From: Spongilla lacustris
Taxonomy: Eukaryota; Porifera; Demospongiae; Spongillida; Spongillidae
Direction of reading: 5' to 3'
Assembly: GCA_949361645.1 (NCBI GenBank)
Contig: OX442420.1
Span: 7,775,584-7,839,583, forward strand
DNA: 64,000 nucleotides
This document shows, one piece after another, positions 1 through 64,000 of this stretch (positions are counted from its first letter, which is position 1; each line of letters starts with the position of its first letter). A program made the translations under genes and the position numbers. Under the pieces are notes generated by a model. The model saw nothing but the letters and a program-made list of their open reading frames with translations. It searched no databases and was not told where the DNA came from.

Positions 1-37
1 TATCATTTTGTATTTTTTAATAATGTCTCCTCATCAG

Positions 38-838
38 GTGTGGTGATGGTGTGAGGCAGTTATATCAGTCATCAGAGGTTGAGGATTTCCTGACAGGAAC
101 GCCATCTACATGTGATAAAGCCATCTATTGTCACGGGGCACTTCGTAAGGTGATCACGGTTTTTTTTTAACACTGTGTTGGTATATTATGCTAATGCTCT
201 GCAACCCTAGATCAGTGTACATAGGCCAACTCAGTTGGGATCTGTATTGATTCAAATACAGGAACTTGGGGAGATGTCTATCGCCACTCTGATAGATGAA
301 CATGTTGATTATAGGCTGCTTCTCCCTCCCACCATTAACCTGCAAACTCGTGTCACCTGGGGCAAAGCAACAGTGACAGCTGAATGTGACACTGTTGATG
401 TGGGTGACTTTGTGCTATACGTAGACAGGGTTGGATCTCCTGTAAGTCCACCAAATAAGTGTGTCCTTTATTACATGTACAGTGCTATTATAGATGGAGG
501 TAGGAATCTTATTGAGCTGCTTCGAAAGTGACAGCACCCGGTACTGTATGGTACAGCATATGGATCCTCACATGGTGGCCAGTGGACAGCCGTGCCTCAA
601 CCAGTTTGATTGCCCACTTCTGACACTTACAAAGGTCATTCGAGTCCTTTCTCCTGCTGCCATTGTTCGTGCCATTTCAGTGGTACATCAGTGCTCCTCA
701 ACATGTGTTGTGGATTCTATGCATATTGCTACCAGGATGGAACAACAGAGAGTGACTGAAAACACATTGCGTTTGAAACATGACTGGAGTAATACTGTGT
801 ACTGTTATAATGTTTACTGCATTGCAAATAATATTTAA
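38..838 (+). CDS. 3' end of an unrecognised multi-exon gene
   Basis: Three exons can be chained: about 38-149, 211-441 and 494-838. The introns are 150-210 (61 bp, starts gtgatc, ends ctag) and 442-493 (52 bp, starts gtaagt, ends atag). Both junctions are phase 0, so the reading frame runs without a stop to TAA at 836-838. An AATAAA polyadenylation signal follows at 859-864. The upstream part lies outside the window. The last exon contains a spaced Cys/His patch (VHQCSSTC) after a hydrophobic stretch (VIRVLSPAAIVRAISVV). I do not recognise the family. A cellular gene or a domesticated-transposon C-terminus are both possible. I am fairly sure this is real coding sequence because frame and splice sites agree, and unsure of the exact first-exon boundary. 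Confidence 0.55.
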
Positions 839-1601
839 AAGATTGGTAACAAGCAAAGAATAAAAAAACATTAGAAGTGCGCTAAATAAGGATTTACGGT
901 ATAGCTCTAAATTTCACGGGTGATTCATCAGCTATTTCACACATGAATCAGGTGCGGTTGATAATGATTCACCCGTGATATTTTAAGAGGCGTAGCACGA
1001 CTGCTCCCGAAAAGTTGTGATTCACCCGTGTACTACTCGAGACGCTACGCAAGCGTTAACGTCAGTGATTCATTGTTAAAAAGCTGGCCGTGTAGTACAT
1101 GAGCACATACATGTACATGGAAGAAGCTATTTCAGATAATAATAATCGCCAACTGGCCATTTTGTAACACAATGTCGTATGGGTCGGGAAAAACAGCTTC
1201 ATCCACTTGCTGCTTCCGAAATTAGCCAACATACAACCGATGATAATATGTACGCAGGGTTTTGGGCGCGCACGTGACGTTTATACGTCCCCTGTCTTAT
1301 GACGTTTTCTGTTTATACGATGACGTTTCTGTTTAATTTTTAGTTTTATTTGTAGTCTAGTCGTTTATTACTATGACGTTTTTTTGTTTATACGCCCAAG
1401 GTCTAAAAAAACGTCTCAATGTTTGCACGTGACCCATGGTATGACTGCAATTACACCGGTAGGCCTGCAAGTAAGTGCTTAGAAATTATGCGTTCACAAA
1501 TTACGTCACGCCTTTTCTGGCCATTCTCGTCACTTACTATCTCACACTAATGTATGAACAGTCGATAGATAATATATTATAGCTCTGATACCGGTAGGCC
1601 T

Positions 1602-1639
<38 letters not shown>

Positions 1640-2295
1640 CCCTCTTCCATGCAGCGTGCCGTAGCTTTGGAATGCTCCTTAATAAGTACTGTATTAGAAC
1701 TCGTCTCGGATGTCGGGTGGCATGGTGGGGAGGGGCGTGGTGTAGAAATGTGTACATGTGTCACGATTAGCGGGTGCCCATGGGTTACTTTCACCCAGTA
1801 GCGGGCGGCCATATACTAGTAAGCGAAGCCGCTGGGCCTTAGCTTTATTGGAGGGTTACGGGTACGAAAGTTTATATGACGCGTTGATTATACACCGGCT
1901 GGTCGTGTGGGGGATTTTTCTCGACTTCTGCTGCCCCACATAGTACATGTATGTAGGGGGATTTGAACGGCTAGAATGCCCCAGGCTTGGGGAGATTTGA
2001 AATTGAAAACCGCAATCGTCAAATCCCCACCTTCACCCCATCTGTCCGGCATTGGTAGATGCATTACTATTAACAGTACATATGCATGTAGTTTAAAGAA
2101 TGTGAGAATTAAGAATTGTGTAACCAGCGGGGGGGGTATATAAACCTGCAGGATAAGTCCATACACATGTAGATTATTTACATTGTATCATGCAGCATGA
2201 GGTAGGATTGTTAGTGTGTCTGGCTAAGCAATACATAGCCTATCAACATGTTTCGTAAAGACAGGTGCATTTTCAAGTGATTTTCATGCTTGCAG
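839..2295. other. Intergenic spacer with short inverted repeats and a poly-C run
   Basis: I see no supportable gene here. It holds an imperfect inverted repeat (about 909-926 against 965-982, core TTCACGGGTGATTCA) with a third half-site near 1019-1033. A loosely repeated TGACGTTT / TTTATACG motif runs over about 1275-1395. The element CCGGTAGGCCT appears at about 1456 and again at about 1591, next to a run of 35 C at 1603-1637. The promoter and first exon(s) of gene A probably lie somewhere in this stretch, but I could not identify them. Confidence 0.5.
1603..1637. repeat. Poly-C tract, 35 bp
   Basis: An uninterrupted run of C directly after TAGGCCTA. It is the longest of a dozen G/C homopolymers in this window. 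Confidence 0.95.
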
Positions 2296-5200
2296 CAGGA
2301 GCATTCGGATGGCTCCTATGAGGAAGTTGAGTTACGTACACGAGATAACCATAGCCAGCACGAGCTGCAAGGTGACTTGGGAATTGGGAGGCAGCGATGT
2401 GAAGATCTGACTGGGGGAGTTGTGAACCTGGTTGTGAATGATGACACCAGCTGTGGAGTGTGTGCGGAACGGAGGCTGAAGGTGGATGTTGGCATACAGG
2501 CCGTAGCGACTGTCCAAGATGGCGGAACCGACCCTCCTGCTGAAGAGGCATCACAGCTGACGCAGTTCAAAATGTCGGTGCATCTGGAAGCATTGCTCAC
2601 TGAGCAAAACTCGTTGATTAAGCATTACAAGGAGTTAGACATACGTCATCTCTCTGAAATACAACTGCTGCAGAAGAGGCTTGATGAGAGTGCACAGTCC
2701 CGAAGGGAACTTGAAGAGAAGTACGAAAAATTGCGAGACAAATTATTGAGCGGGCTGAATCCTTTTACAGTGCGTGATTGTCAACAGGATCCAGTGTTAT
2801 GTGTGGGCGGGGAGTTTTCTGAGGAGGTATGTTGATGCATTGGGTGTGGGAGGGAGATTGTGTTTGGAAGCTTTGCGATGCAGTGTAATACACAGTAAAT
2901 GGTTCCGTTGTGTAATTAAACATTTAAAAAACTGCATGCATGTTCATGTAAATTACATTTTAGGCCAAATAGAGGGCCCCTCGAACCCCCTCTTCTATGA
3001 CCTCAGTTTAATAAACTATTATACCCTGTCAAGTTTTTACAATTGTTATGTATTCAAGTGCATGCACAGGTGGTGTGTGTAATATAAAAGAAGATGTTTT
3101 TGTTGTGTATTGTGTTTTAAAACAGGATGTCAAATTGCCTCTCCAAGACGAAGTGATCAGGCTAAAAACACAAATAGCCAAACTGAAAGAAGAAATTCTA
3201 AAGCTGCAATTAGCTGAGGTTTGTCATACAAGTGTACATGTGCATGTACAAGTTAATTCGTACATCTTAATTGCCTATGCATAAATAACATTTGTTGAGT
3301 GCATGGATAGATTATGCCTCATGCCTTTAACAAAGAGAATACCATACGATTTTTCTATAGTTTGAATAATATCACTAATATCATAATAACCACATTTAAA
3401 GTTTATGATAACTGAAACCATGTTAAACCAAATAGTGGGAAAATTTACATTTGCTATTTTTTGCACTGCTAGCATCATTTTATGGATGCCTGGTTGAGAT
3501 TTTCTCTTCAGGACCAGCAGGCAGGCTATGAATAATTAATTAACCACAATTTTTCTTCTTCCAATAATGGATAAAAGATTGACAAGCCCCCCAAACGAAC
3601 GTTGCGGATACTAAAATCTGAGGCTGGATGAATTGATTGGATTGACTTCCAACCGCTGGTAGAGCATCCATTGCTAACAGTTATAATGATCAACACAAAT
3701 GAATATATTATCTACATGTAGTGGGAAAAAGTGGTGGGGCCCTGCTCTTCTGTGAAATATCAGTGTCCTTCCAATTTGTGAAACATTACATGCCTTGAAC
3801 TTTTCCTGCTGTATGGAATTGTACACCCCCACCCACCCACCCACCCACCCCACACACCCCACACTCAACCTTAGTCATGTTATGTATTTCTTCGTCTGTA
3901 TTTGTAAGGCAATGGAGGAGTGCACCAGAGGGAGCAGGCCTCCTTATAAGGGAGAGGAGTGCACCAGTGGGAGCAGGCCTCCTTATAAGGGAAAGATGGA
4001 GGAGTGCACCAGTGGGAGCAGGCCTCTTTGTCAGGGGGATGCTCTTGTGAGGCTGCAGAAGGACAATGAGACCCTTAAAGAGCAAATTGATGTCCTAAAG
4101 CTCCAGGTAAACAGATGAATAGTGCATGTGCACATACATGCATTTGTATGAAATGGTGTCTTATGGATGACCACTGTATGTTAGATAATACTTCCCCCCC
4201 CCCCCCCCCCCCCATGCATACATGTACATGTAGCTTAGTACTTATGAGGAAGACTTTTGTGTAGAGAGAAATGACAGGACAAGAGCAATTGGAAATATTG
4301 CAAATATGAAAGTTGAAATGGAGAGGTTACAGAATGACCTCGCTCTTCACCAGGTCCTTCTTGAGGACATGGAAATGATCGTGGGAAATCAAACAAAGAA
4401 ATTTGTGATAATAATACAGGATGCAAGAGATGAGGTGGCCAGAACAAAGGCTGATCTAGAGGCAGCCAAAGAGGAGATAGCAGTGAAGGTGGCCCAGGTG
4501 AAGCAGTACCAGAAACAGGTGGAGGCGTACAAACAACAGGTAAGCTTTTTAAAAGAGAAATAACCAAATGAAACATTGGACAATTAATTATGACGTGTTG
4601 TAGAGAACTTTAAAGCAGGGATGGTGCAGTATGTTCATGTTCACGATGTACATCTTCTTTTCAGGTTTTTTGAATATATTAACTAGTAAAAATTTCCATT
4701 CTATTTCAGGTTCATATGCCAAATCTGCCAATTATTTAATATGCCTAATTGATGGCTATTTGATTATATATTATCAGTTATAAAAACAATGGTATTTTTT
4801 CATATTTGCCTCATGTATATTTATTTAAATCAAGTTCATAATTAAGTCTAACCACTTCACTGCTGCAATTTGTTGTACTGTGCCATACGGATATAATTCT
4901 CCGATTGATGTGCCCACAGCTTTATTATGTTGCTGCCAACGTCTGCTTCTAGAGAGGTCATTCAAGTCTATATCCTTGTAGTACCAATGTCAACCTTTTT
5001 CTTCTGCAATTACAGCTTCTGTATCTCTTCGAATAATCAGCAGGGTTTTGAATAAATAGGCACCATTGATGTTATTTATGATGACATCATAAATGTATCA
5101 TGTACATGTATATGTTTAGATATACATGTATGCAAGTATGGCAGTTTCGAACTACGCGAATAGCTGAAGTCATGCATGACGTACGTGGTAATAGTCAGTA

Positions 5201-5993
5201 TAGCAGTGATGTGGTTAAAAGCATTGCATTCTTTTATGGTCATGCACCCAGTATAATTTTACATGTACATATATACAGCATGTGTACTGTACGAGTTATG
5301 TTCATTTACATGTAGATACACGGAGATGTGCTGGTGTTGAAAAGTGCTCCAGCAGACTTTGCAGATCAGCAGTCACCACATGAAGCAGAGCAAGATATAC
5401 TCTTCCCCAGTCCCAGCAACATAGGGCAACATGCTGTCTTGCCTCCTATGCACATGCAAGACACCCCACAGACTGATTGTGCTGTGATTGAGGATAACAG
5501 TAAAGCAACTCCAATTCCAATTCATCACAAGAATGACAGTCAGATATGTATACAAAGTTTGAGATCTACACCCAGTTTGATCCCCAAACAAAATCACCCC
5601 CATAGCAGTCCTCTGCCTGCTTCGCCTCGTTTTGTAAGCCAGTTTGCTGTTGGCTCAGTGGATGATGGATCTAATCTGCCCCCTCCTACTCAATCTGTTT
5701 TGCGTAAACTTCACTTTCACCCACCTTTGCATTTGGCAAAGTCATTAAGTGAACCCGGGCTCTCGATCTTGTCACACGTGCGTACAGGATCTGGTTATGT
5801 AGCTGATAGTGAATCGTGCACAGCAATTGATGAGGAGGCTGAATGTGGGAGTGACCTGGGAGTGGGTGCAGGCTCCGTCACAAACACAGATGCTCCCTTT
5901 GATCCAAATCTGCAGTGTATTTGCTGTGGACAAAAGTTCAGGAAGGGCGAGATACAGATATTCAGGCAGCATGTTCTGCAGTGCACAAGATGA
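2296..5993 (+). CDS. Gene A: NEMO/optineurin-like coiled-coil protein with UBAN motif and C-terminal zinc finger
   Basis: The five exons are 2296-2826, 3126-3218, 3909-4106, 4234-4539 and 5316-5993. Every junction is phase 0 with GT-AG ends, giving 601 codons to the TGA at 5991-5993. Exon 1 has an acidic/polar lead and then a heptad-rich segment (SVHLEALLTEQNSLIKHYKE onward) like the N-terminal coil of NEMO-type proteins. Exon 2 is pure coil. Exon 3 has three copies of a 15-residue repeat and then coil. Exon 4 carries EEDFCVERNDR, matching the UBAN signature DFxxERxxR of NEMO, optineurin and ABINs. Exon 5 is a low-complexity S/P-rich linker ending in a CxxC-x12-H-x4-C zinc finger (CICC ... 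HVLQC). Known UBAN proteins bind linear/K63 ubiquitin chains in NF-kB signalling or autophagy; that role here is inferred. The N-terminus may lie in an unseen upstream exon. No kinase domain is visible, unlike genes B and C. Confidence 0.75.
3912..4034 (+). repeat. In-frame tandem repeat in gene A exon 3
   Basis: Three in-frame copies of about 39-45 bp encode variants of EECTSGSRPPYKGKM; the first has CTRGS and the last ends PLCQG. Each copy carries one Cys and a basic Arg/Lys pair. The same repeat reappears inverted at 10340-10437. Confidence 0.85.
4194..4213. repeat. Poly-C tract, 20 bp, in gene A intron
   Basis: A run of 20 C just upstream of the UBAN exon acceptor. The inverted copy of this segment has the matching poly-G at about 8396-8421. 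Confidence 0.95.
4234..4539 (+). CDS. Gene A exon 4: UBAN ubiquitin-binding coil
   Basis: The exon is 102 codons, phase 0 at both ends. The acceptor TACATGTAG|CTT keeps frame with exon 3; the alternative AG at 4237-4238 would hit a stop in phase 0. EEDFCVERNDR sits near residues 5-15 of the exon and aligns with AEDFKSERDDR of gene B. The last ~25 codons (AKEEIAVKVAQVKQYQKQVE...) are almost identical in DNA to genes B and C although the rest of the exon is diverged. Confidence 0.75.
5316..5993 (+). CDS. Gene A last exon: S/P-rich linker and CC-H-C zinc finger
   Basis: Acceptor TTACATGTAG|ATACAC, phase 0. About 190 residues of Ser/Pro/His-rich linker without predicted fold precede an acidic stretch (DEEAECGSD). 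The terminal finger then has two Cys in CICC, a basic loop FRKGEI, His and a final Cys. NEMO also ends in a CCHC finger that reads ubiquitin, so the ordering coil-UBAN-finger supports the family call. An ATTAAA at 6100-6105 is a possible polyadenylation signal. The exon is duplicated at 10441-11033, where it is broken. Confidence 0.75.
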   Translation: MHGDVLVLKSAPADFADQQSPHEAEQDILFPSPSNIGQHAVLPPMHMQDTPQTDCAVIEDNSKATPIPIHHKNDSQICIQSLRSTPSLIPKQNHPHSSPLPASPRFVSQFAVGSVDDGSNLPPPTQSVLRKLHFHPPLHLAKSLSEPGLSILSHVRTGSGYVADSESCTAIDEEAECGSDLGVGAGSVTNTDAPFDPNLQCICCGQKFRKGEIQIFRQHVLQCTR

Positions 5994-6625
5994 GGTAGTC
6001 TGTAGAATACTGAGACAGGCAGTATGACATCTTTAAATTGTATTTTTGCATGTGTATATGTTGATCAATATTGTGCATACTGTATGAATTGCATGTCTTA
6101 TTAAAGTTACCTGTGCAATATATTTATACATGTATAGGATTGTGTACATGTAATACAAAACAACAGGTGTATGTGTACATGTATGTTCCCGATCCACATG
6201 CAGTCATATCTATAAATCAACATGATATGCATGTATATGTATCATTGATCAAACACTCTTTGAAGAGTATGGCCACCAACTTAATTGGCACACAAATGCG
6301 ATAATTCGTATATCACTATTCTGTACGATGGGTTCAGGAGTCTCTCCAGGCCAGTATAGGCTGATATGTGTATACTGTGTACAAGCTTATTCCACACTCT
6401 AATTTATTTTGCATCATGTACATGGGTTTAGGTTTAGTCTGCAAGGTCAAGATTGTCCAGTCCTATCACAAGAGTGCCAAAGGTCATATTGTGTTATCCA
6501 TTTACATGAGGTGAACAGAGCATAGATATCTAAAGGATGAGCACTAAAATCTGGGGGGGGGGGGGGGGGGGGGGGGGATGACAATGTGACCAGTGGAGAA
6601 GATGTGGTCCCTACGATGTCAGTGT

Positions 6626-6667
<42 letters not shown>

Positions 6668-7030
6668 ATGTGTGTGTGTGTGTGTGTTGTGTGTGTGTGT
6701 GTGTGTTTATGTGTGTGTTTATGTGTGTGTGTTTATGTGTGTGTGTTGTGTGTATGTGTGTGTTGTGTGTGTGTGTGTGTGTATGTGTGTGTGTGCGTGC
6801 ATGTGTTACTATTTATATACATGCATGTATGTAACCGCTATGAATATCACTGGCATGGTTATGTGCATTGTGAGCCGGAGGAGGGTTTCTGTAGTGCTGA
6901 CCTTTTACGTTAACAAACGTAGCATCCTACATGTACGTTACGTTGTCGCATCGCATATACTATTACTATATATATGTAATGATTATAAATACGTCATTCG
7001 ACTCATCAGCATGCAGTTTGTCGTCGGGAC
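5994..7030. other. Spacer with poly-G and GT-rich microsatellite
   Basis: No gene is supported. Compared with the duplicate at 11034-11596, this copy carries an extra ~450 bp (about 6416-6866). That extra piece includes a 25-bp poly-G run (6553-6577) and a GT repeat. The rest is collinear with the duplicate and forms the receptor 5' flank, including the palindromic pair AACGTA.../...TACGTT near 6915-6945. Confidence 0.6.
6628..6800. repeat. (GT)n microsatellite with TTATGT interruptions
   Basis: About 170 bp of alternating TG interrupted by TTATG and TTGTG steps. Apparent Val/Cys-only reading frames here are translations of the repeat, not genes. Confidence 0.95.
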
Positions 7031-7985
7031 ATGTACATGAATCGATCAGTCTGGGAGGTCGACATTGTATTCACCATAGTCAATGGCGTCGCTGTGCTCG
7101 TGTGTCTACTGGCAGCCGTCTTGGTGTTTAGTTTAAGACTGCACAAGAAAATTGTTTATCGGCTCGCTCTCTAAGACTCTATCAAGTGTTGTCATCACTG
7201 CTCTTTGCAACAGTGGAAACGATGCAAATCATTTTTATCAATTACGACACTAACCCAGGGTCCGGTCTTATAGTGGAGCGTGTACTGCTGTTGGGTTATT
7301 TGTCATGTATACGCGGTGGATGAAACTACTTTTCACGATGTGGGTAACCTTTCATATCTTCTGTTTTGGAGTACTACGAAAGAACATCGATAAGCTTGAA
7401 GTATTGTACGTCGCAACCTCGCTACTCGTACCTGCAATGATAGCTATTGTTCCTCTGACAACCAAAACGTACTTGCATTACAATACCACCCAAATATTTC
7501 ATAGCTACTGCTATATTTACAGTGTGAATTATAGCGGTGATCTTCAGATAATTGAAAGGTTTACTTTGTGGGACGGACCAGCATTGGTTATTCTCTCAGC
7601 AACATCCATTGGAATGGTAGTTATGGTGATCACTATTGCCAGACTTCTATGTCGGAAAGTCCAGTACGACCCAACCCATGGCACGGACAACTATTGGAAG
7701 GCTCTTAAAGAGCTCCTACCGTTGGCCGCATTCCCAATACTGTTCTTTATCTTCAAACTACCGGAGCTCGTATTCGACATATACGTTGCAATAATCGGTT
7801 CACCTAGCGAATCGTCGCTTGCCGTTACTTTATTGTCCATTGCGCTATGGAGTTTGGCTTCAGGCATTACTCTTCTTATTCACCTCTCTGTGGCGAAGTG
7901 CATGTGTTTTGCAAAGAAGAACATAGTGATAACTTTTTCACCAACAGAACTCCAATACTCGATCTATAGCTCTCTACCTCAATAA
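7031..7985 (+). pseudogene. 7TM receptor, copy 1 (frameshifted)
   Basis: This is collinear with the intact receptor at 11597-12541. The ATG at 7031 opens the same N-terminus (MYMNRSVWEVDIVF), but an 8-bp insertion near 7173-7183 brings a TAA into frame after ...RLAL. A second, 5-bp insertion lies near 7262. The net +13 moves the rest of the protein to the next frame, in which it stays open from about 7290 to the TAA at 7983-7985. The downstream part keeps TM segments 3-7. Either it is a recent pseudogene or a shortened protein starts at an internal Met (MYTRWMKLLF..., 7305). Confidence 0.8.
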
Positions 7986-8000
7986 TAACTATACTAGTAA

Positions 8001-8389
8001 TTTACTAGCTGCGAGCAAATTTTATTAATCGTATCCATTAGTACAGTGTTATTATTTGATTTGATTTGACTTGATTTGATTTTACATGTATCTGTGCACA
8101 TTGTGAGATGTATTATCTCTCATACAGTATATAGAACCACTATCTATGATAGAACTTGTCAGTCTTGTGCCGTATCATGAAAGTCACGAGGGCGGCCATC
8201 TTAGGGGGCTTGTCCAAACTATTTTTGGAAAAATAGCGTCATTGTGACGTTAGGGAATTTTATTCAATGTTCGCACTGAAGTTTTTGTTTTTATAGCTAC
8301 AATGTAGCTGCAGCGTTGACTCCAGTGGCAGCAGTTATGTCTATTAAGACTACACTTTTCGGAAGAGTAGTGAAATATGTTACTAAGCT
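8001..8389. other. Spacer, no gene seen
   Basis: AT-rich receptor 3' flank with a short TTGATTTGA-type simple repeat at about 8055-8083. Nothing else is supportable. Confidence 0.5.
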
Positions 8390-8569
8390 ATGCATGGGGG
8401 GGGGGGGGGGGGGGGGGGGGGAAGTATTATCTAACTCACCGTGGTCATCCATAAGACGCCATTTCATACAAATGCATGTATGTGCACATGCAATATTCAT
8501 CTGTTTACCTGGAGCTTTAGGACATCAATTTGCTCTTTAAGGGTCTCATTGTCCTTCTGCAGCATCATG
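8390..8569 (-). pseudogene. Inverted fragment of gene A exon 3 and following intron
   Basis: This is the reverse complement of about 4056-4240. The end of exon 3 (codons for LQKDNETLKEQIDVLKLQ) and its GT donor are recognisable, followed by the intron with the poly-C run, here a poly-G run at about 8396-8421. It is too short to function. It continues, after the inserted element 8570-10339, at 10340-10437. Confidence 0.8.
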
Positions 8570-10339
8570 CAGGGCCGTCGAGAGCTGGCACGGGCCCCAG
8601 GGCTATATAGCCCTTCCGGGCCCCATTAAGGCCACTTTGAATTGCAAAGTTGGTTCCCGTCCGGTCTACACACTGCTCATGATGCGGGAGGGCGGGTCCA
8701 TTTTCATCATCCAGTACAGGAAGTGATGTCACAATGCATTGTATATAAATGCGTGATGTATCTTTTAGCGTCACGTGTACATACATACGAATATTAATTA
8801 TATACCCGGCACATTCATTACCGTCCACGTAAAAACACAAGACGTCTCTTTAGTATTGTAATTGCTTCAATTCAAAGTGGCCTTAACATGTAAATCAGAA
8901 TTACGGAAACCATCGACAGAGTACAGGCTGTACAGCTTTTTTGGTGATATCCCTACTTTTCAATCTTAAAGGAAATGGTTGGAGACATGCTGCTGTATAT
9001 CATAAGGACTGCTACTTACAAGCACATCATATATTCCTCGAAGGGTCAGTTTTTCATTTTCTAACATATACATGTACATGTACATGTATATACTTCGAAG
9101 TTTTTCCACAGTTAGAGTCAAAGATGGAGCTATTTACAAGTGTTTCTTCGTTTCTAGCCGTTTACACTCAACTTTCACTTTCGATTAACTTTCAAAAAAT
9201 GGGGGAAATTCATTACTATTCGAATAAATAGAATAATGGGCAGATTAGTATTTTTAGAAATATTAAGCGGGCGGGGACGGGAACCAACCATTGGGATGGG
9301 TGCGGTAAAACACCATACAGGTCACTTTCGTGTATCAGTTGGGTTATAAGATGTTAGTTCATGTGGCGAAAATTAAAAACACTTGCTGCGTGCCGGTATG
9401 ATCAGTTATGTAACATTTACCTACAGGCATATGTTACGCGCGAAGCATGGATTTGCGCAATCTAGGGACGCAATCCAGGGATTGCTTGTGCACAAAGCAT
9501 AAATCAGGACAATCGTAGTGGAACATGCGTTCGCACTTCGCAGTAATAAAAAAAAAGCCCTACGATGTATAGGCCTACAAATACTACATGTATTGTTCTC
9601 TATTGATGAGACAAGCACAGTGAACTGCACCATGTGCATGCATATATAGTTTAGAACTCTTGAAAATGAGGTAAGGTTCATCACGTCTTGATGAGTAGTC
9701 CTTCGTGTCTCCCTTTGTACTATTGGTTGGCAAGCCTCCAATAATGCTACCAAATATGAAATACATTTCCCTGAGATATCTCTTTTTCCTCACCATCACG
9801 TTTCAGCAGAAATATACATGTATGGAGGCAAATTGTTACACCAAGATTTTCATTGGCCTAGCATCAGTTGCATGTATAAAGTACTTAGTTCCATTGAATT
9901 TTATATACATGTAGCCAATCAGCCCAAGGCTAATTTCCATTAATAAAAATGACACTGTAACTCATTTTATTCTATCGTAGTCGGTGAACTGAGGTGCATG
10001 TTCGTGACGAAGCCTAAACATTTCAAAACTCTTTTGGTAGGGTCGCGGTTCTCCTCTCTTACAGCCCTTTCCTTTCTTTTCTGCCACTCGGACTTGTGCT
10101 TGTACATTTTAGAAAATGAATCAATTAAAATTTTATACGGTACATTCTATTCTGCACGGAACGTATACAATTTATTGCGCCTGGGCAATGATAAAAACAA
10201 AATATCACACAAAAAAAAGACCAGCCGGGCGGCCCGGGCCCCATGTTTAATAACGGGCCCCAGGGTCAGCAGCCCCCCCGCCCCTCCCCCCCCCCCCCCG
10301 CCCCTCCCCCCCCCCCCCCCCCCCCTCTCGGCGGCCCTG
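8570..10339. mobile_element. hAT-like non-autonomous DNA transposon (about 1.77 kb)
   Basis: The two ends are inverted copies of CAGGGCCGYCGAGAG: left at 8570-8584, right end ...CTCTCGGCGGCCCTG at 10325-10339. Many hAT-superfamily elements have CAGGG(G/C)-type ends. It splits an inverted gene A exon fragment, which is good evidence of insertion. No 8-bp target duplication is apparent: flanks GCATCATG and TGACCAAA differ, and some target bases seem lost. Internally there is a perfect 19-bp inverted repeat (about 8628-8646 against 8868-8886), a second inverted pair (TTGGTTCCCGTCC near 8649, its complement near 9276), and C-rich sequence at the right end. No transposase ORF is seen. Confidence 0.65.
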
Positions 10340-10437
10340 TGACCAAAAGGCCTGCTCCCTCTGGTGCACTCCTCCATTTTTCCCTTATAAGGAGGCCTGC
10401 TCCCACTGGTGCACTCCTCCATCTTTCCCTTATAAGG
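10340..10437 (-). pseudogene. Inverted fragment of gene A exon 3 repeat
   Basis: The reverse complement encodes MEECTSGSRPPYKGKMEEC-type repeats, i.e. the 5' part of gene A exon 3. It is the other half of the fragment at 8390-8569. It joins directly to the direct-orientation zinc-finger exon copy at about 10438-10441. Confidence 0.8.
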
Positions 10438-10440
10438 ACA

Positions 10441-11033
10441 CTCGTCCCCAGTCCCAGCAACATAGGGCAACATGCTGTCTTGCCTCCTATGCACATGCAA
10501 GACACCCCACAGACTGCAGATTGTGCTGCGATTGAGGATAACAGTAAAGCAACTCCAATTCCAATTCATCATAAGAATGACAGTCAGATACCCTGGGCCA
10601 TACACAGTTTGAGATCCACACCAAATTGGATCCCCAAACAAAATCATTCCCATAGCAGTCCTCTGCCTGCCTCGCCTTGTTTTGTAAGCCAGTTTGCTGT
10701 TGGCTCAGTGGATGATGGATCTAATCTGCCCCCTCCTACTCAATCCAACTTCACTTTCACCCATCTTTGTATCAGTTTGGCAAAGTCATTAAGTGAACCC
10801 GGGCTCTCGATCCTGTCACACGTGTGTACAGCTGGATCTGGTTATGTAGCTGATAGTGAATTGTACACAGCAATTGATGAGGAGGCTGAATGTGGGAGTG
10901 ACCTGGGGGTGGGTGCAGGCTCCGTCACAAACACAGATGCTCCCTTTGATCCAAATCTGCAGTGTATTTGCTGTGGACAAAAGTTCAGGAAGGGAGAGAT
11001 ATAGATATTCAGGCAGCATGTTCTGCAGTGCAC
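10441..11033 (+). pseudogene. Second copy of the gene A zinc-finger exon, broken
   Basis: It matches 5401-5993 closely, with small indels (e.g. three extra bases after CAGACTG). The frame is open up to the zinc finger. There, GAGATACAG of gene A reads GAGATATAG, so a single C-to-T change makes a TAG stop at 11002-11004. The stop falls after the Cys pair and before the His and last Cys, so no finger can form. No other exons of a gene A copy accompany it in the correct orientation. Confidence 0.85.
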
Positions 11034-11596
11034 AAGATGAGGTAGTCTGTAGAATACTGAGACAGGCAGTATGACATCTTTAAATTGTATTTTTGCATGT
11101 GTATATGTTGATCAATATTGTATGAATTGCATGTCTTATTTAAGTTACATGTATACCTGTGCAATATATTTATACATGTATAGTGTACATGTAATACAAA
11201 ACAACAGGTGTATGTGTACATGTATGTTCCTGATCCACATGCAAGCATATCAACATGCATGTATCGTTGATCAAACACTCTTTGAAGAGTATGGCCACCA
11301 ACTTGGCACACAAATGAGATAATTCGTATATCACTGTTCTGTACGAAAATGGAGACTTTCCAGTATAGGCTGACTGATATATGTACTGTGTACAAGCTTA
11401 TTCCACACTCTAATTTATGTTGCATTGGGAGCCGGAGGAGGGTTTCTGTAGCGCTGACCTTTTACGTTAACAAACGTAACATCCTACATGTACGTTACGT
11501 TGTCGCATCGCATATACTATTGCTGTACATGTATATATGCATGTAATGATTATAAATACATCATTCGACTCAGCAGTTTGTTGTCGCGATCGGGAC
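11034..11596. other. Receptor 5' flank, copy 2
   Basis: Collinear with 5994-7030 minus the ~450-bp insert of copy 1. It contains the conserved ACGTTAACAAACGTAAC segment and its near palindrome GTTACGTT just upstream of the receptor ATG, plausible promoter sequence shared by both copies. No gene is seen. Confidence 0.45.
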
Positions 11597-12541
11597 ATGT
11601 ACATGAATCAATCAGTCTGGGAGGTCGACATTGTATTCACTATAGTCAATGGCGTCGCTGTGCTCGTATGTCTACTGGCAGCCGTCTTGGTGTTTAGGTT
11701 AAGACTGCACAAGAAGATTGTCTATCGACTCGCTCTCTATCAAGTGTTGTCATCACTGCTCTTTGCAACAGTGGAAACGATGCAAATCATTTTTATCAAT
11801 TACGACACCAACCCAGGGTCTTATAGAAAAGCGTGCGCTGCTGTTGGGTTGTTTGTCATGTATACGCGGTGGATGAAGCTACTCTTCACGATGTGGGTAA
11901 CCTTTCATATCTTCTGTTTTGGATTACTACGAAAGAACATCGATAAGCTTGAAGTATTGTACGTTGTAACCTCACTACTCGTACCTGCAATGATAGCTAT
12001 TGTTCCTCTAACAACCAAAACTTACTTGCCTTACGATAACTCTGGTTCCAACTCCGCGATATTTATTAGCGACTGCTATATTTACAGCATGGATAAAAAC
12101 GTTGAATTGATTGAAAGGTTTACTTTGTGGGACGGACCAGCATTGGTTATCCTCTTAGCAACATCTATTGGAATGGTAGTCATGATGATCACAATTGTCA
12201 GGCTACTATATCGGAAAGTACAGTACGACACAACCTCTGATGGCGCGGACAACTATTGGAAGGCTCTTAAAGAGCTCCTACCTTTGGCCGCTTTCCCAAT
12301 ACTGTTCTTTATCTTCAAACTACCAGAGCTCGTATACGACATCTACGAATCAGTACGTTCTAAACCTAACGAACCATTTCTGGCTGTTAATTTATTGTTC
12401 ATTTCGTTGTGGAGTTTGGCCTCAGGCATGACTCTTATTATTCATCTCTCTGTGGCGATGTATTTTGCAAAGAAAAAAAAGAACATGGCGACAATGTTTT
12501 CACAAAAAGAACTCGAACACTCGGTCTATGGCTCTACCTAA
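11597..12541 (+). CDS. Intronless seven-transmembrane receptor-like protein
   Basis: 314 codons. In-frame Met codons lie at 11597 (ATGTACATGAAT) and 11603; the ORF extends upstream to 11537, but the paralogue and context favour 11597/11603. Seven hydrophobic segments are visible: VFTIVNGVAVLVCLLAAVLV; YQVLSSLLFATVETMQIIF; AAVGLFVMYTRWMKLLFTMW; LYVVTSLLVPAMIAIVPL; LWDGPALVILLATSIGMVVM; LLPLAAFPILFFIFKLPELV; and VNLLFISLWSLASGMTLII. A short N-terminus carries one N-glycosylation sequon (NQS). The tail is basic (AKKKKN). I see no DRY or NPxxY motif, so I cannot place it in a standard GPCR family. A lineage-specific plasma-membrane receptor is likely. Copy 1 at 7031-7985 is frameshifted. Confidence 0.8.
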   Translation: MYMNQSVWEVDIVFTIVNGVAVLVCLLAAVLVFRLRLHKKIVYRLALYQVLSSLLFATVETMQIIFINYDTNPGSYRKACAAVGLFVMYTRWMKLLFTMWVTFHIFCFGLLRKNIDKLEVLYVVTSLLVPAMIAIVPLTTKTYLPYDNSGSNSAIFISDCYIYSMDKNVELIERFTLWDGPALVILLATSIGMVVMMITIVRLLYRKVQYDTTSDGADNYWKALKELLPLAAFPILFFIFKLPELVYDIYESVRSKPNEPFLAVNLLFISLWSLASGMTLIIHLSVAMYFAKKKKNMATMFSQKELEHSVYGST

Positions 12542-13549
12542 TACTGCGTCAAACGTAATAACAATTCCGTGCTATATAAATATTTGAATTGATTTATTTA
12601 TTGTAGGCTGTTTTGATCATGGTATTTTTACGTTAGCACATGTGTTACTTATTTACTATTCTTCGACCAAACTATGAAGAGTCTGCATGCGCCTATATAC
12701 ACATGTACAACTGTTTTGATAGCTCATCTTGACATTTTGTTAAACAGACGCCTGAGACGGTGTCTCACTTAATTATGGTTCCAATTCATCAACGAATGGT
12801 GATCTTAATTTTGTTTTCATGTGGTAACTACAATGGTATAACTTCACATATAAGAAGGCTTGATGTATGTGGCTTCCTCTGTTCACATCTCCGTATAAAC
12901 CTTACGACATATTACATACTGCAGGCAATGCCCTCATCAGCTCTTTGGGAGGCAACTGCATACATGTATATCTATATACATGTATGTGTATGTGTGAACT
13001 CTCATGCCTATGTTAATGTCAGCTATGTAAATCTGCATACAGAGAGGCATTCAGTAGTCACTCCCTAACAGCTTCCCATATACATGTACATGTACTAGCA
13101 CGCACTTGTGCATTTACTTTTAGTCATCATGATCATGTACATGTAAATATGCTTTTGTCTTTGCCTTTTCTTCTTTGAGATCTAATTTGACATGTTTGTG
13201 GTTAAATGAGGGCAAGGTTTACCTTCTCTTTGGGTGCATGTATGTACTTGTATCCAGTATCTTTCTATGTACATGATTTACTCCACTGCATGACAATTAA
13301 CTTGTCAATTGACTACTAGTTGCATTAGTTTCTCCCCCATCAAAAATGTGCACTTTTAGTAGGAACAGTTTATTTACATTTAGCTGAGCAAAAAGAAAGT
13401 ACACAGCTACGTATATACATTATTGGATCAGGTAATGATGTAAAAGGCACTGATTTATCCATGTTCTTTTTAAATTCTACACGCACCTAATCAATAACAA
13501 TCACATCCATACGCTTATTTATCAGCAGTGGGTGCTTTGACATCACACT
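12542..13549. other. Spacer, no gene seen
   Basis: AT-rich DNA with scattered TACATG motifs. No exon or repeat structure that I can support. Confidence 0.5.
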
Positions 13550-14070
13550 AAACTCTCACTCACTGGCTATACCGGTACCCATGGGTGCACTTAGTCACTA
13601 CTGACCATGCAGATCAATGGGCAGTTACATCAACAGGGCCTCTTAGCCACTGGTTACATCTATAGGTCCACTTGGCAGAAGTCTATATTAACCCATAATG
13701 TCTCACTCATTACTGGCTATACTATTGGCCCTCTTAGCCACTGGCCACATCAATGGGCCCTTTTAGCTAACAGATGAACACCAAAGTATAACACAACAAG
13801 TGCATAATGCATCGAAACTTTACCTCTTCCATCCATTTTCTGTATTTATGATGTGCTTGGCTGATCTTGGGGTGTCAAAAGTACAGCAGACCAGGCCAAA
13901 GCACCTGGCATGGCACTCCAATACTGTATCCTTCTGTCACCTGCAATACATGTCTTAATTCAGAGCCACTGAGCAGCCCAAAGCCCCAAACTGATTTCCG
14001 AAATATCCGTATTATTCATGCCTGTCTCTACTCTGCGTCTCACAAAAACTGAAATACAGAAAATGGACGG
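13550..14070 (+). pseudogene. R1: relic of a kinase-2 exon with its 5' flank
   Basis: The flank (phrases such as CTTAGCCACTGG...ACATC) matches 52480-52670 and 63540-63795. At 13846-13945 the sequence ATGATGTGCTTGG jumps directly to GCTGATCTTGGGGTGTCAAA, the ADLGVSK activation-segment start. It then runs into the CCAAAGCACCTGGCA region. Compared with R2 the catalytic loop has been deleted and the frame is lost. Confidence 0.75.
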
Positions 14071-14481
14071 AAAAGGTACAGTTTAAATTCCTCAAGCTCC
14101 ACAGGCAAGCACCTATAGTGCTGAAACCATGCTTGAATAAGGTTGAATTGTTCTGTGGTTTGGCCACATCACTGACATCAGGCTTTAGTGACAAAGAGGT
14201 TGAAGATGGTCTGCCACTGAATTATCAGTCCTTCCTAGATAGGTACCGGTCTTCACAGTTACATACATGTACTGGGAACTATGTTTGAGGTACATTAAAT
14301 TGATTGTATATAGACAAATGTTGTGATAAGATAATTATAAAATAGAAAGTTACTAGCGCTTATAATTAACTGCTGTTCTGAATGATTATAAGCGCCTACA
14401 TATAGCCATTGTGGGCGTTTTCTAACGATCAAACGTGGCAGAATGCATATTTAATCTGATCATACTGAGACATAACTTTAC

Positions 14482-15509
14482 GTAACGCGCGAGAGGGGGG
14501 GGGGGGGGGGCAAAAAAAAAAGTTATAGACACCATCCCAAAAATTCTTAAAATCAAGGGCCAGGTCAACCCCCCCCCCCCCCCCCCCTCCGCCTTCGAAC
14601 ACGCCCATTTTTCGGGCACGCCCCTTAAATCATTACGTAATTGACAATTGACCACACCTACAATGAAGATAATATTACAAATTGCAAGCAGGCTTCGTTG
14701 CAGAATGCTGTTGTAGATGTTGTCACTTCGTCGCTTGAAGCTGGAGACGCTGTTTCACTTGTACCTTAGAATATCGCGATACTCAGTCTCTCGTGCCATG
14801 ACGTAATGTACGGGCTGTAGGCCTATCGAATATTACATCCCTGTCCATCAATTAAGGTTTGCGGTACTCCAACAAGATTTTGAAGAACGGCACGCATTAT
14901 CGTTCATGACTCGGTAAAGTACTCGTTTAAACAATAGCAGTTGGGGCTTGCTCGCGTGAGGCGTGATCTAATAGTGAAGTGAGCTCATGCATGTTACTTA
15001 GTACCAGGTGTATCCGTGGCTTACTAGCGTTAGTATAGTCTTTATCTTTACATTGCTTTGCGACGCTTCGATTGTTGCATTACAGTACTGGGTAGTGAAT
15101 TGATGTCATCGCTTAGATGAAGGCAACGCCCACGATTCGTGTCTCAGTCACGTGATAATATGCTTTCCACGACGAAATAGCACTAGATAGGCAGTTAAAC
15201 CCTATCTTTGCACGAATTGGACACCCATGAACACTACAAACAATATGATTCCATAATTATGTTGCTGTAGTGCCAGCTAAAGTGCAAAAAAAAAAAAAAT
15301 TAAGAAAAGTGATGAATTTTTCGAATTTTTTTTTTTGGCCAAGACCCCCCCTCCCCCCCTCTAACTTTCATACCTCATAACTTTTTTCCTAGACCCCCCT
15401 GAAAATAAAATAGCATATTCGTGATGCTCTCAATGAGCTCTTCAAAGTTGGGGGATGGTGTCTTCCACTTTGTTTTTTGCCCCCCCCCCCCCCCCCCCTC
15501 GGTAACGCG
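14482..15509. mobile_element. hAT-like MITE with 8-bp target duplication GTAACGCG
   Basis: The element occupies 14490-15501 (1,012 bp). It is flanked by direct repeats GTAACGCG at 14482-14489 and 15502-15509. The ends are inverted: CGAGAGGGGG... and ...CCCCCTCG. The inverted repeats extend imperfectly about 45 bp inward, sharing GGGGCAAAAA and GACACCATCCC on the two sides. The paralogous gene C upstream region reads ...CTTTACGTAACGGC... without an insert, an empty-site control. An 8-bp duplication is the hAT hallmark. It holds no transposase. It sits about 90 bp upstream of the gene B start codon, so it may have displaced promoter sequence. Confidence 0.8.
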
Positions 15510-15594
15510 TTAAATAAAGTTGTGGCTTTGCGGTGCTTACCCGTGTAAACAAAAACAGTCAGAAAGAGGCGCGGCGAAATATATATAGTATGAC

Positions 15595-16401
15595 ATGGAT
15601 AGTTTGAACGGGTACGAAGTAGAAGTGACTGCACCAAGAGTAGAGGAGGCTGTACGTAGTGGTGGAGCGTTTAAAGATAATTTTACGTTCAGCGGGGCCT
15701 CTTGTGTCGTCAAATTCAAAAGACCAGTGGAAGGCCAATTCCTTATAGAGTGTTGTTTGCAAAGCCGCCTGAGGCATCCGAACATCGTGCAGTTTATTGG
15801 AGTATGGTATGGACAAGATGGCCGCGATCTACACCTCGTTTTGGAACGGATGCACGCTAGCCTTGATGTATCTCTTGAAACCCATCCCAACATCCCCCTC
15901 CCGATCAAACTCTCTGTTCTTCGTGACGTGTCCGCCGGTCTGATGTACCTACACTCCTTTGCCCCGCCCATCATCCACGGTGACCTCACCACCACCAACG
16001 TCCTCCTCACACAGGACTGGAGAGCAAAGATAGCGGACTTTGGTAACAGTGTGGACCAATCCACCTTAGCTATAGCTCCTGGTGCTCGTGCATACATGCC
16101 TCCAGAAGCCCTTACCAGGCCACAGAAGTATGATTCAAAGCTGGACATTTACAGTTTCGGAATATTTGCCCTCTATGTTGGTATACAGACCAGGGATGCT
16201 GATCGCAATAAAAGATCTGACCAGTTTCAGACCTTAGCAGCTACATCAGATGGGGAGTGTCTTTGCCAGATAGTTACATGGTGCTGTGATCATGATCCTA
16301 CCAGAAGACCTTCCTCACATGATTTGAATGTTCAAATGGAACAGCTGTGCTCAGCTAACCCACTTCCATACAAAGACATGGTGCAACTTCTACATGACAA
16401 A
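15595..16401 (+). CDS. Gene B exon 1: TKL-type kinase domain 1, degenerate
   Basis: 269 codons. The ATG at 15595 is preceded by an in-frame TAG at 15586-15588. The normal GxGxxG loop is not recognisable. A Lys is present in CVVKFKRP, a possible alpha-C Glu in FLIECC, then RLRHPNIVQFIGV. The catalytic loop is IIHGDLTTTNVLL (Gly for the Arg of HRD). The metal motif is ADFG, and the activation end is AYMPPEAL. The loss of the glycine loop with catalytic Asp, Asn and DFG kept suggests a weak kinase or pseudokinase. The donor is GAC AAA|GTGAGG (phase 0); reading through would add only a short unrelated tail. Confidence 0.8.
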
Positions 16402-19400
16402 GTGAGGGAAAGGTGCAATGTGACGTGTCTGTATATGTATTATAATTACATCTAGACGTTATGTATGGTGGAATAACCTTGAAATTGTCAACGTGTGCAG
16501 TGTACATTGTATACATGTATGCATGCTGTGCACAAATAACATGTACTATATGTACCTGTGCACAAGTCACTATAATAAAATTCTGCATTATGAAATAAAT
16601 CTTATGGTACAAAACTAATGGCACCTAAGCATGTAAATACATGTTACTGACTGTAGTTAAAAACTCATACAACTTGAGGTCTGAACAAAAATTCAGGCTT
16701 TTAATTTTAGGAAAAAAATAATAACACCAATAGACTGGTTATGCAGAAATACTAAACAAGTGTCATTATCTTGTTTAGTATTTCTGCATAACCAGTCTAT
16801 TGGTGTTATTATTTTTTTACTAAAGTTAAAAGCCTGAAATTTTTGTGCAAACCTCAAGTTAAAATTTTGAGTGAGTTTTTAACTATCTACACATGTACAT
16901 GCTTCGGTGCCATAGTTTTGTACCATAAGATTGCATGGTTTTATTTTATATTGCCTTATAATTTCTTACATGTAGATTGGATACAACACAGAATGCTAGC
17001 TAGCATGGTGTTCACTGGTTGAATGATTAGCGACAAAATGGGGAGCAAGGGCAAGAGTATCCCACCAGCCTGTGTGTGTACCTAACCCCCAGCATTGGGG
17101 GCACCAGCAACTGCCGTGAACCAATACCCGGGTGACCTGAGTATACCTAGCCATGTGGTCCTGGCTTGTCTAGCCAAGTTTGTAGGGACAACCCTTGCCT
17201 TACTGGAATTGAGCATGAAAGAACAAAATGCATTGTACAGCAAAGCACAATTAATACACAGGGATAGGAGGGTGGGAAGGGTGAAATTCTCCAGTGCCTG
17301 TTGATCAGCAGCATGCACTGGAGTTACACATCATTTTTTTGTACCCTGCAGAAGCTACATCAGTACTGTAGTGGCCCAATTAGCTAACAGAGAGGCCATT
17401 ACCTATTGATGTGTAATAAATGTGAGGGCTATTGTGGTGAAACAAAGTGAAGGTGTTTGCATTAAAATAGGGCTATTTCAGGGAAACATCATTTTTCTGA
17501 ACTTGAACTATGCTACATGTAGGTACAGAGTGATAACCTTTGTAAAGAGCTGGAAAACAGGAAGGTGGTTATGTCAGATCAAAGAGTTGTTGAACTACAA
17601 AGAGAGTTAGAGATGACAAAGAGAAGCACGAAAGCTGAAAATGACAAACTTAAGATGGAGATTGGTCAGCTTACTGAAAAATCTCAAGTACGTTTCTCCT
17701 ACATGTACATATACATGTACATGTACATGTGTGCCTAATTTTTTTAGTTACATGTACATGTTTTGCCAGAGGTACATGTACATCTAAACTGTACATTTGT
17801 ATTCAGATAATGTCGAACAATTGCAATGTGAGGGAAGCATGGTACATACATGTATATATATATAATTGGGACAGTTTCCACGAAAATGGCCCTTCGCTTA
17901 TATATATAAAATGTTATAAAAATGCTTCTCTTTTGAATCGCTATATCTTCCGAACGGTTGAAGCTATCAACTTCTTATTTTTAACACTTTATACTACACC
18001 ATTTCTCTATGGTAAAATACATTTTGGGGTCTTGTACTTCCTCCGTGCCAGTATTGCAACGTCCGATACCCCTGTGGGTTCAAACCTGCCATAACTTTCT
18101 GTAGGAGTAATCAAATCGCTTCAAATTCGGTTTGTAGGTAGAGAGGTCGTATACCTATCGATTTGTTCTGTTCGTTAATTTTTATGTCATCCGTTACGGA
18201 GATACAGCGGCGCAAAGTTGCTACAAGTTTCCCGCTCGAATCGCGCCGTTGTACGTGCGTGACCCGCTTCCATGCACCAAATACATGAATATGCAACTAC
18301 TTCCTGTGGGCTGACACTTGGATAACTTAGAGCCACACCTACTCTGCGCTGGATACGTGAATCCATCTCCCGGTCGGACTCACATGCAGTTGTTATACTA
18401 TTCGATCCCTATTTCGTTATCTTCTGCGTACATAAACTTTATGGCGCCGTCAACTGAAGACAAGGTCATAAGAGTTTCAATCGGCGGACGTGAAGTTCGA
18501 GCGGTGCGAATACGACGATCGTGAGAAAGGTTACTAGATTTATGCTAGTACAGTGACGACGGTGGTCCCATTTACACCCTGCACTTGTGTCTGTTGTGGG
18601 ATCAAATCCATGGTCCATTTACATCCTCTGTTGTGGGATCAAATCCATGATCCATTTACATCGTATCCTGGGTTGTGGGATCAAATCCATGGTCCATTTA
18701 CATCCTCTGTTGTGGGATCAAATCCATGGTCCATTTATATGTACAACCTGTACTTGGGGTCAAATCCATGGTCCCATTTACACCCTGTACTTGTGTCTGT
18801 TTAGGGTCAAATGCAAGGTCCCATTTACACACTGTAGGTGTATCTATTGTGGGGTCAAATCCATGGTCCTGTACTTGTGTCTGTTGTGGGGTCAAATGCA
18901 TGATCACATTTACACACTGTACTTGAGTCTGTTTAGGCTCAAATCTATGGTCCCATTTACACCCTGTACTTGTGTCAATTGTGGGGTCAAATCCATGCTC
19001 CCATTTACACCCTGTACTTGAGTATGCTGTGGGGTCAAATCCATGGTTTCTTTTACACCCTGTACTTGTGTCTGTTGTGGGGTCAAATCCATAGTCCCAT
19101 TTACACCCTGTACTTGAGTCTGTTTTAGGGTCAAATCTATGGTTCCATTTACACCCTGTACTTGAGTCTGTTTAGCGTCAATTCATTGGTCCCATTTACA
19201 CCCAGTACTTTTGTCTGTTGCGGAGTCAAATCCATGGTCCCATTTAGACCCTGTACCTGTGATCAAATCCATGGTCACATTTACACCCTGTACTTGTGTC
19301 TGTTGTGGGTTCAAATCCGTGGTCCGATTTACACCCTGTACTTGTGATCAAATCCATTGTCCGATTTACACCCTGTACTTGTGATCAAATCCATGGTCCG

Positions 19401-22400
19401 ATTTACACCCTGTACGTGTGATCAAATCCTTGGTCCATTTACACACTGTACTTGTGTCTGTTGTGAGATCTAATCCATGGTCCCATTTAACCCTGTACTT
19501 CTGTCTGTTGTGGGGTCAAATGCATGGTCCCATTTACACCCTGTACTTGTGTCTATTGTGGGGTCAAATCCATGGTCCCATTTACACCCTGTACTTGAGT
19601 ATGCTGTGGGGTCAAATCCATGGTTCCTTTTACACCCTGTACTTGTGTCTGTTGTGGGGTCAAACTCATACTCCCATTTAGACCTGTACTTTTGTCTGTT
19701 GTGGGGTCAAATCCATGGTCTGATTTACACCCTGTACTTGTGATGAAATCCATGGTCCCATTTACACCCTGTACTTGTTGTGTCTATTGTGGGATATACA
19801 TGTTGTATGTGTCTGTTGCGGAGTCAAATCCATGGTCCCATTTACACCCTGTACCTGTGATCAAATCCATGGTCACATTTACACCCTGTACTTGTGTCTT
19901 TTGTGGGTTCAAATCTGTGGTCCGATTTACACCCTGTACTTGTGATCAAATCCATGGTCCGATTTACACCCTGTACTTGTGATCAAATCCATGGTCCGAT
20001 TTACACCCTGTATGTGTGATCAAATCCTTGGTCCCATTTACACACTGTACTTGTGTCTGTTGTGGGTCAAATCCATGGTCTGATTTACACCCCTTTTACT
20101 TGTGATCAAATCCATGGTCCCATTTACACCCTGTACTTTTGTCTGTTGTGGGGTCAAATCCTTGGTGCGATTTACACCCTGTACTTGTGTTCAAATCCAT
20201 GATCCCATTTACACCCTGTGCTTGTGTCTGTTGTGGGGCCAAATGAATGATCCCCGCATTTACACTCTGTATGTGTGACTGTTGTGTGGTCAATGCATTG
20301 GTCCCATTTACACCCTGTATTGGCCGAGGGTCGAATCAGGTCAGCTCCCTCACTTCATGCGGACAGAACCATTAATGCAAGTTAACTTAATAGCCCCACA
20401 CTACATGTCCAGTTAGCACCAGTAGACTGCCAGCAAGGGAGCAACCAGGTACTAAAAAATCCTACAGGGTCATTGGGGGCTCCCACATTAATGCAGCTCT
20501 CACACTGGGCATGCCGCATTCGCCACCATGTCCCTATCTCCCACTACCTATCCTCCTCTACTGCAAGTTGTATCCGAGGCCCAGGCCATTCCTTACTCTA
20601 TAGCACTCTCAATCTCCACACAACCAGCCCTCCCACCCACCCACCCACCCACCCACCCATAAACACCCCTCTTACATATGGTGTAATCAGACTGCCAACA
20701 GGCCGGAGTGCTGCCAGCTGCCACATTACCAGGATTGAATGGGGTCATCACAAAAGTAGACCCCAGCATGTGGAGTGGAACATTGAACTGGAGCCGGCCC
20801 CAAACACTGGGGCCAGCCACAATGGCCCCCCTATCCTAGCCTCACACAGTACTAACACCAGCTCCTCACTGCAAATGCAAATGAAGCTACTACCTGTGAA
20901 ACCATTAACCCCCACACTACAAGAGGACTTAATGGTAGGGGAACCATCAACTACAAGTGGAGCTACCAGCTTGCAATGGACAAATGGAACCACCATGGAC
21001 TGAAGCAGCCTCCATTTGTAGAGTGTACATACATGCCTACGTTTGTCTTTTCTCACATTTTGTGTTGTAGATCTGAACTACTGTAGACATGTACTTGTAC
21101 ATGTACAGAGTAAATTTTATCTGGTGTGGATGCATTTAGTGGTGAAATAGTTACCTGCCCTATCGGTACTGATTGCGGTGGGTCTGCACCCGTGGTTGGT
21201 TTATATGGACAACAGAGGGCGTTTTGCCCTACTGGGAACTACTGTACTGTACGAGTACGTAAGTGCCGTTTTGAATGTCACATAAATTGCATGCACAGTC
21301 ACAGCTACAATGTACAATGTGGCACGATGAAGACATCAGAATTCACTACCACACAAGTGGAGTTAGCCATCAACTACGTACTTGCGTATACCTATAGCTA
21401 GCCCTAGGCTGTTGTATATCTGCTAAAATGTATGTGCTAGTGTATATAGCGGCCGTGGGGCACAGGTGAAACTGGGTTACACTGGTAATGTCTAGATCTG
21501 TTGACATCTCTGACAGTGTAGGGTCTGCTAACTTCACTTGTGTGGTCATGAATTCTGATGTCTTCATCGTGCCACATTGTAGCTGTGACTGTGCGTGCAA
21601 TTTATGTGACATTCAAAACGGCACTTAGATCTACGTGTTTTGCTACTTGCGTGCAGTAGTTCCCAGTAGGGCAAAACGCCCTCTGTTGTCTATATAAACC
21701 AACCACGGGTGCAGACCCACCGCAATCAGTACCGATAGGGCAGGTAACCATATTCACCACTAACAGCATCCACACTGATAAAATTTTACTCTGTACAAGT
21801 ACATGTCTACAGTAGTTCAGATCTACAACACAAAATGTGTGAAGAGACAAACGTAGGCACGTATGTACACTCTACAAATGGAGGCTGCTTCAGTGGTGGT
21901 ATTCCATTTGTCCAATGCGAGCTGGTAGCTCCACTTGTAGTTGATGGTTCCCCTACCATTAAGTCCTCTTGTAGTGTGGGGGTTAATGGTTTCACAGGTA
22001 GTGGCTTCATATGCATTTGCAGTGAGGAGCTGGTGTTAGTACTGTGTGGGGCTAGGATACGGGGCCATTGTGGCTGGCCCCAGTGTTTGGGGCCGGCTCC
22101 AGTTCAATGTTCCACTCCACATGCTGGGGTCTACTTTTGTGATGACCCCATTCAATCCTGGTAATGTGGCAGCTGGCAGCTCTCCGGCCTGTTGGCAGTC
22201 TGATTACACCATATGTACGAGGGGTGTTTAGGGGTGGGTGGGTGGGAGGGCTGGTTGTGTGGAGACTGAGAGTGCTATTGAGTAGGGGATGGCCTGGGCC
22301 TCAGATACAACTTGCAGTAAAGAATACAAATTGCAGTAAAGGAGGATAGGTAGTGGGAAATAGGGCCATGGGGGCTTAACGACACATACATAAGGTGTAA

Positions 22401-25400
22401 GGAGATGACTCTTAACCACACAGACGTAAGGTGTACAGGTGACCCCTTAACGACACATACATAAGGTGTACAGAGATGACTCTTAACCACACAGACGTAC
22501 GGTGTACAGGTGACCCCTTAACGACACATACATAAGGTATACAGAGATGACTCTTAACCACACAGATGTAAGGTGCACAGGTGACTCTTTAACGACACAT
22601 ACAGAGATGACTCTTAACCACACAGACGTACGGTGTACAGGTGACCCCTTAACGACACATACATAAGGTATACAGAGATGACTCTTAACCACACAGATGT
22701 AAGGTGTACAGGTGACCCCTTAACGACACATGCATAAGGTGTACAGAGATGTCTCGTAACGACAGAGACGTACGGTGTACAGGCGACCCCCTAACGACAC
22801 ATACATAACGTATACAGAGATGACTCTTAACGACAGAGACATACGGTGTACAGGTGACCCCTTAACAACACATACATAAGGTATACCAAGATGACTCTTA
22901 ACCACACAGATGTAAGGTGTACAGGTGACCCCATAACGACACATACATAAGGTGTACAGAGATGTCTCTTAACGACAGAGACGTACGGTGTACAGGTGAC
23001 CCCTTAACGACACATACATAAGGTATACAGAGATGACTCTTAACGACAGAGACGTACAGTGTACAGGTGACCCCTTAACGACACATACATAAGGTATACA
23101 GAGATGACTCTTAACCACACAGATGTAAGGTGTACAGGTGACCCCTTAACGACATATACATAAGGTGTACAGAGATGACTCTTAACCACACAGATGTAAG
23201 GTGCACAGGTGACTCTTTAACGACACATACAGAGATGAATCTTAACCACACAGACGTACGGTGTACAGGCGACCCCTTAACGACACATACATAAGGTGTA
23301 CAGAGATGACTCTTAACCAAACAGACGTACGGTGTACAGGTGACCCCCTAACGACACATACATAAGGTATATAGAGATGACTCTTAACCACACAGATGTA
23401 AGGTGTACAGGTGACCCCTTAACGACACATACATAAGGTGTACAGAGATGACTCTTAACCACACAGATGTAAGGTGCACAGGTGACTCTTTAACGACACA
23501 TACAGAGATGAATCTTAACCACACAGACGTACGGTGTACAGGTGACCCCTTAACGACACATACATAAGGTGTACAGAGATGACTCTTAACCACACAGACG
23601 TACGGTGTACAGGTGACCCCTTAATGACACATACATAAGGCGTACAGAGATGACTCTTAACCACACAGACGTAAGGTGTACAGGTGACCCCCTAACGACA
23701 CATACATAAGGTATATAGAGATGACTCTTAACCACACAGATGTAAGGTGTACAGGTGACCCCTTAACGACACATACATAAGGTGTACAGAGATGTCTCTT
23801 AACGACAGAGACGTACGGTGTACAGGCGACCCCCTAACGACACATACATAACGTATACAGAGATGACTCTTAACGACAGAGACGTACAATGTACAGGTGA
23901 CCCCTTAACAGCACATACATAAGGTATACCGAGATGACTCTTAACCACACAGATGTAAGGTGTACAGGTGACCCCTTAACGACACATACATACATGTAAG
24001 GTGTACAGAGATGTCTCTTAACCACACAGATGTAAGGTGTACAGGTGACCCCTTAACGACATATACATAAGGTGTACAGAGATGACTCTTAACCACACAG
24101 ATGTAAGGTGCACAGGTGACTCTTTAACGACACATACAGAGATGAATCTTAACCACACAAACGTAAGGTGTACAGGTGACCCCTTAACGACACATACATA
24201 AGGTGTACAGAGATGTCTCTTAACGACAGAGACGTACGGTGCACAGGCGACCCCTTAACGACACATACATAAGGTATACAGAGATGACTCTTAATGACAG
24301 AGACATACGGTGTACAGGTGACCCCTTAACGACACATACATAAGGTATACAGAAATGACTCTTAACCACACAGATGTAAGGTGCACAGGTGACCCCTTAA
24401 CGACACATACAGAGATGAATCTTAACCACACAGACGTAAGGTGTACAGGTGACCCCTTAACGACACATACATAAGGTCTACAGAGATGTCTCTTAACGAC
24501 AGAGACGTACGGTGTACAGGCGACCCCTTAACGACACATACATAAGGTATACAGAGATGACTCTTAACCACACAGATGTACGGTGTACAGGTGACCCCTT
24601 AATGATACATACGTAAGGTGTACAGAGATGACTCTTAACCACACAGACGTAAGGTGTACAGGTGACCCCTTAATGACACATACATAAGGTGTACAGAGAT
24701 GACTCTTAACCACACAGACGTAAGGTGTACAGGTGACCCCTTAACGACACATACATAAGGTGTACAGAGATGACCCTTAATGACACAGAAGTATGATATA
24801 TACTGCAGAGGTGACCTTAAATTACATAAAAAAGCATGAATTTCACAATATGGTTCATTTGTCATGAGCCATGGTCTCACTTGTTGTGAGTATACAGTGC
24901 GGATCCTTAGATACAAGTACATCTACAAGTAGTACATGCAGATCTCGGTCACCATCACAATCATCCAGTTCACCACATACCTCACATCATTCAACACGTG
25001 TGCATTCCTCTTCACTCAATCGCTCAAATCATACAACACGTTCCTATTCACCTGGATCACCCCGCCACTCAACTCATCCAATACGTTCTTCACCATGTCA
25101 CTCTACTTAGCAAACACGTTCAAGTCATTCAACACATCCATCTTCATGTTTTTCCTCACCATGCTCATCATCCCATTCCTCATACTCATACTTGCATCAT
25201 TCCTATCAGCCAGAGCCACTGCCTGTAATGGTGAGGCCACCAGTAGCTGCAATAGTCCAGTTTCCACCAAGGATTCAGCTCCAGTCACCATCACAGTCAT
25301 GGTCCCAGGCACCATTACCATGGACAGCTGGACCTATGCCAGACACACTTGGGCAGGACAAGGACCATTCTGTTACCATTAATATGCGTACTAGAACTCT

Positions 25401-28400
25401 TTCAAAACATTTACATGTTCATGTGCTTGTACCCATGTGATCACTTCTTTGTTATGATAATCAAGTTTCGCTAAGGTGTAACTTCTTGTGTAAATGTAAC
25501 GTTTGTCAGAATGTTACCTCAATAGATTGTGAGGACAAGCTGACAAACGAGTTCTTAAAAGAACTTTTGATTCAACATGATACACAGTTGCACTGTACAT
25601 AGATTATCTGAGCAACAACCGACTTTTCTTCACGAGTGCACCAGAGCTACATGTACATGTATATCTGAGCAATAATCGACTTTTAACTTCACGGGTGCAC
25701 CAGAGTTATCAAGCAACAAACGACTTTTCTTCACGAGTGCACCAGAGCTACATGTACATGTATATCTGAGCAACAATCGACTTTTAACTTCACGGGTGCA
25801 CCAGAGTTATCACTTTGCAACAACCAACGTTTCTTCACGAGTGCACCAGAGCTACATGTACATGTACATGTATATCTGAGCAACAATCGACTTCTTCATG
25901 GGTGCACCAAACATCTCTCTAGTAATCTGAGCAATAACTAACTTATATTTGCAGAGGTGCATGCATCATGTTCTGTGTCTATTCAGGCAACTAAATTGCT
26001 AAGGTAACTCACAACCTGAGAGCTTCTCTAGCTTTAAGTGCTCTTAATGCTGGTATTAGACCTCCATTGATGTCAAGGAGTATGAACGTCCAGTTGCTGT
26101 TGTTGAACATCAGTTGGATCTATCTCCAAGATGTCTGGGTTCCTTGGGTAATTGTAGGACTTGCCAGGTACATGTAGCTTTGGGTGAAGGAAAATGGCCT
26201 CACTTCTACAGATGAAATTGAAATGGTAATAATACCATGAAATGCATCTCACAATATGGATCATTTGTCATGAGCCATGGTCTTTCTTCTTGTGAGTATA
26301 CAGTGCGGATGAGCTGCCGTACTTATTGCCACACACAAAACAGGAAAATGGCCTGTCAATTTCAGATTTTTTCCTACACCTGCGCTTGGATGGATCCTGG
26401 CTTCCTACGTCAACACTGGCACTGTCCACCTTAGTGGCACCACTGTGTTCATCACCTGGAACAGCAGGCTGCTTGTGAGTCATCTTTTTGTGCAGGGACA
26501 GGGCCGAGCCACTGCCATACTTATTGCCACATACAGTGCACTGGTAGGCAAGGATCAGTTCAGACCTGGGTCTGCGTTTCCTCCTGCCAGAAACACAGCT
26601 ATTGGCTTCGTCTTGCACTTCACTGTATGTGTCTTCTGCAGACTCATGACCCTCAACAGTACATGTAGGTGAGTGAGGAAAGGCAGTTGAAGGTCCAGGT
26701 TGGTCGTTTTCTGGTAGGGATGAAGCGTTGCCACATGGATAGGAAGAGGTGGCCTCTGAGTTTGGTGGAGGTTTTGGACATACTTTGTCCCTTTTTTTGG
26801 GGTCACGAACATATTCCCTCACCCTTTCGTACAGGTACAGTGACCGCATCAGGGACAAACCACTGGGGTTAATAACAGGTGGCATCGATTGGCTCTGATA
26901 AGCCTCCTGTATGTCCTTTATGGCCACTCCAGCCCTCAGCATGCTCATCTCGGTGGGGTTTGTGTCCGATGGTAACATTTTCATTTTCATGACACCAGGG
27001 TGTTCTCGGTCAAACTCAAATGTGTGGTAGCGGCCTAGGCCAGCCAAAGGAGTAAACCACTGGCCCAAGAAGGTGTTCCAGTCATAGTACTGCCAGTTCT
27101 GGTACAGCTGTGGCACACAAGTGACATTCTGGCCACAGTGTCGGACACAGTCAGCTAGGTCATCCATGTCATCTACATGGTCCTGCCGTCGGTAGTACTT
27201 CTTGAACAGGCCAAAGTAGGAATCGGGTCTGAACTTTGTGTGCCCAGGTAGCATGAAGTTCAGCTGTATGGCGTTATGTTGCCCAGTGATCACCCGCCAG
27301 GCCAGGTACCACATCATGGTGGTGTTCTTGTTCTGGCCCACACAGTTGTCGGCCTGAAGTGTTACACGCCTCTCTCCCAGTCCATGTAGGTGGAAGAATG
27401 CGTGCACCAGGCTGACCACCACCACAGCACCCTTGCCGGCCTGCTCAGCCTCGTCAATTAAGAAGAACACCTGGCGGCACAGCGGCTCACAACACACACC
27501 AAACACCTGGACCTTGCGAGGTGTCCTGAAATAAAAAGTGCCCCTTTGTTGTGAGCTGTAGGGCAGTGACACCTGCTGGCAGTAGTCAAAGGAGTACTGC
27601 ATCTGCATGTCCAGGTGGGCGTGTGAGGTGAAGGGAGCCATCAGAGCCCTGGATTCCAAGTGACCCAGGATCTGGTCACGTTCCTTCTGTCCCTTACTTC
27701 CCCATTCCTTCTCAGCCTCCTCAATGTTTGCATTGTAGGCGTCACGGAATGCCTTGACCTTAATGAGGTGTTGGTTGTATTTGTCATTTATTGTTTTGCG
27801 CTGCTCATCAGAAAGGCTGTGCCTCAAAGTGACCAACATCTGGTCACACTTGTCACACAGATCACTGCGTGCAGGTTGGATCTTGATGTTGAAGCAGTAC
27901 CTGCGCCAGAGTCTAATAAATGACACGTACTTCACCACACATGCAGCTGGAGGTGTAGGAGGAGCCGGAGGAACGTTGAGCAAGGTGTACTGCCGCTTCA
28001 GCCGAGTGGTCAATTTGTAAGGGCAAGGTTGCTGTGGTGCTGGTGTGGTCTTTGATAGGGATTCCATGGCCTTGCAATACTCGGCGTACACAGACTTTAG
28101 TGTTTTGCCACTCTCCAGAACGTAGTCTCTGATCGTCCCTTGCAATCGACCAGGGTCAGGGAGGGCATTTGTGGCAGCATAATTCTCAATAAATCTGACC
28201 ACCATCCTTTTGTCCTCGCGAGAGAGGGCATTGTGAGGAGCCCTGCCACAGTTGCCATGGGGATGGGGCTCAACATCAGAGTCAGAGCACACCTGCTGCT
28301 GCCAACGCTTCAATGTACGGTAACTTGTGCCAATGACGGCACAGAAAGCATCCCTGCAGACAGGACTGGACCAGTCAAGGCGATATTGGAATGTATTTCG

Positions 28401-31400
28401 AGAACCAGATTTGTTCCGAGTCACAGCAAGCATTCCATAAACAACTGCCTTTCTGGTTTTCTTGTCCAATCTGGATAATGTGAGTGCTCGTCTTTTGGGC
28501 AAGTCACCGTACTTCAATAAGCAGCCGTCTTTGCAGCACCCTCCTTTAGTGAGGTAGGCATTCAGCATGCGACGTGGACGACACTGTCCCCGTGCTATTC
28601 TAGCTGGTACACCACCTGGGCCCTTGCTGACATCATCATCACAGTCGCTTCCGCTATCACCATCACAGTCGCTTCCATCACAGTCCTTATCGCTATCACT
28701 TCCACCATCATCACTTCCACCATCATCACTTCCACCATCATCACTTTCACCATCACCGTCATCTCCGTCACTTTCACCATCATCGTTGATTCCATCTTCA
28801 CAGACATCGCTATAAATGCCGTCGGAATCACCACTTCTATATTCACCGTCGCCATTGGCACCACCCTCCTCATCCACGTCCAAATTATCGTACCATTCGA
28901 ACTCGTCCGCTGAATGATACACGACGAGCTCGTCGTCAGTTGTCGCCATATCGTTTAAATCTACACAGAAGATAACGAATAACAACTGTAAATACTACTT
29001 ATACATTATCTCTGCTAATAGGCAAGACCTCACCGATAAATGCTTTGTAGGTGTGGCTAGGTTAACAAAGTCCCAACCCACAGGAAATAGTTGAATATTC
29101 ATGTACTTCGGTGAATGGAAACGGTTCGCGCACATACAACGGCGCGATTCGAGCGGGAAACTTGTACCAACTTTGCGCCGCTGTATCTCAGTAACGGATG
29201 ACATAAAAATTAACGAACAGAACAAATCAATAGGTATAGGACCCCTCTACCTACAAACGGAATTTGAAGCGATTTTATTACTCCTACAGAAAGTTATGGC
29301 GGGTTTGAACCCGGTGGGGTATCGAACGTTGCAGTACTGATACGGAGCAAGTGCAAGACTCCAAAATGTATTTTACGATAGACAAATGCTATAGTATGAA
29401 GTGTTGAAAATAAGAAGTTGATACCTTTAACCGTTCGGAAGATATAGCGATTCAAACGAGAAGCATTTTTATAACATTTTATATATATAAACGAAGGGCC
29501 ATTTTCGTGGAAACTGTCCCAATTATTATATATAATTATAATTATATGGGACAGTATCCGCGAAACTTTCGTACGTTTTATGACATTATAAAACAATAGT
29601 GTTATAACGTTTGAATCGCTATATCTTCCGAACGTTAAGCGTTATTGACATTCTATTTTCAGCACTTTATACTACACCATTTCTCTATGACAAAATACAT
29701 TTTGGAGTCTTGCAGTTGCTCCGTACCAGCATTGCAACGTTCGATACCCCACCGGGTTCAAACCCACCATAACTTTCGATAGGAGCAATCAAATCGCTTC
29801 AAATTCGGTTTGTAGGTAGAGAGGTCCTATACCTATCTACTTGTTCTGTTCGTTAATTTTTATGCCATCCGTTACAGAGATACAGTTGAGCAAACTATGT
29901 GTGCGTTTTCCCGCTTGATTCGCGCCAATGATATAACCATCGCCTCCCCATACATTGAGCGGGAAGCAATTTGCCCAAATCATTGGCGCGAATCAAGCGG
30001 GAAAAAATGCACGTAGTTTGTTCAACTGTATCTCCGTAACGGATGATATAAAAATTAACGAACAGAACAAATGAATAGGAATAGGACCTCTCTACCTACA
30101 AACTGAATTTAAAGCGATTTGATTGCTCCTATCGAAAGTTATGGCGAGTTTGAACCCGGTGGGGTATCGAACGTTGCAATGCTGGCAAGGAGCAAGTGCA
30201 AGACTCCAAAATGTATTTTGTCATATAGAAATGGTGTATTATGAAGTGCTGAAAATAGGATGTCAATAATGTTTACCGTTTGGAAGATATAGCGATTCAA
30301 ACGTTATAACACTATTATCTTATAATGATATAAAACGTACGAAATTTTCGCGGATACTGTCCCATATATATATATATATGGAACGTTCTATGCGATTTTG
30401 ATGCTTGTGAAATTAAATATATAGCATCCAATTCAAAGCGCTATATCTTCCACACAGTTTGAGCTCTTGACTTCCTATTTTCAGCACTTCATACTACACC
30501 ATTTCTGTATGCTAAAATATAATTTGGGATCTTGCACTTACTCCGTGCCAGTATTGCAACGTCCGATACCCCACCGGGTTCAAACCCACCATAACTTTCG
30601 GTAGGAGTAATCAAATCGCTTCAAATTCGGTTTGTAGGTAGGGAGGTCCTATACCAATTGATTTGTTCTGTTCGTTAATTTTCATGCCATCCGTTACGGA
30701 GAAACAGCTGTGCAAAGTAAGTACACGTTTCCCGCTCGAATCGCGCCTTTATATGTGCACGGAACAGTTTCCATTCTCCGGAGTGCATGAATATTCAACT
30801 ATTCCTATAGGGCGTGATAACCACACCTATAAGGTCACCAAACAAACGGGCGGCTGAATTGTAGTGCTTGTTAGTATAGACTTACGGTTGTTTTTCGGTG
30901 TAGATAAACGATATGGTGACGTATAACACGAGTGAACGCGAGCTCGTCGAGTTTCACCGAATCAGTCGGCGGATGAGTTCGAACTGTACGAATACGACGA
31001 TCGATATTCAAGATACATTGGACGAGGATGGAGAGATTGAGAAAGATAGTGATGGCGGTCGTACCACTGACGATAATGTTGTGTTAGTGATAGGGAGTGA
31101 GCAGCCCCTAAATTACCAAAAGAGCCACCAGCCCCACCCCCACATAGGCAGGGGCTAATGGGGCTAGGCCCTTCACTGCAAGTTCGCTCAGCAGCCCTGG
31201 GGCCAAAGAGGCCATCCCCACACTACAGAACCACAAGCCCCCTCACTGCAAGTGCACACTATATACCTTTGGAACCATTAAGCCCCATGCTGCAATTTAA
31301 ATAGCCTCACATTCCAAATATGGAGCCAACAACACTGAGTGGAATTAACAGGCCCCATAATTCCAGCAAGTGAGCCACCAGCTAACCTGGCCAATGGAGC

Positions 31401-34400
31401 TAGCATCCACAATGCCAGTGGAGACACCAGCCCTCTCACAAATAGATCATCTGACCCCCACACTGCCAGGAGGGATGTGGCCCCCAGAATAATGCCAATG
31501 GAGATGCCAGCCCTCAGGCTGCAAATGGAATCAGCATCCCCAACCATTTCAGGGGAGCCATGAACTACATGTACCAACAACACGTGGTGACCTCACTACC
31601 AGATCAACCATTAGCCCTCACTCCGCAAGTGGTCTTAACAGGTCCCACTCACTGGGGCCAACCCCCCCCTCCCCCCCCCACTACCTTTCCTTCAATGCAA
31701 GTTGAGTCAGCTGGGATCCCCACACAGTAGAACCACCAGCCCCCTCACCGCAAGCTCATGAACAATAGCAGCGGAACCTGTAAAGTCTACACTGGAACTG
31801 AACTTAATAAAGCCTCACACAGCAGTCAGCAGCCCATGGAACCATTCTTACAGAACACCCTCAGCTACCCAGGGCCAATGGGGTAGCCTCCACAAAGTAA
31901 GTGAAGATGCCACCCCAAGATGAGTCAGCAGCCCCTACACAAACAAGGGCCAATAGGGCCTGCCCCACACAATACAACCACCAGCCCCTCTCTGCTCACT
32001 TCAAATAGAGCCACTAGACCCTCTACCAGTACACACTGGAAGTCCAGACAGCAGGCCACACCAGTGGAGCCCTCTCACAGATGGAGCCCAGCAAGGAAGT
32101 ACCAGCTGCCACACAACCAGTGGTCAATTGAGCCCCCATAATAATGCCAGTGGAGAAACCAGCCCTCGCACTGCAAATGGATTCAGCAACCCCAAAAATT
32201 TCAGGGGAGCCATGAACTGCATGTAAATGTACTTGCATATACCAAAGAAACCCCAAAGGCCCATCAAACACAAGTTGAACTTTAAGTCCTCATAGTTAAT
32301 ACGTAGCAGTCCCCCCCTCCCCCCCCCCCCCCCCCCCCCACTACCTGTCCTATACAATGAAAGAGGGGCCAATCAGCCAATGGGACAGTACAACCACCAA
32401 CCCTCTTCATTGGCCAGGGGACATGTACCAAGAACACATGCTGTCACTACCAGTTGAACCATTATCACTCAATGCAAGTGGACTTAACCGGCCCACCACA
32501 CACTGGTGCCAGCCCTCGCCCCTCCCCCCTCTCAGCCTCCCTCTGCTCACTACCTGTCCGTCACTGCAAGTTGCGTCAGCAGTCCATGGGCCAATGGGGC
32601 CAAGAACTACCACTCCGCATCACTGCAATAACACACTACCTTTGGAACCAACCATTAACCCCCATACTGCAAGTGAACTCAATACTGCAAAACCTGACCC
32701 CCACACTACCAGCAAGGGACCACCAGCTGCCACACAACCAGAGGATCAATGTGGCCCCCACTTAATGCCAGTGGAGAAGGCAGCCCTCAGACTGATAAAT
32801 TGAGTAGCCCCAACAATTTCAGGGGACATGTGCATGTACGCACATGTACCAACATTTGGAATCACACATGCCCCACCAATGGAACCAGTGGAACGTTTAG
32901 CCCTCACAGCAAGTGAACTTATTACTTAGCAGTCCCCACAACACCCCCTCCCACTACCTGTCCTTCACTGAACGAGGGGGCTAATGGGACCATCCCCACA
33001 CAGTACAACTACCAGCCTTCCTCATAGCAAGCCAATGGAACCATTAACTCCCAAGCTGCAATTGAACATAATAACCTCACACTTCAAGTCCAGTCAAAAG
33101 CGCTGCACAACCAGTGGAGCCACCAGCCCTTCCACATATGGTGTTATCAGACCGTTCACTGCCAGCAGGAGGGTCAATGGGGCCCCCATAATAATGCTCA
33201 TTGACCCTGGTTCAAGATACATTGGTCAAGGATGATGGCGGTCGTAACACTGACGATGGTGGTTGTGTTAGTGACAGGGAGTGAGGAGCCCCTAAATTAC
33301 CAAAAGAGCCACCAGCCCCACCCCCACATAGCCAGGGGCTAATGGGGCTAGACCCTTCACTGCAAGTTCCCTCAGCAGCCCTGGGGCCAAAGAGGCCATC
33401 CCCACACAGCAGAACCACAAGCCTCCTTACTGCAAGTGCACACTATATACCTTTGGAACCATTAAGCCCCATGCTGCAATTTAAATTATTAATAATAGCC
33501 TCACATTCCAAATAGTGGAGCCAACAAGTGGAATTAATAGGCCCCATAATTCCAGTAAGGGAGCCACCAGCTAACCTGGTCAATGGAGCTAGCGTCCACA
33601 ATGCCAGTGGAGACACCAGCCCTCTCACAGACAGATCATCAGACCCCCACACTGACAGCAGGGATGTAGCCCCACAATAATGCCAGTGGAGATGCCAGCC
33701 CTCAGGCTGCAAATGGAATCAGCATCCCCAACCATTTCAGGGGAGCCATGAACTACATGTACCAACAACACGTGATCACCTCACTAACAGATCAACCATT
33801 AGCCCTCACTCCTAAAGTGGACTTAACAGGCCCCACACCCAGGGGCCAATCCCCCCCCCCTCCCCCCCCCCCTTCGTTCAATGCAAGTTGAGTCAGCTGA
33901 GACCCCCCGACCCCCCACATAGTAGAACAACCAGCCCCCTCACCGCAAGCTCATGAGCAATAGCAGTGGAACCTGTAAAGTCTACACTGCAATTGAACTT
34001 AATAGCCGCAGTCAGAAGCCCATGGAACCATTCTTACAGAACACCCTCAGCTACCCAGGGCCAATGGGGTAGCCTCCACAAAGTCAGTCAAGACGCCACC
34101 CCAAGTTGAGTCAGCAGCCCCCACACAAACAAGGTCCTGTAGGGCCAGCTCCGCACAGTAGAACCACCAGCCCCTCTCTGCTCACTTCAAACGGAGCCAC
34201 TAGACCCTCTACCAGTACACACTGCAAGTCCAAACAGCAGCCCACACCAGTGGAGCCCTCTCACAGATGGAGCCCAGCACGGAAGTATCAGCTGCCACAC
34301 AACCAGTGGTCAAATTGAGCTCCCAGAATAATGCCAGTGGAGAAACCAGCCCTCGCACTGCAAATGGATTCAGCAACCCCAAAAATTTCAGGGGAACCAT

Positions 34401-37400
34401 GAACTACATGTATATGTACTTGCCCCCACTACCTGTCCTTCAATGAAAGAGGGGCCAATCAGCCAATGGGACAGTACAACCACCAACCCTCCTCATTGGT
34501 CAGGGGACATGTACCAAGAACAACTTAACAGGCCCACCACACACTGGTGCCAGCCCTTGCCCCTCTCCCCCCCCCCCCTCACCCCCCCTCTTCTCACTAC
34601 CTGTCCTTTACTGCAAGTTGCGTCAGCAGACCAGGGGCCAATGGGGCCAAGAACTACCACTCCCCTTCACTGCAATCACACACTACGTACCTTTGGAACC
34701 TGCAACCAATAACCCAAGTGAAATCAATACTGCAAAACCTGACCCCCACATGTACACTGCCAGCAAGGGAGCACCAGCTGCCACACAACCAGAGGATCAC
34801 TGTGGCCCCCACTTAATGCCAGTGGAGAAGGCAGCCCTCACACTGCAAATGGAGTCAGTAACCCCATGCAACAATTTCAGGGGACATGTGCATGTACGCA
34901 CATGTACATGTACCAATGGAATCACACATGCCCCCCTTCAAACACTACCAATGGAACCAGTGGAACTTTTAGCCCTCACAGCAAGTGGACTTATTACTTA
35001 GATGTCCCCCCCCCCCCAATACCTGTCCTTCACTGAAGGAGGGGGCTAATGGGACCATCCCCACACAGTACAACTACCAGCCTTCCTCATAGCAAGCCCA
35101 TGGAACCATTAACTCCCACACTGCAAATGAACTTAATAACCTCACACTTCAAGTCCAGTCAAAAGTGCTGCACAACCAGTGGAGCCACCAGCCCTTTCAC
35201 ATATGGTGTTATCAGACCATTCACTGCCAGCAGTGGAGCTAGCAGCTGCACACAACCAGGGTCAATGGGGCCACCATAATAATGCCCATACTCTACAAAT
35301 GGTTACCCTTAATGTGTGGGTTACACTGGTAGTGAGGTAGTGAGGAGGCTGGTGAATTTGCTGAAAGTGTGGGGTCTGCTAACTTCACTTGGGAAGAAAG
35401 CAAGGTGTGATGCATAATATTGTTGCCTTTATGGACTGTGCCTATGTGTGCAATTTACATGCAGTTGTATATTCCACTTGTTACTTTTTATGACATTTAA
35501 AATGGTACTTATTACTACATGTACATAAAGCACTAGTTTCCAGCAAGAGGGTACATGTACAGAAATGTACAACTCAAACCTTCTATGCCTTGCTTGCCTA
35601 TATAAACCAACTACCATGACCCAAAATCTGATAGGGCAGGTAATGATATTCACCCGCCAATAACAAGGCTTCACTAAACCTCAGATAAACAGATACAGAC
35701 AACAGGTATACACATGAACCCACTGCAAATGAAAGGCTAGTTGTGTTTCTATTTGTTAGTGGCTCCAATGGGGACTGGTAATAAACATGATGGCTCCCCT
35801 AAAAGTGTCCGGGTGCCAAGTCCATATGCAGTTTGGGGGGGAGGCTAGCTCCAGTGCTAAGTCCAATTGCAGTGAGGGCTAATGGTTCCACTGGTACCAT
35901 GTGTTGTGTTAGGAGCAGGGAAGCAGGGAATGTGTGGCTCTGTTGGTACATGTAGTTCAGGGGGCTGGGGTCTCCACTGGCATTATTGTGGGGTGACTCC
36001 TGGTTATGTGGCAGCAGATGGCTGGCTGGACTTGCAGTGTGTCTAGTGGCTCCATTTGAAGTGAGCAGAGAGGGGCTGGTGGTTCTACTGTGCGGAGCTG
36101 GCCCCTACAGGCCCCTGTTTGTGTTGGGGCTGCTGATGCAACTTGGGGTGGCGTCTTCACTGGATTTGTGGAGGCAACCCCATTGGCCCTGGAATGGTTC
36201 CATAAGTCGTGCATGGGCTGCTGACTGCATGGACATGTGAGGCTATTAAGTCCAGTTGTAGGGCACACTTTACAGGTTCCACTGGTATTGTTCACAAGCT
36301 TGAGGTGAGGGGGCTGGTGGCTCATCCCAGTGGCCCCTCAACTGCTGACTCAACTTACATGCAGCAATAGAAAGGTAGTGTGGGGGGGGGGGGGGGGGTT
36401 GGGGGGTGGGCAGGTTCCAGTGCGTGGGACCTGCTAGGTCCACATGCGGAGTGAGGGTTAATGGTTCATCTGGTAGTGAGGGCATGTGTTATTGATACAT
36501 GTAGTTAGTGGCTCCCCTAAAATTGTTGGGGATGCCGACTCCATTTGCTGTGTGATGGCTGGCATCTCCACTGGCATTATTGTGGGGGCCACATTTCTGC
36601 TAGCAGTGTGGGGGTATGATAACTCTATTTGTGAGAAGACTGGTAGCTCCAATGTTTGTGTAGAGCTGACTACAGGACAGGCTAAATGTTCCACTGGTTC
36701 CATTGGTAGTGTTTGAAGGGGGGTATGTGTGATTCCATTGCGTACATGCACATGTCCCTTGAAATTGTTGCATGGGGTTACTGACTCCATTTACAGTGTG
36801 AGGGCTGCCTTCTCCACTGGCATTACGTGGGGGCCACATTGATCCTCTGGTTGTGTGGCAGCTGGTGCTCCCTTGCTGGCAGTGTACATGTGGGGGTCAG
36901 GTTTTGCAGTATTGATTTCACTTGGGTTATTGGTTGCAAGTTCCAAAGGTACGTAGTGTGTGATTGCAGTGAAGGGGAGTGGTAGTTCTTGGCCCCATTG
37001 GCCCCTGGTCTGCTGACGCAACTTGCAGTAAAGGACAGGTAGTGAGAAGAGGGGGGGTGAGGGGGTGAGAGGGGCAAGGGCTGGCACCAGTGTGTGGTGG
37101 GCCTGTTAAGTTGTTCTTGGTACATGTCCCCTGACCAATGAGGAGGGTTGGTGGTTGTACTGTCCCATTGGCTGATTGGCCCCTCTATTATTGAAGGACA
37201 GGTAGTGGGGGCAAGTACATATACATGTAGTTCATGGTTCCCCTGAAATTTTTGGGGTTGCTGAATCCATTTGCAGTGTGAGGGCTGGTTTCTCCACTGG
37301 CATTATTCTGGGGGCTTGATTGACCACTGGTTGTGTGGCAGCTGATACTTCCTTGCTGGGCTCCATCTGTGAGAGGGCTCCACTGGTGTAGGCTGCTGTC

Positions 37401-40400
37401 TGGACTTGCAGTGTGTACTGGTAGAGGGTTTAGTGGCTCCGTTTGAAGTGAGCAGAGAGGGGCTGGTGGTTCTACTGTGCGGAGCTGGCCTTACAGGCCC
37501 TTGTTTGTGTGGGGGCTGCTGACTCAACTTGGGGTGGCGTCTTGACTGACTTTGTGGAGGCTACCCCATTAGCCCTGGGTAGCTGAGGGTGTTCTGTAAG
37601 AATGGTTCCATGGGCTGCTGACTGCGGCTATTAAGTTCAGTTGCAGTGTAGACTTTACAGGTTCCACTGCTATTGCTCATGAGCTTGCAGTGAGGGGGCT
37701 GGTTGTTCTACTATGTGGGGGGTCGGGGGGTCTCTTGCATTGAACGAAAGGGGGGGGTTGGCCCCTGGGTGTGGGGCCTGTTAAGTCCACTTGAGGAGTG
37801 AGGGCTAATGGTTGATCTGGTAGTGAGGTGATCACGTGTTGTTGGTACATGTAGTTCATGGCTCCCCTGAAATGGTTGGGGATGCTGATTCCATTTGCAG
37901 CCTGAGGGCTGGCATCTCCCTGGCATTATTGTGGGGGCTACATCCCTGCTGGCATTGTGGGGGTCTGATGATCTGTCTGCGAGAGGGCTGGTGTCTCCAC
38001 TGGCATTGTGGACGCTAGCTCCATTGACCAGGTTAGCTGGTGGCTCCCTTACTGGAATTACGGGGCCTGTTAATTCCACTTGTTGGCTCCACTATTTGGA
38101 ATGTGAGGCTATTATTAATAATTTAAATTGCAGCATGGGGCTTAATGGTTCCAAAGGTATATAGTGTGCACTTGCAGTAAGGGTGCTTGTGGTTCTGCTG
38201 TGTGGGGATGGCCTCTTTGGCCCCAGGGCTGCTGAGGGAACTTGCAGTGAAGGGTCTAGCCCCATTAGCCCCTGGCTATGCGGGGGTGGGACTAGTGGCT
38301 CTTTTGGTAATTTAGGGGCTGCTCACTCCCTGTCACTAACACAACCACCATCGTCAGTGGTACGACCGCCATCATCCTTGACCAATGTATCTTGAACCAG
38401 GGTCAATGAGCACTGTTATGGGGGCCCCATTGACCCTCCTGCTGGCAGTGAATGGTCTAATAACACCATATGTGGAAGGGCTGGTGGCTCCACTGGTTGT
38501 GCAGCGCTTTTGACTGGACTTGCAGTGTGAGGTTATTAAGTTCAATTGCAGCTTGGGAGTTAATGGTTCCATTGGCTTGCTATGAGGAAGGCTGGTAGTT
38601 GTACTGTGTGGGGATGGTCCCATTAGCCCCCTCGTTCAGTGAAGGACAGGTAGTGGGAGGGGGTGTTGTGGGGACTGCTAAATAATAAGTTCACTTGCTG
38701 TGAGGGCTAAACGTTCTACTGGTTCCATTGGTGGGGCATGTGTGATTCCATTGGTACATGTGCGTACATGCACATGTCCCCTGAAATTGTTGCATGGAGT
38801 TACTGACTCCATTTGCAGTGTGAGGGCTGCCTTCTCCACTGGCATTAAGTGGGGGCCACATTGATCCTCTGGTTGTGTGGCAGCTGGTGCTCCCTTGCTG
38901 GCAGTGTGGGGGTCAGGTTTTGCAGTATTGATTTCACTTGGGTTATTGGTTGGTTCCAAAGGTACGTAGTGTGTGATTGCAGTGAAGGGGAGTGGTAGTT
39001 CTTGGCCCCATTGGCCCCTGGTCTGCTGACGCAACTTGCAGTAAAGGACAGGTAGTGAGAAGAGGGGGGGTGGGGGGGAGGGACGAGGGCTGGCACCAGT
39101 GTGTGGTGGGCCTGTTAAGTTGTTCTGATACATGTCCCCTGACCAATGAGGAGGGTTGGTGGTTGTACTGTCCCATTGGCTGATTGGCCCCTCTTTCATT
39201 GAAGGACGGGTAGTGGGGGCAAGTACATATACATGTAGTTCATGGCTCCCCTGAAATTTTTGGGGTTGCTGAATCCATTTGCAGTGCGAGGGCTGGTTTC
39301 TCCACTGGCATTATTCTGGGAGCTCGATTAACCACTGTTTGTGTGGCAGCTGGTACTTCCTTGCTGGGCTCCATCTGTGAGAGGGCTCCACTGGTGTGGG
39401 CTGCTGTCTGGACTTGCAGTGTATACTGGTAGAGGGTTTAGTGGCTCCATTTGAAGTGAGCAGAGAGGGGCTGGTAGTTCTACTGTGCGAAGCTGGCCTT
39501 ACAGTCCCTTGTTTGTGTGGGGGCTGCTGACTCAATTTGGGGTGGCGTCATGACTGACACTGTGGAGGCTACCCCATTGGCCCTGGGTAGCTGAGGGTGT
39601 TCTGTAAGAATGGTTCCTGGGCTGCTGACTGCAGTGTGAGGCTATTAAGTTCAGTTGCAGTGTAGACTTTATAGGTTCCACTGCTATTGCTCATGAGCTT
39701 GCGGTGAGGGGGCTGGTTGTTCTACTGTGTCGGGGGTCCCAGCTGACTCAACTTGCATTGAACGAAAGGGGGGGGGGGGGGGGGGGAGTTAGCCCCTGGG
39801 TGTGGGGCCTGTTAAGTCCCCTTGCGGAATGAGGGCTAATGGTTGATCTGTTAGTGAGGTCATCACATGTTGTTGGTACATGTAGTTCATGGCACCCCTG
39901 AAATGGTTGGGGATGCTGATTCCATTTGCAGCCTGAGGGCTGGCATCTCCCTGGCATTATTGTGGGGGCTACATCCCTGCTGGCAGTGTGGAGGTCTGAT
40001 GATCTATCTGCGAGAGGGCTGTGTCTCCACTGGCATTGTGGACGCTAGCTCCATTGACCAGGTTAGCTGGTGGCTCCCTTGCTAGAATTATTGGGCCTGT
40101 TAATTCCTCTTGTTGGCTCCACTATTTGGAATGTGAGGCTATTATTAATAATTTAAATTGCAGCATGGGGCTTAATGGTTCCAAAGGTATATAGTGTGCA
40201 CTTGCAGTAAGGGGGCTTGTGGTTCTGTAGTGTGGGGATGGCCTCTTTGGCCCCAGGGCTGCTGAGGGAACTTGCAGTGAAGGGCCTAGCCCCATTAGCC
40301 CCTGGCTATGTGGGGGTGGGGCTGGTGGCTCTTTTGGTAATTTAGGGGCTGCTCACTCCCTATCACTAACACAACCACCATCTTCAGTGGTACGACCGCC

Positions 40401-43400
40401 ATCACTACCTTTCTCAATCTCTCCATCCTCGTCCAATGTATCTTGAATATCGATCGTCGTATTCGTACAGTTCCAACTCATCCGCCGACTGATTCAGTGA
40501 AACTCGACGAGCTCGCGTTCACTCGTGTTATACGTCACCATATCGTTTATCTACACCGAAAAACAACCGTAAGTCTATGGTGACCTTATAGGTGTGGTTA
40601 TCACGCCCTATAGGAATAGTTGAATATTCATGCACTCCGGAGAATGGAAACTGTTCCGTGCACATATAAAGGCGCGATTCGAGCGGGAAACGTGTACTTA
40701 CTTTGCACAGCTGTTTCTCCGTAACGGATGGCATGAAAATTAACGAACAGAACAAATCAATTGGTATAGGACCTCCCTACCTACAAACCGAATTTGAAGC
40801 GATTTGATTACTCCTACCGAAAGTTATGGTGGGTTTGAACCCGGTGGGGTATCGGACGTTGCAATACTGGCACGGAGTAAGTGCAAGATCCCAAATTATA
40901 TTTTAGCATACAGAAATGGTGTAGTATGAAGTGCTGAAAATAGGAAGTCAAGAGCTCAAACCGTGTGGAAGATATAGCGCTTTGAATTGGATGTTATATA
41001 TATAAATTCACAAGCATCAAAATCGCATAGAACGTTCCATATGTGTACATATAAGTGTTCTGATATACATGTAGTAGGGATTACATGTCTGTCGTTGACA
41101 TTTTAAAGTGAAATCCACAGTTCAAGAATGCAGTACATGTTCATGTACTTGTACAATAAGCTTATACATGTACATGTGTACCACCTGTATCTATCTACAC
41201 AATTGTGCTTTTTAAATATTAGCCCATTTCAGCATGTCTATAGAGGGATAAATGAGTGGGAAGATATTCTAATTAACTATTCCATTAACCATACCCATGG
41301 CTCCATAATAAGCAGAGTCCCACATTGTGACACACCACACTAGAGGCCTACCATTATTATATTGCTTCCAAAGAAGGTGCCCTTGCTTGTATGGTGTATG
41401 GTACACCTGCTAAGGTGGGTCACACCACCATATACATATGAATGTTATGGCATCCCTGTACTATTGATGAATACAAAGAGCATCATACTGTGAAAACAGA
41501 AAAATAATACTAATACCTACATGTGACCTACATGTACAATGTACATGTATAAGGTCATGCACAGTGGAACTTTAGGTAATCTAGAGCCATGCAGCGCCAA
41601 TATGCTTGCCATGTACTAACCCTCTTCTGAACACATCACAAGGGAACATCTTTGGGGAGGGTCATTGGATCACCATATGGCCACACCTTTCTCTGGGAAC
41701 GTCATAAAACCATAGATAATGGACCATGATAAAACTGGTCCTGGTAGGGAAAGAGTTATACAGGTTGTCTTTCCACCTCTAGCCTACCTGATTGATACGG
41801 TACAGAGGCCAGTTAAACTCTCAAGGCAGTGAGGACAGCACTGCTTCAGGTGTAAAGTGCCATATCATGGATTCATCATCTCTCAGTTCATCCCAAATTT
41901 TCTCCTTTGTTCCATCAATACATGTAGGTTTTGTCAACAGACACATTTATGGGTACATTTCCAGAAGGAGCACTTTTCAAAACATTACAATGAACCACTT
42001 TTCTTAAATTTTTGTGGGTGTTCCTGCAATCCACTATTTCATACAGTTACTTTTACCACTCTGTAGGGACCTTGGCTTGTGAGGCTTGCGTGATGATCCC
42101 AATACACTAAATTGCCAACTTTATATGCTAAACCTTTGACATGATGATCATGCATACACCTGTTTTTATTTCAGGTTCTGTTTCTGTCTCTGTGCATAGT
42201 CACATACCTTTTTGTGACTCACCTATATGCTTCCTCAACGGCGGACAATACTGCCCTTGAGATGCAAACTTATCAATTCGAAGGGAATACAAAATATCAC
42301 CAGGGAATTTTGCATTACATACAAACATCGAATAGTAAGGAGTTTCCCCTGTATTTCATGGACACTTGTTCTATGGCCATAAAAAGGGGTGGTAGTTTCA
42401 AGTCCCTGTCAGATTCATTAATAGAGATTGTCATGCCAAGCAATTCAAGCAATGATATATTAAATCGATCTACCAATCTGTCTGATTCAGAATGGTAGCT
42501 CTTAGATTGTTTTCTTTATCCCGAGTAGCTGACAAATCTCTTTAACTAGTAAGGCCTGAGTCAAAGTTCTTACCCTTATCTGTGTGAGCAATGTCAGGCA
42601 CCCCAAAATGATAAACAACTCATATCTTTACAGTACCAGCACTCTGAGGTTAGACTCCCAAAACTGACCTTGATTCCACCTTGGTTCAAAAGCTCTAGCT
42701 TTTCACTATTCGTCACAATCAAATTCCCTGAGCATATTGCAAATATGCAGTTTCTCTGAGCATTAACTTTCCATACAGCTTCCTTACTAACATCACCCCA
42801 GATCCAGTAACATTTGATTATCTCGGTCAACCTTTAAAACTGGGTTTGAACCCACAGCACCACTCTCAAATACATTTATCTGACTCACAGGACAATTTAG
42901 CTTCACCACACAATTCTTCTCAGTTCATTACATGTCTGCTGTCGCTATTGCCGCTGTGTGCAATCCAATGTCTTCATCAACTCACTTGTCTGTCTCGATC
43001 AGCTTGGGACATCCAAACCTTCTTTTGTGGACTCGACATATGATGGCGGAATTGTTTTAAAATTGGAGGCAAACTTTGTCTCACCATCGCTACATTCTGC
43101 TGAAGTTTTATTTTGTTTTGCCTCCATTGAGTGTCCTCGACACATTCCTGTCTGCTTGGTAATATGTCTGTGGTGTACAACATGTACATGTACATGTGCA
43201 TCTGCTACACATACAATGTCATTGAAGTGTTCACATTGCTCCTTTAGCAGGCTAATTAAGAAAACCATTTTCCAAAAGTAGAATGTAGAATTTGAGAGGT
43301 GACACTGTCTCAGAGAATTGGGGATGTGGAGTGGGTTTACACATGCATAAATTAGTGGCATCATATAGCTAAGACTATGTTGTATTTTCACTTTGGTAGT

Positions 43401-46400
43401 CAGGTTACATACATGTACATGTACATGTATACAAGTACAGTGTAAGGTATATTTTTCAGACACCAATTAATGTTATAATAAGATATACCTCTTCACATGT
43501 TTTTACACCCCTCCTTTCGGATAATATAACCTGTACATGTATGTGAGTGTACATGTATCAATGCCAATAATATACATTTAGTATATACATTATACATTTA
43601 CATGTATGTACTATACATGTGCTTATATATGTACATGTACATGTGCTCAGGCATTGAAGGAAGTCATTATGAAAGGTAATGAAGAAATGGTAGAAAAGCA
43701 GAAGAAACTGGATAAACTAGAAGAGGAGAATGAACGGCTGCAAAGTAAAAGTCCAAGAAAAAGTTCATCCAGCACACATGAAGACTACATTATGTATATA
43801 AGGACTCTAAAGGGTCAGGTGGCATCACTGGAAGAGGACATAGCCAGGTTAAATCAAGTGATTGAGTCAAAGAACATACTGATCAGTGAACTTCAAAAGA
43901 ACAAAGCAGATCTTAAAAGCATAAATAGATGCAATAAAGATGACATTCGTGAGGTGTAGTATACATTGTATCTACAGTAATACTAGTTATTAATAACATT
44001 CCTCTTTCATATTCAAGGGACTGCGTGAACATGGACATACATGTGTGCCACAAGATGGCAGACTAGCTGAAGGATCAAATGATGCTAATTCAAATGGCTT
44101 ACTACAGAAACTGAAAGTTGCAGAGGAGAGAATGATGGCAATGGAAGAATCCTATCGAAGTGCTATTACCAAGATTGAAGTAATCATAGCTGAGGTACAT
44201 TATTAATACCCAATAACCACATGTACTTTAAAAACACTAGTACATGCTGACAGATTCAATTATACATGTACATGTACATGTATGTATAAGCTTTGAAGAT
44301 GCAATGAATATGTACATGTATATCTTCTACTCGATGTGTTGCAGAGGGATATATTTGCAGAAGATTTCAAAAGTGAGAGAGATGACAGGATTAGAGTAGC
44401 AGGTGAAAAGGGTCAAGTAGCAAGTAAACTTAAAGAAGCACAACAAACTATATCTGAGATGAGTGCTAAGCTCAGCAGTGCTATCAAGGAAATAGATCAT
44501 CTTAGTGCTGGATTGAGGCAGGCAACAGATGAGCTTAATCGAGCCAAAGAGGAGATAGCAGTGGAGGTGGCCCAGGTGAAGCAGTACCAGAAACAGGTGG
44601 AGGCTTACAAACAACAGCTTGAGAAGGTACATGTATGAGTACATGTACATGTGCACCACATACATACCCCAGGTACATGTAACATTTATAATTACATACA
44701 TGACAAGCACATCTTACGGAAAAATCTACATGCTTACACACATGACAACGTACATTCATTATAGCGTTAAAAGGGATGTACATGTACATGCACATGTACA
44801 TGTAACATAAGCAGTGAGGGGTCAAAAGGGGGGTGTTTGCTGAGGGAGGGCACATACAGTGTTGTCCTCATATGCCTAGCTACAGTGTGTAAGGGGAACA
44901 AGGGAGCACTGTATACTCCCAACATCAACGTTTGGCAAGCTGCACATTTTATAAATGTTCATGCAGAATCATAAGGAATTTCATTATTTTCTCACATTGT
45001 AGTTAATGTTGTACCATAGTTGTATTTGTTATTACTTCACATATTTTTTTGCCATGCACATGTATACAATGCAGGTATTAAAATGTTACTATCCAATCAC
45101 AATTGAAGTGATCTCATGTGAACTTACACAAAGCTTTCAAATGTTTGAATAGTACATAATTTCATGGACACTAAGTATTTTTCTTTTAACATGTGATGCC
45201 AAACCAATAGGTGTGGTCAATGTAAAGGGGAGTGGCATTACATAATGCTGCTGTGCCTTTGACATAGTACAGCAGTGTGTTTATTGCTGATATCAACTAC
45301 ATTGTATCATGTCCATGGACATACATGTACATGTACATGCATCATACCATACATGTGATCTTCTATATTTCCATTACATTTTAGAATAATGTGCAAATGC
45401 AAGCTTTCAGGCAGCAGGTATTGAAAGCAGTGTACCATAAAGGTGCAGATCACTAACATTGGGTTTGTGTTCACACAGTTGCATCAGATGAGTATGTTAA
45501 AGGAACAGGCTGAGAAAAAGGTAAGACTGATTAGAGTATGTAGAGAACAGAACATGTGCAGTGATTACATGTGCATGCGAACACAATACATATCATGTAC
45601 ATGTGTACATGACACCATACATACATTTGTACATGTACTGATGTGTCTAAAGTACACTGATATATGCCATGCTCATATATACATGTCGTCTGTGTACATT
45701 CAGATGTATCTTAATGTCCATTCCATTGTACATTGTACATTAGTTGAATGAGGTTATGAGAGGCTCTGATACCAAGGTACATGTACATATAAGTACTGAC
45801 TTGTTTGTTGGCTAGCTACTTATGAAATGTATTATGCGGTTATGGTGACCATTGCCTGCTATGATGACCATCCACGTTGCACGTTCAGATTAGTAATATT
45901 TCATATTAATTGTAATAAAAATACTGCATGTAGTTGTACGTACTCACATTACATGTATGCACGTGCACACTACTCTCACTTTGCAGGGTACACCTATTGC
46001 ACATTCCGACACATACACACGTACAACATACATGTGCACCAACATACACATGTCATTTACATGTGTATGTGTGTACACATATGTGATTGTAATTGTAATT
46101 TTTGGCACCCATACATGCCCCATTCTGAAGCACCAAATGCAATGTGGTTTTGGGAAGGAATATAAAATGCAGATAGGAGATAAGTCAACAGTACAAAGTC
46201 GGGTATGTAATAGTGTAATGTTCTGTGAAGACACAACATCCTGAGGTACATGTACATGTAAGTGGTTCCATATAGGTATTACACGTTCAGTGAAAAAATG
46301 CGCTCAAAAATGCATGATGGGGTAGATGTTTGGATCGCAGAATACAAGAATGACCTTGAACTTTTGATACCCTGCATCTAAAAATAGAATGCCATGTATT

Positions 46401-49233
46401 GGACAATTTTAAGATGTCACCTGTACATATATTTGGTATTTACCTCTCTTAATTGTCATTGCCTGAATTTGTAATTGGATTGCAAATTTAATAAGAAGCT
46501 GAAAGTTGAGAGAGTAAGATGGGTACAGAACAGGTGTTGAAAATAAATAATTGGTGGGATTCTGTCCAAATGTGAATGGCTTTGAATTACATGTAACATG
46601 TACATGTATATACCATAGGCATGTACATTGTACTATGGTAACAATGCAGAAGGCAACAGAAGAATGTTACATTATTAGCACACTGGAGGAATTTGATGAA
46701 AGAAAAGTTGTAGGTCATGGAGCATATGGAGCAGTTTATGAAGTTAGGATGAATGGAACACCTTGCATTGCTAAGAAACTTCATGACATTTTGGTAGGCC
46801 AAAGAGGTAACGCTCAAGTTGGAAGGCGTGAAATTGAAGCTGTAAGGAGCAAATTCCAAGCAGAATGTAAACTCCTTAGTAAACTAAAGCATCCAAACAT
46901 TGTTCAGTTTTTGGGCATATATCATGATGGAGATGATGATGTGCTTGTAATGGAATACATGCCCATGGATCTAGCCAAGTGCTTGGATACTTGTACAGAA
47001 CAACAGTTCAACATTCCACTTCCAATAAAGCTGTCCATCCTTCAAGATGTGACCAATGGGCTGCTTCACCTTCATTCCCTAGCCCCACCCATCATCCATC
47101 GTGACCTCACTGCATCCAACATTCTCCTCACATCTGATATGAGAGCTAAGATAGCTGATCTTGGGGTGTCAAAAGTATTTGATCTGCGGCAAGTTCAAAC
47201 CATTCAGCAGACCAAAGCACCTGGCACTCCAGCCTACATGCCACCAGAAGCACTAATCCCAAAACCCCAGTATGATGTACAGTTAGACATATTTTCATTT
47301 GGAGTGTTATCAATCTACTTAGCCATCCAGAAATTTCCTGCCCCCCATGAAGTATTGCTGACTGAAAGTATTGTAAAATATAAAGAATTGCAGATATCTA
47401 AACGACAACATTGGATTGATAAAATGGGAGTGGACCATCCTCTATGTCCCATAGTGGTCCAATGTCTCCAAGACCTTCCAGGGGCCAGACCTACCATCAG
47501 GAAACTCTGGGAGGATATCAGCTCTCTGTGTACCAAACATAAAAAGTATTGGAACAATATTTTGGAGGTATACAATGTGATCAGTAATTTCATTCCGTCT
47601 TTCATTCTGCAATTGTACACTTTACCTGTATGTACAAATCAGGCACACGTGTAATGAGCAAGTGCATATGAATTTCCAATCACCTTTAGGAATAGAAATA
47701 ATCAAAGTAAATAACAGTTTTATTGTGGTAGTGCAATTGCCATAATAACAGTTTTTAGAATAATAATGATTTCTCACTAAATTAGCTTCACTCATGCATT
47801 TTTCATAAGTCAACTGCTAAACTAAGAGATCACCAAACAGCTTCATGTGAGCTGGCTGGTACATGTACATATATAGTTGTATACAAGGTACTGTAATAGT
47901 TCAATCAACATTTTTATCCTTTATTGGTGTGCAATACTTTTTAATTCACATCTGGAGTGCTTCTAAGTGTGGCCGGATGATTACTGAAGCCTACTGTAGT
48001 GCAGGTACGCTGTACATGTGATTGCAGCATTGCTTAGATAGCAGATAGATTTGAGCAAGCCTAGCCACACTACATTATTTAGACACTTTTGCTTTAAACA
48101 TTGCATGGCTTGAGATTTTCCAAGAGCTTACAATGTTGCCTACAAACCTGGTTGTACGTGTAAATGTGACCATATTAATTATTGCTTGTCGAAATGTACA
48201 TGTACCATAAGAATGGTTAAGGTTTGTCAGTTAATGTTGGTCTAACAATACAATATATATTTTCTTTCCCATGCATGTACAAACTGTAGCTAATAAAGGA
48301 AACCGAAGAGCTTAAGGCACAACGTAGGAAACCTGAAGTGGAGAATGTGTCAAAAACTCAACAGGTACATGCACATCTAATACAGAATGCGTTATTAATG
48401 AATACCTCTCACCCGTTTACGATTTAAAGATCACATGTAACATTTTTCACTGGTACATATAAATATTCAATTTCAATGATAATTGAAGATAAAGAGTATT
48501 TCAATCTAGTTATCCCTGTTGATAGTAATGTACAGGGCCATAGGGATGGAAATGGATTTTGGGGGTCTAGCATTTAAATAAATGAGGAGCCTCTCACCCC
48601 GGGCACTGGTGGGTCGTGGAGTACTGAGAGATCCTCATCAGATATGATTCCAGCTCATTTCTAAATTTGTCCATTCTCTGCAACACCTGTTGCTTTAATA
48701 TAAGGTTATAAAACTCCTAAAGGGTATAAGCATGTTTTAAAATTCAGTCTGATGAAAGTAAAAAAAAAAAAAAAAAACAGGTGTTGTTTCTTCATGCCAG
48801 TTTAAGAATATGCTTCAGCTCACTAATATTGTTTCGATCAAGCCACCCAAATACATATCTACATGTATTTCATTCAATGATTATTAATAGTATTATATGG
48901 TGTATGAAATCATTATTGAGGTTATACGTACATGTATGTTCATTTAATTTCAATGGTGCTAACATACATGTATATGATTTAGCTACATGTAATCACTTGA
49001 GCCATTGCCCACGTTACAATGTACTGTACATCTTCCCAAACAGCCAGTACAGAACGTGCCCACTCCCATGTCTCCCATGACAATGATGATGACCTCCCAG
49101 AACCAGCCATACTACACTACCAGGTCACATCCCCCTTGACCCAAACCTGACCTGTCCTTCATGCCGAAAGCAATTCAGGAAGGGGGAGATACAGCTGTAC
49201 AAACAACATGTGCAGATGTGCATGAGTGTGTGA
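15595..49233 (+). CDS. Gene B: kinase-coiled coil-UBAN-kinase-zinc finger protein (fusion model)
   Basis: The exons I support are 15595-16401, 17529-17687, 43651-43953, 44018-44194, 44345-44626, 45385-45417, 45479-45520, 45744-45776, 46496-46513, 46650-47567, 48290-48364 and 49044-49233. All have GT-AG ends and all but the last keep phase 0. Order: degenerate TKL-type kinase 1, long coil, UBAN (AEDFKSERDDR), short coil exons, canonical kinase 2, coil, CC-H-C finger. A 26-kb intron (17688-43650) contains three stacked transposons. Alternatively there are two genes, because kinase 2 has an in-frame ATGGTAACAATG just upstream of its acceptor at 46649. The finger exon appears frameshifted. The same order in gene C supports the arrangement; only a transcript could prove the fusion. 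Confidence 0.6.
16596..16932. repeat. Near-perfect hairpin palindrome in gene B intron 1
   Basis: The arms are about 165 bp with a 9-10-bp loop at 16761-16770, centred at about 16765. The inner ~75 bp of each arm pair almost perfectly. The outer parts (CTTATGGTACAAAACTA / its complement; CTCAAGTT) also match. Gene C has only a single decayed arm at about 54790-54855. Confidence 0.85.
17529..17687 (+). CDS. Gene B exon 2: coiled coil
   Basis: 53 codons, phase 0 at both ends, donor GTACGT. Heptad-rich and highly charged (KELENRKVVMSDQRVVELQR...). It is nearly identical to gene C exon 2 at 55785-55940 except for the last dozen codons. It links kinase 1 to the long coil. Confidence 0.75.
17688..17867. 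other. Left remainder of the host intron
   Basis: Matches the start of the gene C intron up to CAGATAATGTC (about 17812), with added TACATG repeats. It ends in a short (TA)n stretch that was the insertion target of E1. Confidence 0.6.
17868..18345 (+). repeat. E1 left terminal inverted repeat
   Basis: Pairs with 29045-29520. Shared landmarks are GAATCGCTATATCTTCCGAA, GGTTCAAACC, CTTCAAATTCGGTTTGTAGG and CGGAGATACAGCGGCGCAAA. The E0 and E2 ends share the inner landmarks but differ in the outer ~60 bp. Confidence 0.85.
18441..18524 (+). pseudogene. Degenerate 5' end of the E1 gene beside the left repeat
   Basis: ATGGCGCCGTCAACTGAAG... encodes a 27-residue ORF ending at TGA. It aligns with the start of the 893-codon gene (ATGGCGACAACTGACG...) and with the E2 copy (GCGGACG/GAGTTCGA...GTACGAATACGACGATCG). 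So the homology of the two ends extends past the repeat into the coding start. Confidence 0.6.
18560..20335. repeat. Satellite S1: 48-bp and 37-bp unit array
   Basis: About 40 units with core TCAAATCCATGGTCCCATTT followed by ACACCCTGTACTTG. The long form (48 bp) adds TGTCTGTTGTGGGG; the short form (37 bp) lacks it. A higher-order block is visible: 19215-19440 resembles 19812-20035, spaced about 597 bp. Open frames on both strands here are repeat translations. Confidence 0.9.
20525..22372. repeat. E1 internal palindrome, arms ~900 bp
   Basis: Pairs such as 20933-20943 with 21955-21965 and 21126-21240 with 21660-21775 give a centre near 21445. The outer limits are about 20525 and 22372. The centre contains ACCTGCCCTATCGGTACTG and its complement. 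Related sequence recurs singly in the E2 core (about 35320-35660). Its apparent ORFs have no other support. Confidence 0.8.
22373..24790. repeat. Satellite S2: ~71-bp dimeric unit array
   Basis: About 34 units. Each is a dimer of related ~35-bp halves: CTTAACGACACATACATAAG-GTGTACAGAGATGACT and CTTAACCACACAGACGTAAG-GTGTACAGGTGACC. Some units miss an internal ~24-bp piece (ACATACAGAGATG), giving mixed periods. Confidence 0.9.
24846..24905 (-). pseudogene. Relic of the E1 gene 3' end
   Basis: Nearly the same as 26251-26310, the stop-codon region of the 893-codon gene (GSALYTH...DHGS). One codon is changed to TGA between the finger His residues. It marks an older partial copy inside E1. Confidence 0.75.
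24914..25440 (+). pseudogene. Ser-rich open stretch with one in-frame stop
   Basis: In one frame it encodes a Ser/His/Pro-rich, SR-like segment (SRSPSQSSSSPHTSHHSTR). A single TAG at 25108-25110 interrupts it. It then continues in the same frame to about 25440 through a Pro/Gln/Trp-rich segment (QSPSQSWSQAPLPWTAG). No family recognised. It may be a decayed accessory gene of E1 or a captured exon. Confidence 0.35.
25606..25925. repeat. Short tandem array S3, ~100-bp unit, about three copies
   Basis: The unit contains CGACTTTTCTTCACGAGTGC, ACCAGAGCTACATGTACATG and a second half CGACTTTTAACTTCACGGGTGCACC. Each unit therefore is itself a degenerate dimer. Confidence 0.85.
25926..26267. other. 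E1 internal non-coding stretch
   Basis: AT-rich sequence between S3 and the stop of the E1 gene. Nothing specific seen; it could hold the 3' UTR of that gene. Confidence 0.4.
26268..28949 (-). CDS. E1 transposase-like protein with C-terminal C2H2 fingers
   Basis: 893 codons from ATG at 28949 (MATTDDELVVYHSADEFEW); the frame is open 12 codons further upstream, but this ATG matches the E2 and left-end copies. Residues ~1-115 are Asp/Gly/Ser-rich and acidic. Then comes a Cys cluster (CCKDGC), a helix-turn-helix-like stretch (FCAVIGTSYRTLKRWQQ), a Cys pair (SDLCDKCDQ, ~370), and a central domain with LQADNCVGQNKN (~525) and LPGHTKFRPDSYFG (~560). Two C2H2 fingers end the protein (CTVCGNKYG...; CFVCGNKYG...). 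The QADNCVGQNKN / GHTKF pair is what I know from the DUF7869-type family of repetitive invertebrate proteins, probably RNase H-fold; from memory, not searched. Uninterrupted, so possibly active. It lies beside the right inverted repeat. Confidence 0.75.
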   Translation of the reverse strand: MATTDDELVVYHSADEFEWYDNLDVDEEGGANGDGEYRSGDSDGIYSDVCEDGINDDGESDGDDGDGESDDGGSDDGGSDDGGSDSDKDCDGSDCDGDSGSDCDDDVSKGPGGVPARIARGQCRPRRMLNAYLTKGGCCKDGCLLKYGDLPKRRALTLSRLDKKTRKAVVYGMLAVTRNKSGSRNTFQYRLDWSSPVCRDAFCAVIGTSYRTLKRWQQQVCSDSDVEPHPHGNCGRAPHNALSREDKRMVVRFIENYAATNALPDPGRLQGTIRDYVLESGKTLKSVYAEYCKAMESLSKTTPAPQQPCPYKLTTRLKRQYTLLNVPPAPPTPPAACVVKYVSFIRLWRRYCFNIKIQPARSDLCDKCDQMLVTLRHSLSDEQRKTINDKYNQHLIKVKAFRDAYNANIEEAEKEWGSKGQKERDQILGHLESRALMAPFTSHAHLDMQMQYSFDYCQQVSLPYSSQQRGTFYFRTPRKVQVFGVCCEPLCRQVFFLIDEAEQAGKGAVVVVSLVHAFFHLHGLGERRVTLQADNCVGQNKNTTMMWYLAWRVITGQHNAIQLNFMLPGHTKFRPDSYFGLFKKYYRRQDHVDDMDDLADCVRHCGQNVTCVPQLYQNWQYYDWNTFLGQWFTPLAGLGRYHTFEFDREHPGVMKMKMLPSDTNPTEMSMLRAGVAIKDIQEAYQSQSMPPVINPSGLSLMRSLYLYERVREYVRDPKKRDKVCPKPPPNSEATSSYPCGNASSLPENDQPGPSTAFPHSPTCTVEGHESAEDTYSEVQDEANSCVSGRRKRRPRSELILAYQCTVCGNKYGSGSALSLHKKMTHKQPAVPGDEHSGATKVDSASVDVGSQDPSKRRCRKKSEIDRPFSCFVCGNKYGSSSALYTHKKKDHGS
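29045..29520 (-). repeat. E1 right terminal inverted repeat
   Basis: Complement of 17868-18345. It lies ~95 bp upstream of the E1 gene start and so probably carries its promoter. Confidence 0.85.
29548..30363. mobile_element. E0: 816-bp palindromic short derivative
   Basis: Ends GGGACAGTATCCGCGAAA (29548) and its complement ...GATACTGTCCC (30363). Two ~390-bp arms meet near 29955, where GATTCGCGCCAATGAT and its complement lie on the two sides. It has no ORF. The inner arm sequence is related to the E1 and E2 ends. ATAT flanks both ends. It sits only 27 bp after E1. Confidence 0.85.
30913..31158 (+). pseudogene. Truncated 5' end of E1-type gene in E2 left arm
   Basis: 81-codon ORF starting MVTYNTSERELVEFHRIS. 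DNA and protein align with the start of the 893-codon E1 protein (GAGCTCGTCG, GCGGA(C/T)GAGTTCGAA, then an acidic DEDGE stretch). It then runs into repeat sequence. It could encode a short N-terminal peptide or be dead. The mirrored right-arm copy begins at 40541 on the minus strand and has a TGA after ...EFH. Confidence 0.6.
31091..35280. repeat. Two ~2.1-kb tandem repeats of E2 left arm
   Basis: Landmarks recur about 2.07-2.19 kb apart: GAGCCCCTAAATTACC-type start (31101/33286), GAGTCAGCAGCCCC (31921/34110) and ACCTGTCCTTCACTGAA (32958/35024). C-rich runs lie near 31667-31680, 32310-32338, 33849-33872 and 34566-34590. Confidence 0.8.
35281..36740. other. E2 central spacer
   Basis: The left part (35300-35700) resembles the centre of the E1 palindrome: GGGTTACACTGGTA, GTGTAGGGTCTGCTAACTTC-like text, and TATATAAACCAAC. 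The right part is diverged arm-type sequence with a poly-G near 36381-36398. No gene supported. Confidence 0.55.
36741..41038. repeat. E2 right arm
   Basis: Reverse complement of the left arm. Examples: 38488-38562 with 33055-33130, and 36740-36790 with 34856-34905. It also contains two tandem ~2.0-kb units and a poly-G at 39767-39787. Confidence 0.8.
41039..41750. other. Right remainder of the host intron, first part
   Basis: The stretch around 41282-41375 (CCATGGCTCCATAATAAGCAGAGTCCCACA) matches gene C at 56148-56225, so host intron sequence resumes here. No gene is seen. Confidence 0.55.
41900..42830 (-). pseudogene. Decayed Ty3/gypsy-type integrase remnant
   Basis: On the minus strand, in shifting frames, there are landmarks of an LTR-retrotransposon integrase: a D-x-G-x-x-F-like segment (HTDKGKNFDSG), then EICQLLGIKK, then a DRFN...DLKLPPLFMAI-like segment, then a C-terminal QGPYRVVKV-like piece. 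Many stops and frameshifts separate them. No LTRs or reverse transcriptase seen. This stretch is absent from the gene C intron. Confidence 0.5.
42831..43650. other. Right remainder of the host intron, second part
   Basis: No gene is supported up to about 43500, though part may belong to the retroelement. From about 43500 (TTTACACCCCTCCTTT...TATAACCTGTACATGTATGTGAG) the sequence matches the end of the gene C intron (56690-56780). Confidence 0.5.
43651..44194 (+). CDS. Gene B exons 3 and 4: long coiled coil
   Basis: Exon 3 (43651-43953, 101 codons) and exon 4 (44018-44194, 59 codons) are separated by a 64-bp intron (GTGTAG...TTCAAG), all phase 0. Exon 3 is highly charged heptad sequence with a Ser-rich break (SPRKSSSSTHED). 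Exon 4 ends in LLQKLKVAEERMMAMEESY..., the coil that leads into the UBAN motif, as in NEMO and optineurin. The gene C equivalents are 56783-57052 and 57108-57266, lacking 11 and 6 codons. Confidence 0.75.
44345..44626 (+). CDS. Gene B exon 5: UBAN ubiquitin-binding motif
   Basis: 94 codons. It starts RDIFAEDFKSERDDRIRVAG, a good match to the UBAN pattern (DI-x-x-x-DF-x-x-ER-x-x-R) that contacts linear ubiquitin in NEMO, optineurin and ABINs. A coil follows (SEMSAKLSSAIKEIDHLS...) and ends KQVEAYKQQLEK at the GTACAT donor. Key Asp-Phe, Glu-Arg and Arg positions are all kept, so binding is plausible. Confidence 0.75.
45385..45776 (+). CDS. Gene B small coil exons
   Basis: Three short in-frame exons with good splice sites: 45385-45417 (NNVQMQAFRQQ), 45479-45520 (LHQMSMLKEQAEKK) and 45744-45776 (LNEVMRGSDTK). 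Each is a multiple of three and phase 0. I found no counterparts in gene C, which lacks about 1.3 kb here. Confidence 0.5.
46496..46513 (+). CDS. Candidate 18-bp microexon before kinase 2
   Basis: AAG|AAGCTGAAAGTTGAGAGA|GTAAGA encodes KLKVER, phase 0. The gene C counterpart is 59023-59040 (KLGVER) with AG and GT kept. Conservation of both sites supports splicing into the kinase 2 exon, but so short an exon could be chance. Confidence 0.35.
46650..47567 (+). CDS. Gene B kinase domain 2 (TKL-type, canonical)
   Basis: 306 codons, phase 0. Motifs in order: glycine loop GHGAYGAVYEV, Lys in CIAKKL, alpha-C Glu in FQAECKLL, KLKHPNIVQFLG, hinge LVMEYMP, catalytic loop IIHRDLTASNILLT, ADLG in place of DFG, activation segment end GTPAYMPPEAL, and DIFSFGVL. 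All residues needed for phosphotransfer are present; DLG is tolerated in several kinases. It differs from gene C kinase 2 at only a handful of residues. Alternative start: ATG at 46635 (MVTMQKATEE...) in the same frame, if kinase 2 is its own gene. Confidence 0.85.
48290..48364 (+). CDS. Gene B coil exon after kinase 2
   Basis: 25 codons, LIKETEELKAQRRKPEVENV..., phase 0, donor GTACAT. The gene C counterpart (60886-60960) has the same length. The Leu-to-Pro change (RRKP for RRKL) would weaken the coil in B. Confidence 0.65.
49044..49233 (+). pseudogene. Gene B zinc-finger exon, apparently frameshifted
   Basis: Acceptor CAAACAG. In phase 0 it reads PVQNVPTPMSPMTMMMTSQN... and meets TGA at the CCCCCTTGACC run. 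The finger (CPSCRKQFRKGEIQLYKQH...C) is intact but one frame over. Gene C has one C fewer relative to frame and lacks the 9-bp AGGTCACAT, so its finger is in frame. Unless an unseen splice choice restores frame, gene B has lost its finger. Confidence 0.6.
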
Positions 49234-52135
49234 TTTTTTTGGATTAATGTGTATAGAAAGTAACTTTTTCAAAATGAACCCTCCTTAGTATACGTTATGA
49301 TTTATTACACCAATACAGGCTAGCTGTGTGGATTGCCAATGCTGAGGTCTCTTTGCCTGTAACCTTTTGCATCATGCAGCTACATGGTTTGGTCATGTTG
49401 AGGTACACAATTTCCCATTTTATATATATTTTGTATTTACTGACCAAAGGACCTCTATCAGCTGTGTCAGAATATACAGTTTACAATTATATAATTATAT
49501 TATATGACTGTATCATTGTATAATATTTTTAAAGAATAAAATTGAGGATGTAGGATTTCTATGGAAACAAGAGATTACGGAGATTATACAATTATGAATT
49601 TATGACACACCCCGGTAAGTTCTAACCTGTTTGCTGTATATACATGTAGCTAGTTCCTTTTTGTAATCGCTAACATTAGGCTTAAATATATAATGAAATA
49701 ACCTCCCGCTAAACCAATTGAATTTTAGCATAAGGAGGAGGAGGATGGTTTCTGGATTCAAGTGTGGGAACGAGTTTGCATTATTTTCAGCTGCTCTCTT
49801 AGCCTTCTAAAGCTTATACAGTTTTACTACATTTTAATGTTGTAGGTGTTCACTTGTTCTATCCAAAGACGCTTTAATAGGATGTACACATACATGTTAC
49901 ATGTACTAAATGAGGCCACCTTTTGGTAATTGTATCACGAAAATTCAAATTCTACTTTGCAAGTTCCCCACTCATAGTACTAGTATAAATATTCTTATTT
50001 GTTTCCTTCAAGTATGACCAACTAATGCATGTAGTACTACTATGATGGCAGTGATACTGCTGTCTTTTATCATATCATGGTGGCAATTAATACGGATGAT
50101 CTGTTCAGAGTACTATAGCAAATCTTGTAAAGGTCTAAACGGAAATAGTGTGATAAATGTAAGGACAAATCCTTTATACCTACAAACTTTGTCAGTTTCT
50201 TCAAAATGTTTCTTGGCGATAGTCAACATCATTGAGGTCTATCCAGTAAACCATGCATGCCTTCAGGAGAACAGCAAATATACATGTATTATCTACAGGT
50301 ACAAAGCATGTGGTTGAGGATGGAGCACAGCTTGACATTGCAGTTGCTAATTATATATGACAGACTGATATGGGACCACGTTCCCAGCTGAATTTAAAAT
50401 AAATAAATACAATTACACGATAATACAGCTACATGTACATGTGTACATGTACCAAATTTCAAAACATACATCCTACTTGTAGAGCTGCAATAGTAGTATG
50501 TACCATTCAGTTTTATTGCACAATTTTTTTATCAGTAGTGTAGAGGAGTATTTCACTGGTATAGACATCAAAGTCGTTTGGACCTAGCCATGCCCAAATG
50601 ATGGATGTTAAATCAGTGGTGAGTAAAATATTACTGGGTCCCATGTAAGTTACATGTACATGTAATATGATCTGGACAGCTTTGATTTTTCTACATGTAG
50701 TTGCTTATAATTACATTGCTTAGGAATTTTGATAAGTCATAGATGACTCATTCTTATACACTTAAACAAATCTCATGTCCTAGGTTTTAGGCCGTAGCAT
50801 TATAGCTATCCATTAACTTAATTGACTATATGGGTGTTATACATTAGAATTTCAAAAAGGACAGTTTGATTATGAAAATTGTTTTTAGCAGCATCACCAA
50901 ATGAAAACCAATAGTATGAGCTTGTCCCACGCACATACTCAGGAGCACAAAAATATTGTACTCATCCTACACTTCAGATCACATACTCCTACATGTAACT
51001 GACCTAGTAATGGCCAGGGGTACAATCACATATATCCTCAGTCTATGCTGAATATTATTGTACCTTTTGTCACAATTTCCTGCTGACAATGTTTACTGGT
51101 ACCACATGTGCATGCACCAATACATGCATACCAAAATTGCTTCTACATTTACCTTCCTAAATGTAGTCTTATTACATATCTACATTTAGCAGTTTTTTGA
51201 AGAAAAAAAAAAGTAATAATTAGTAATGGGGAAAAAAATTGTTATCCTTTTTTATTGCTTACTCAGTTATTACACAATTCAGTGATACTTAGAAATCCTA
51301 CCCCCTCCCCAATTACATTGATGTTGAATTTTGTATCTTCTTATATACATGTACATGTACAGTTGGCAGTTAATGTGAATCATTTGCTTGTCATTGGTGG
51401 TCAAGGTGATATTACAATTATAATTATAATTATATATACATGTACATGTATACACCAGATCCCTTGCACTGATTAGCATATGTGTTATTGAAGACCCATA
51501 TATATTTACCATTTTTGACCAATTTAAACTGTGATGACTGCACCTATGCAACTGCCTTGAAAGATCAGTTCGACATTTTTTGTCCAAAAAAAGAGTGCAA
51601 AGTTGTACCAACAAGGTATCTGCTTCCTTCTCCTTTGAAAGCAAATGGAGTTGTTTGCAGTGCGTGAAATTGTTTGTGGGATATCTAGTCTAGTCATCCT
51701 AGTCATGATCATACTTTGCCATCCTGAGCATAATACACATCCTATCATTTTTCTTCCATGCAGCCTAAAGTCTTGAAGATGATCGAGGGGACTCAAGGGA
51801 GATATATGTTATGAGCCATATTACCAATACCACTCAGCGCTGATGCAAATGATCCTCCAAGCATGTTATGAAAGAGCCTTTATTAGCTTTAATTAACCAT
51901 TTGTCACACCCTTTGGCTCTTTTAATATATGGCCACTACCATAGGCCTTCTTGGCTTCTGACCACACACCCTCTTAGCCATGTGTACAACATTAACCCCA
52001 CAAATTCTCACTTAACTACTGGCCATACATGGTCCACTTTTCGCCATTGACCACACCCAGAGGCTGTTGTGAAGTGGATAGGATGGAGAGGGGAAAACCC
52101 AATTACGTATGCAAGAAACTAAAACAGTATTACCT

Positions 52136-52227
<92 letters not shown>

Positions 52228-52640
52228 CAATGTAGGAAGGAGTATCACACCCCCTGGTCATGGTGCCACTATAAATAAGTGCCACATCATAAACTAGTGT
52301 GGGTGTGGGTGGTGTGGTTTTATATTTATATTTTTATTTTTTTAATTATTTTTTTTGCGTGTTTTAAACAAACAACCAGTACATGCACATTGTTGAAAAT
52401 CTATGCAAAGTCTTAAGAACACTGACTGATTTAGTCTCTATGCTGGCTAATTTAATTGCATGATTGCATAATTGCTAAACCACACCCATGGGCAGTACCT
52501 CTTAACCATTGGCCACATCTATTAATTGGCCAACTTGGCAGAAGAGTCTATTAACCCCGTAACGTCTCACTTATTACTGGCTATACCAATGGCCACATCA
52601 ATGGGCCCTCTTAGCTAACATATGAACACAAAAGTATAAC
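49234..52640. other. Gene B 3' flank
   Basis: Collinear with the gene C 3' flank (61789-63780) but longer. About 49630-50030 is missing from the C flank; a related piece is found instead inside gene C at 58500-58850. About 50866-51857 is also B-specific: in C the flanking AAAAAGGACAG joins directly to TCCAAGCATG. I recognise no gene in the insert. Confidence 0.55.
52139..52224. repeat. (GT)43 microsatellite
   Basis: A pure alternating GT run of about 86 bp. The paralogous site at 63215-63262 is shorter and interrupted. Confidence 0.95.
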
Positions 52641-52674
52641 ACTGTACCTCTTCCGTCCATTTTCTGTATTTCAG

Positions 52675-52962
52675 TTAATGATGTGCTTGGATGCTTATAC
52701 GGCAATATTCCACTTCCAATAAAGCTGTCCATCCTTCAAGATGTGACCAATGGGCTGCTTCACCTTCATTCCCTAGCCCCACCCATCATCCATCGTGACC
52801 TCACTGCATCCAACATTCTCCTCACATCTGATATGAGAGCTAAGATAGCTGATCTTGGGGTGTCAAAAGTATATTTGATCAGCTCAGACCATTCAGCAGA
52901 CCATGCAGGCCAAAGCACCTGGCATGGCACTCCAACACTGTATCCTTCTGTCACCTGCACTG
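52675..52962 (+). pseudogene. R2: truncated kinase-2 exon copy
   Basis: After a splice-acceptor-like TATTTCAG the sequence encodes NIPLPIKLSILQDVTNGLLH and continues through IIHRDLTASNILLT and ADLGVSKV in frame. It then breaks at ...GTATATTTGATCAGC (frame lost) and ends within the CCAAAGCACCTGGCA-TGGCACTCC region. No N-lobe. Non-functional as a kinase. Confidence 0.8.
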
Positions 52963-53707
52963 TGTAACAATATGACTTACATGTACATGTAATTCAGAAT
53001 CACTGAGCAGCCTAAACTCATCACTGAATATACCCGTACTATCTCTTCTCACAAAAGAAACTGAAATACAGAAAATGGACTGAAAAGGTACGTAACAGTT
53101 TAAATTCCTCAAGCTCCGCAGGCAAGCCACCTACATTGCAAATACAGAAAAGTGCATGTCACACAAAATTGTCCAAAAGGGCCCACGTTTCCTCAGAAAA
53201 CAGTGCCCTGTTGACAATTTGGAGTGACATGTACATGTACCTATCCGTTTTTTGCACCTATAGTGCTGAAAAGCTTGCCATGCTATGCTTGAATAAGGCT
53301 GAATTGTTGCCCAGCTTCTGTGGTTTGGACAGGCTTTAGTGGATAGGATACGAAGAGGTTGAAGACGGTCTGCCACTGAATTATCAGTCCTTCCTAGATA
53401 GGCCTTCTCCACAGTTGAACTAGGGTACATGTACATACGTTGTATATACATAAATGTTGTGGTATGATAATTATAACTAGCGCTTAACTGCTGTTCTGAA
53501 GCCTAGCCATTGTGGCCGTTTTCTATCGATCAAACGTGGCAGAGTATTGTATCTACATGTAATCTGATCATACCACTTTACGTAACAAAATTATGCGACA
53601 TAACTTTACGTAACGGCTTTGAATGGTACGCGGTGCTTACCCGTGTAAACAAAAACAACCATGACGTCTGAAAGAGGCGCGGCCATAGTACAAGTACACT
53701 GTATGCC
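52963..53707. other. Gene C 5' flank
   Basis: Aligns with 13960-15594 of gene B once the 1,012-bp hAT-like element is removed. The conserved segment GCGGTGCTTACCCGTGTAAA just before the start codon is the likely promoter/5' UTR of both genes. Confidence 0.5.
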
Positions 53708-54499
53708 ATGGATAGTTTGAGCGGGTACAAAGTAGAAGTGACTGCACCAAGAGCAGAGGAGGCTGTACGTAGTGGTGGAGCGTTTAACGATAATGTTAAG
53801 TTCAGCGGGGCCTCTTGTGTCGTCAAATTCAAAAGACCAGTGGAAGAGTGTTGTTTGCACAGCCGCCTGAGGCATCCGAACATAGTGCAGTTTATTGGAG
53901 TATGGTATGGACAAGATGGCCGCGATCTACACCTCGTTTTGGAACGGATGCACGCTAGCCTTGATGTATCTCTTGAAGCCCATCCCCACATCCCCCTCCC
54001 GATTAAACTCTCTGTTCTTCGTGACGTGTCCGCCGGTCTGATGTACCTACACTCCTTTGCCCCGCCCATCATCCACGGTGACCTCACCACCACCAACGTC
54101 CTCCTCACACTGGACTGGAGAGCAAAGATAGCGGACTTTGGTAACAGTGTGGACCAATCCGCCTTAGCTATAGCTCCTGGTGCTCTTGCATACATGCCTC
54201 CAGAAGCCCTTACCAGGCCACATAAGTATGATTCAAAGCTGGACATTTTCAGTTTCGGAACAGTTGCCCTCTATGTTGGTGTACAGACCAGGGATGCTGA
54301 TCACAGTAAAAGATCTGACCAGCTTCGGACCTTAAGAGCTGCACCAGATGGGGAGTGTCTCTACCAGATAGTCACATGGTGCTGTGATCATGATCCTACC
54401 AGAAGACCTTCCTCACATGATTTGAACATTCAAATGGAACAGCTGTGCACAGCTAATCCACTTCCTTACAAGGACATGGTGCAACTTCTACATGACAAA
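53708..54499 (+). CDS. Gene C exon 1: kinase domain 1, degenerate
   Basis: 264 codons, ATG in context GCCATGG. Same features as gene B kinase 1 (no glycine loop, HGD catalytic loop, ADFG, PPEAL). Five residues (GQFLI) just before the alpha-C region are deleted, so the text reads RPVEECCLHSRLRHPN. Donor GTGAGG at 54500. Confidence 0.8.
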
Positions 54500-57400
54500 G
54501 TGAGGGGAAGGTGCAACGTGTCTATGTACATGTATGGTGACATTGTGTATACATGCATGTGCATGTATTTAACTGCATTTGAAAGTAGCTACAATGTACC
54601 TTGTATGATGGAATGGCCTGAAATTCTTAACACCTACATGTACAGTGCTCAGCTGAGACATGTACATGTATATGAATGTACTGCATGTACTTGCTGATAC
54701 TTGTATTTTATTAAGCATTATCTATGTTAATTATGGTCCATTCCAGGACATGCATAATGCTGTGTGTACATGTACATGTAGATAATTATAACTTGAGGCC
54801 CGCACAAGAATTTCAGGCTTTTATATAAATAAAAGCAGCAATAGACTGGTTGTATGCCACTTGATGTACTTGTGTGTTACATCATGTACAGTATACATGT
54901 ACACTGTACATGTACTGTGTATAGTGGCGTATCCACAGAGGGTGCTCCACCCCTCGGCCATAGGTGCTAATATTAATAATTAGCCGCCGCACGTATTTGA
55001 TCATGTCGATTTTGAAGCACTTCCAAACATTTAAAGTAGTGCTACCAAGTGCCGCAACCTCATTGGCTGTTTCAAGTGATGATGTCTCTTCAGCCAATAT
55101 AGGTAAAATTACCATTTGTTATTTAATGCCATTCTTAAATTTTATACCACATACTTGTACATGTACATGCAGATTTGACTAGAGATGAACAACCACGTTC
55201 CAGTGGCTTGGCACAGGCATAGATTAATTTTGTAGGCATAATCCACGAAGACTGCAAACGGAGTTCATCCTGAATGATTCTTGCTGCATGCATCTTTGCT
55301 CAGTTTCATTATTTCCATGTTGCTGCTACATGTATAACATAATGCTGTCCTCATAAGTGTGGTAAATCAAAAGACTTCTAAGTAAAATATAAATAGAAAT
55401 ACAGCCTATGACAAAACTAATTAACCAAATTGAATATGATATAATTATTATGTTTGTTGTACTGCATGACAGTTATACATGTATAAATATAATATTTATT
55501 GCGAAGCTGCTACTGCATGGTGCACATGAAACCACGAGGCTTCATAAACCAAATACAATATTTCTTCAAAAGCTTCCGCGCTTCATGCGGGAGCTGGGTA
55601 CATCCCCCTCCCACACCCTCCCCCTGCCTCGGACCTCCCCTTCCAGCACCCCCTCACAGAATCCTGGATACACCACTGGTGTACATGTATGGTATGTATT
55701 CATGCAGTCTAAATTTGTTTCTTTTTTAAATAAAATATGGAAAGTAGTTATTTTTCTGAACTTGAATTATCTTATGTACTGAAGGATAACCACTGCAAAG
55801 AGCTGGAAAACAGGAAGGTGGTTATGTCAGATCAAAGAGTGCTTGAACTGCAAAGAGAGTTGGAGATGACAAAGAGAAGCATGAAAGCAGAAAATGACAA
55901 ACTTAAGATGGAGATTAAAGAGCACATTGGAAAACATGAAGTATGTTTCTCATAAACATGTTTTGCTAGGGATATATCTAAACTGTACATTTGTGTTCAG
56001 ATAATGTCATAAATACTCTTCATTGTGGGGAAGATGTTACAGTGTGGTGTGAATGTGGATTATGTATATAGTTTTTTCAACTTAATTATCCCTTTTCATG
56101 ATATGATGCAACCTTTAAAGCATTAGAAGATAACTTTCCACTAACCAGTCCATGGCTCCATAATAAGCAGAGTCCCACATCGCAATACACCACACTAGAG
56201 CACTAGAGGCCTACCATTATATTATATTGGACACAAATGACATATACATATATGACACATGTGGTATGTGATGCCGGCTAATGGGGCCAAGAAATATGCT
56301 CACAAACGGGTGCAGTTGCCAGAAGCAGGTATGTAACTAGAAGTGAAATGGTACGAAAGATGTGTGGATGGTCACTGTAGATACATGTACTTATTATAAT
56401 AGTTTAGGTACTTAAGTTGTCCTTTTGAATTTTAAGTTGTCCAAATTGATACTGCACTCTTCTGGAATTTTCTACAGGAATACATGTGTACATCATGTAT
56501 GTAAATGTTACATTAACAAAGTACGTACATGTACATGCCCAAGTACTTTTACATGTAGAATATTTGAGGGGTGTGTTTCATAGAGAATTGAGGAATTTAC
56601 TTTGGCAATTATGTTAAATCTGCACATAGAATGTGTAATGTACTAATGTTTTAATAAGATACCTCTGCATATTTCAGTTTATACACTCCTCCTTTTGATA
56701 ATATAGCCTGTACATGTATGTGAGTACATGTATTTCATTGACAATGAGAATATAATAATACATGCATGTGCTTATACTTCAGGCATTGAAGCAAATCATT
56801 GAGAAAAATAATGAGGAAAAGGTACAAAACCAGAGGAAACTGGATCAATTAGGAAAGGAGATCGAATGGCTTCAAAATAAAAGTTCAAGAAAAAGTTCAT
56901 CCAGCACACATGAAGACTATATAAGGACTCTAAAGGGTCAGGTGGCATCACTGGAAGATGACAAATTCAGGTTAAATCAAGTGATTGAGACAAAGAACAG
57001 ACTGATCAGTGAACTACACACATCTAGATGGAATGAAGATGACATTCATGAGGTGTAGTGATATATCTACAGTTATTCAGTAATAACATTCCACTTTCAT
57101 ATTCAAGGGACTGCGTGTGCCACAAGATGGCAGACTAGCTGAAGGATCAAATGATTCTAATTCGAATGGCTTACTACAGAAACTGAAAGTTGCAGATGAG
57201 AGAATTATGGCAATGGAAGAATCCTATCGAAGTGCTCTTAACAAGATTGAAGTAATCACAGCTGAGGTATTCCCAATTGTTTAAATACTTGTATATGCTG
57301 ACAGACTTGTTAGTGTACATGTACATGTACATGTACATGTAGGTCTGCACATTTATTTGTGCATGTATAACCTTATGAATGTGTGTGTTGCAGAGAGATA

Positions 57401-60400
57401 TATTTGCAGACGATTTCAGAAAGGAGAGAGATGACAGGATTAGAGTAGCAGGTGAAAAGGGTCAAGTAGCAAGTGAACTTGAAGCAGCACAACAAAAGAT
57501 ATCTGAGATGAGTGCTAAGCTCAACAGTGCTATCAAGGAAATAGATCATCTTAGTGCTGGGTTGAGACAATCAACAGATGAGCTTAATTTGGCCAAAGAG
57601 GAGATAGCAGTGAAGGTGGCCCAGGTGAAGATGTACCAGAAACAGGTGGAGGCTTACAAACAACAGGCACTGTTGACTGCACAGGTACACTGTACTGTAT
57701 AAAACCATGCGTATGGATACATTGAGCAGTTGAGCAGGTACACATTCATGTACATGTACATGCATGTACATTATAATCATGAGAACGTACATGTATACAA
57801 GCAATGGCTGTCACTCATGCACGTCCCACATACATTCTGATGCACCAAATGTGATGTGGTTTTCTTGCATGCATCTACATGTAGATATGCTAGATATAAA
57901 AAAAAATTTAAAAAATAAAATTGGTGATGTATGATTTGTTGAGTATAAAGTAAGGAAATCAGGAATTACGGAAATTATACATTTATTAATATTTTATTTA
58001 GCAAACATTTACATGTACATGTACCTGCAAATTGCTAAATGTAGTACATATCTGTAATAAATTAATCAATGTATGATTTCCATAATTCCTTGTTTCCTTA
58101 CTTTGTATTCAACTGAGCTGGCTCTCTGTCTACAAATCCTAAATCTTTTTAATATCTTAATGTGTGACTCATTTTTTGTCTGTCTGGGAGAGTGATGTAT
58201 GTGATTAAATATACATGTAGAGATGGGGCCTGCTGGTGGGGCTAGCCACTCGTATACTGATGTAGGTACAGGTGTGTTGTTTAGACTCTGAGTATATGTT
58301 ACAATGTAGTGGTTTCTGCAACTGACCACAAGCTACTGTAGGCATATCCCACTTTTATGGTTCACAAGGCTGATAAAATCTGTTGTGGGAAAATAAAGTT
58401 TGCTAAAGATTGACATTGTGTTCAGCATAACTGACTCTAACAAAGTCATAGTACTAAAAAAAAATTCGGCAATAAGTTTCTAACTTGTGTTCTATAGTTC
58501 ATTTTTATAACCACCAACACCGGCTTTGATCGCTACGAATATACTATGCAATAAATCTCTTATCCAAACAAATCTTATCAGATCCAGAAGAAGAATGGAG
58601 AAAAATATTTTAAGGCTTGAGTGTGGGAATGAGTGAGCGTTATCTCTGTAATTGTCTAAGCATCGGCAGTTTTACTACATTGTATTGGATGGCTCTATCC
58701 AAATATGAGTACTGCTTACTGTTCAAAGTGCAATTGATTTTACTGTACATGGCAACAGTGATGTGCTAATTGTATTCACAACACTTCAAATCCTACATAG
58801 GGATACTTGTACATGTACTAAATTTATGTAGATCCTGACATGTGATTATTGAGGTCATATCACTTTGATCAACTGCATGTGATAGCCAAACGAGAAAATG
58901 GGATGCACGTTAACAATTTTAGAATGTTACCTGTTTTTAGTATTCATCTCTCTTAATTGTCAGTGCTTGCATGAATTTATTTATATTTTATTTGGACTGT
59001 AAATTGTTTTAGAAACTGGGAGTTGAGAGGGTAAAAAAACGTGTACAGAACAGGTGTTGAAAATATGTACAATCTGTATCTGTTAGTTGGGATTCTGTCC
59101 AAATTTGAGTGGTTTTGAATTTACATGTACATGTGTACATGTACATGTATATCTCAATTGTTATCTTTACATGTACATGAACATGTGTACATGATGTACT
59201 ACGCGGGCCATGGTAACAATGCAGATGGTAACAGAAGAATGTTACACTATTGGCACACTGGAGGAATTTGATGAAAGGAAAGTTTTAGGTCATGGAGCAT
59301 ATGGAGCAGTTTATGAAGTTAGGATGAATGGAACACCTTGCATTGCTAAGAAACTTCATGACATTTTGGTAGGCCAAAGAGGTAACGCTCCAGTTGGAAG
59401 GCGTGAAATTGAAGCTGTAAGGAGCAAATTCCAAGCAGAATGTAAACTCCTTAGTAAACTAAAGCATCCAAACATTGTTCAGTTTTTGGGCATATATCAT
59501 GATGAAGATGATGATATGCTTGTAATGGAATACATGCCCATGGATCTGGCCAAGTGCTTGGATACTTGTACAGAACAACAGTTCAACATTCCACTTCCAA
59601 TAAAGCTGTCCATCCTTCAAGATGTGACCAATGGGCTGCTTTACCTTCATTCCCTAGCCCCACCCATCATCCATCGTGACCTCACTGCATCCAACATTCT
59701 CCTCACATCTGATATGAGAGCTAAGATAGCTGACCTTGGGGTGTCAAAAGTATTTGATCTGCGGCAAGTTCAAACCATTCAGCAGACCAAAGCACCTGGC
59801 ACTCCAGCCTACATGCCACCAGAAGCACTAATCCCAAAGCCCCAGTATGATGTACAGTTAGACATATTTTCATTTGGAGTGTTATCTATCTACATAGCCA
59901 TCCAGGAATTTCCTGCCCCCCATGAAGTATTGCTGACTGAAAGTATTGTAAAACATAAAATAGTCCAGATATCTAAACGACAACATTGGATTGATAAAAT
60001 GGGAGTGGACCATCCTCTTTGTCCCATAGTGGTCCAATGTCTCCAAGACCTTCAAGGGGCCAGACCTACCATCAGGAAACTCTGGGAGGATATGAGCTCT
60101 CTATGTACCAAACATAAAAAGTATTGGAACAATATTTTGGAGGTATACAATGTGATCAGTAATTTCATTCTGTCTTTCATTCTGCAATTGTACACTTTAC
60201 CTGCATGTACAAATCATGCACACATGTAAGGAGCAAGTGCATATGAATTTCCAATCACCTTTAGGAATAGAAATAATCAAAGTAAATAACAGTTTTATTG
60301 TGGTAGTGCAATTGCCATAATAACATATTGCTGGATACACGTGCAGACTGTTTAATAATAATGATTTCTCACTAAATTAGCTTCACTCATGCATTTTTCG

Positions 60401-61788
60401 TAAGTCAACTGCTAAACTAAGAGATCACCAAACAGCTTCATGTGAGCTGGCTGGTACATATACATATATAGTTGTATACAAGGTCCTGTAAAAGATTATT
60501 AATACTTCAATCAACATTTTAATCCTAAGGTACATGTACATGTATGCAATGCTTTTTAAATCACATCTTGAGTACTTCTAAGTGTGGATGATTACTGAAG
60601 CTTACTGTAGTGCTGTACATGTGATTGCAGCATTGCTACACAGCAAATAGATTTGTGCAAGCCTAGCCACACTACATTATTTAGGCACTTTTGCTTTAAA
60701 TATTGCATGGCTTGAGATTTTCCAAGAGCTTACAATGTTGCCCTACACCTGGTTGTATATGTACATGTGTAAATGTGACCTTATTAATTATTGCTTGTCG
60801 AAATGTACCACTGATAAGATAGGTAAAGGTTTGTAAGTTAATGTTGATCTAACGTATATTTTTCTTTCCCATGCACAATGTGCAGCTAATAAAGGAGAAT
60901 GAAGAGCTTAAGGCACAAAGGAGGAAACTTGAAATGGAGAATGTGTTGAAAACTCAACAGGTACATGCACATGTACATGTAATACAGAATGTGTCAGTTA
61001 TTTAAAAAACACCTCTCGCCTGTTTAAGATTTAAAAATCACATTTAATATTTTACACTAGTGTACATGTACATGTAAATATTCAATTTCAATTATAATTG
61101 AGTATTTTAATCTTGTTACCCCTGTTGATAGTATTTTGTTACAATTTACAGGGCCGTAGGGATGAAACAGGAGTTTGGGGGTCTAGCATTTAAATACATG
61201 AGGAGCCTCTCACCCCGGGCACTGGTGGGTAGTGGAGTACTGAGAGATCCTGATTCCAGCTCGTTTCTAAATTTGTCCATTCTCTGCAACACCTGTTCCT
61301 TTAATATAAGGTTATGAAATTCCTATAAAGGGTATAAGCATGTTTTAAAATTCCATAATTTAAAAAATAAAAACAGGCGTCGTTTCTACATCCACGCCAG
61401 TTTAAGAATATGCTTCAGCTCACTAATATTGTTTCGATCAAGCCACCCAGATACACAACTACATATAATGATTAGTATTATATGGTCTATGAATATGTTA
61501 TTGAGGTTATACATGTATATAAACACATGTACATGTATGTTCATTTAAATTAAATGTGCTAACATATGATTCTGCTAAATGTGTACATGTTACAGTGTAT
61601 TGTACATCTTCCCAAACAGCCAGTACAGTCCCATGTCTCCCATGACAACGATGATGACCTCCCTGAACCAGTCATCATGCACTACCCCCCTTGACCCAAA
61701 CCTGACCTGTCCTTCATGCCAAAGGGTGTTCAGGATTGGAGATATACAGCTGTACAAACAACATGTGGAGATGTGCATGAGTGTGTGA
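53708..61788 (+). CDS. Gene C: kinase-coiled coil-UBAN-kinase-zinc finger protein
   Basis: The exons are 53708-54499, 55785-55940, 56783-57052, 57108-57266, 57394-57684, 59023-59040 (candidate), 59225-60142, 60886-60960 and 61624-61788. All are phase 0, giving about 974 codons if one gene. It has the same order as B: degenerate kinase 1, coil, UBAN (ADDFRKERDDR), canonical kinase 2, coil, CC-H-C finger. The last exon needs the downstream acceptor CAAACAGCCAG|TAC; using the first AG gives a stop before the finger. The three small coil exons of gene B are missing. Kinase 2 has a possible own start (GGCCATGGTAACAATG at 59210), so a two-gene reading is also open. It is the most intact copy of the array. 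Confidence 0.65.
55785..57266 (+). CDS. Gene C exons 2-4: coiled coil
   Basis: Exons 55785-55940 (52 codons), 56783-57052 (90) and 57108-57266 (53). The 842-bp intron between the first two is the site that in gene B holds ~23 kb of transposons. Charged heptad sequence throughout; same Ser-rich break (SSRKSSSSTHED). Confidence 0.7.
57394..57684 (+). CDS. Gene C exon 5: UBAN motif
   Basis: 97 codons, RDIFADDFRKERDDRIRVAG at the start, then the same coil as gene B, ending KQVEAYKQQALLTAQ. UBAN key positions (DF, ER, R) are conserved. Confidence 0.75.
57936..58112. repeat. Small palindrome in gene C intron
   Basis: Arms of about 60 bp: GTATAAAGTAAGGAAATCAG ... at 57943 against its complement ending near 58112, centre about 58024. 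One arm resembles sequence after the gene B finger exon (about 49535-49600). Confidence 0.6.
59225..60142 (+). CDS. Gene C kinase domain 2 (TKL-type, canonical)
   Basis: 306 codons with GHGAYGAVYEV, CIAKKL, FQAECKLL, IIHRDLTASNILLT, ADLG and AYMPPEAL. Near-identical to gene B kinase 2 in DNA as well as protein, so either recent duplication or gene conversion. Confidence 0.85.
60886..61788 (+). CDS. Gene C last exons: coil and zinc finger
   Basis: Exon 60886-60960 (LIKENEELKAQRRKLEMENV...) and exon 61624-61788 ending in DPNLTCPSCQRVFRIGDIQL, then H and C, with TGA at 61786. The finger is in frame here, with CPSC, His and Cys present. Confidence 0.65.
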
Positions 61789-63231
61789 TTTTTTGTATAG
61801 GAACTAACTATTTTACAAATGAACCTTCCTTAGTATACTTTTGGATTTATTACACCAATTAATGGCTAGCTGTGTGGATTGCCAATGCTGAGATCTCTTT
61901 GCCTGTAACCTTTTGTATCATGCAGCTACATGGTTTGGTCATGCTGGGGTAAAAAATGTCCCATTTTATATATTTACTGACCAAAGGACCTCTCCCTATC
62001 AACAATTATATTATATACGACTGTATCATAATATAATATTTTAAACAAAATTGAGGATCTTGGATTTCTGTGGAAACATTGGTATTACGGAGATTATACA
62101 ATTACACACCCTGGTAAGTTCTACTTTGATGGCAGTGAATCAGATACTGCTGTCTCTTATATCATGGTGGCAATTAATACAGATGATCTGTCCAGAGTAC
62201 TATAGCAAATCTTGTAAAGGTCTAAACTGAAATGGTGGGATAAATGTAAGGACAAATCCTTTATACAATGTACCGACAAACTTCCGTCATCAGTTTCTTC
62301 AAAATGTTTCTTGGCGATAGTCAACATCACTGAGGTCTATCCAGTAAACCAGCCTTCAGGAGAACAGCAAATATATTATCTCTACGTATACAAAGCATGT
62401 GGTCAAGGATGGAGCACAGCTGGACATATTATATATGACAGACTGATTTGGGACCAGGTTCCCACCTGAATTAAAAAATTACAGCTACATGTACATGTAC
62501 CAAATTTCAAACCATGTAAATATGCATCATTCAGTTTTATTGCACAATTTATTTATCAGTACTGTATAGAAGTTCAGAGTATTTCACTGGTATAGAAATC
62601 TAAATCTTTTGGACCTACGTACATCATGTAGCCATGCCCAAATGATGGATGTTAAATCAGTGCTGAGTAATGTATTACTGGGTCCCATGCAATTGCAAGT
62701 TACATGTACATGTAATAAGATCTGGACAGCTTTGATTTTTCTACATGTAGTTGCTTACATTGTTTAGGAATTTTGGTAAGTCATACATATAGATGACTTA
62801 TTCTTATACACTTACACAAATCACATGTCCTAGGTTTTAGGCCGTAGTATTAGACATGCACATCAATCACCATTAACTTAATTGACTATATGGGTGTTAT
62901 GCAGTTGAATTTCAAAAAGGACAGTCCAAGCATGTTATGAAAGAGCCTTTATTAACCATTGGTCACACCCATTGGCTCGTTTAATTCATGGCCACTACTA
63001 TGCATAGGCCTTCTTGGCTGCTAACCACACATCCTCTTAGCCATGTGTACAACATTAACCCCACAAATTCTCACTTAACTGCTGGCCATACCCATGGTCC
63101 ACTTTTTGCCATTGACCACACCCAGAGGCTGTTGTGAAGTGGATAGGATGGGGGGGGGGGGGGGAGGGGGAACCCAATAACGTATGCATGAAACAAAAAC
63201 AGTATCACCTCATGAGTGTGTGTGTGTGTGA

Positions 63232-63263
<32 letters not shown>

Positions 63264-63798
63264 AGGAAGGAATATCTACACCCCCTGGTCATGGTGCCAC
63301 TATAAATAAGTGTCACATCATAAACAAGTGTGGGTGTGGGTGGTGTGGCTGTACTGCCATTTTTATTAGTACTACAGTGTAATGTGGAGCATGTATCTTT
63401 TTTTAAGTATTATTATTTTTGGCATGTTTTAAACACTCGACCAGTACATGCACATTGTTGAAAAGCTATGCAAAGTCTTAAGAGCACTGATTTAGTCTCT
63501 ATGCTGGCTAATTAAATTGTATGTGCATAAATAATTGCTAAACCACACCCATGGGCAGTACCTCTTAACCACTGGCCACATCTATAGGTCAACCTGTCAG
63601 AAGAGTCTATTAACCCCATAACGTCTCACTTATTATTATATTACTGGGTATACCACTAGCCACATCCATGGGCCCTCTTAGCCAACATATGAACACAAAA
63701 GTATAACACATGTACAACAAAATAAACAGTGTACATGTGTAAATAAAAATAGTATGCATATTGATACTGTACCTATTCTATCATTTTCTGTATTTCAG
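61789..63798. other. Gene C 3' flank
   Basis: Collinear with the gene B flank minus two segments. It holds a poly-G run (63150-63164), where gene B reads GGAGAGGGG, and an interrupted GT repeat (63215-63262). No gene seen. Confidence 0.55.
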
Positions 63799-64000
63799 TT
63801 TATGATGTGCTTGGATACATGTACTTGTACAGAACAACAGTTCAACATTCCCCTTCCAATAAAGCTGTCCATCCTTCAACACTGTGCAAAAAGTTTGTTA
63901 TACGATAGTGTATATTTATGCGTATATTTGAGGAATGCGCAAAATATAACCTGTGTAGTATATTTGAAGTGTACGACCGCGTATATTTGAGAATACGCAA
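63799..64000 (+). pseudogene. R3: kinase-2 exon relic, interrupted
   Basis: After TATTTCAG the sequence encodes MMCLDTCTCTEQQFNIPLPI, KLSILQ, as in kinase 2. At about 63880 it switches to unrelated DNA with repeats of GCGTATATTTGAG and TGCGC/ACGC. This looks like the edge of another insertion that continues past the window. Confidence 0.65.

Follow-up and report, generated by a model that had tools for sequence, protein, structure and literature searches.

Genes B and C of the Spongilla lacustris window (the whole 64,000-nucleotide stretch analysed; contig OX442420.1, positions 7,775,584 to 7,839,583) are considered likely members of a large sponge family whose standard chain consists of a TKL-type kinase, a coiled coil, a UBAN and a C2HC-like finger, with the last exon replaced in B and C and the second kinase (K2) activated through ubiquitin. 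The part of this reading that joins a kinase and a UBAN within one protein is highly probable. Exons and their phases, the identities of the UBAN and kinase exons, the recurrent kinase-UBAN-finger order and the open chains of relatives were all observed directly.

Exons and domain identities

The exons of B and C were found on one strand (Table 1) in the shared order kinase-coil-UBAN-kinase-coil-finger that had been claimed for them, and the GT-AG, phase-0 junctions and the frameshift in the last exon of B were likewise confirmed. K1, the coils, UBAN and K2 had been placed correctly; one coil exon per gene had been overlooked. In gene B an in-frame stop lies three codons 5' of the K1 ATG, and K1 is separated from UBAN by 28 kb, including a 26-kb intron full of repeats.

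Table 1. Features of the window, in window coordinates
Unit	Feature	Position	Strand	Evidence and remarks
A (upstream)	UBAN exon of a further array member	4234..4539	+	core YEEDFCVERNDR; CC2-LZ only 19.3 bits
A (upstream)	frame with terminal zinc finger, of the kind seen in K2-less members	5316..5993	+	
B	K1, degenerate kinase of TKL type, carrying the start ATG	15595..16401	+	PF00069 7e-26; phase-0 donor
B	added coil exon, overlooked earlier	17529..17687	+	GT-AG, phase 0; homologues in C and L032
B	coil exon 1	43651..43953	+	GT-AG, phase 0
B	coil exon 2	44018..44194	+	GT-AG, phase 0
B	UBAN exon	44345..44626	+	CC2-LZ 2.2e-8; exon profile finds ABIN1/NEMO
B	remnant of ancestral last exon	45987..46244	+	acceptor intact, first codons present, 85 codons in all to stop; tblastn
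B	K2, canonical IRAK/TKL-type kinase	46650..47567	+	PF00069 2.3e-38; donor kept in L041, L052
B	coil exon 3	48290..48364	+	GT-AG, phase 0
B	zinc-finger exon, frameshift ahead of finger	49053..49233	+	upstream frame reaches a stop; finger in a different frame
C	K1	53708..54499	+	PF00069 3.1e-24; 90% identical to B K1
C	added coil exon, overlooked earlier	55785..55940	+	phase 0, GT-AG
C	coil exon 1	56783..57052	+	phase-0 GT-AG junctions
C	coil exon 2	57108..57266	+	phase-0 GT-AG junctions
C	UBAN exon	57394..57684	+	CC2-LZ 6.1e-8; ABIN1 in PDB 0.0066
C	K2	59225..60142	+	PF00069 5.1e-39; 95% identical to B K2; IRAK4 best PDB match
C	coil exon 3	60886..60960	+	phase-0 GT-AG junctions
C	zinc-finger exon (CPSC...HVEMC), frame open as far as its stop	61624..61788	+	finger homologous in P0153

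The first kinase had been called degenerate, which holds for part of its features: HGD replaces HRD, the glycine loop is changed and the stretch ahead of the C helix is shorter, but the lysine, C-helix Glu, catalytic Asp, Asn and DFG are retained. Judged by its motifs, K1 would thus fall outside the active-kinase set on account of HGD and the glycine loop, with the other residues present. Its structure model appeared nearest to LIMK2, CTR1, LIMK1, RIPK2 and IRAK4. K2 carries HRD, DLG and GHGAYG together with Lys and the C-helix Glu, and is canonical, as had been proposed; its best PDB sequence match was IRAK4 (1.3e-27).

CC2-LZ (UBAN, PF16516) was the top Pfam match of both UBAN exons (34.8 bits for B, 33.5 for C), 0.5 and 1.8 bits below the curated cut-off of 35.3 bits. 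A failure of UBAN profiles to match, named beforehand as a possible refutation, did not arise. One of the 23 Pfam CC2-LZ places in the genome passed this cut-off; the core DFxxERxxR was present in 22 of the 23, and in B and C. As a control, the C exon was shuffled ten times with its heptads preserved; a single shuffle matched CC2-LZ, scoring 19.2 bits in a different part of the profile. Thirteen UBAN exons were collected and ten used for a profile, three being left out because the excised pieces missed the core; in the alignment of the ten, the core columns D, F, E, R, D and R were invariant. Against solved structures the profile retrieved ABIN1 (1.9e-7), NEMO (6.4e-6), ABIN2 (1.4e-5) and optineurin (0.0012), and with the C exon alone ABIN1 was the sole UBAN protein retrieved from PDB. 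On these sequence comparisons the exons of B and C are real UBAN exons with ABIN1 nearest, and chain binding is predicted; the "NEMO-type" label was right as to UBAN, but the match is closer to ABIN1 than to NEMO. In human TNIP1, the substitution D472N is described as weakening ubiquitin-chain binding (PMC11940065). For the upstream unit A, the CC2-LZ score was set aside as support because it is no better than that of the best shuffle, and the UBAN call therefore rests on the motif and the alignment.

Kinase-UBAN-finger order along the chromosome, and related database proteins

Genes B and C had been described as two tandem genes; both are present, in an array much larger than two. The order of elements along the chromosome was mapped from coordinates after kinase fragments, coil-only matches and matches on other contigs had been excluded. 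Kinase-UBAN-finger triples were observed 14 times against 3.9 expected (0/20000 shuffles), and still 14 times against 3.6 expected when B and C were removed. UBAN was the next same-strand element within 20 kb of K1 in eight of ten copies; B is the ninth, at 28 kb, and the tenth leads to K2. Since kinase-UBAN-finger is the standard chromosomal unit, the joining of the N-terminal kinase to UBAN is well supported.

Two database searches (5669 and 1990 matches) were examined for single chains of this kind. Among the matches listed, 2 of 237 proteins carry the UBAN core, with one kinase each: P0037, a 488-aa ORF on a 2,219-base ENA contig (UBAN core, K2-type kinase at 59% identity, coil), and P0214, a Halichondria panicea model with the database name 'cyclin-dependent kinase 11B-like', in which the UBAN core YENDFNEERAARER is followed by a kinase in a single 1026-aa chain. 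Their CC2-LZ scores (21.9 and 24.9 bits) are below the cut-off and barely above the best shuffle, by 2.7-5.7 bits; their UBAN calls rest on the motif. P0037 reproduces the order of the middle part of B and C, but its ORF holds neither the first kinase nor the finger; its structure model (pLDDT 61, pTM 0.41) suggests a long helix followed by a poorly modelled kinase. P0214 differs from B and C in that its kinase is C-terminal and 40% identical to K2, with no finger seen. Two Ephydatia muelleri models, P0153 (Em0002g1322a; UBAN-tail motif, kinase, coil, zinc finger) and P0148 (EMCRGX_G007056; kinase, UBAN-tail motif, finger-like end), resemble B and C in these parts but have one kinase each, and the core DFxxER was looked for and found absent from both. 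Two candidate fusions were not used as proof: P0187, listed with CC2-LZ and a kinase, lacks the DFxxER core, and a 1816-aa open frame with UBAN that had seemed splice-free arose from unread bases in its locus.

The claim of one ubiquitin-reading protein with its own kinase is well supported by the K1-UBAN neighbourhoods, the triples and P0037 and P0214, but not in its two-kinase form. A protein-database search for coil-UBAN relatives found none, no relatives were confirmed among viral or prokaryote contigs, and searches of the openly accessible literature listed no report of a kinase-UBAN single-chain protein.

The junction between UBAN and K2

The two-kinase order specifically proposed in the original prediction is not established. 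It is weakened because close relatives (L032, L033 and L036) have UBAN then finger with K2 absent, and because gene B retains a remnant of the last exon with its acceptor; both listed UBAN-core proteins are single-kinase as well. Along the chromosome, UBAN-then-kinase order was not enriched (13 observed against 15.4 expected), and UBAN-kinase-finger order was not beyond chance (5 against 3.9; with B and C removed, 3 against 3.6). The remnant was found by tblastn of the L032 finger exon against gene B, which gave a match at 45924-46007 (75%, 1.9e-6) between UBAN and K2. The intact acceptor at 45987, with a better pyrimidine tract than that of the K2 acceptor, offers a rival end for a K1-UBAN transcript. 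A comparable remnant was looked for in the UBAN-K2 spacer of gene C and was not found. On the sequence, a splice from UBAN to K2 in the single-chain reading is plausible, at slightly less than even odds.

Each locus may quite possibly, though short of probably, consist of two adjacent genes, K1-coil-UBAN with its own finger lost and a separate K2-coil-finger gene beginning at the K2 ATG; kinase and UBAN would then remain fused through K1, and no protein would hold both kinases. Close copies of K2 stand directly before a finger, with no UBAN detected between, in 9 of 14 cases (B and C included) and before a UBAN of their own in five; eight of the ten copies examined begin the K2 exon with an ATG, B and P0012 being the exceptions; and gene B has the acceptor and a stop ahead of K2. 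Against separate genes, the spacer of C has no comparable remnant, the exon-start ATG is gone from B (where two in-frame ATGs are left a short way upstream), P0037 and P0153 carry such a kinase after UBAN or UBAN-tail in a single chain, and the K2 acceptor scores inside the range of the family. Two further measures were discarded: the splice-acceptor score failed to separate K2 start from K2 acceptor, and B-C identity, examined at the K2 borders for signs of the exon, drops at the K2 start and remains high beyond the donor, and so decides nothing.

It is somewhat unlikely that the loci instead yield alternative transcripts, a K1-coil-UBAN-coil 3-finger form with K2 skipped, a K2-coil 3-finger form from an inner promoter, and a run-through form. 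Because both ends of K2, the end of UBAN and the start of coil 3 share phase 0, omission of K2 would preserve the frame, and K2 is absent from the relatives, but coil 3 was searched for in L032, L033 and L036 and was not found at useful scores.

That B and C are decaying, functionless tandem copies whose layout simply results from turnover of the array is unlikely. Gene B does have its frameshifted last exon, broken remnant exon and long repeat-filled intron; dN/dS between B and C reaches or exceeds roughly 1 in K1 and in two coils, and values close to 1 or higher are seen in several exons when recent copies are compared; and decay is seen elsewhere, with a frameshift and stop in K2 of L041 and stops in coil 1 of L033. 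But in both genes the K1, coil, UBAN and K2 exons are free of stops, gene C is open through to the finger, and dN/dS against more distant copies (0.41-0.49 for K1, 0.38-0.48 for K2) indicates constraint at longer distance.

Proposed mechanism and place among known systems

We infer that the exons of B and C are spliced together in life and that the K2-coil-finger block was placed after UBAN by rearrangement, the original last exon being swapped for a block from a different array member. The likeliest transcript of gene C would be a run-through (K1-coil-UBAN-K2-coil-finger), and that of gene B may end at the remnant exon, its finger being frameshifted. The UBAN coil would dimerise and bind Met1- or Lys63-linked ubiquitin chains formed at an activated receptor complex; chain binding would concentrate the attached kinases and lead to trans-activation of K2 in an IRAK4-like manner. 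The degenerate K1 would serve as a docking or allosteric partner, and the zinc finger would make a second contact.

The UBAN core and coil are shared with ABIN1/TNIP1, ABIN2, NEMO and optineurin; NEMO and optineurin also bear a terminal zinc finger, as the B/C family does. To our knowledge these scaffolds have no kinase domain, whereas here UBAN is preceded by kinase exons and, in B and C, followed by them as well. The N-terminal part, which in NEMO is an IKK-binding region, is here a kinase exon. K1 and K2 match the IRAK4/RIPK2/LIMK group of TKL kinases but differ from it in having a ubiquitin reader in the same chain and, for K1, in the HGD motif and the broken glycine loop. Neither a death nor a LIM domain was seen in the B/C proteins.

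An array of tandem copies that changes this fast points to a repertoire specific to the lineage, and its role may be in immunity. We tentatively propose a rapidly duplicating sponge repertoire, dozens of genes on one chromosome, that would unite in one protein the reading, scaffolding and kinase functions of an NF-kB/IRAK-like pathway. Some members, gene C among them, would have gained a second kinase, which places the reader between a degenerate and a catalytic kinase. We know of no studied animal in which UBAN-type readers and their kinases are other than separate proteins assembled on demand. A single-chain form in sponges, if true, would show covalent wiring of such parts, would provide a natural minimal construct for testing kinase activation by chain binding, and would connect ubiquitin, and probably immunity, with part of the expansion of TKL kinases in sponges.

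Exon layout and domain identity of genes B and C

Reading the frames of the tandem genes B and C, both on the plus strand, gave the exon order degenerate TKL-type kinase (K1), coil, coil, UBAN (a ubiquitin-chain reader of the ABIN/NEMO type), canonical IRAK-like kinase (K2), coil and zinc finger. Exon borders were GT-AG and phase 0, except at the last exon of B. The order and phase-0 junctions claimed in the original prediction were present in both genes, each of which contains one further coil exon that had been overlooked (Table).

K1 retained the lysine and the glutamate of the C helix, along with the catalytic Asp and Asn and the DFG motif, but had HGD in place of HRD and a broken glycine loop; a K1 relative at another locus (L050) retained GDGTFG and also carried HGD. 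The K1 structure model (pLDDT 77, pTM 0.80) was nearest LIMK2, CTR1, LIMK1, RIPK2 and IRAK4, among many kinases. K2 was canonical (HRD and DLG), with IRAK4 as its best PDB sequence match; among the matches listed, the nearest named relative was from the freshwater sponge Ephydatia muelleri (~60% identity), and ENA contigs reached up to 90%.

CC2-LZ (PF16516) was the best Pfam match of the UBAN exons (2.2e-8 and 6.1e-8, slightly under the curated cut-off); 1 of 10 heptad-preserving shuffles matched it (19.2 bits) in a different profile region. A PDB search with the C UBAN exon alone returned ABIN1 (0.0066) after one unrelated coil (0.0032). A ten-exon profile from the Spongilla lacustris genome (13 exons aligned initially, 3 excluded because the cut pieces lacked the core) matched ABIN1 (1.9e-7), NEMO, ABIN2 and optineurin. 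CC2-LZ matched 23 loci genome-wide, of which 18 lay on contig OX442420.1 (here C6), 4 on C22 and 1 on C14; a single locus scored above cut-off, and the motif [DEN][FY]xxERxxR was present at 22. TNIP1 D472 (mouse D485) corresponds to the DF-motif Asp. Ubiquitin binding is reported to be reduced by human TNIP1 D472N (mouse D485N; PMC11940065).

Coordinates of features in and around genes B and C
Feature	Position in window	Strand	Remark
Additional coil exon, gene B	17529-17687	+	phase 0
Additional coil exon, gene C	55785-55940	+	phase 0
Remnant finger acceptor and first codons, gene B	45987	+	
K2 fragments	52703-52924; 63807-63879		downstream of B and C
Duplicated segment	5399-7973; 10440-12535		85-88% identical
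Frames in duplicated segment	7254-7985; 11480-12541		
908-aa open frame	26268-28994	-	within 26-kb intron of B
Large inverted repeat	30365-41053		in B intron
2.4-kb satellite	22375-24793		near inverted repeat
Minisatellites	18590-20320		near inverted repeat

Elsewhere in the window, each copy of the duplicated segment contained a terminal zinc-finger exon, the second of which has a stop, and a second frame with the look, by eye, of a several-helix membrane protein; no Pfam family was found for either frame at 0.01. The 908-aa frame matched DUF7869 (1.1e-16) with weak C2H2 fingers and appears mobile-element-like. The inverted repeat, whose arms were up to 99% complementary, was GC-rich, and its two halves had opposite skews.

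Family members and element order across the genome

The genome (248.6 Mb, 51 contigs; window at C6 bases 7775584-7839583) held at least 88 K2-like places (E up to 1e-20), with 14 loci 86-100% identical, and at least 55 K1-like places, including ten at 68-100%; all 14 and all ten were on C6. The C UBAN exon matched at least 29 places and the coil of P0037 (a 488-aa database protein) at least 61, and at least 61 fingers were found. Many kinase matches on C5, C6, C14, C16 and C19 lay in single open frames of ~1000-1970 aa, which unread bases may inflate. A second, smaller UBAN-exon cluster was located on C22 at 1.95-2.00 Mb (L018, L022, L024, L029), with the core YxxDFExERAxREK, which looks more like NEMO or optineurin; at these loci, no match to a K1/K2-type kinase was found at 1e-8.

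On C6, 50 kinases, 70 UBAN groups (80 matches) and 57 fingers were mapped by strand and their labels shuffled 20000 times; since the copies are duplication-related and the lists incomplete, the resulting figures describe order, not independent events. Kinase-to-UBAN steps (25 observed vs 15.4 expected; 21/20000 shuffles as high), UBAN-to-finger steps (31 vs 17.6; 0/20000) and kinase-UBAN-finger triples (14 vs 3.9; 0/20000) were enriched, whereas UBAN-to-kinase steps (13 vs 15.4) and UBAN-kinase-finger triples (5 vs 3.9; 6912/20000) were not. With B and C removed, the two triples stood at 14 vs 3.6 and 3 vs 3.6. The standard family member is therefore kinase-coil-UBAN-finger.

Between B and C, where changes were few, dN/dS was 1.03 (K1), 1.48 (coil 1), 1.85 (coil 2), 0.61 (UBAN), 0.65 (K2) and 0.26 (coil 3); the finger gave dS 0.106 and dN 0.109. 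Against more distant copies, K1 gave 0.41-0.49 and K2 0.38-0.48; among close relatives, values spanned 0.26-1.30 for UBAN exons and 1.04-2.07 for coil 1. These values fit a family under constraint whose recent copies are relaxed or changing fast; they do not prove a function for B or C.

The second half of B and C and the UBAN-K2 junction

Three loci (L032, L033, L036) had the same coils and UBAN as B and C, followed by a finger exon without K2. Only L032 was a clean relative, with the K1 exon and all coils open; coil 1 of L033 was interrupted by stops, and the L036 locus starts at the end of K1, so that no more of this exon was visible, and its UBAN match was split. Kinase exons were found at 1e-8 in 3/20 loci examined (L032, L041, L050), the remainder extending only ~4 kb upstream of UBAN, with first exons often 4-9 kb away. 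In B, the L032-type intron extended as far as the finger exon, of which the acceptor and the first codons survive; past these, homology ends and the frame closes after 85 codons. No counterpart of this remnant was found in C. Close K2 copies elsewhere were followed at three places by a finger 78% identical to that of C. Given the L032-type remnant in B and the C-like fingers behind other K2 copies, B and C acquired their second halves through rearrangement. UBAN lay 0.2-0.3 kb ahead of K2 at L041, where K2 has a stop and a frameshift, and 6.7 kb ahead of another K2 at L048. The two K2 fragments in the window, 90% identical in DNA, show repeated turnover of K2 pieces.

Splicing of UBAN to K2 is favoured by compatible exon phases, by K2 acceptor scores of 0.5 to 3.8 (other family acceptors -14.4 to 10.9), ranking at 81-91% among 416 background AGs, and by two database proteins: P0037, one chain from a 2,219-base ENA contig (a cDNA, we infer) in which a UBAN core is followed by a K2-type kinase and a coil, and Ephydatia muelleri P0153, with UBAN-tail motif, kinase, coil and finger in that order. 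Against it stand an ATG where the K2 exon begins (8/10 copies examined), the remnant finger exon of B, fewer pyrimidines before K2 (6-8/17 vs 8-14 before most family exons) and the lack of enrichment of UBAN-kinase order on C6. Splicing is also favoured by the K2 donor after NN(I/T)LE: it is conserved in all of B, C, L041 and L052, but past it the codons differ in L041 and L052, which indicates that K2 is spliced onward. A kinase-UBAN fusion in some form is highly probable; the two-kinase protein K1-UBAN-K2 originally claimed is compatible with the phases, P0037 and P0153, yet slightly less likely than not. The two-kinase layout of the two genes arose through a local rearrangement and may be expressed.

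A kinase-UBAN-finger family in Spongilla lacustris

No report of a UBAN-kinase protein was found among the open-licence PMC papers listed. NEMO, ABIN and TNIP were absent from the main text of a 2026 holozoan NF-kB review (PMC13042239), and in a NEMO comparison across distant organisms "sponge" occurred once, within a reference (PMC10694592).

A UBAN core together with a TKL-like kinase was found in the Halichondria panicea model P0214; the database calls this protein cyclin-dependent kinase 11B-like, a name that masks the UBAN-kinase architecture. The architecture first proposed was real and unusual, and its weak point had been rightly named. The finding is broader: a chromosome-scale kinase-UBAN-finger gene family is robustly present in the Spongilla lacustris genome, and a UBAN-kinase chain also occurs in the protein model of at least one further named demosponge.
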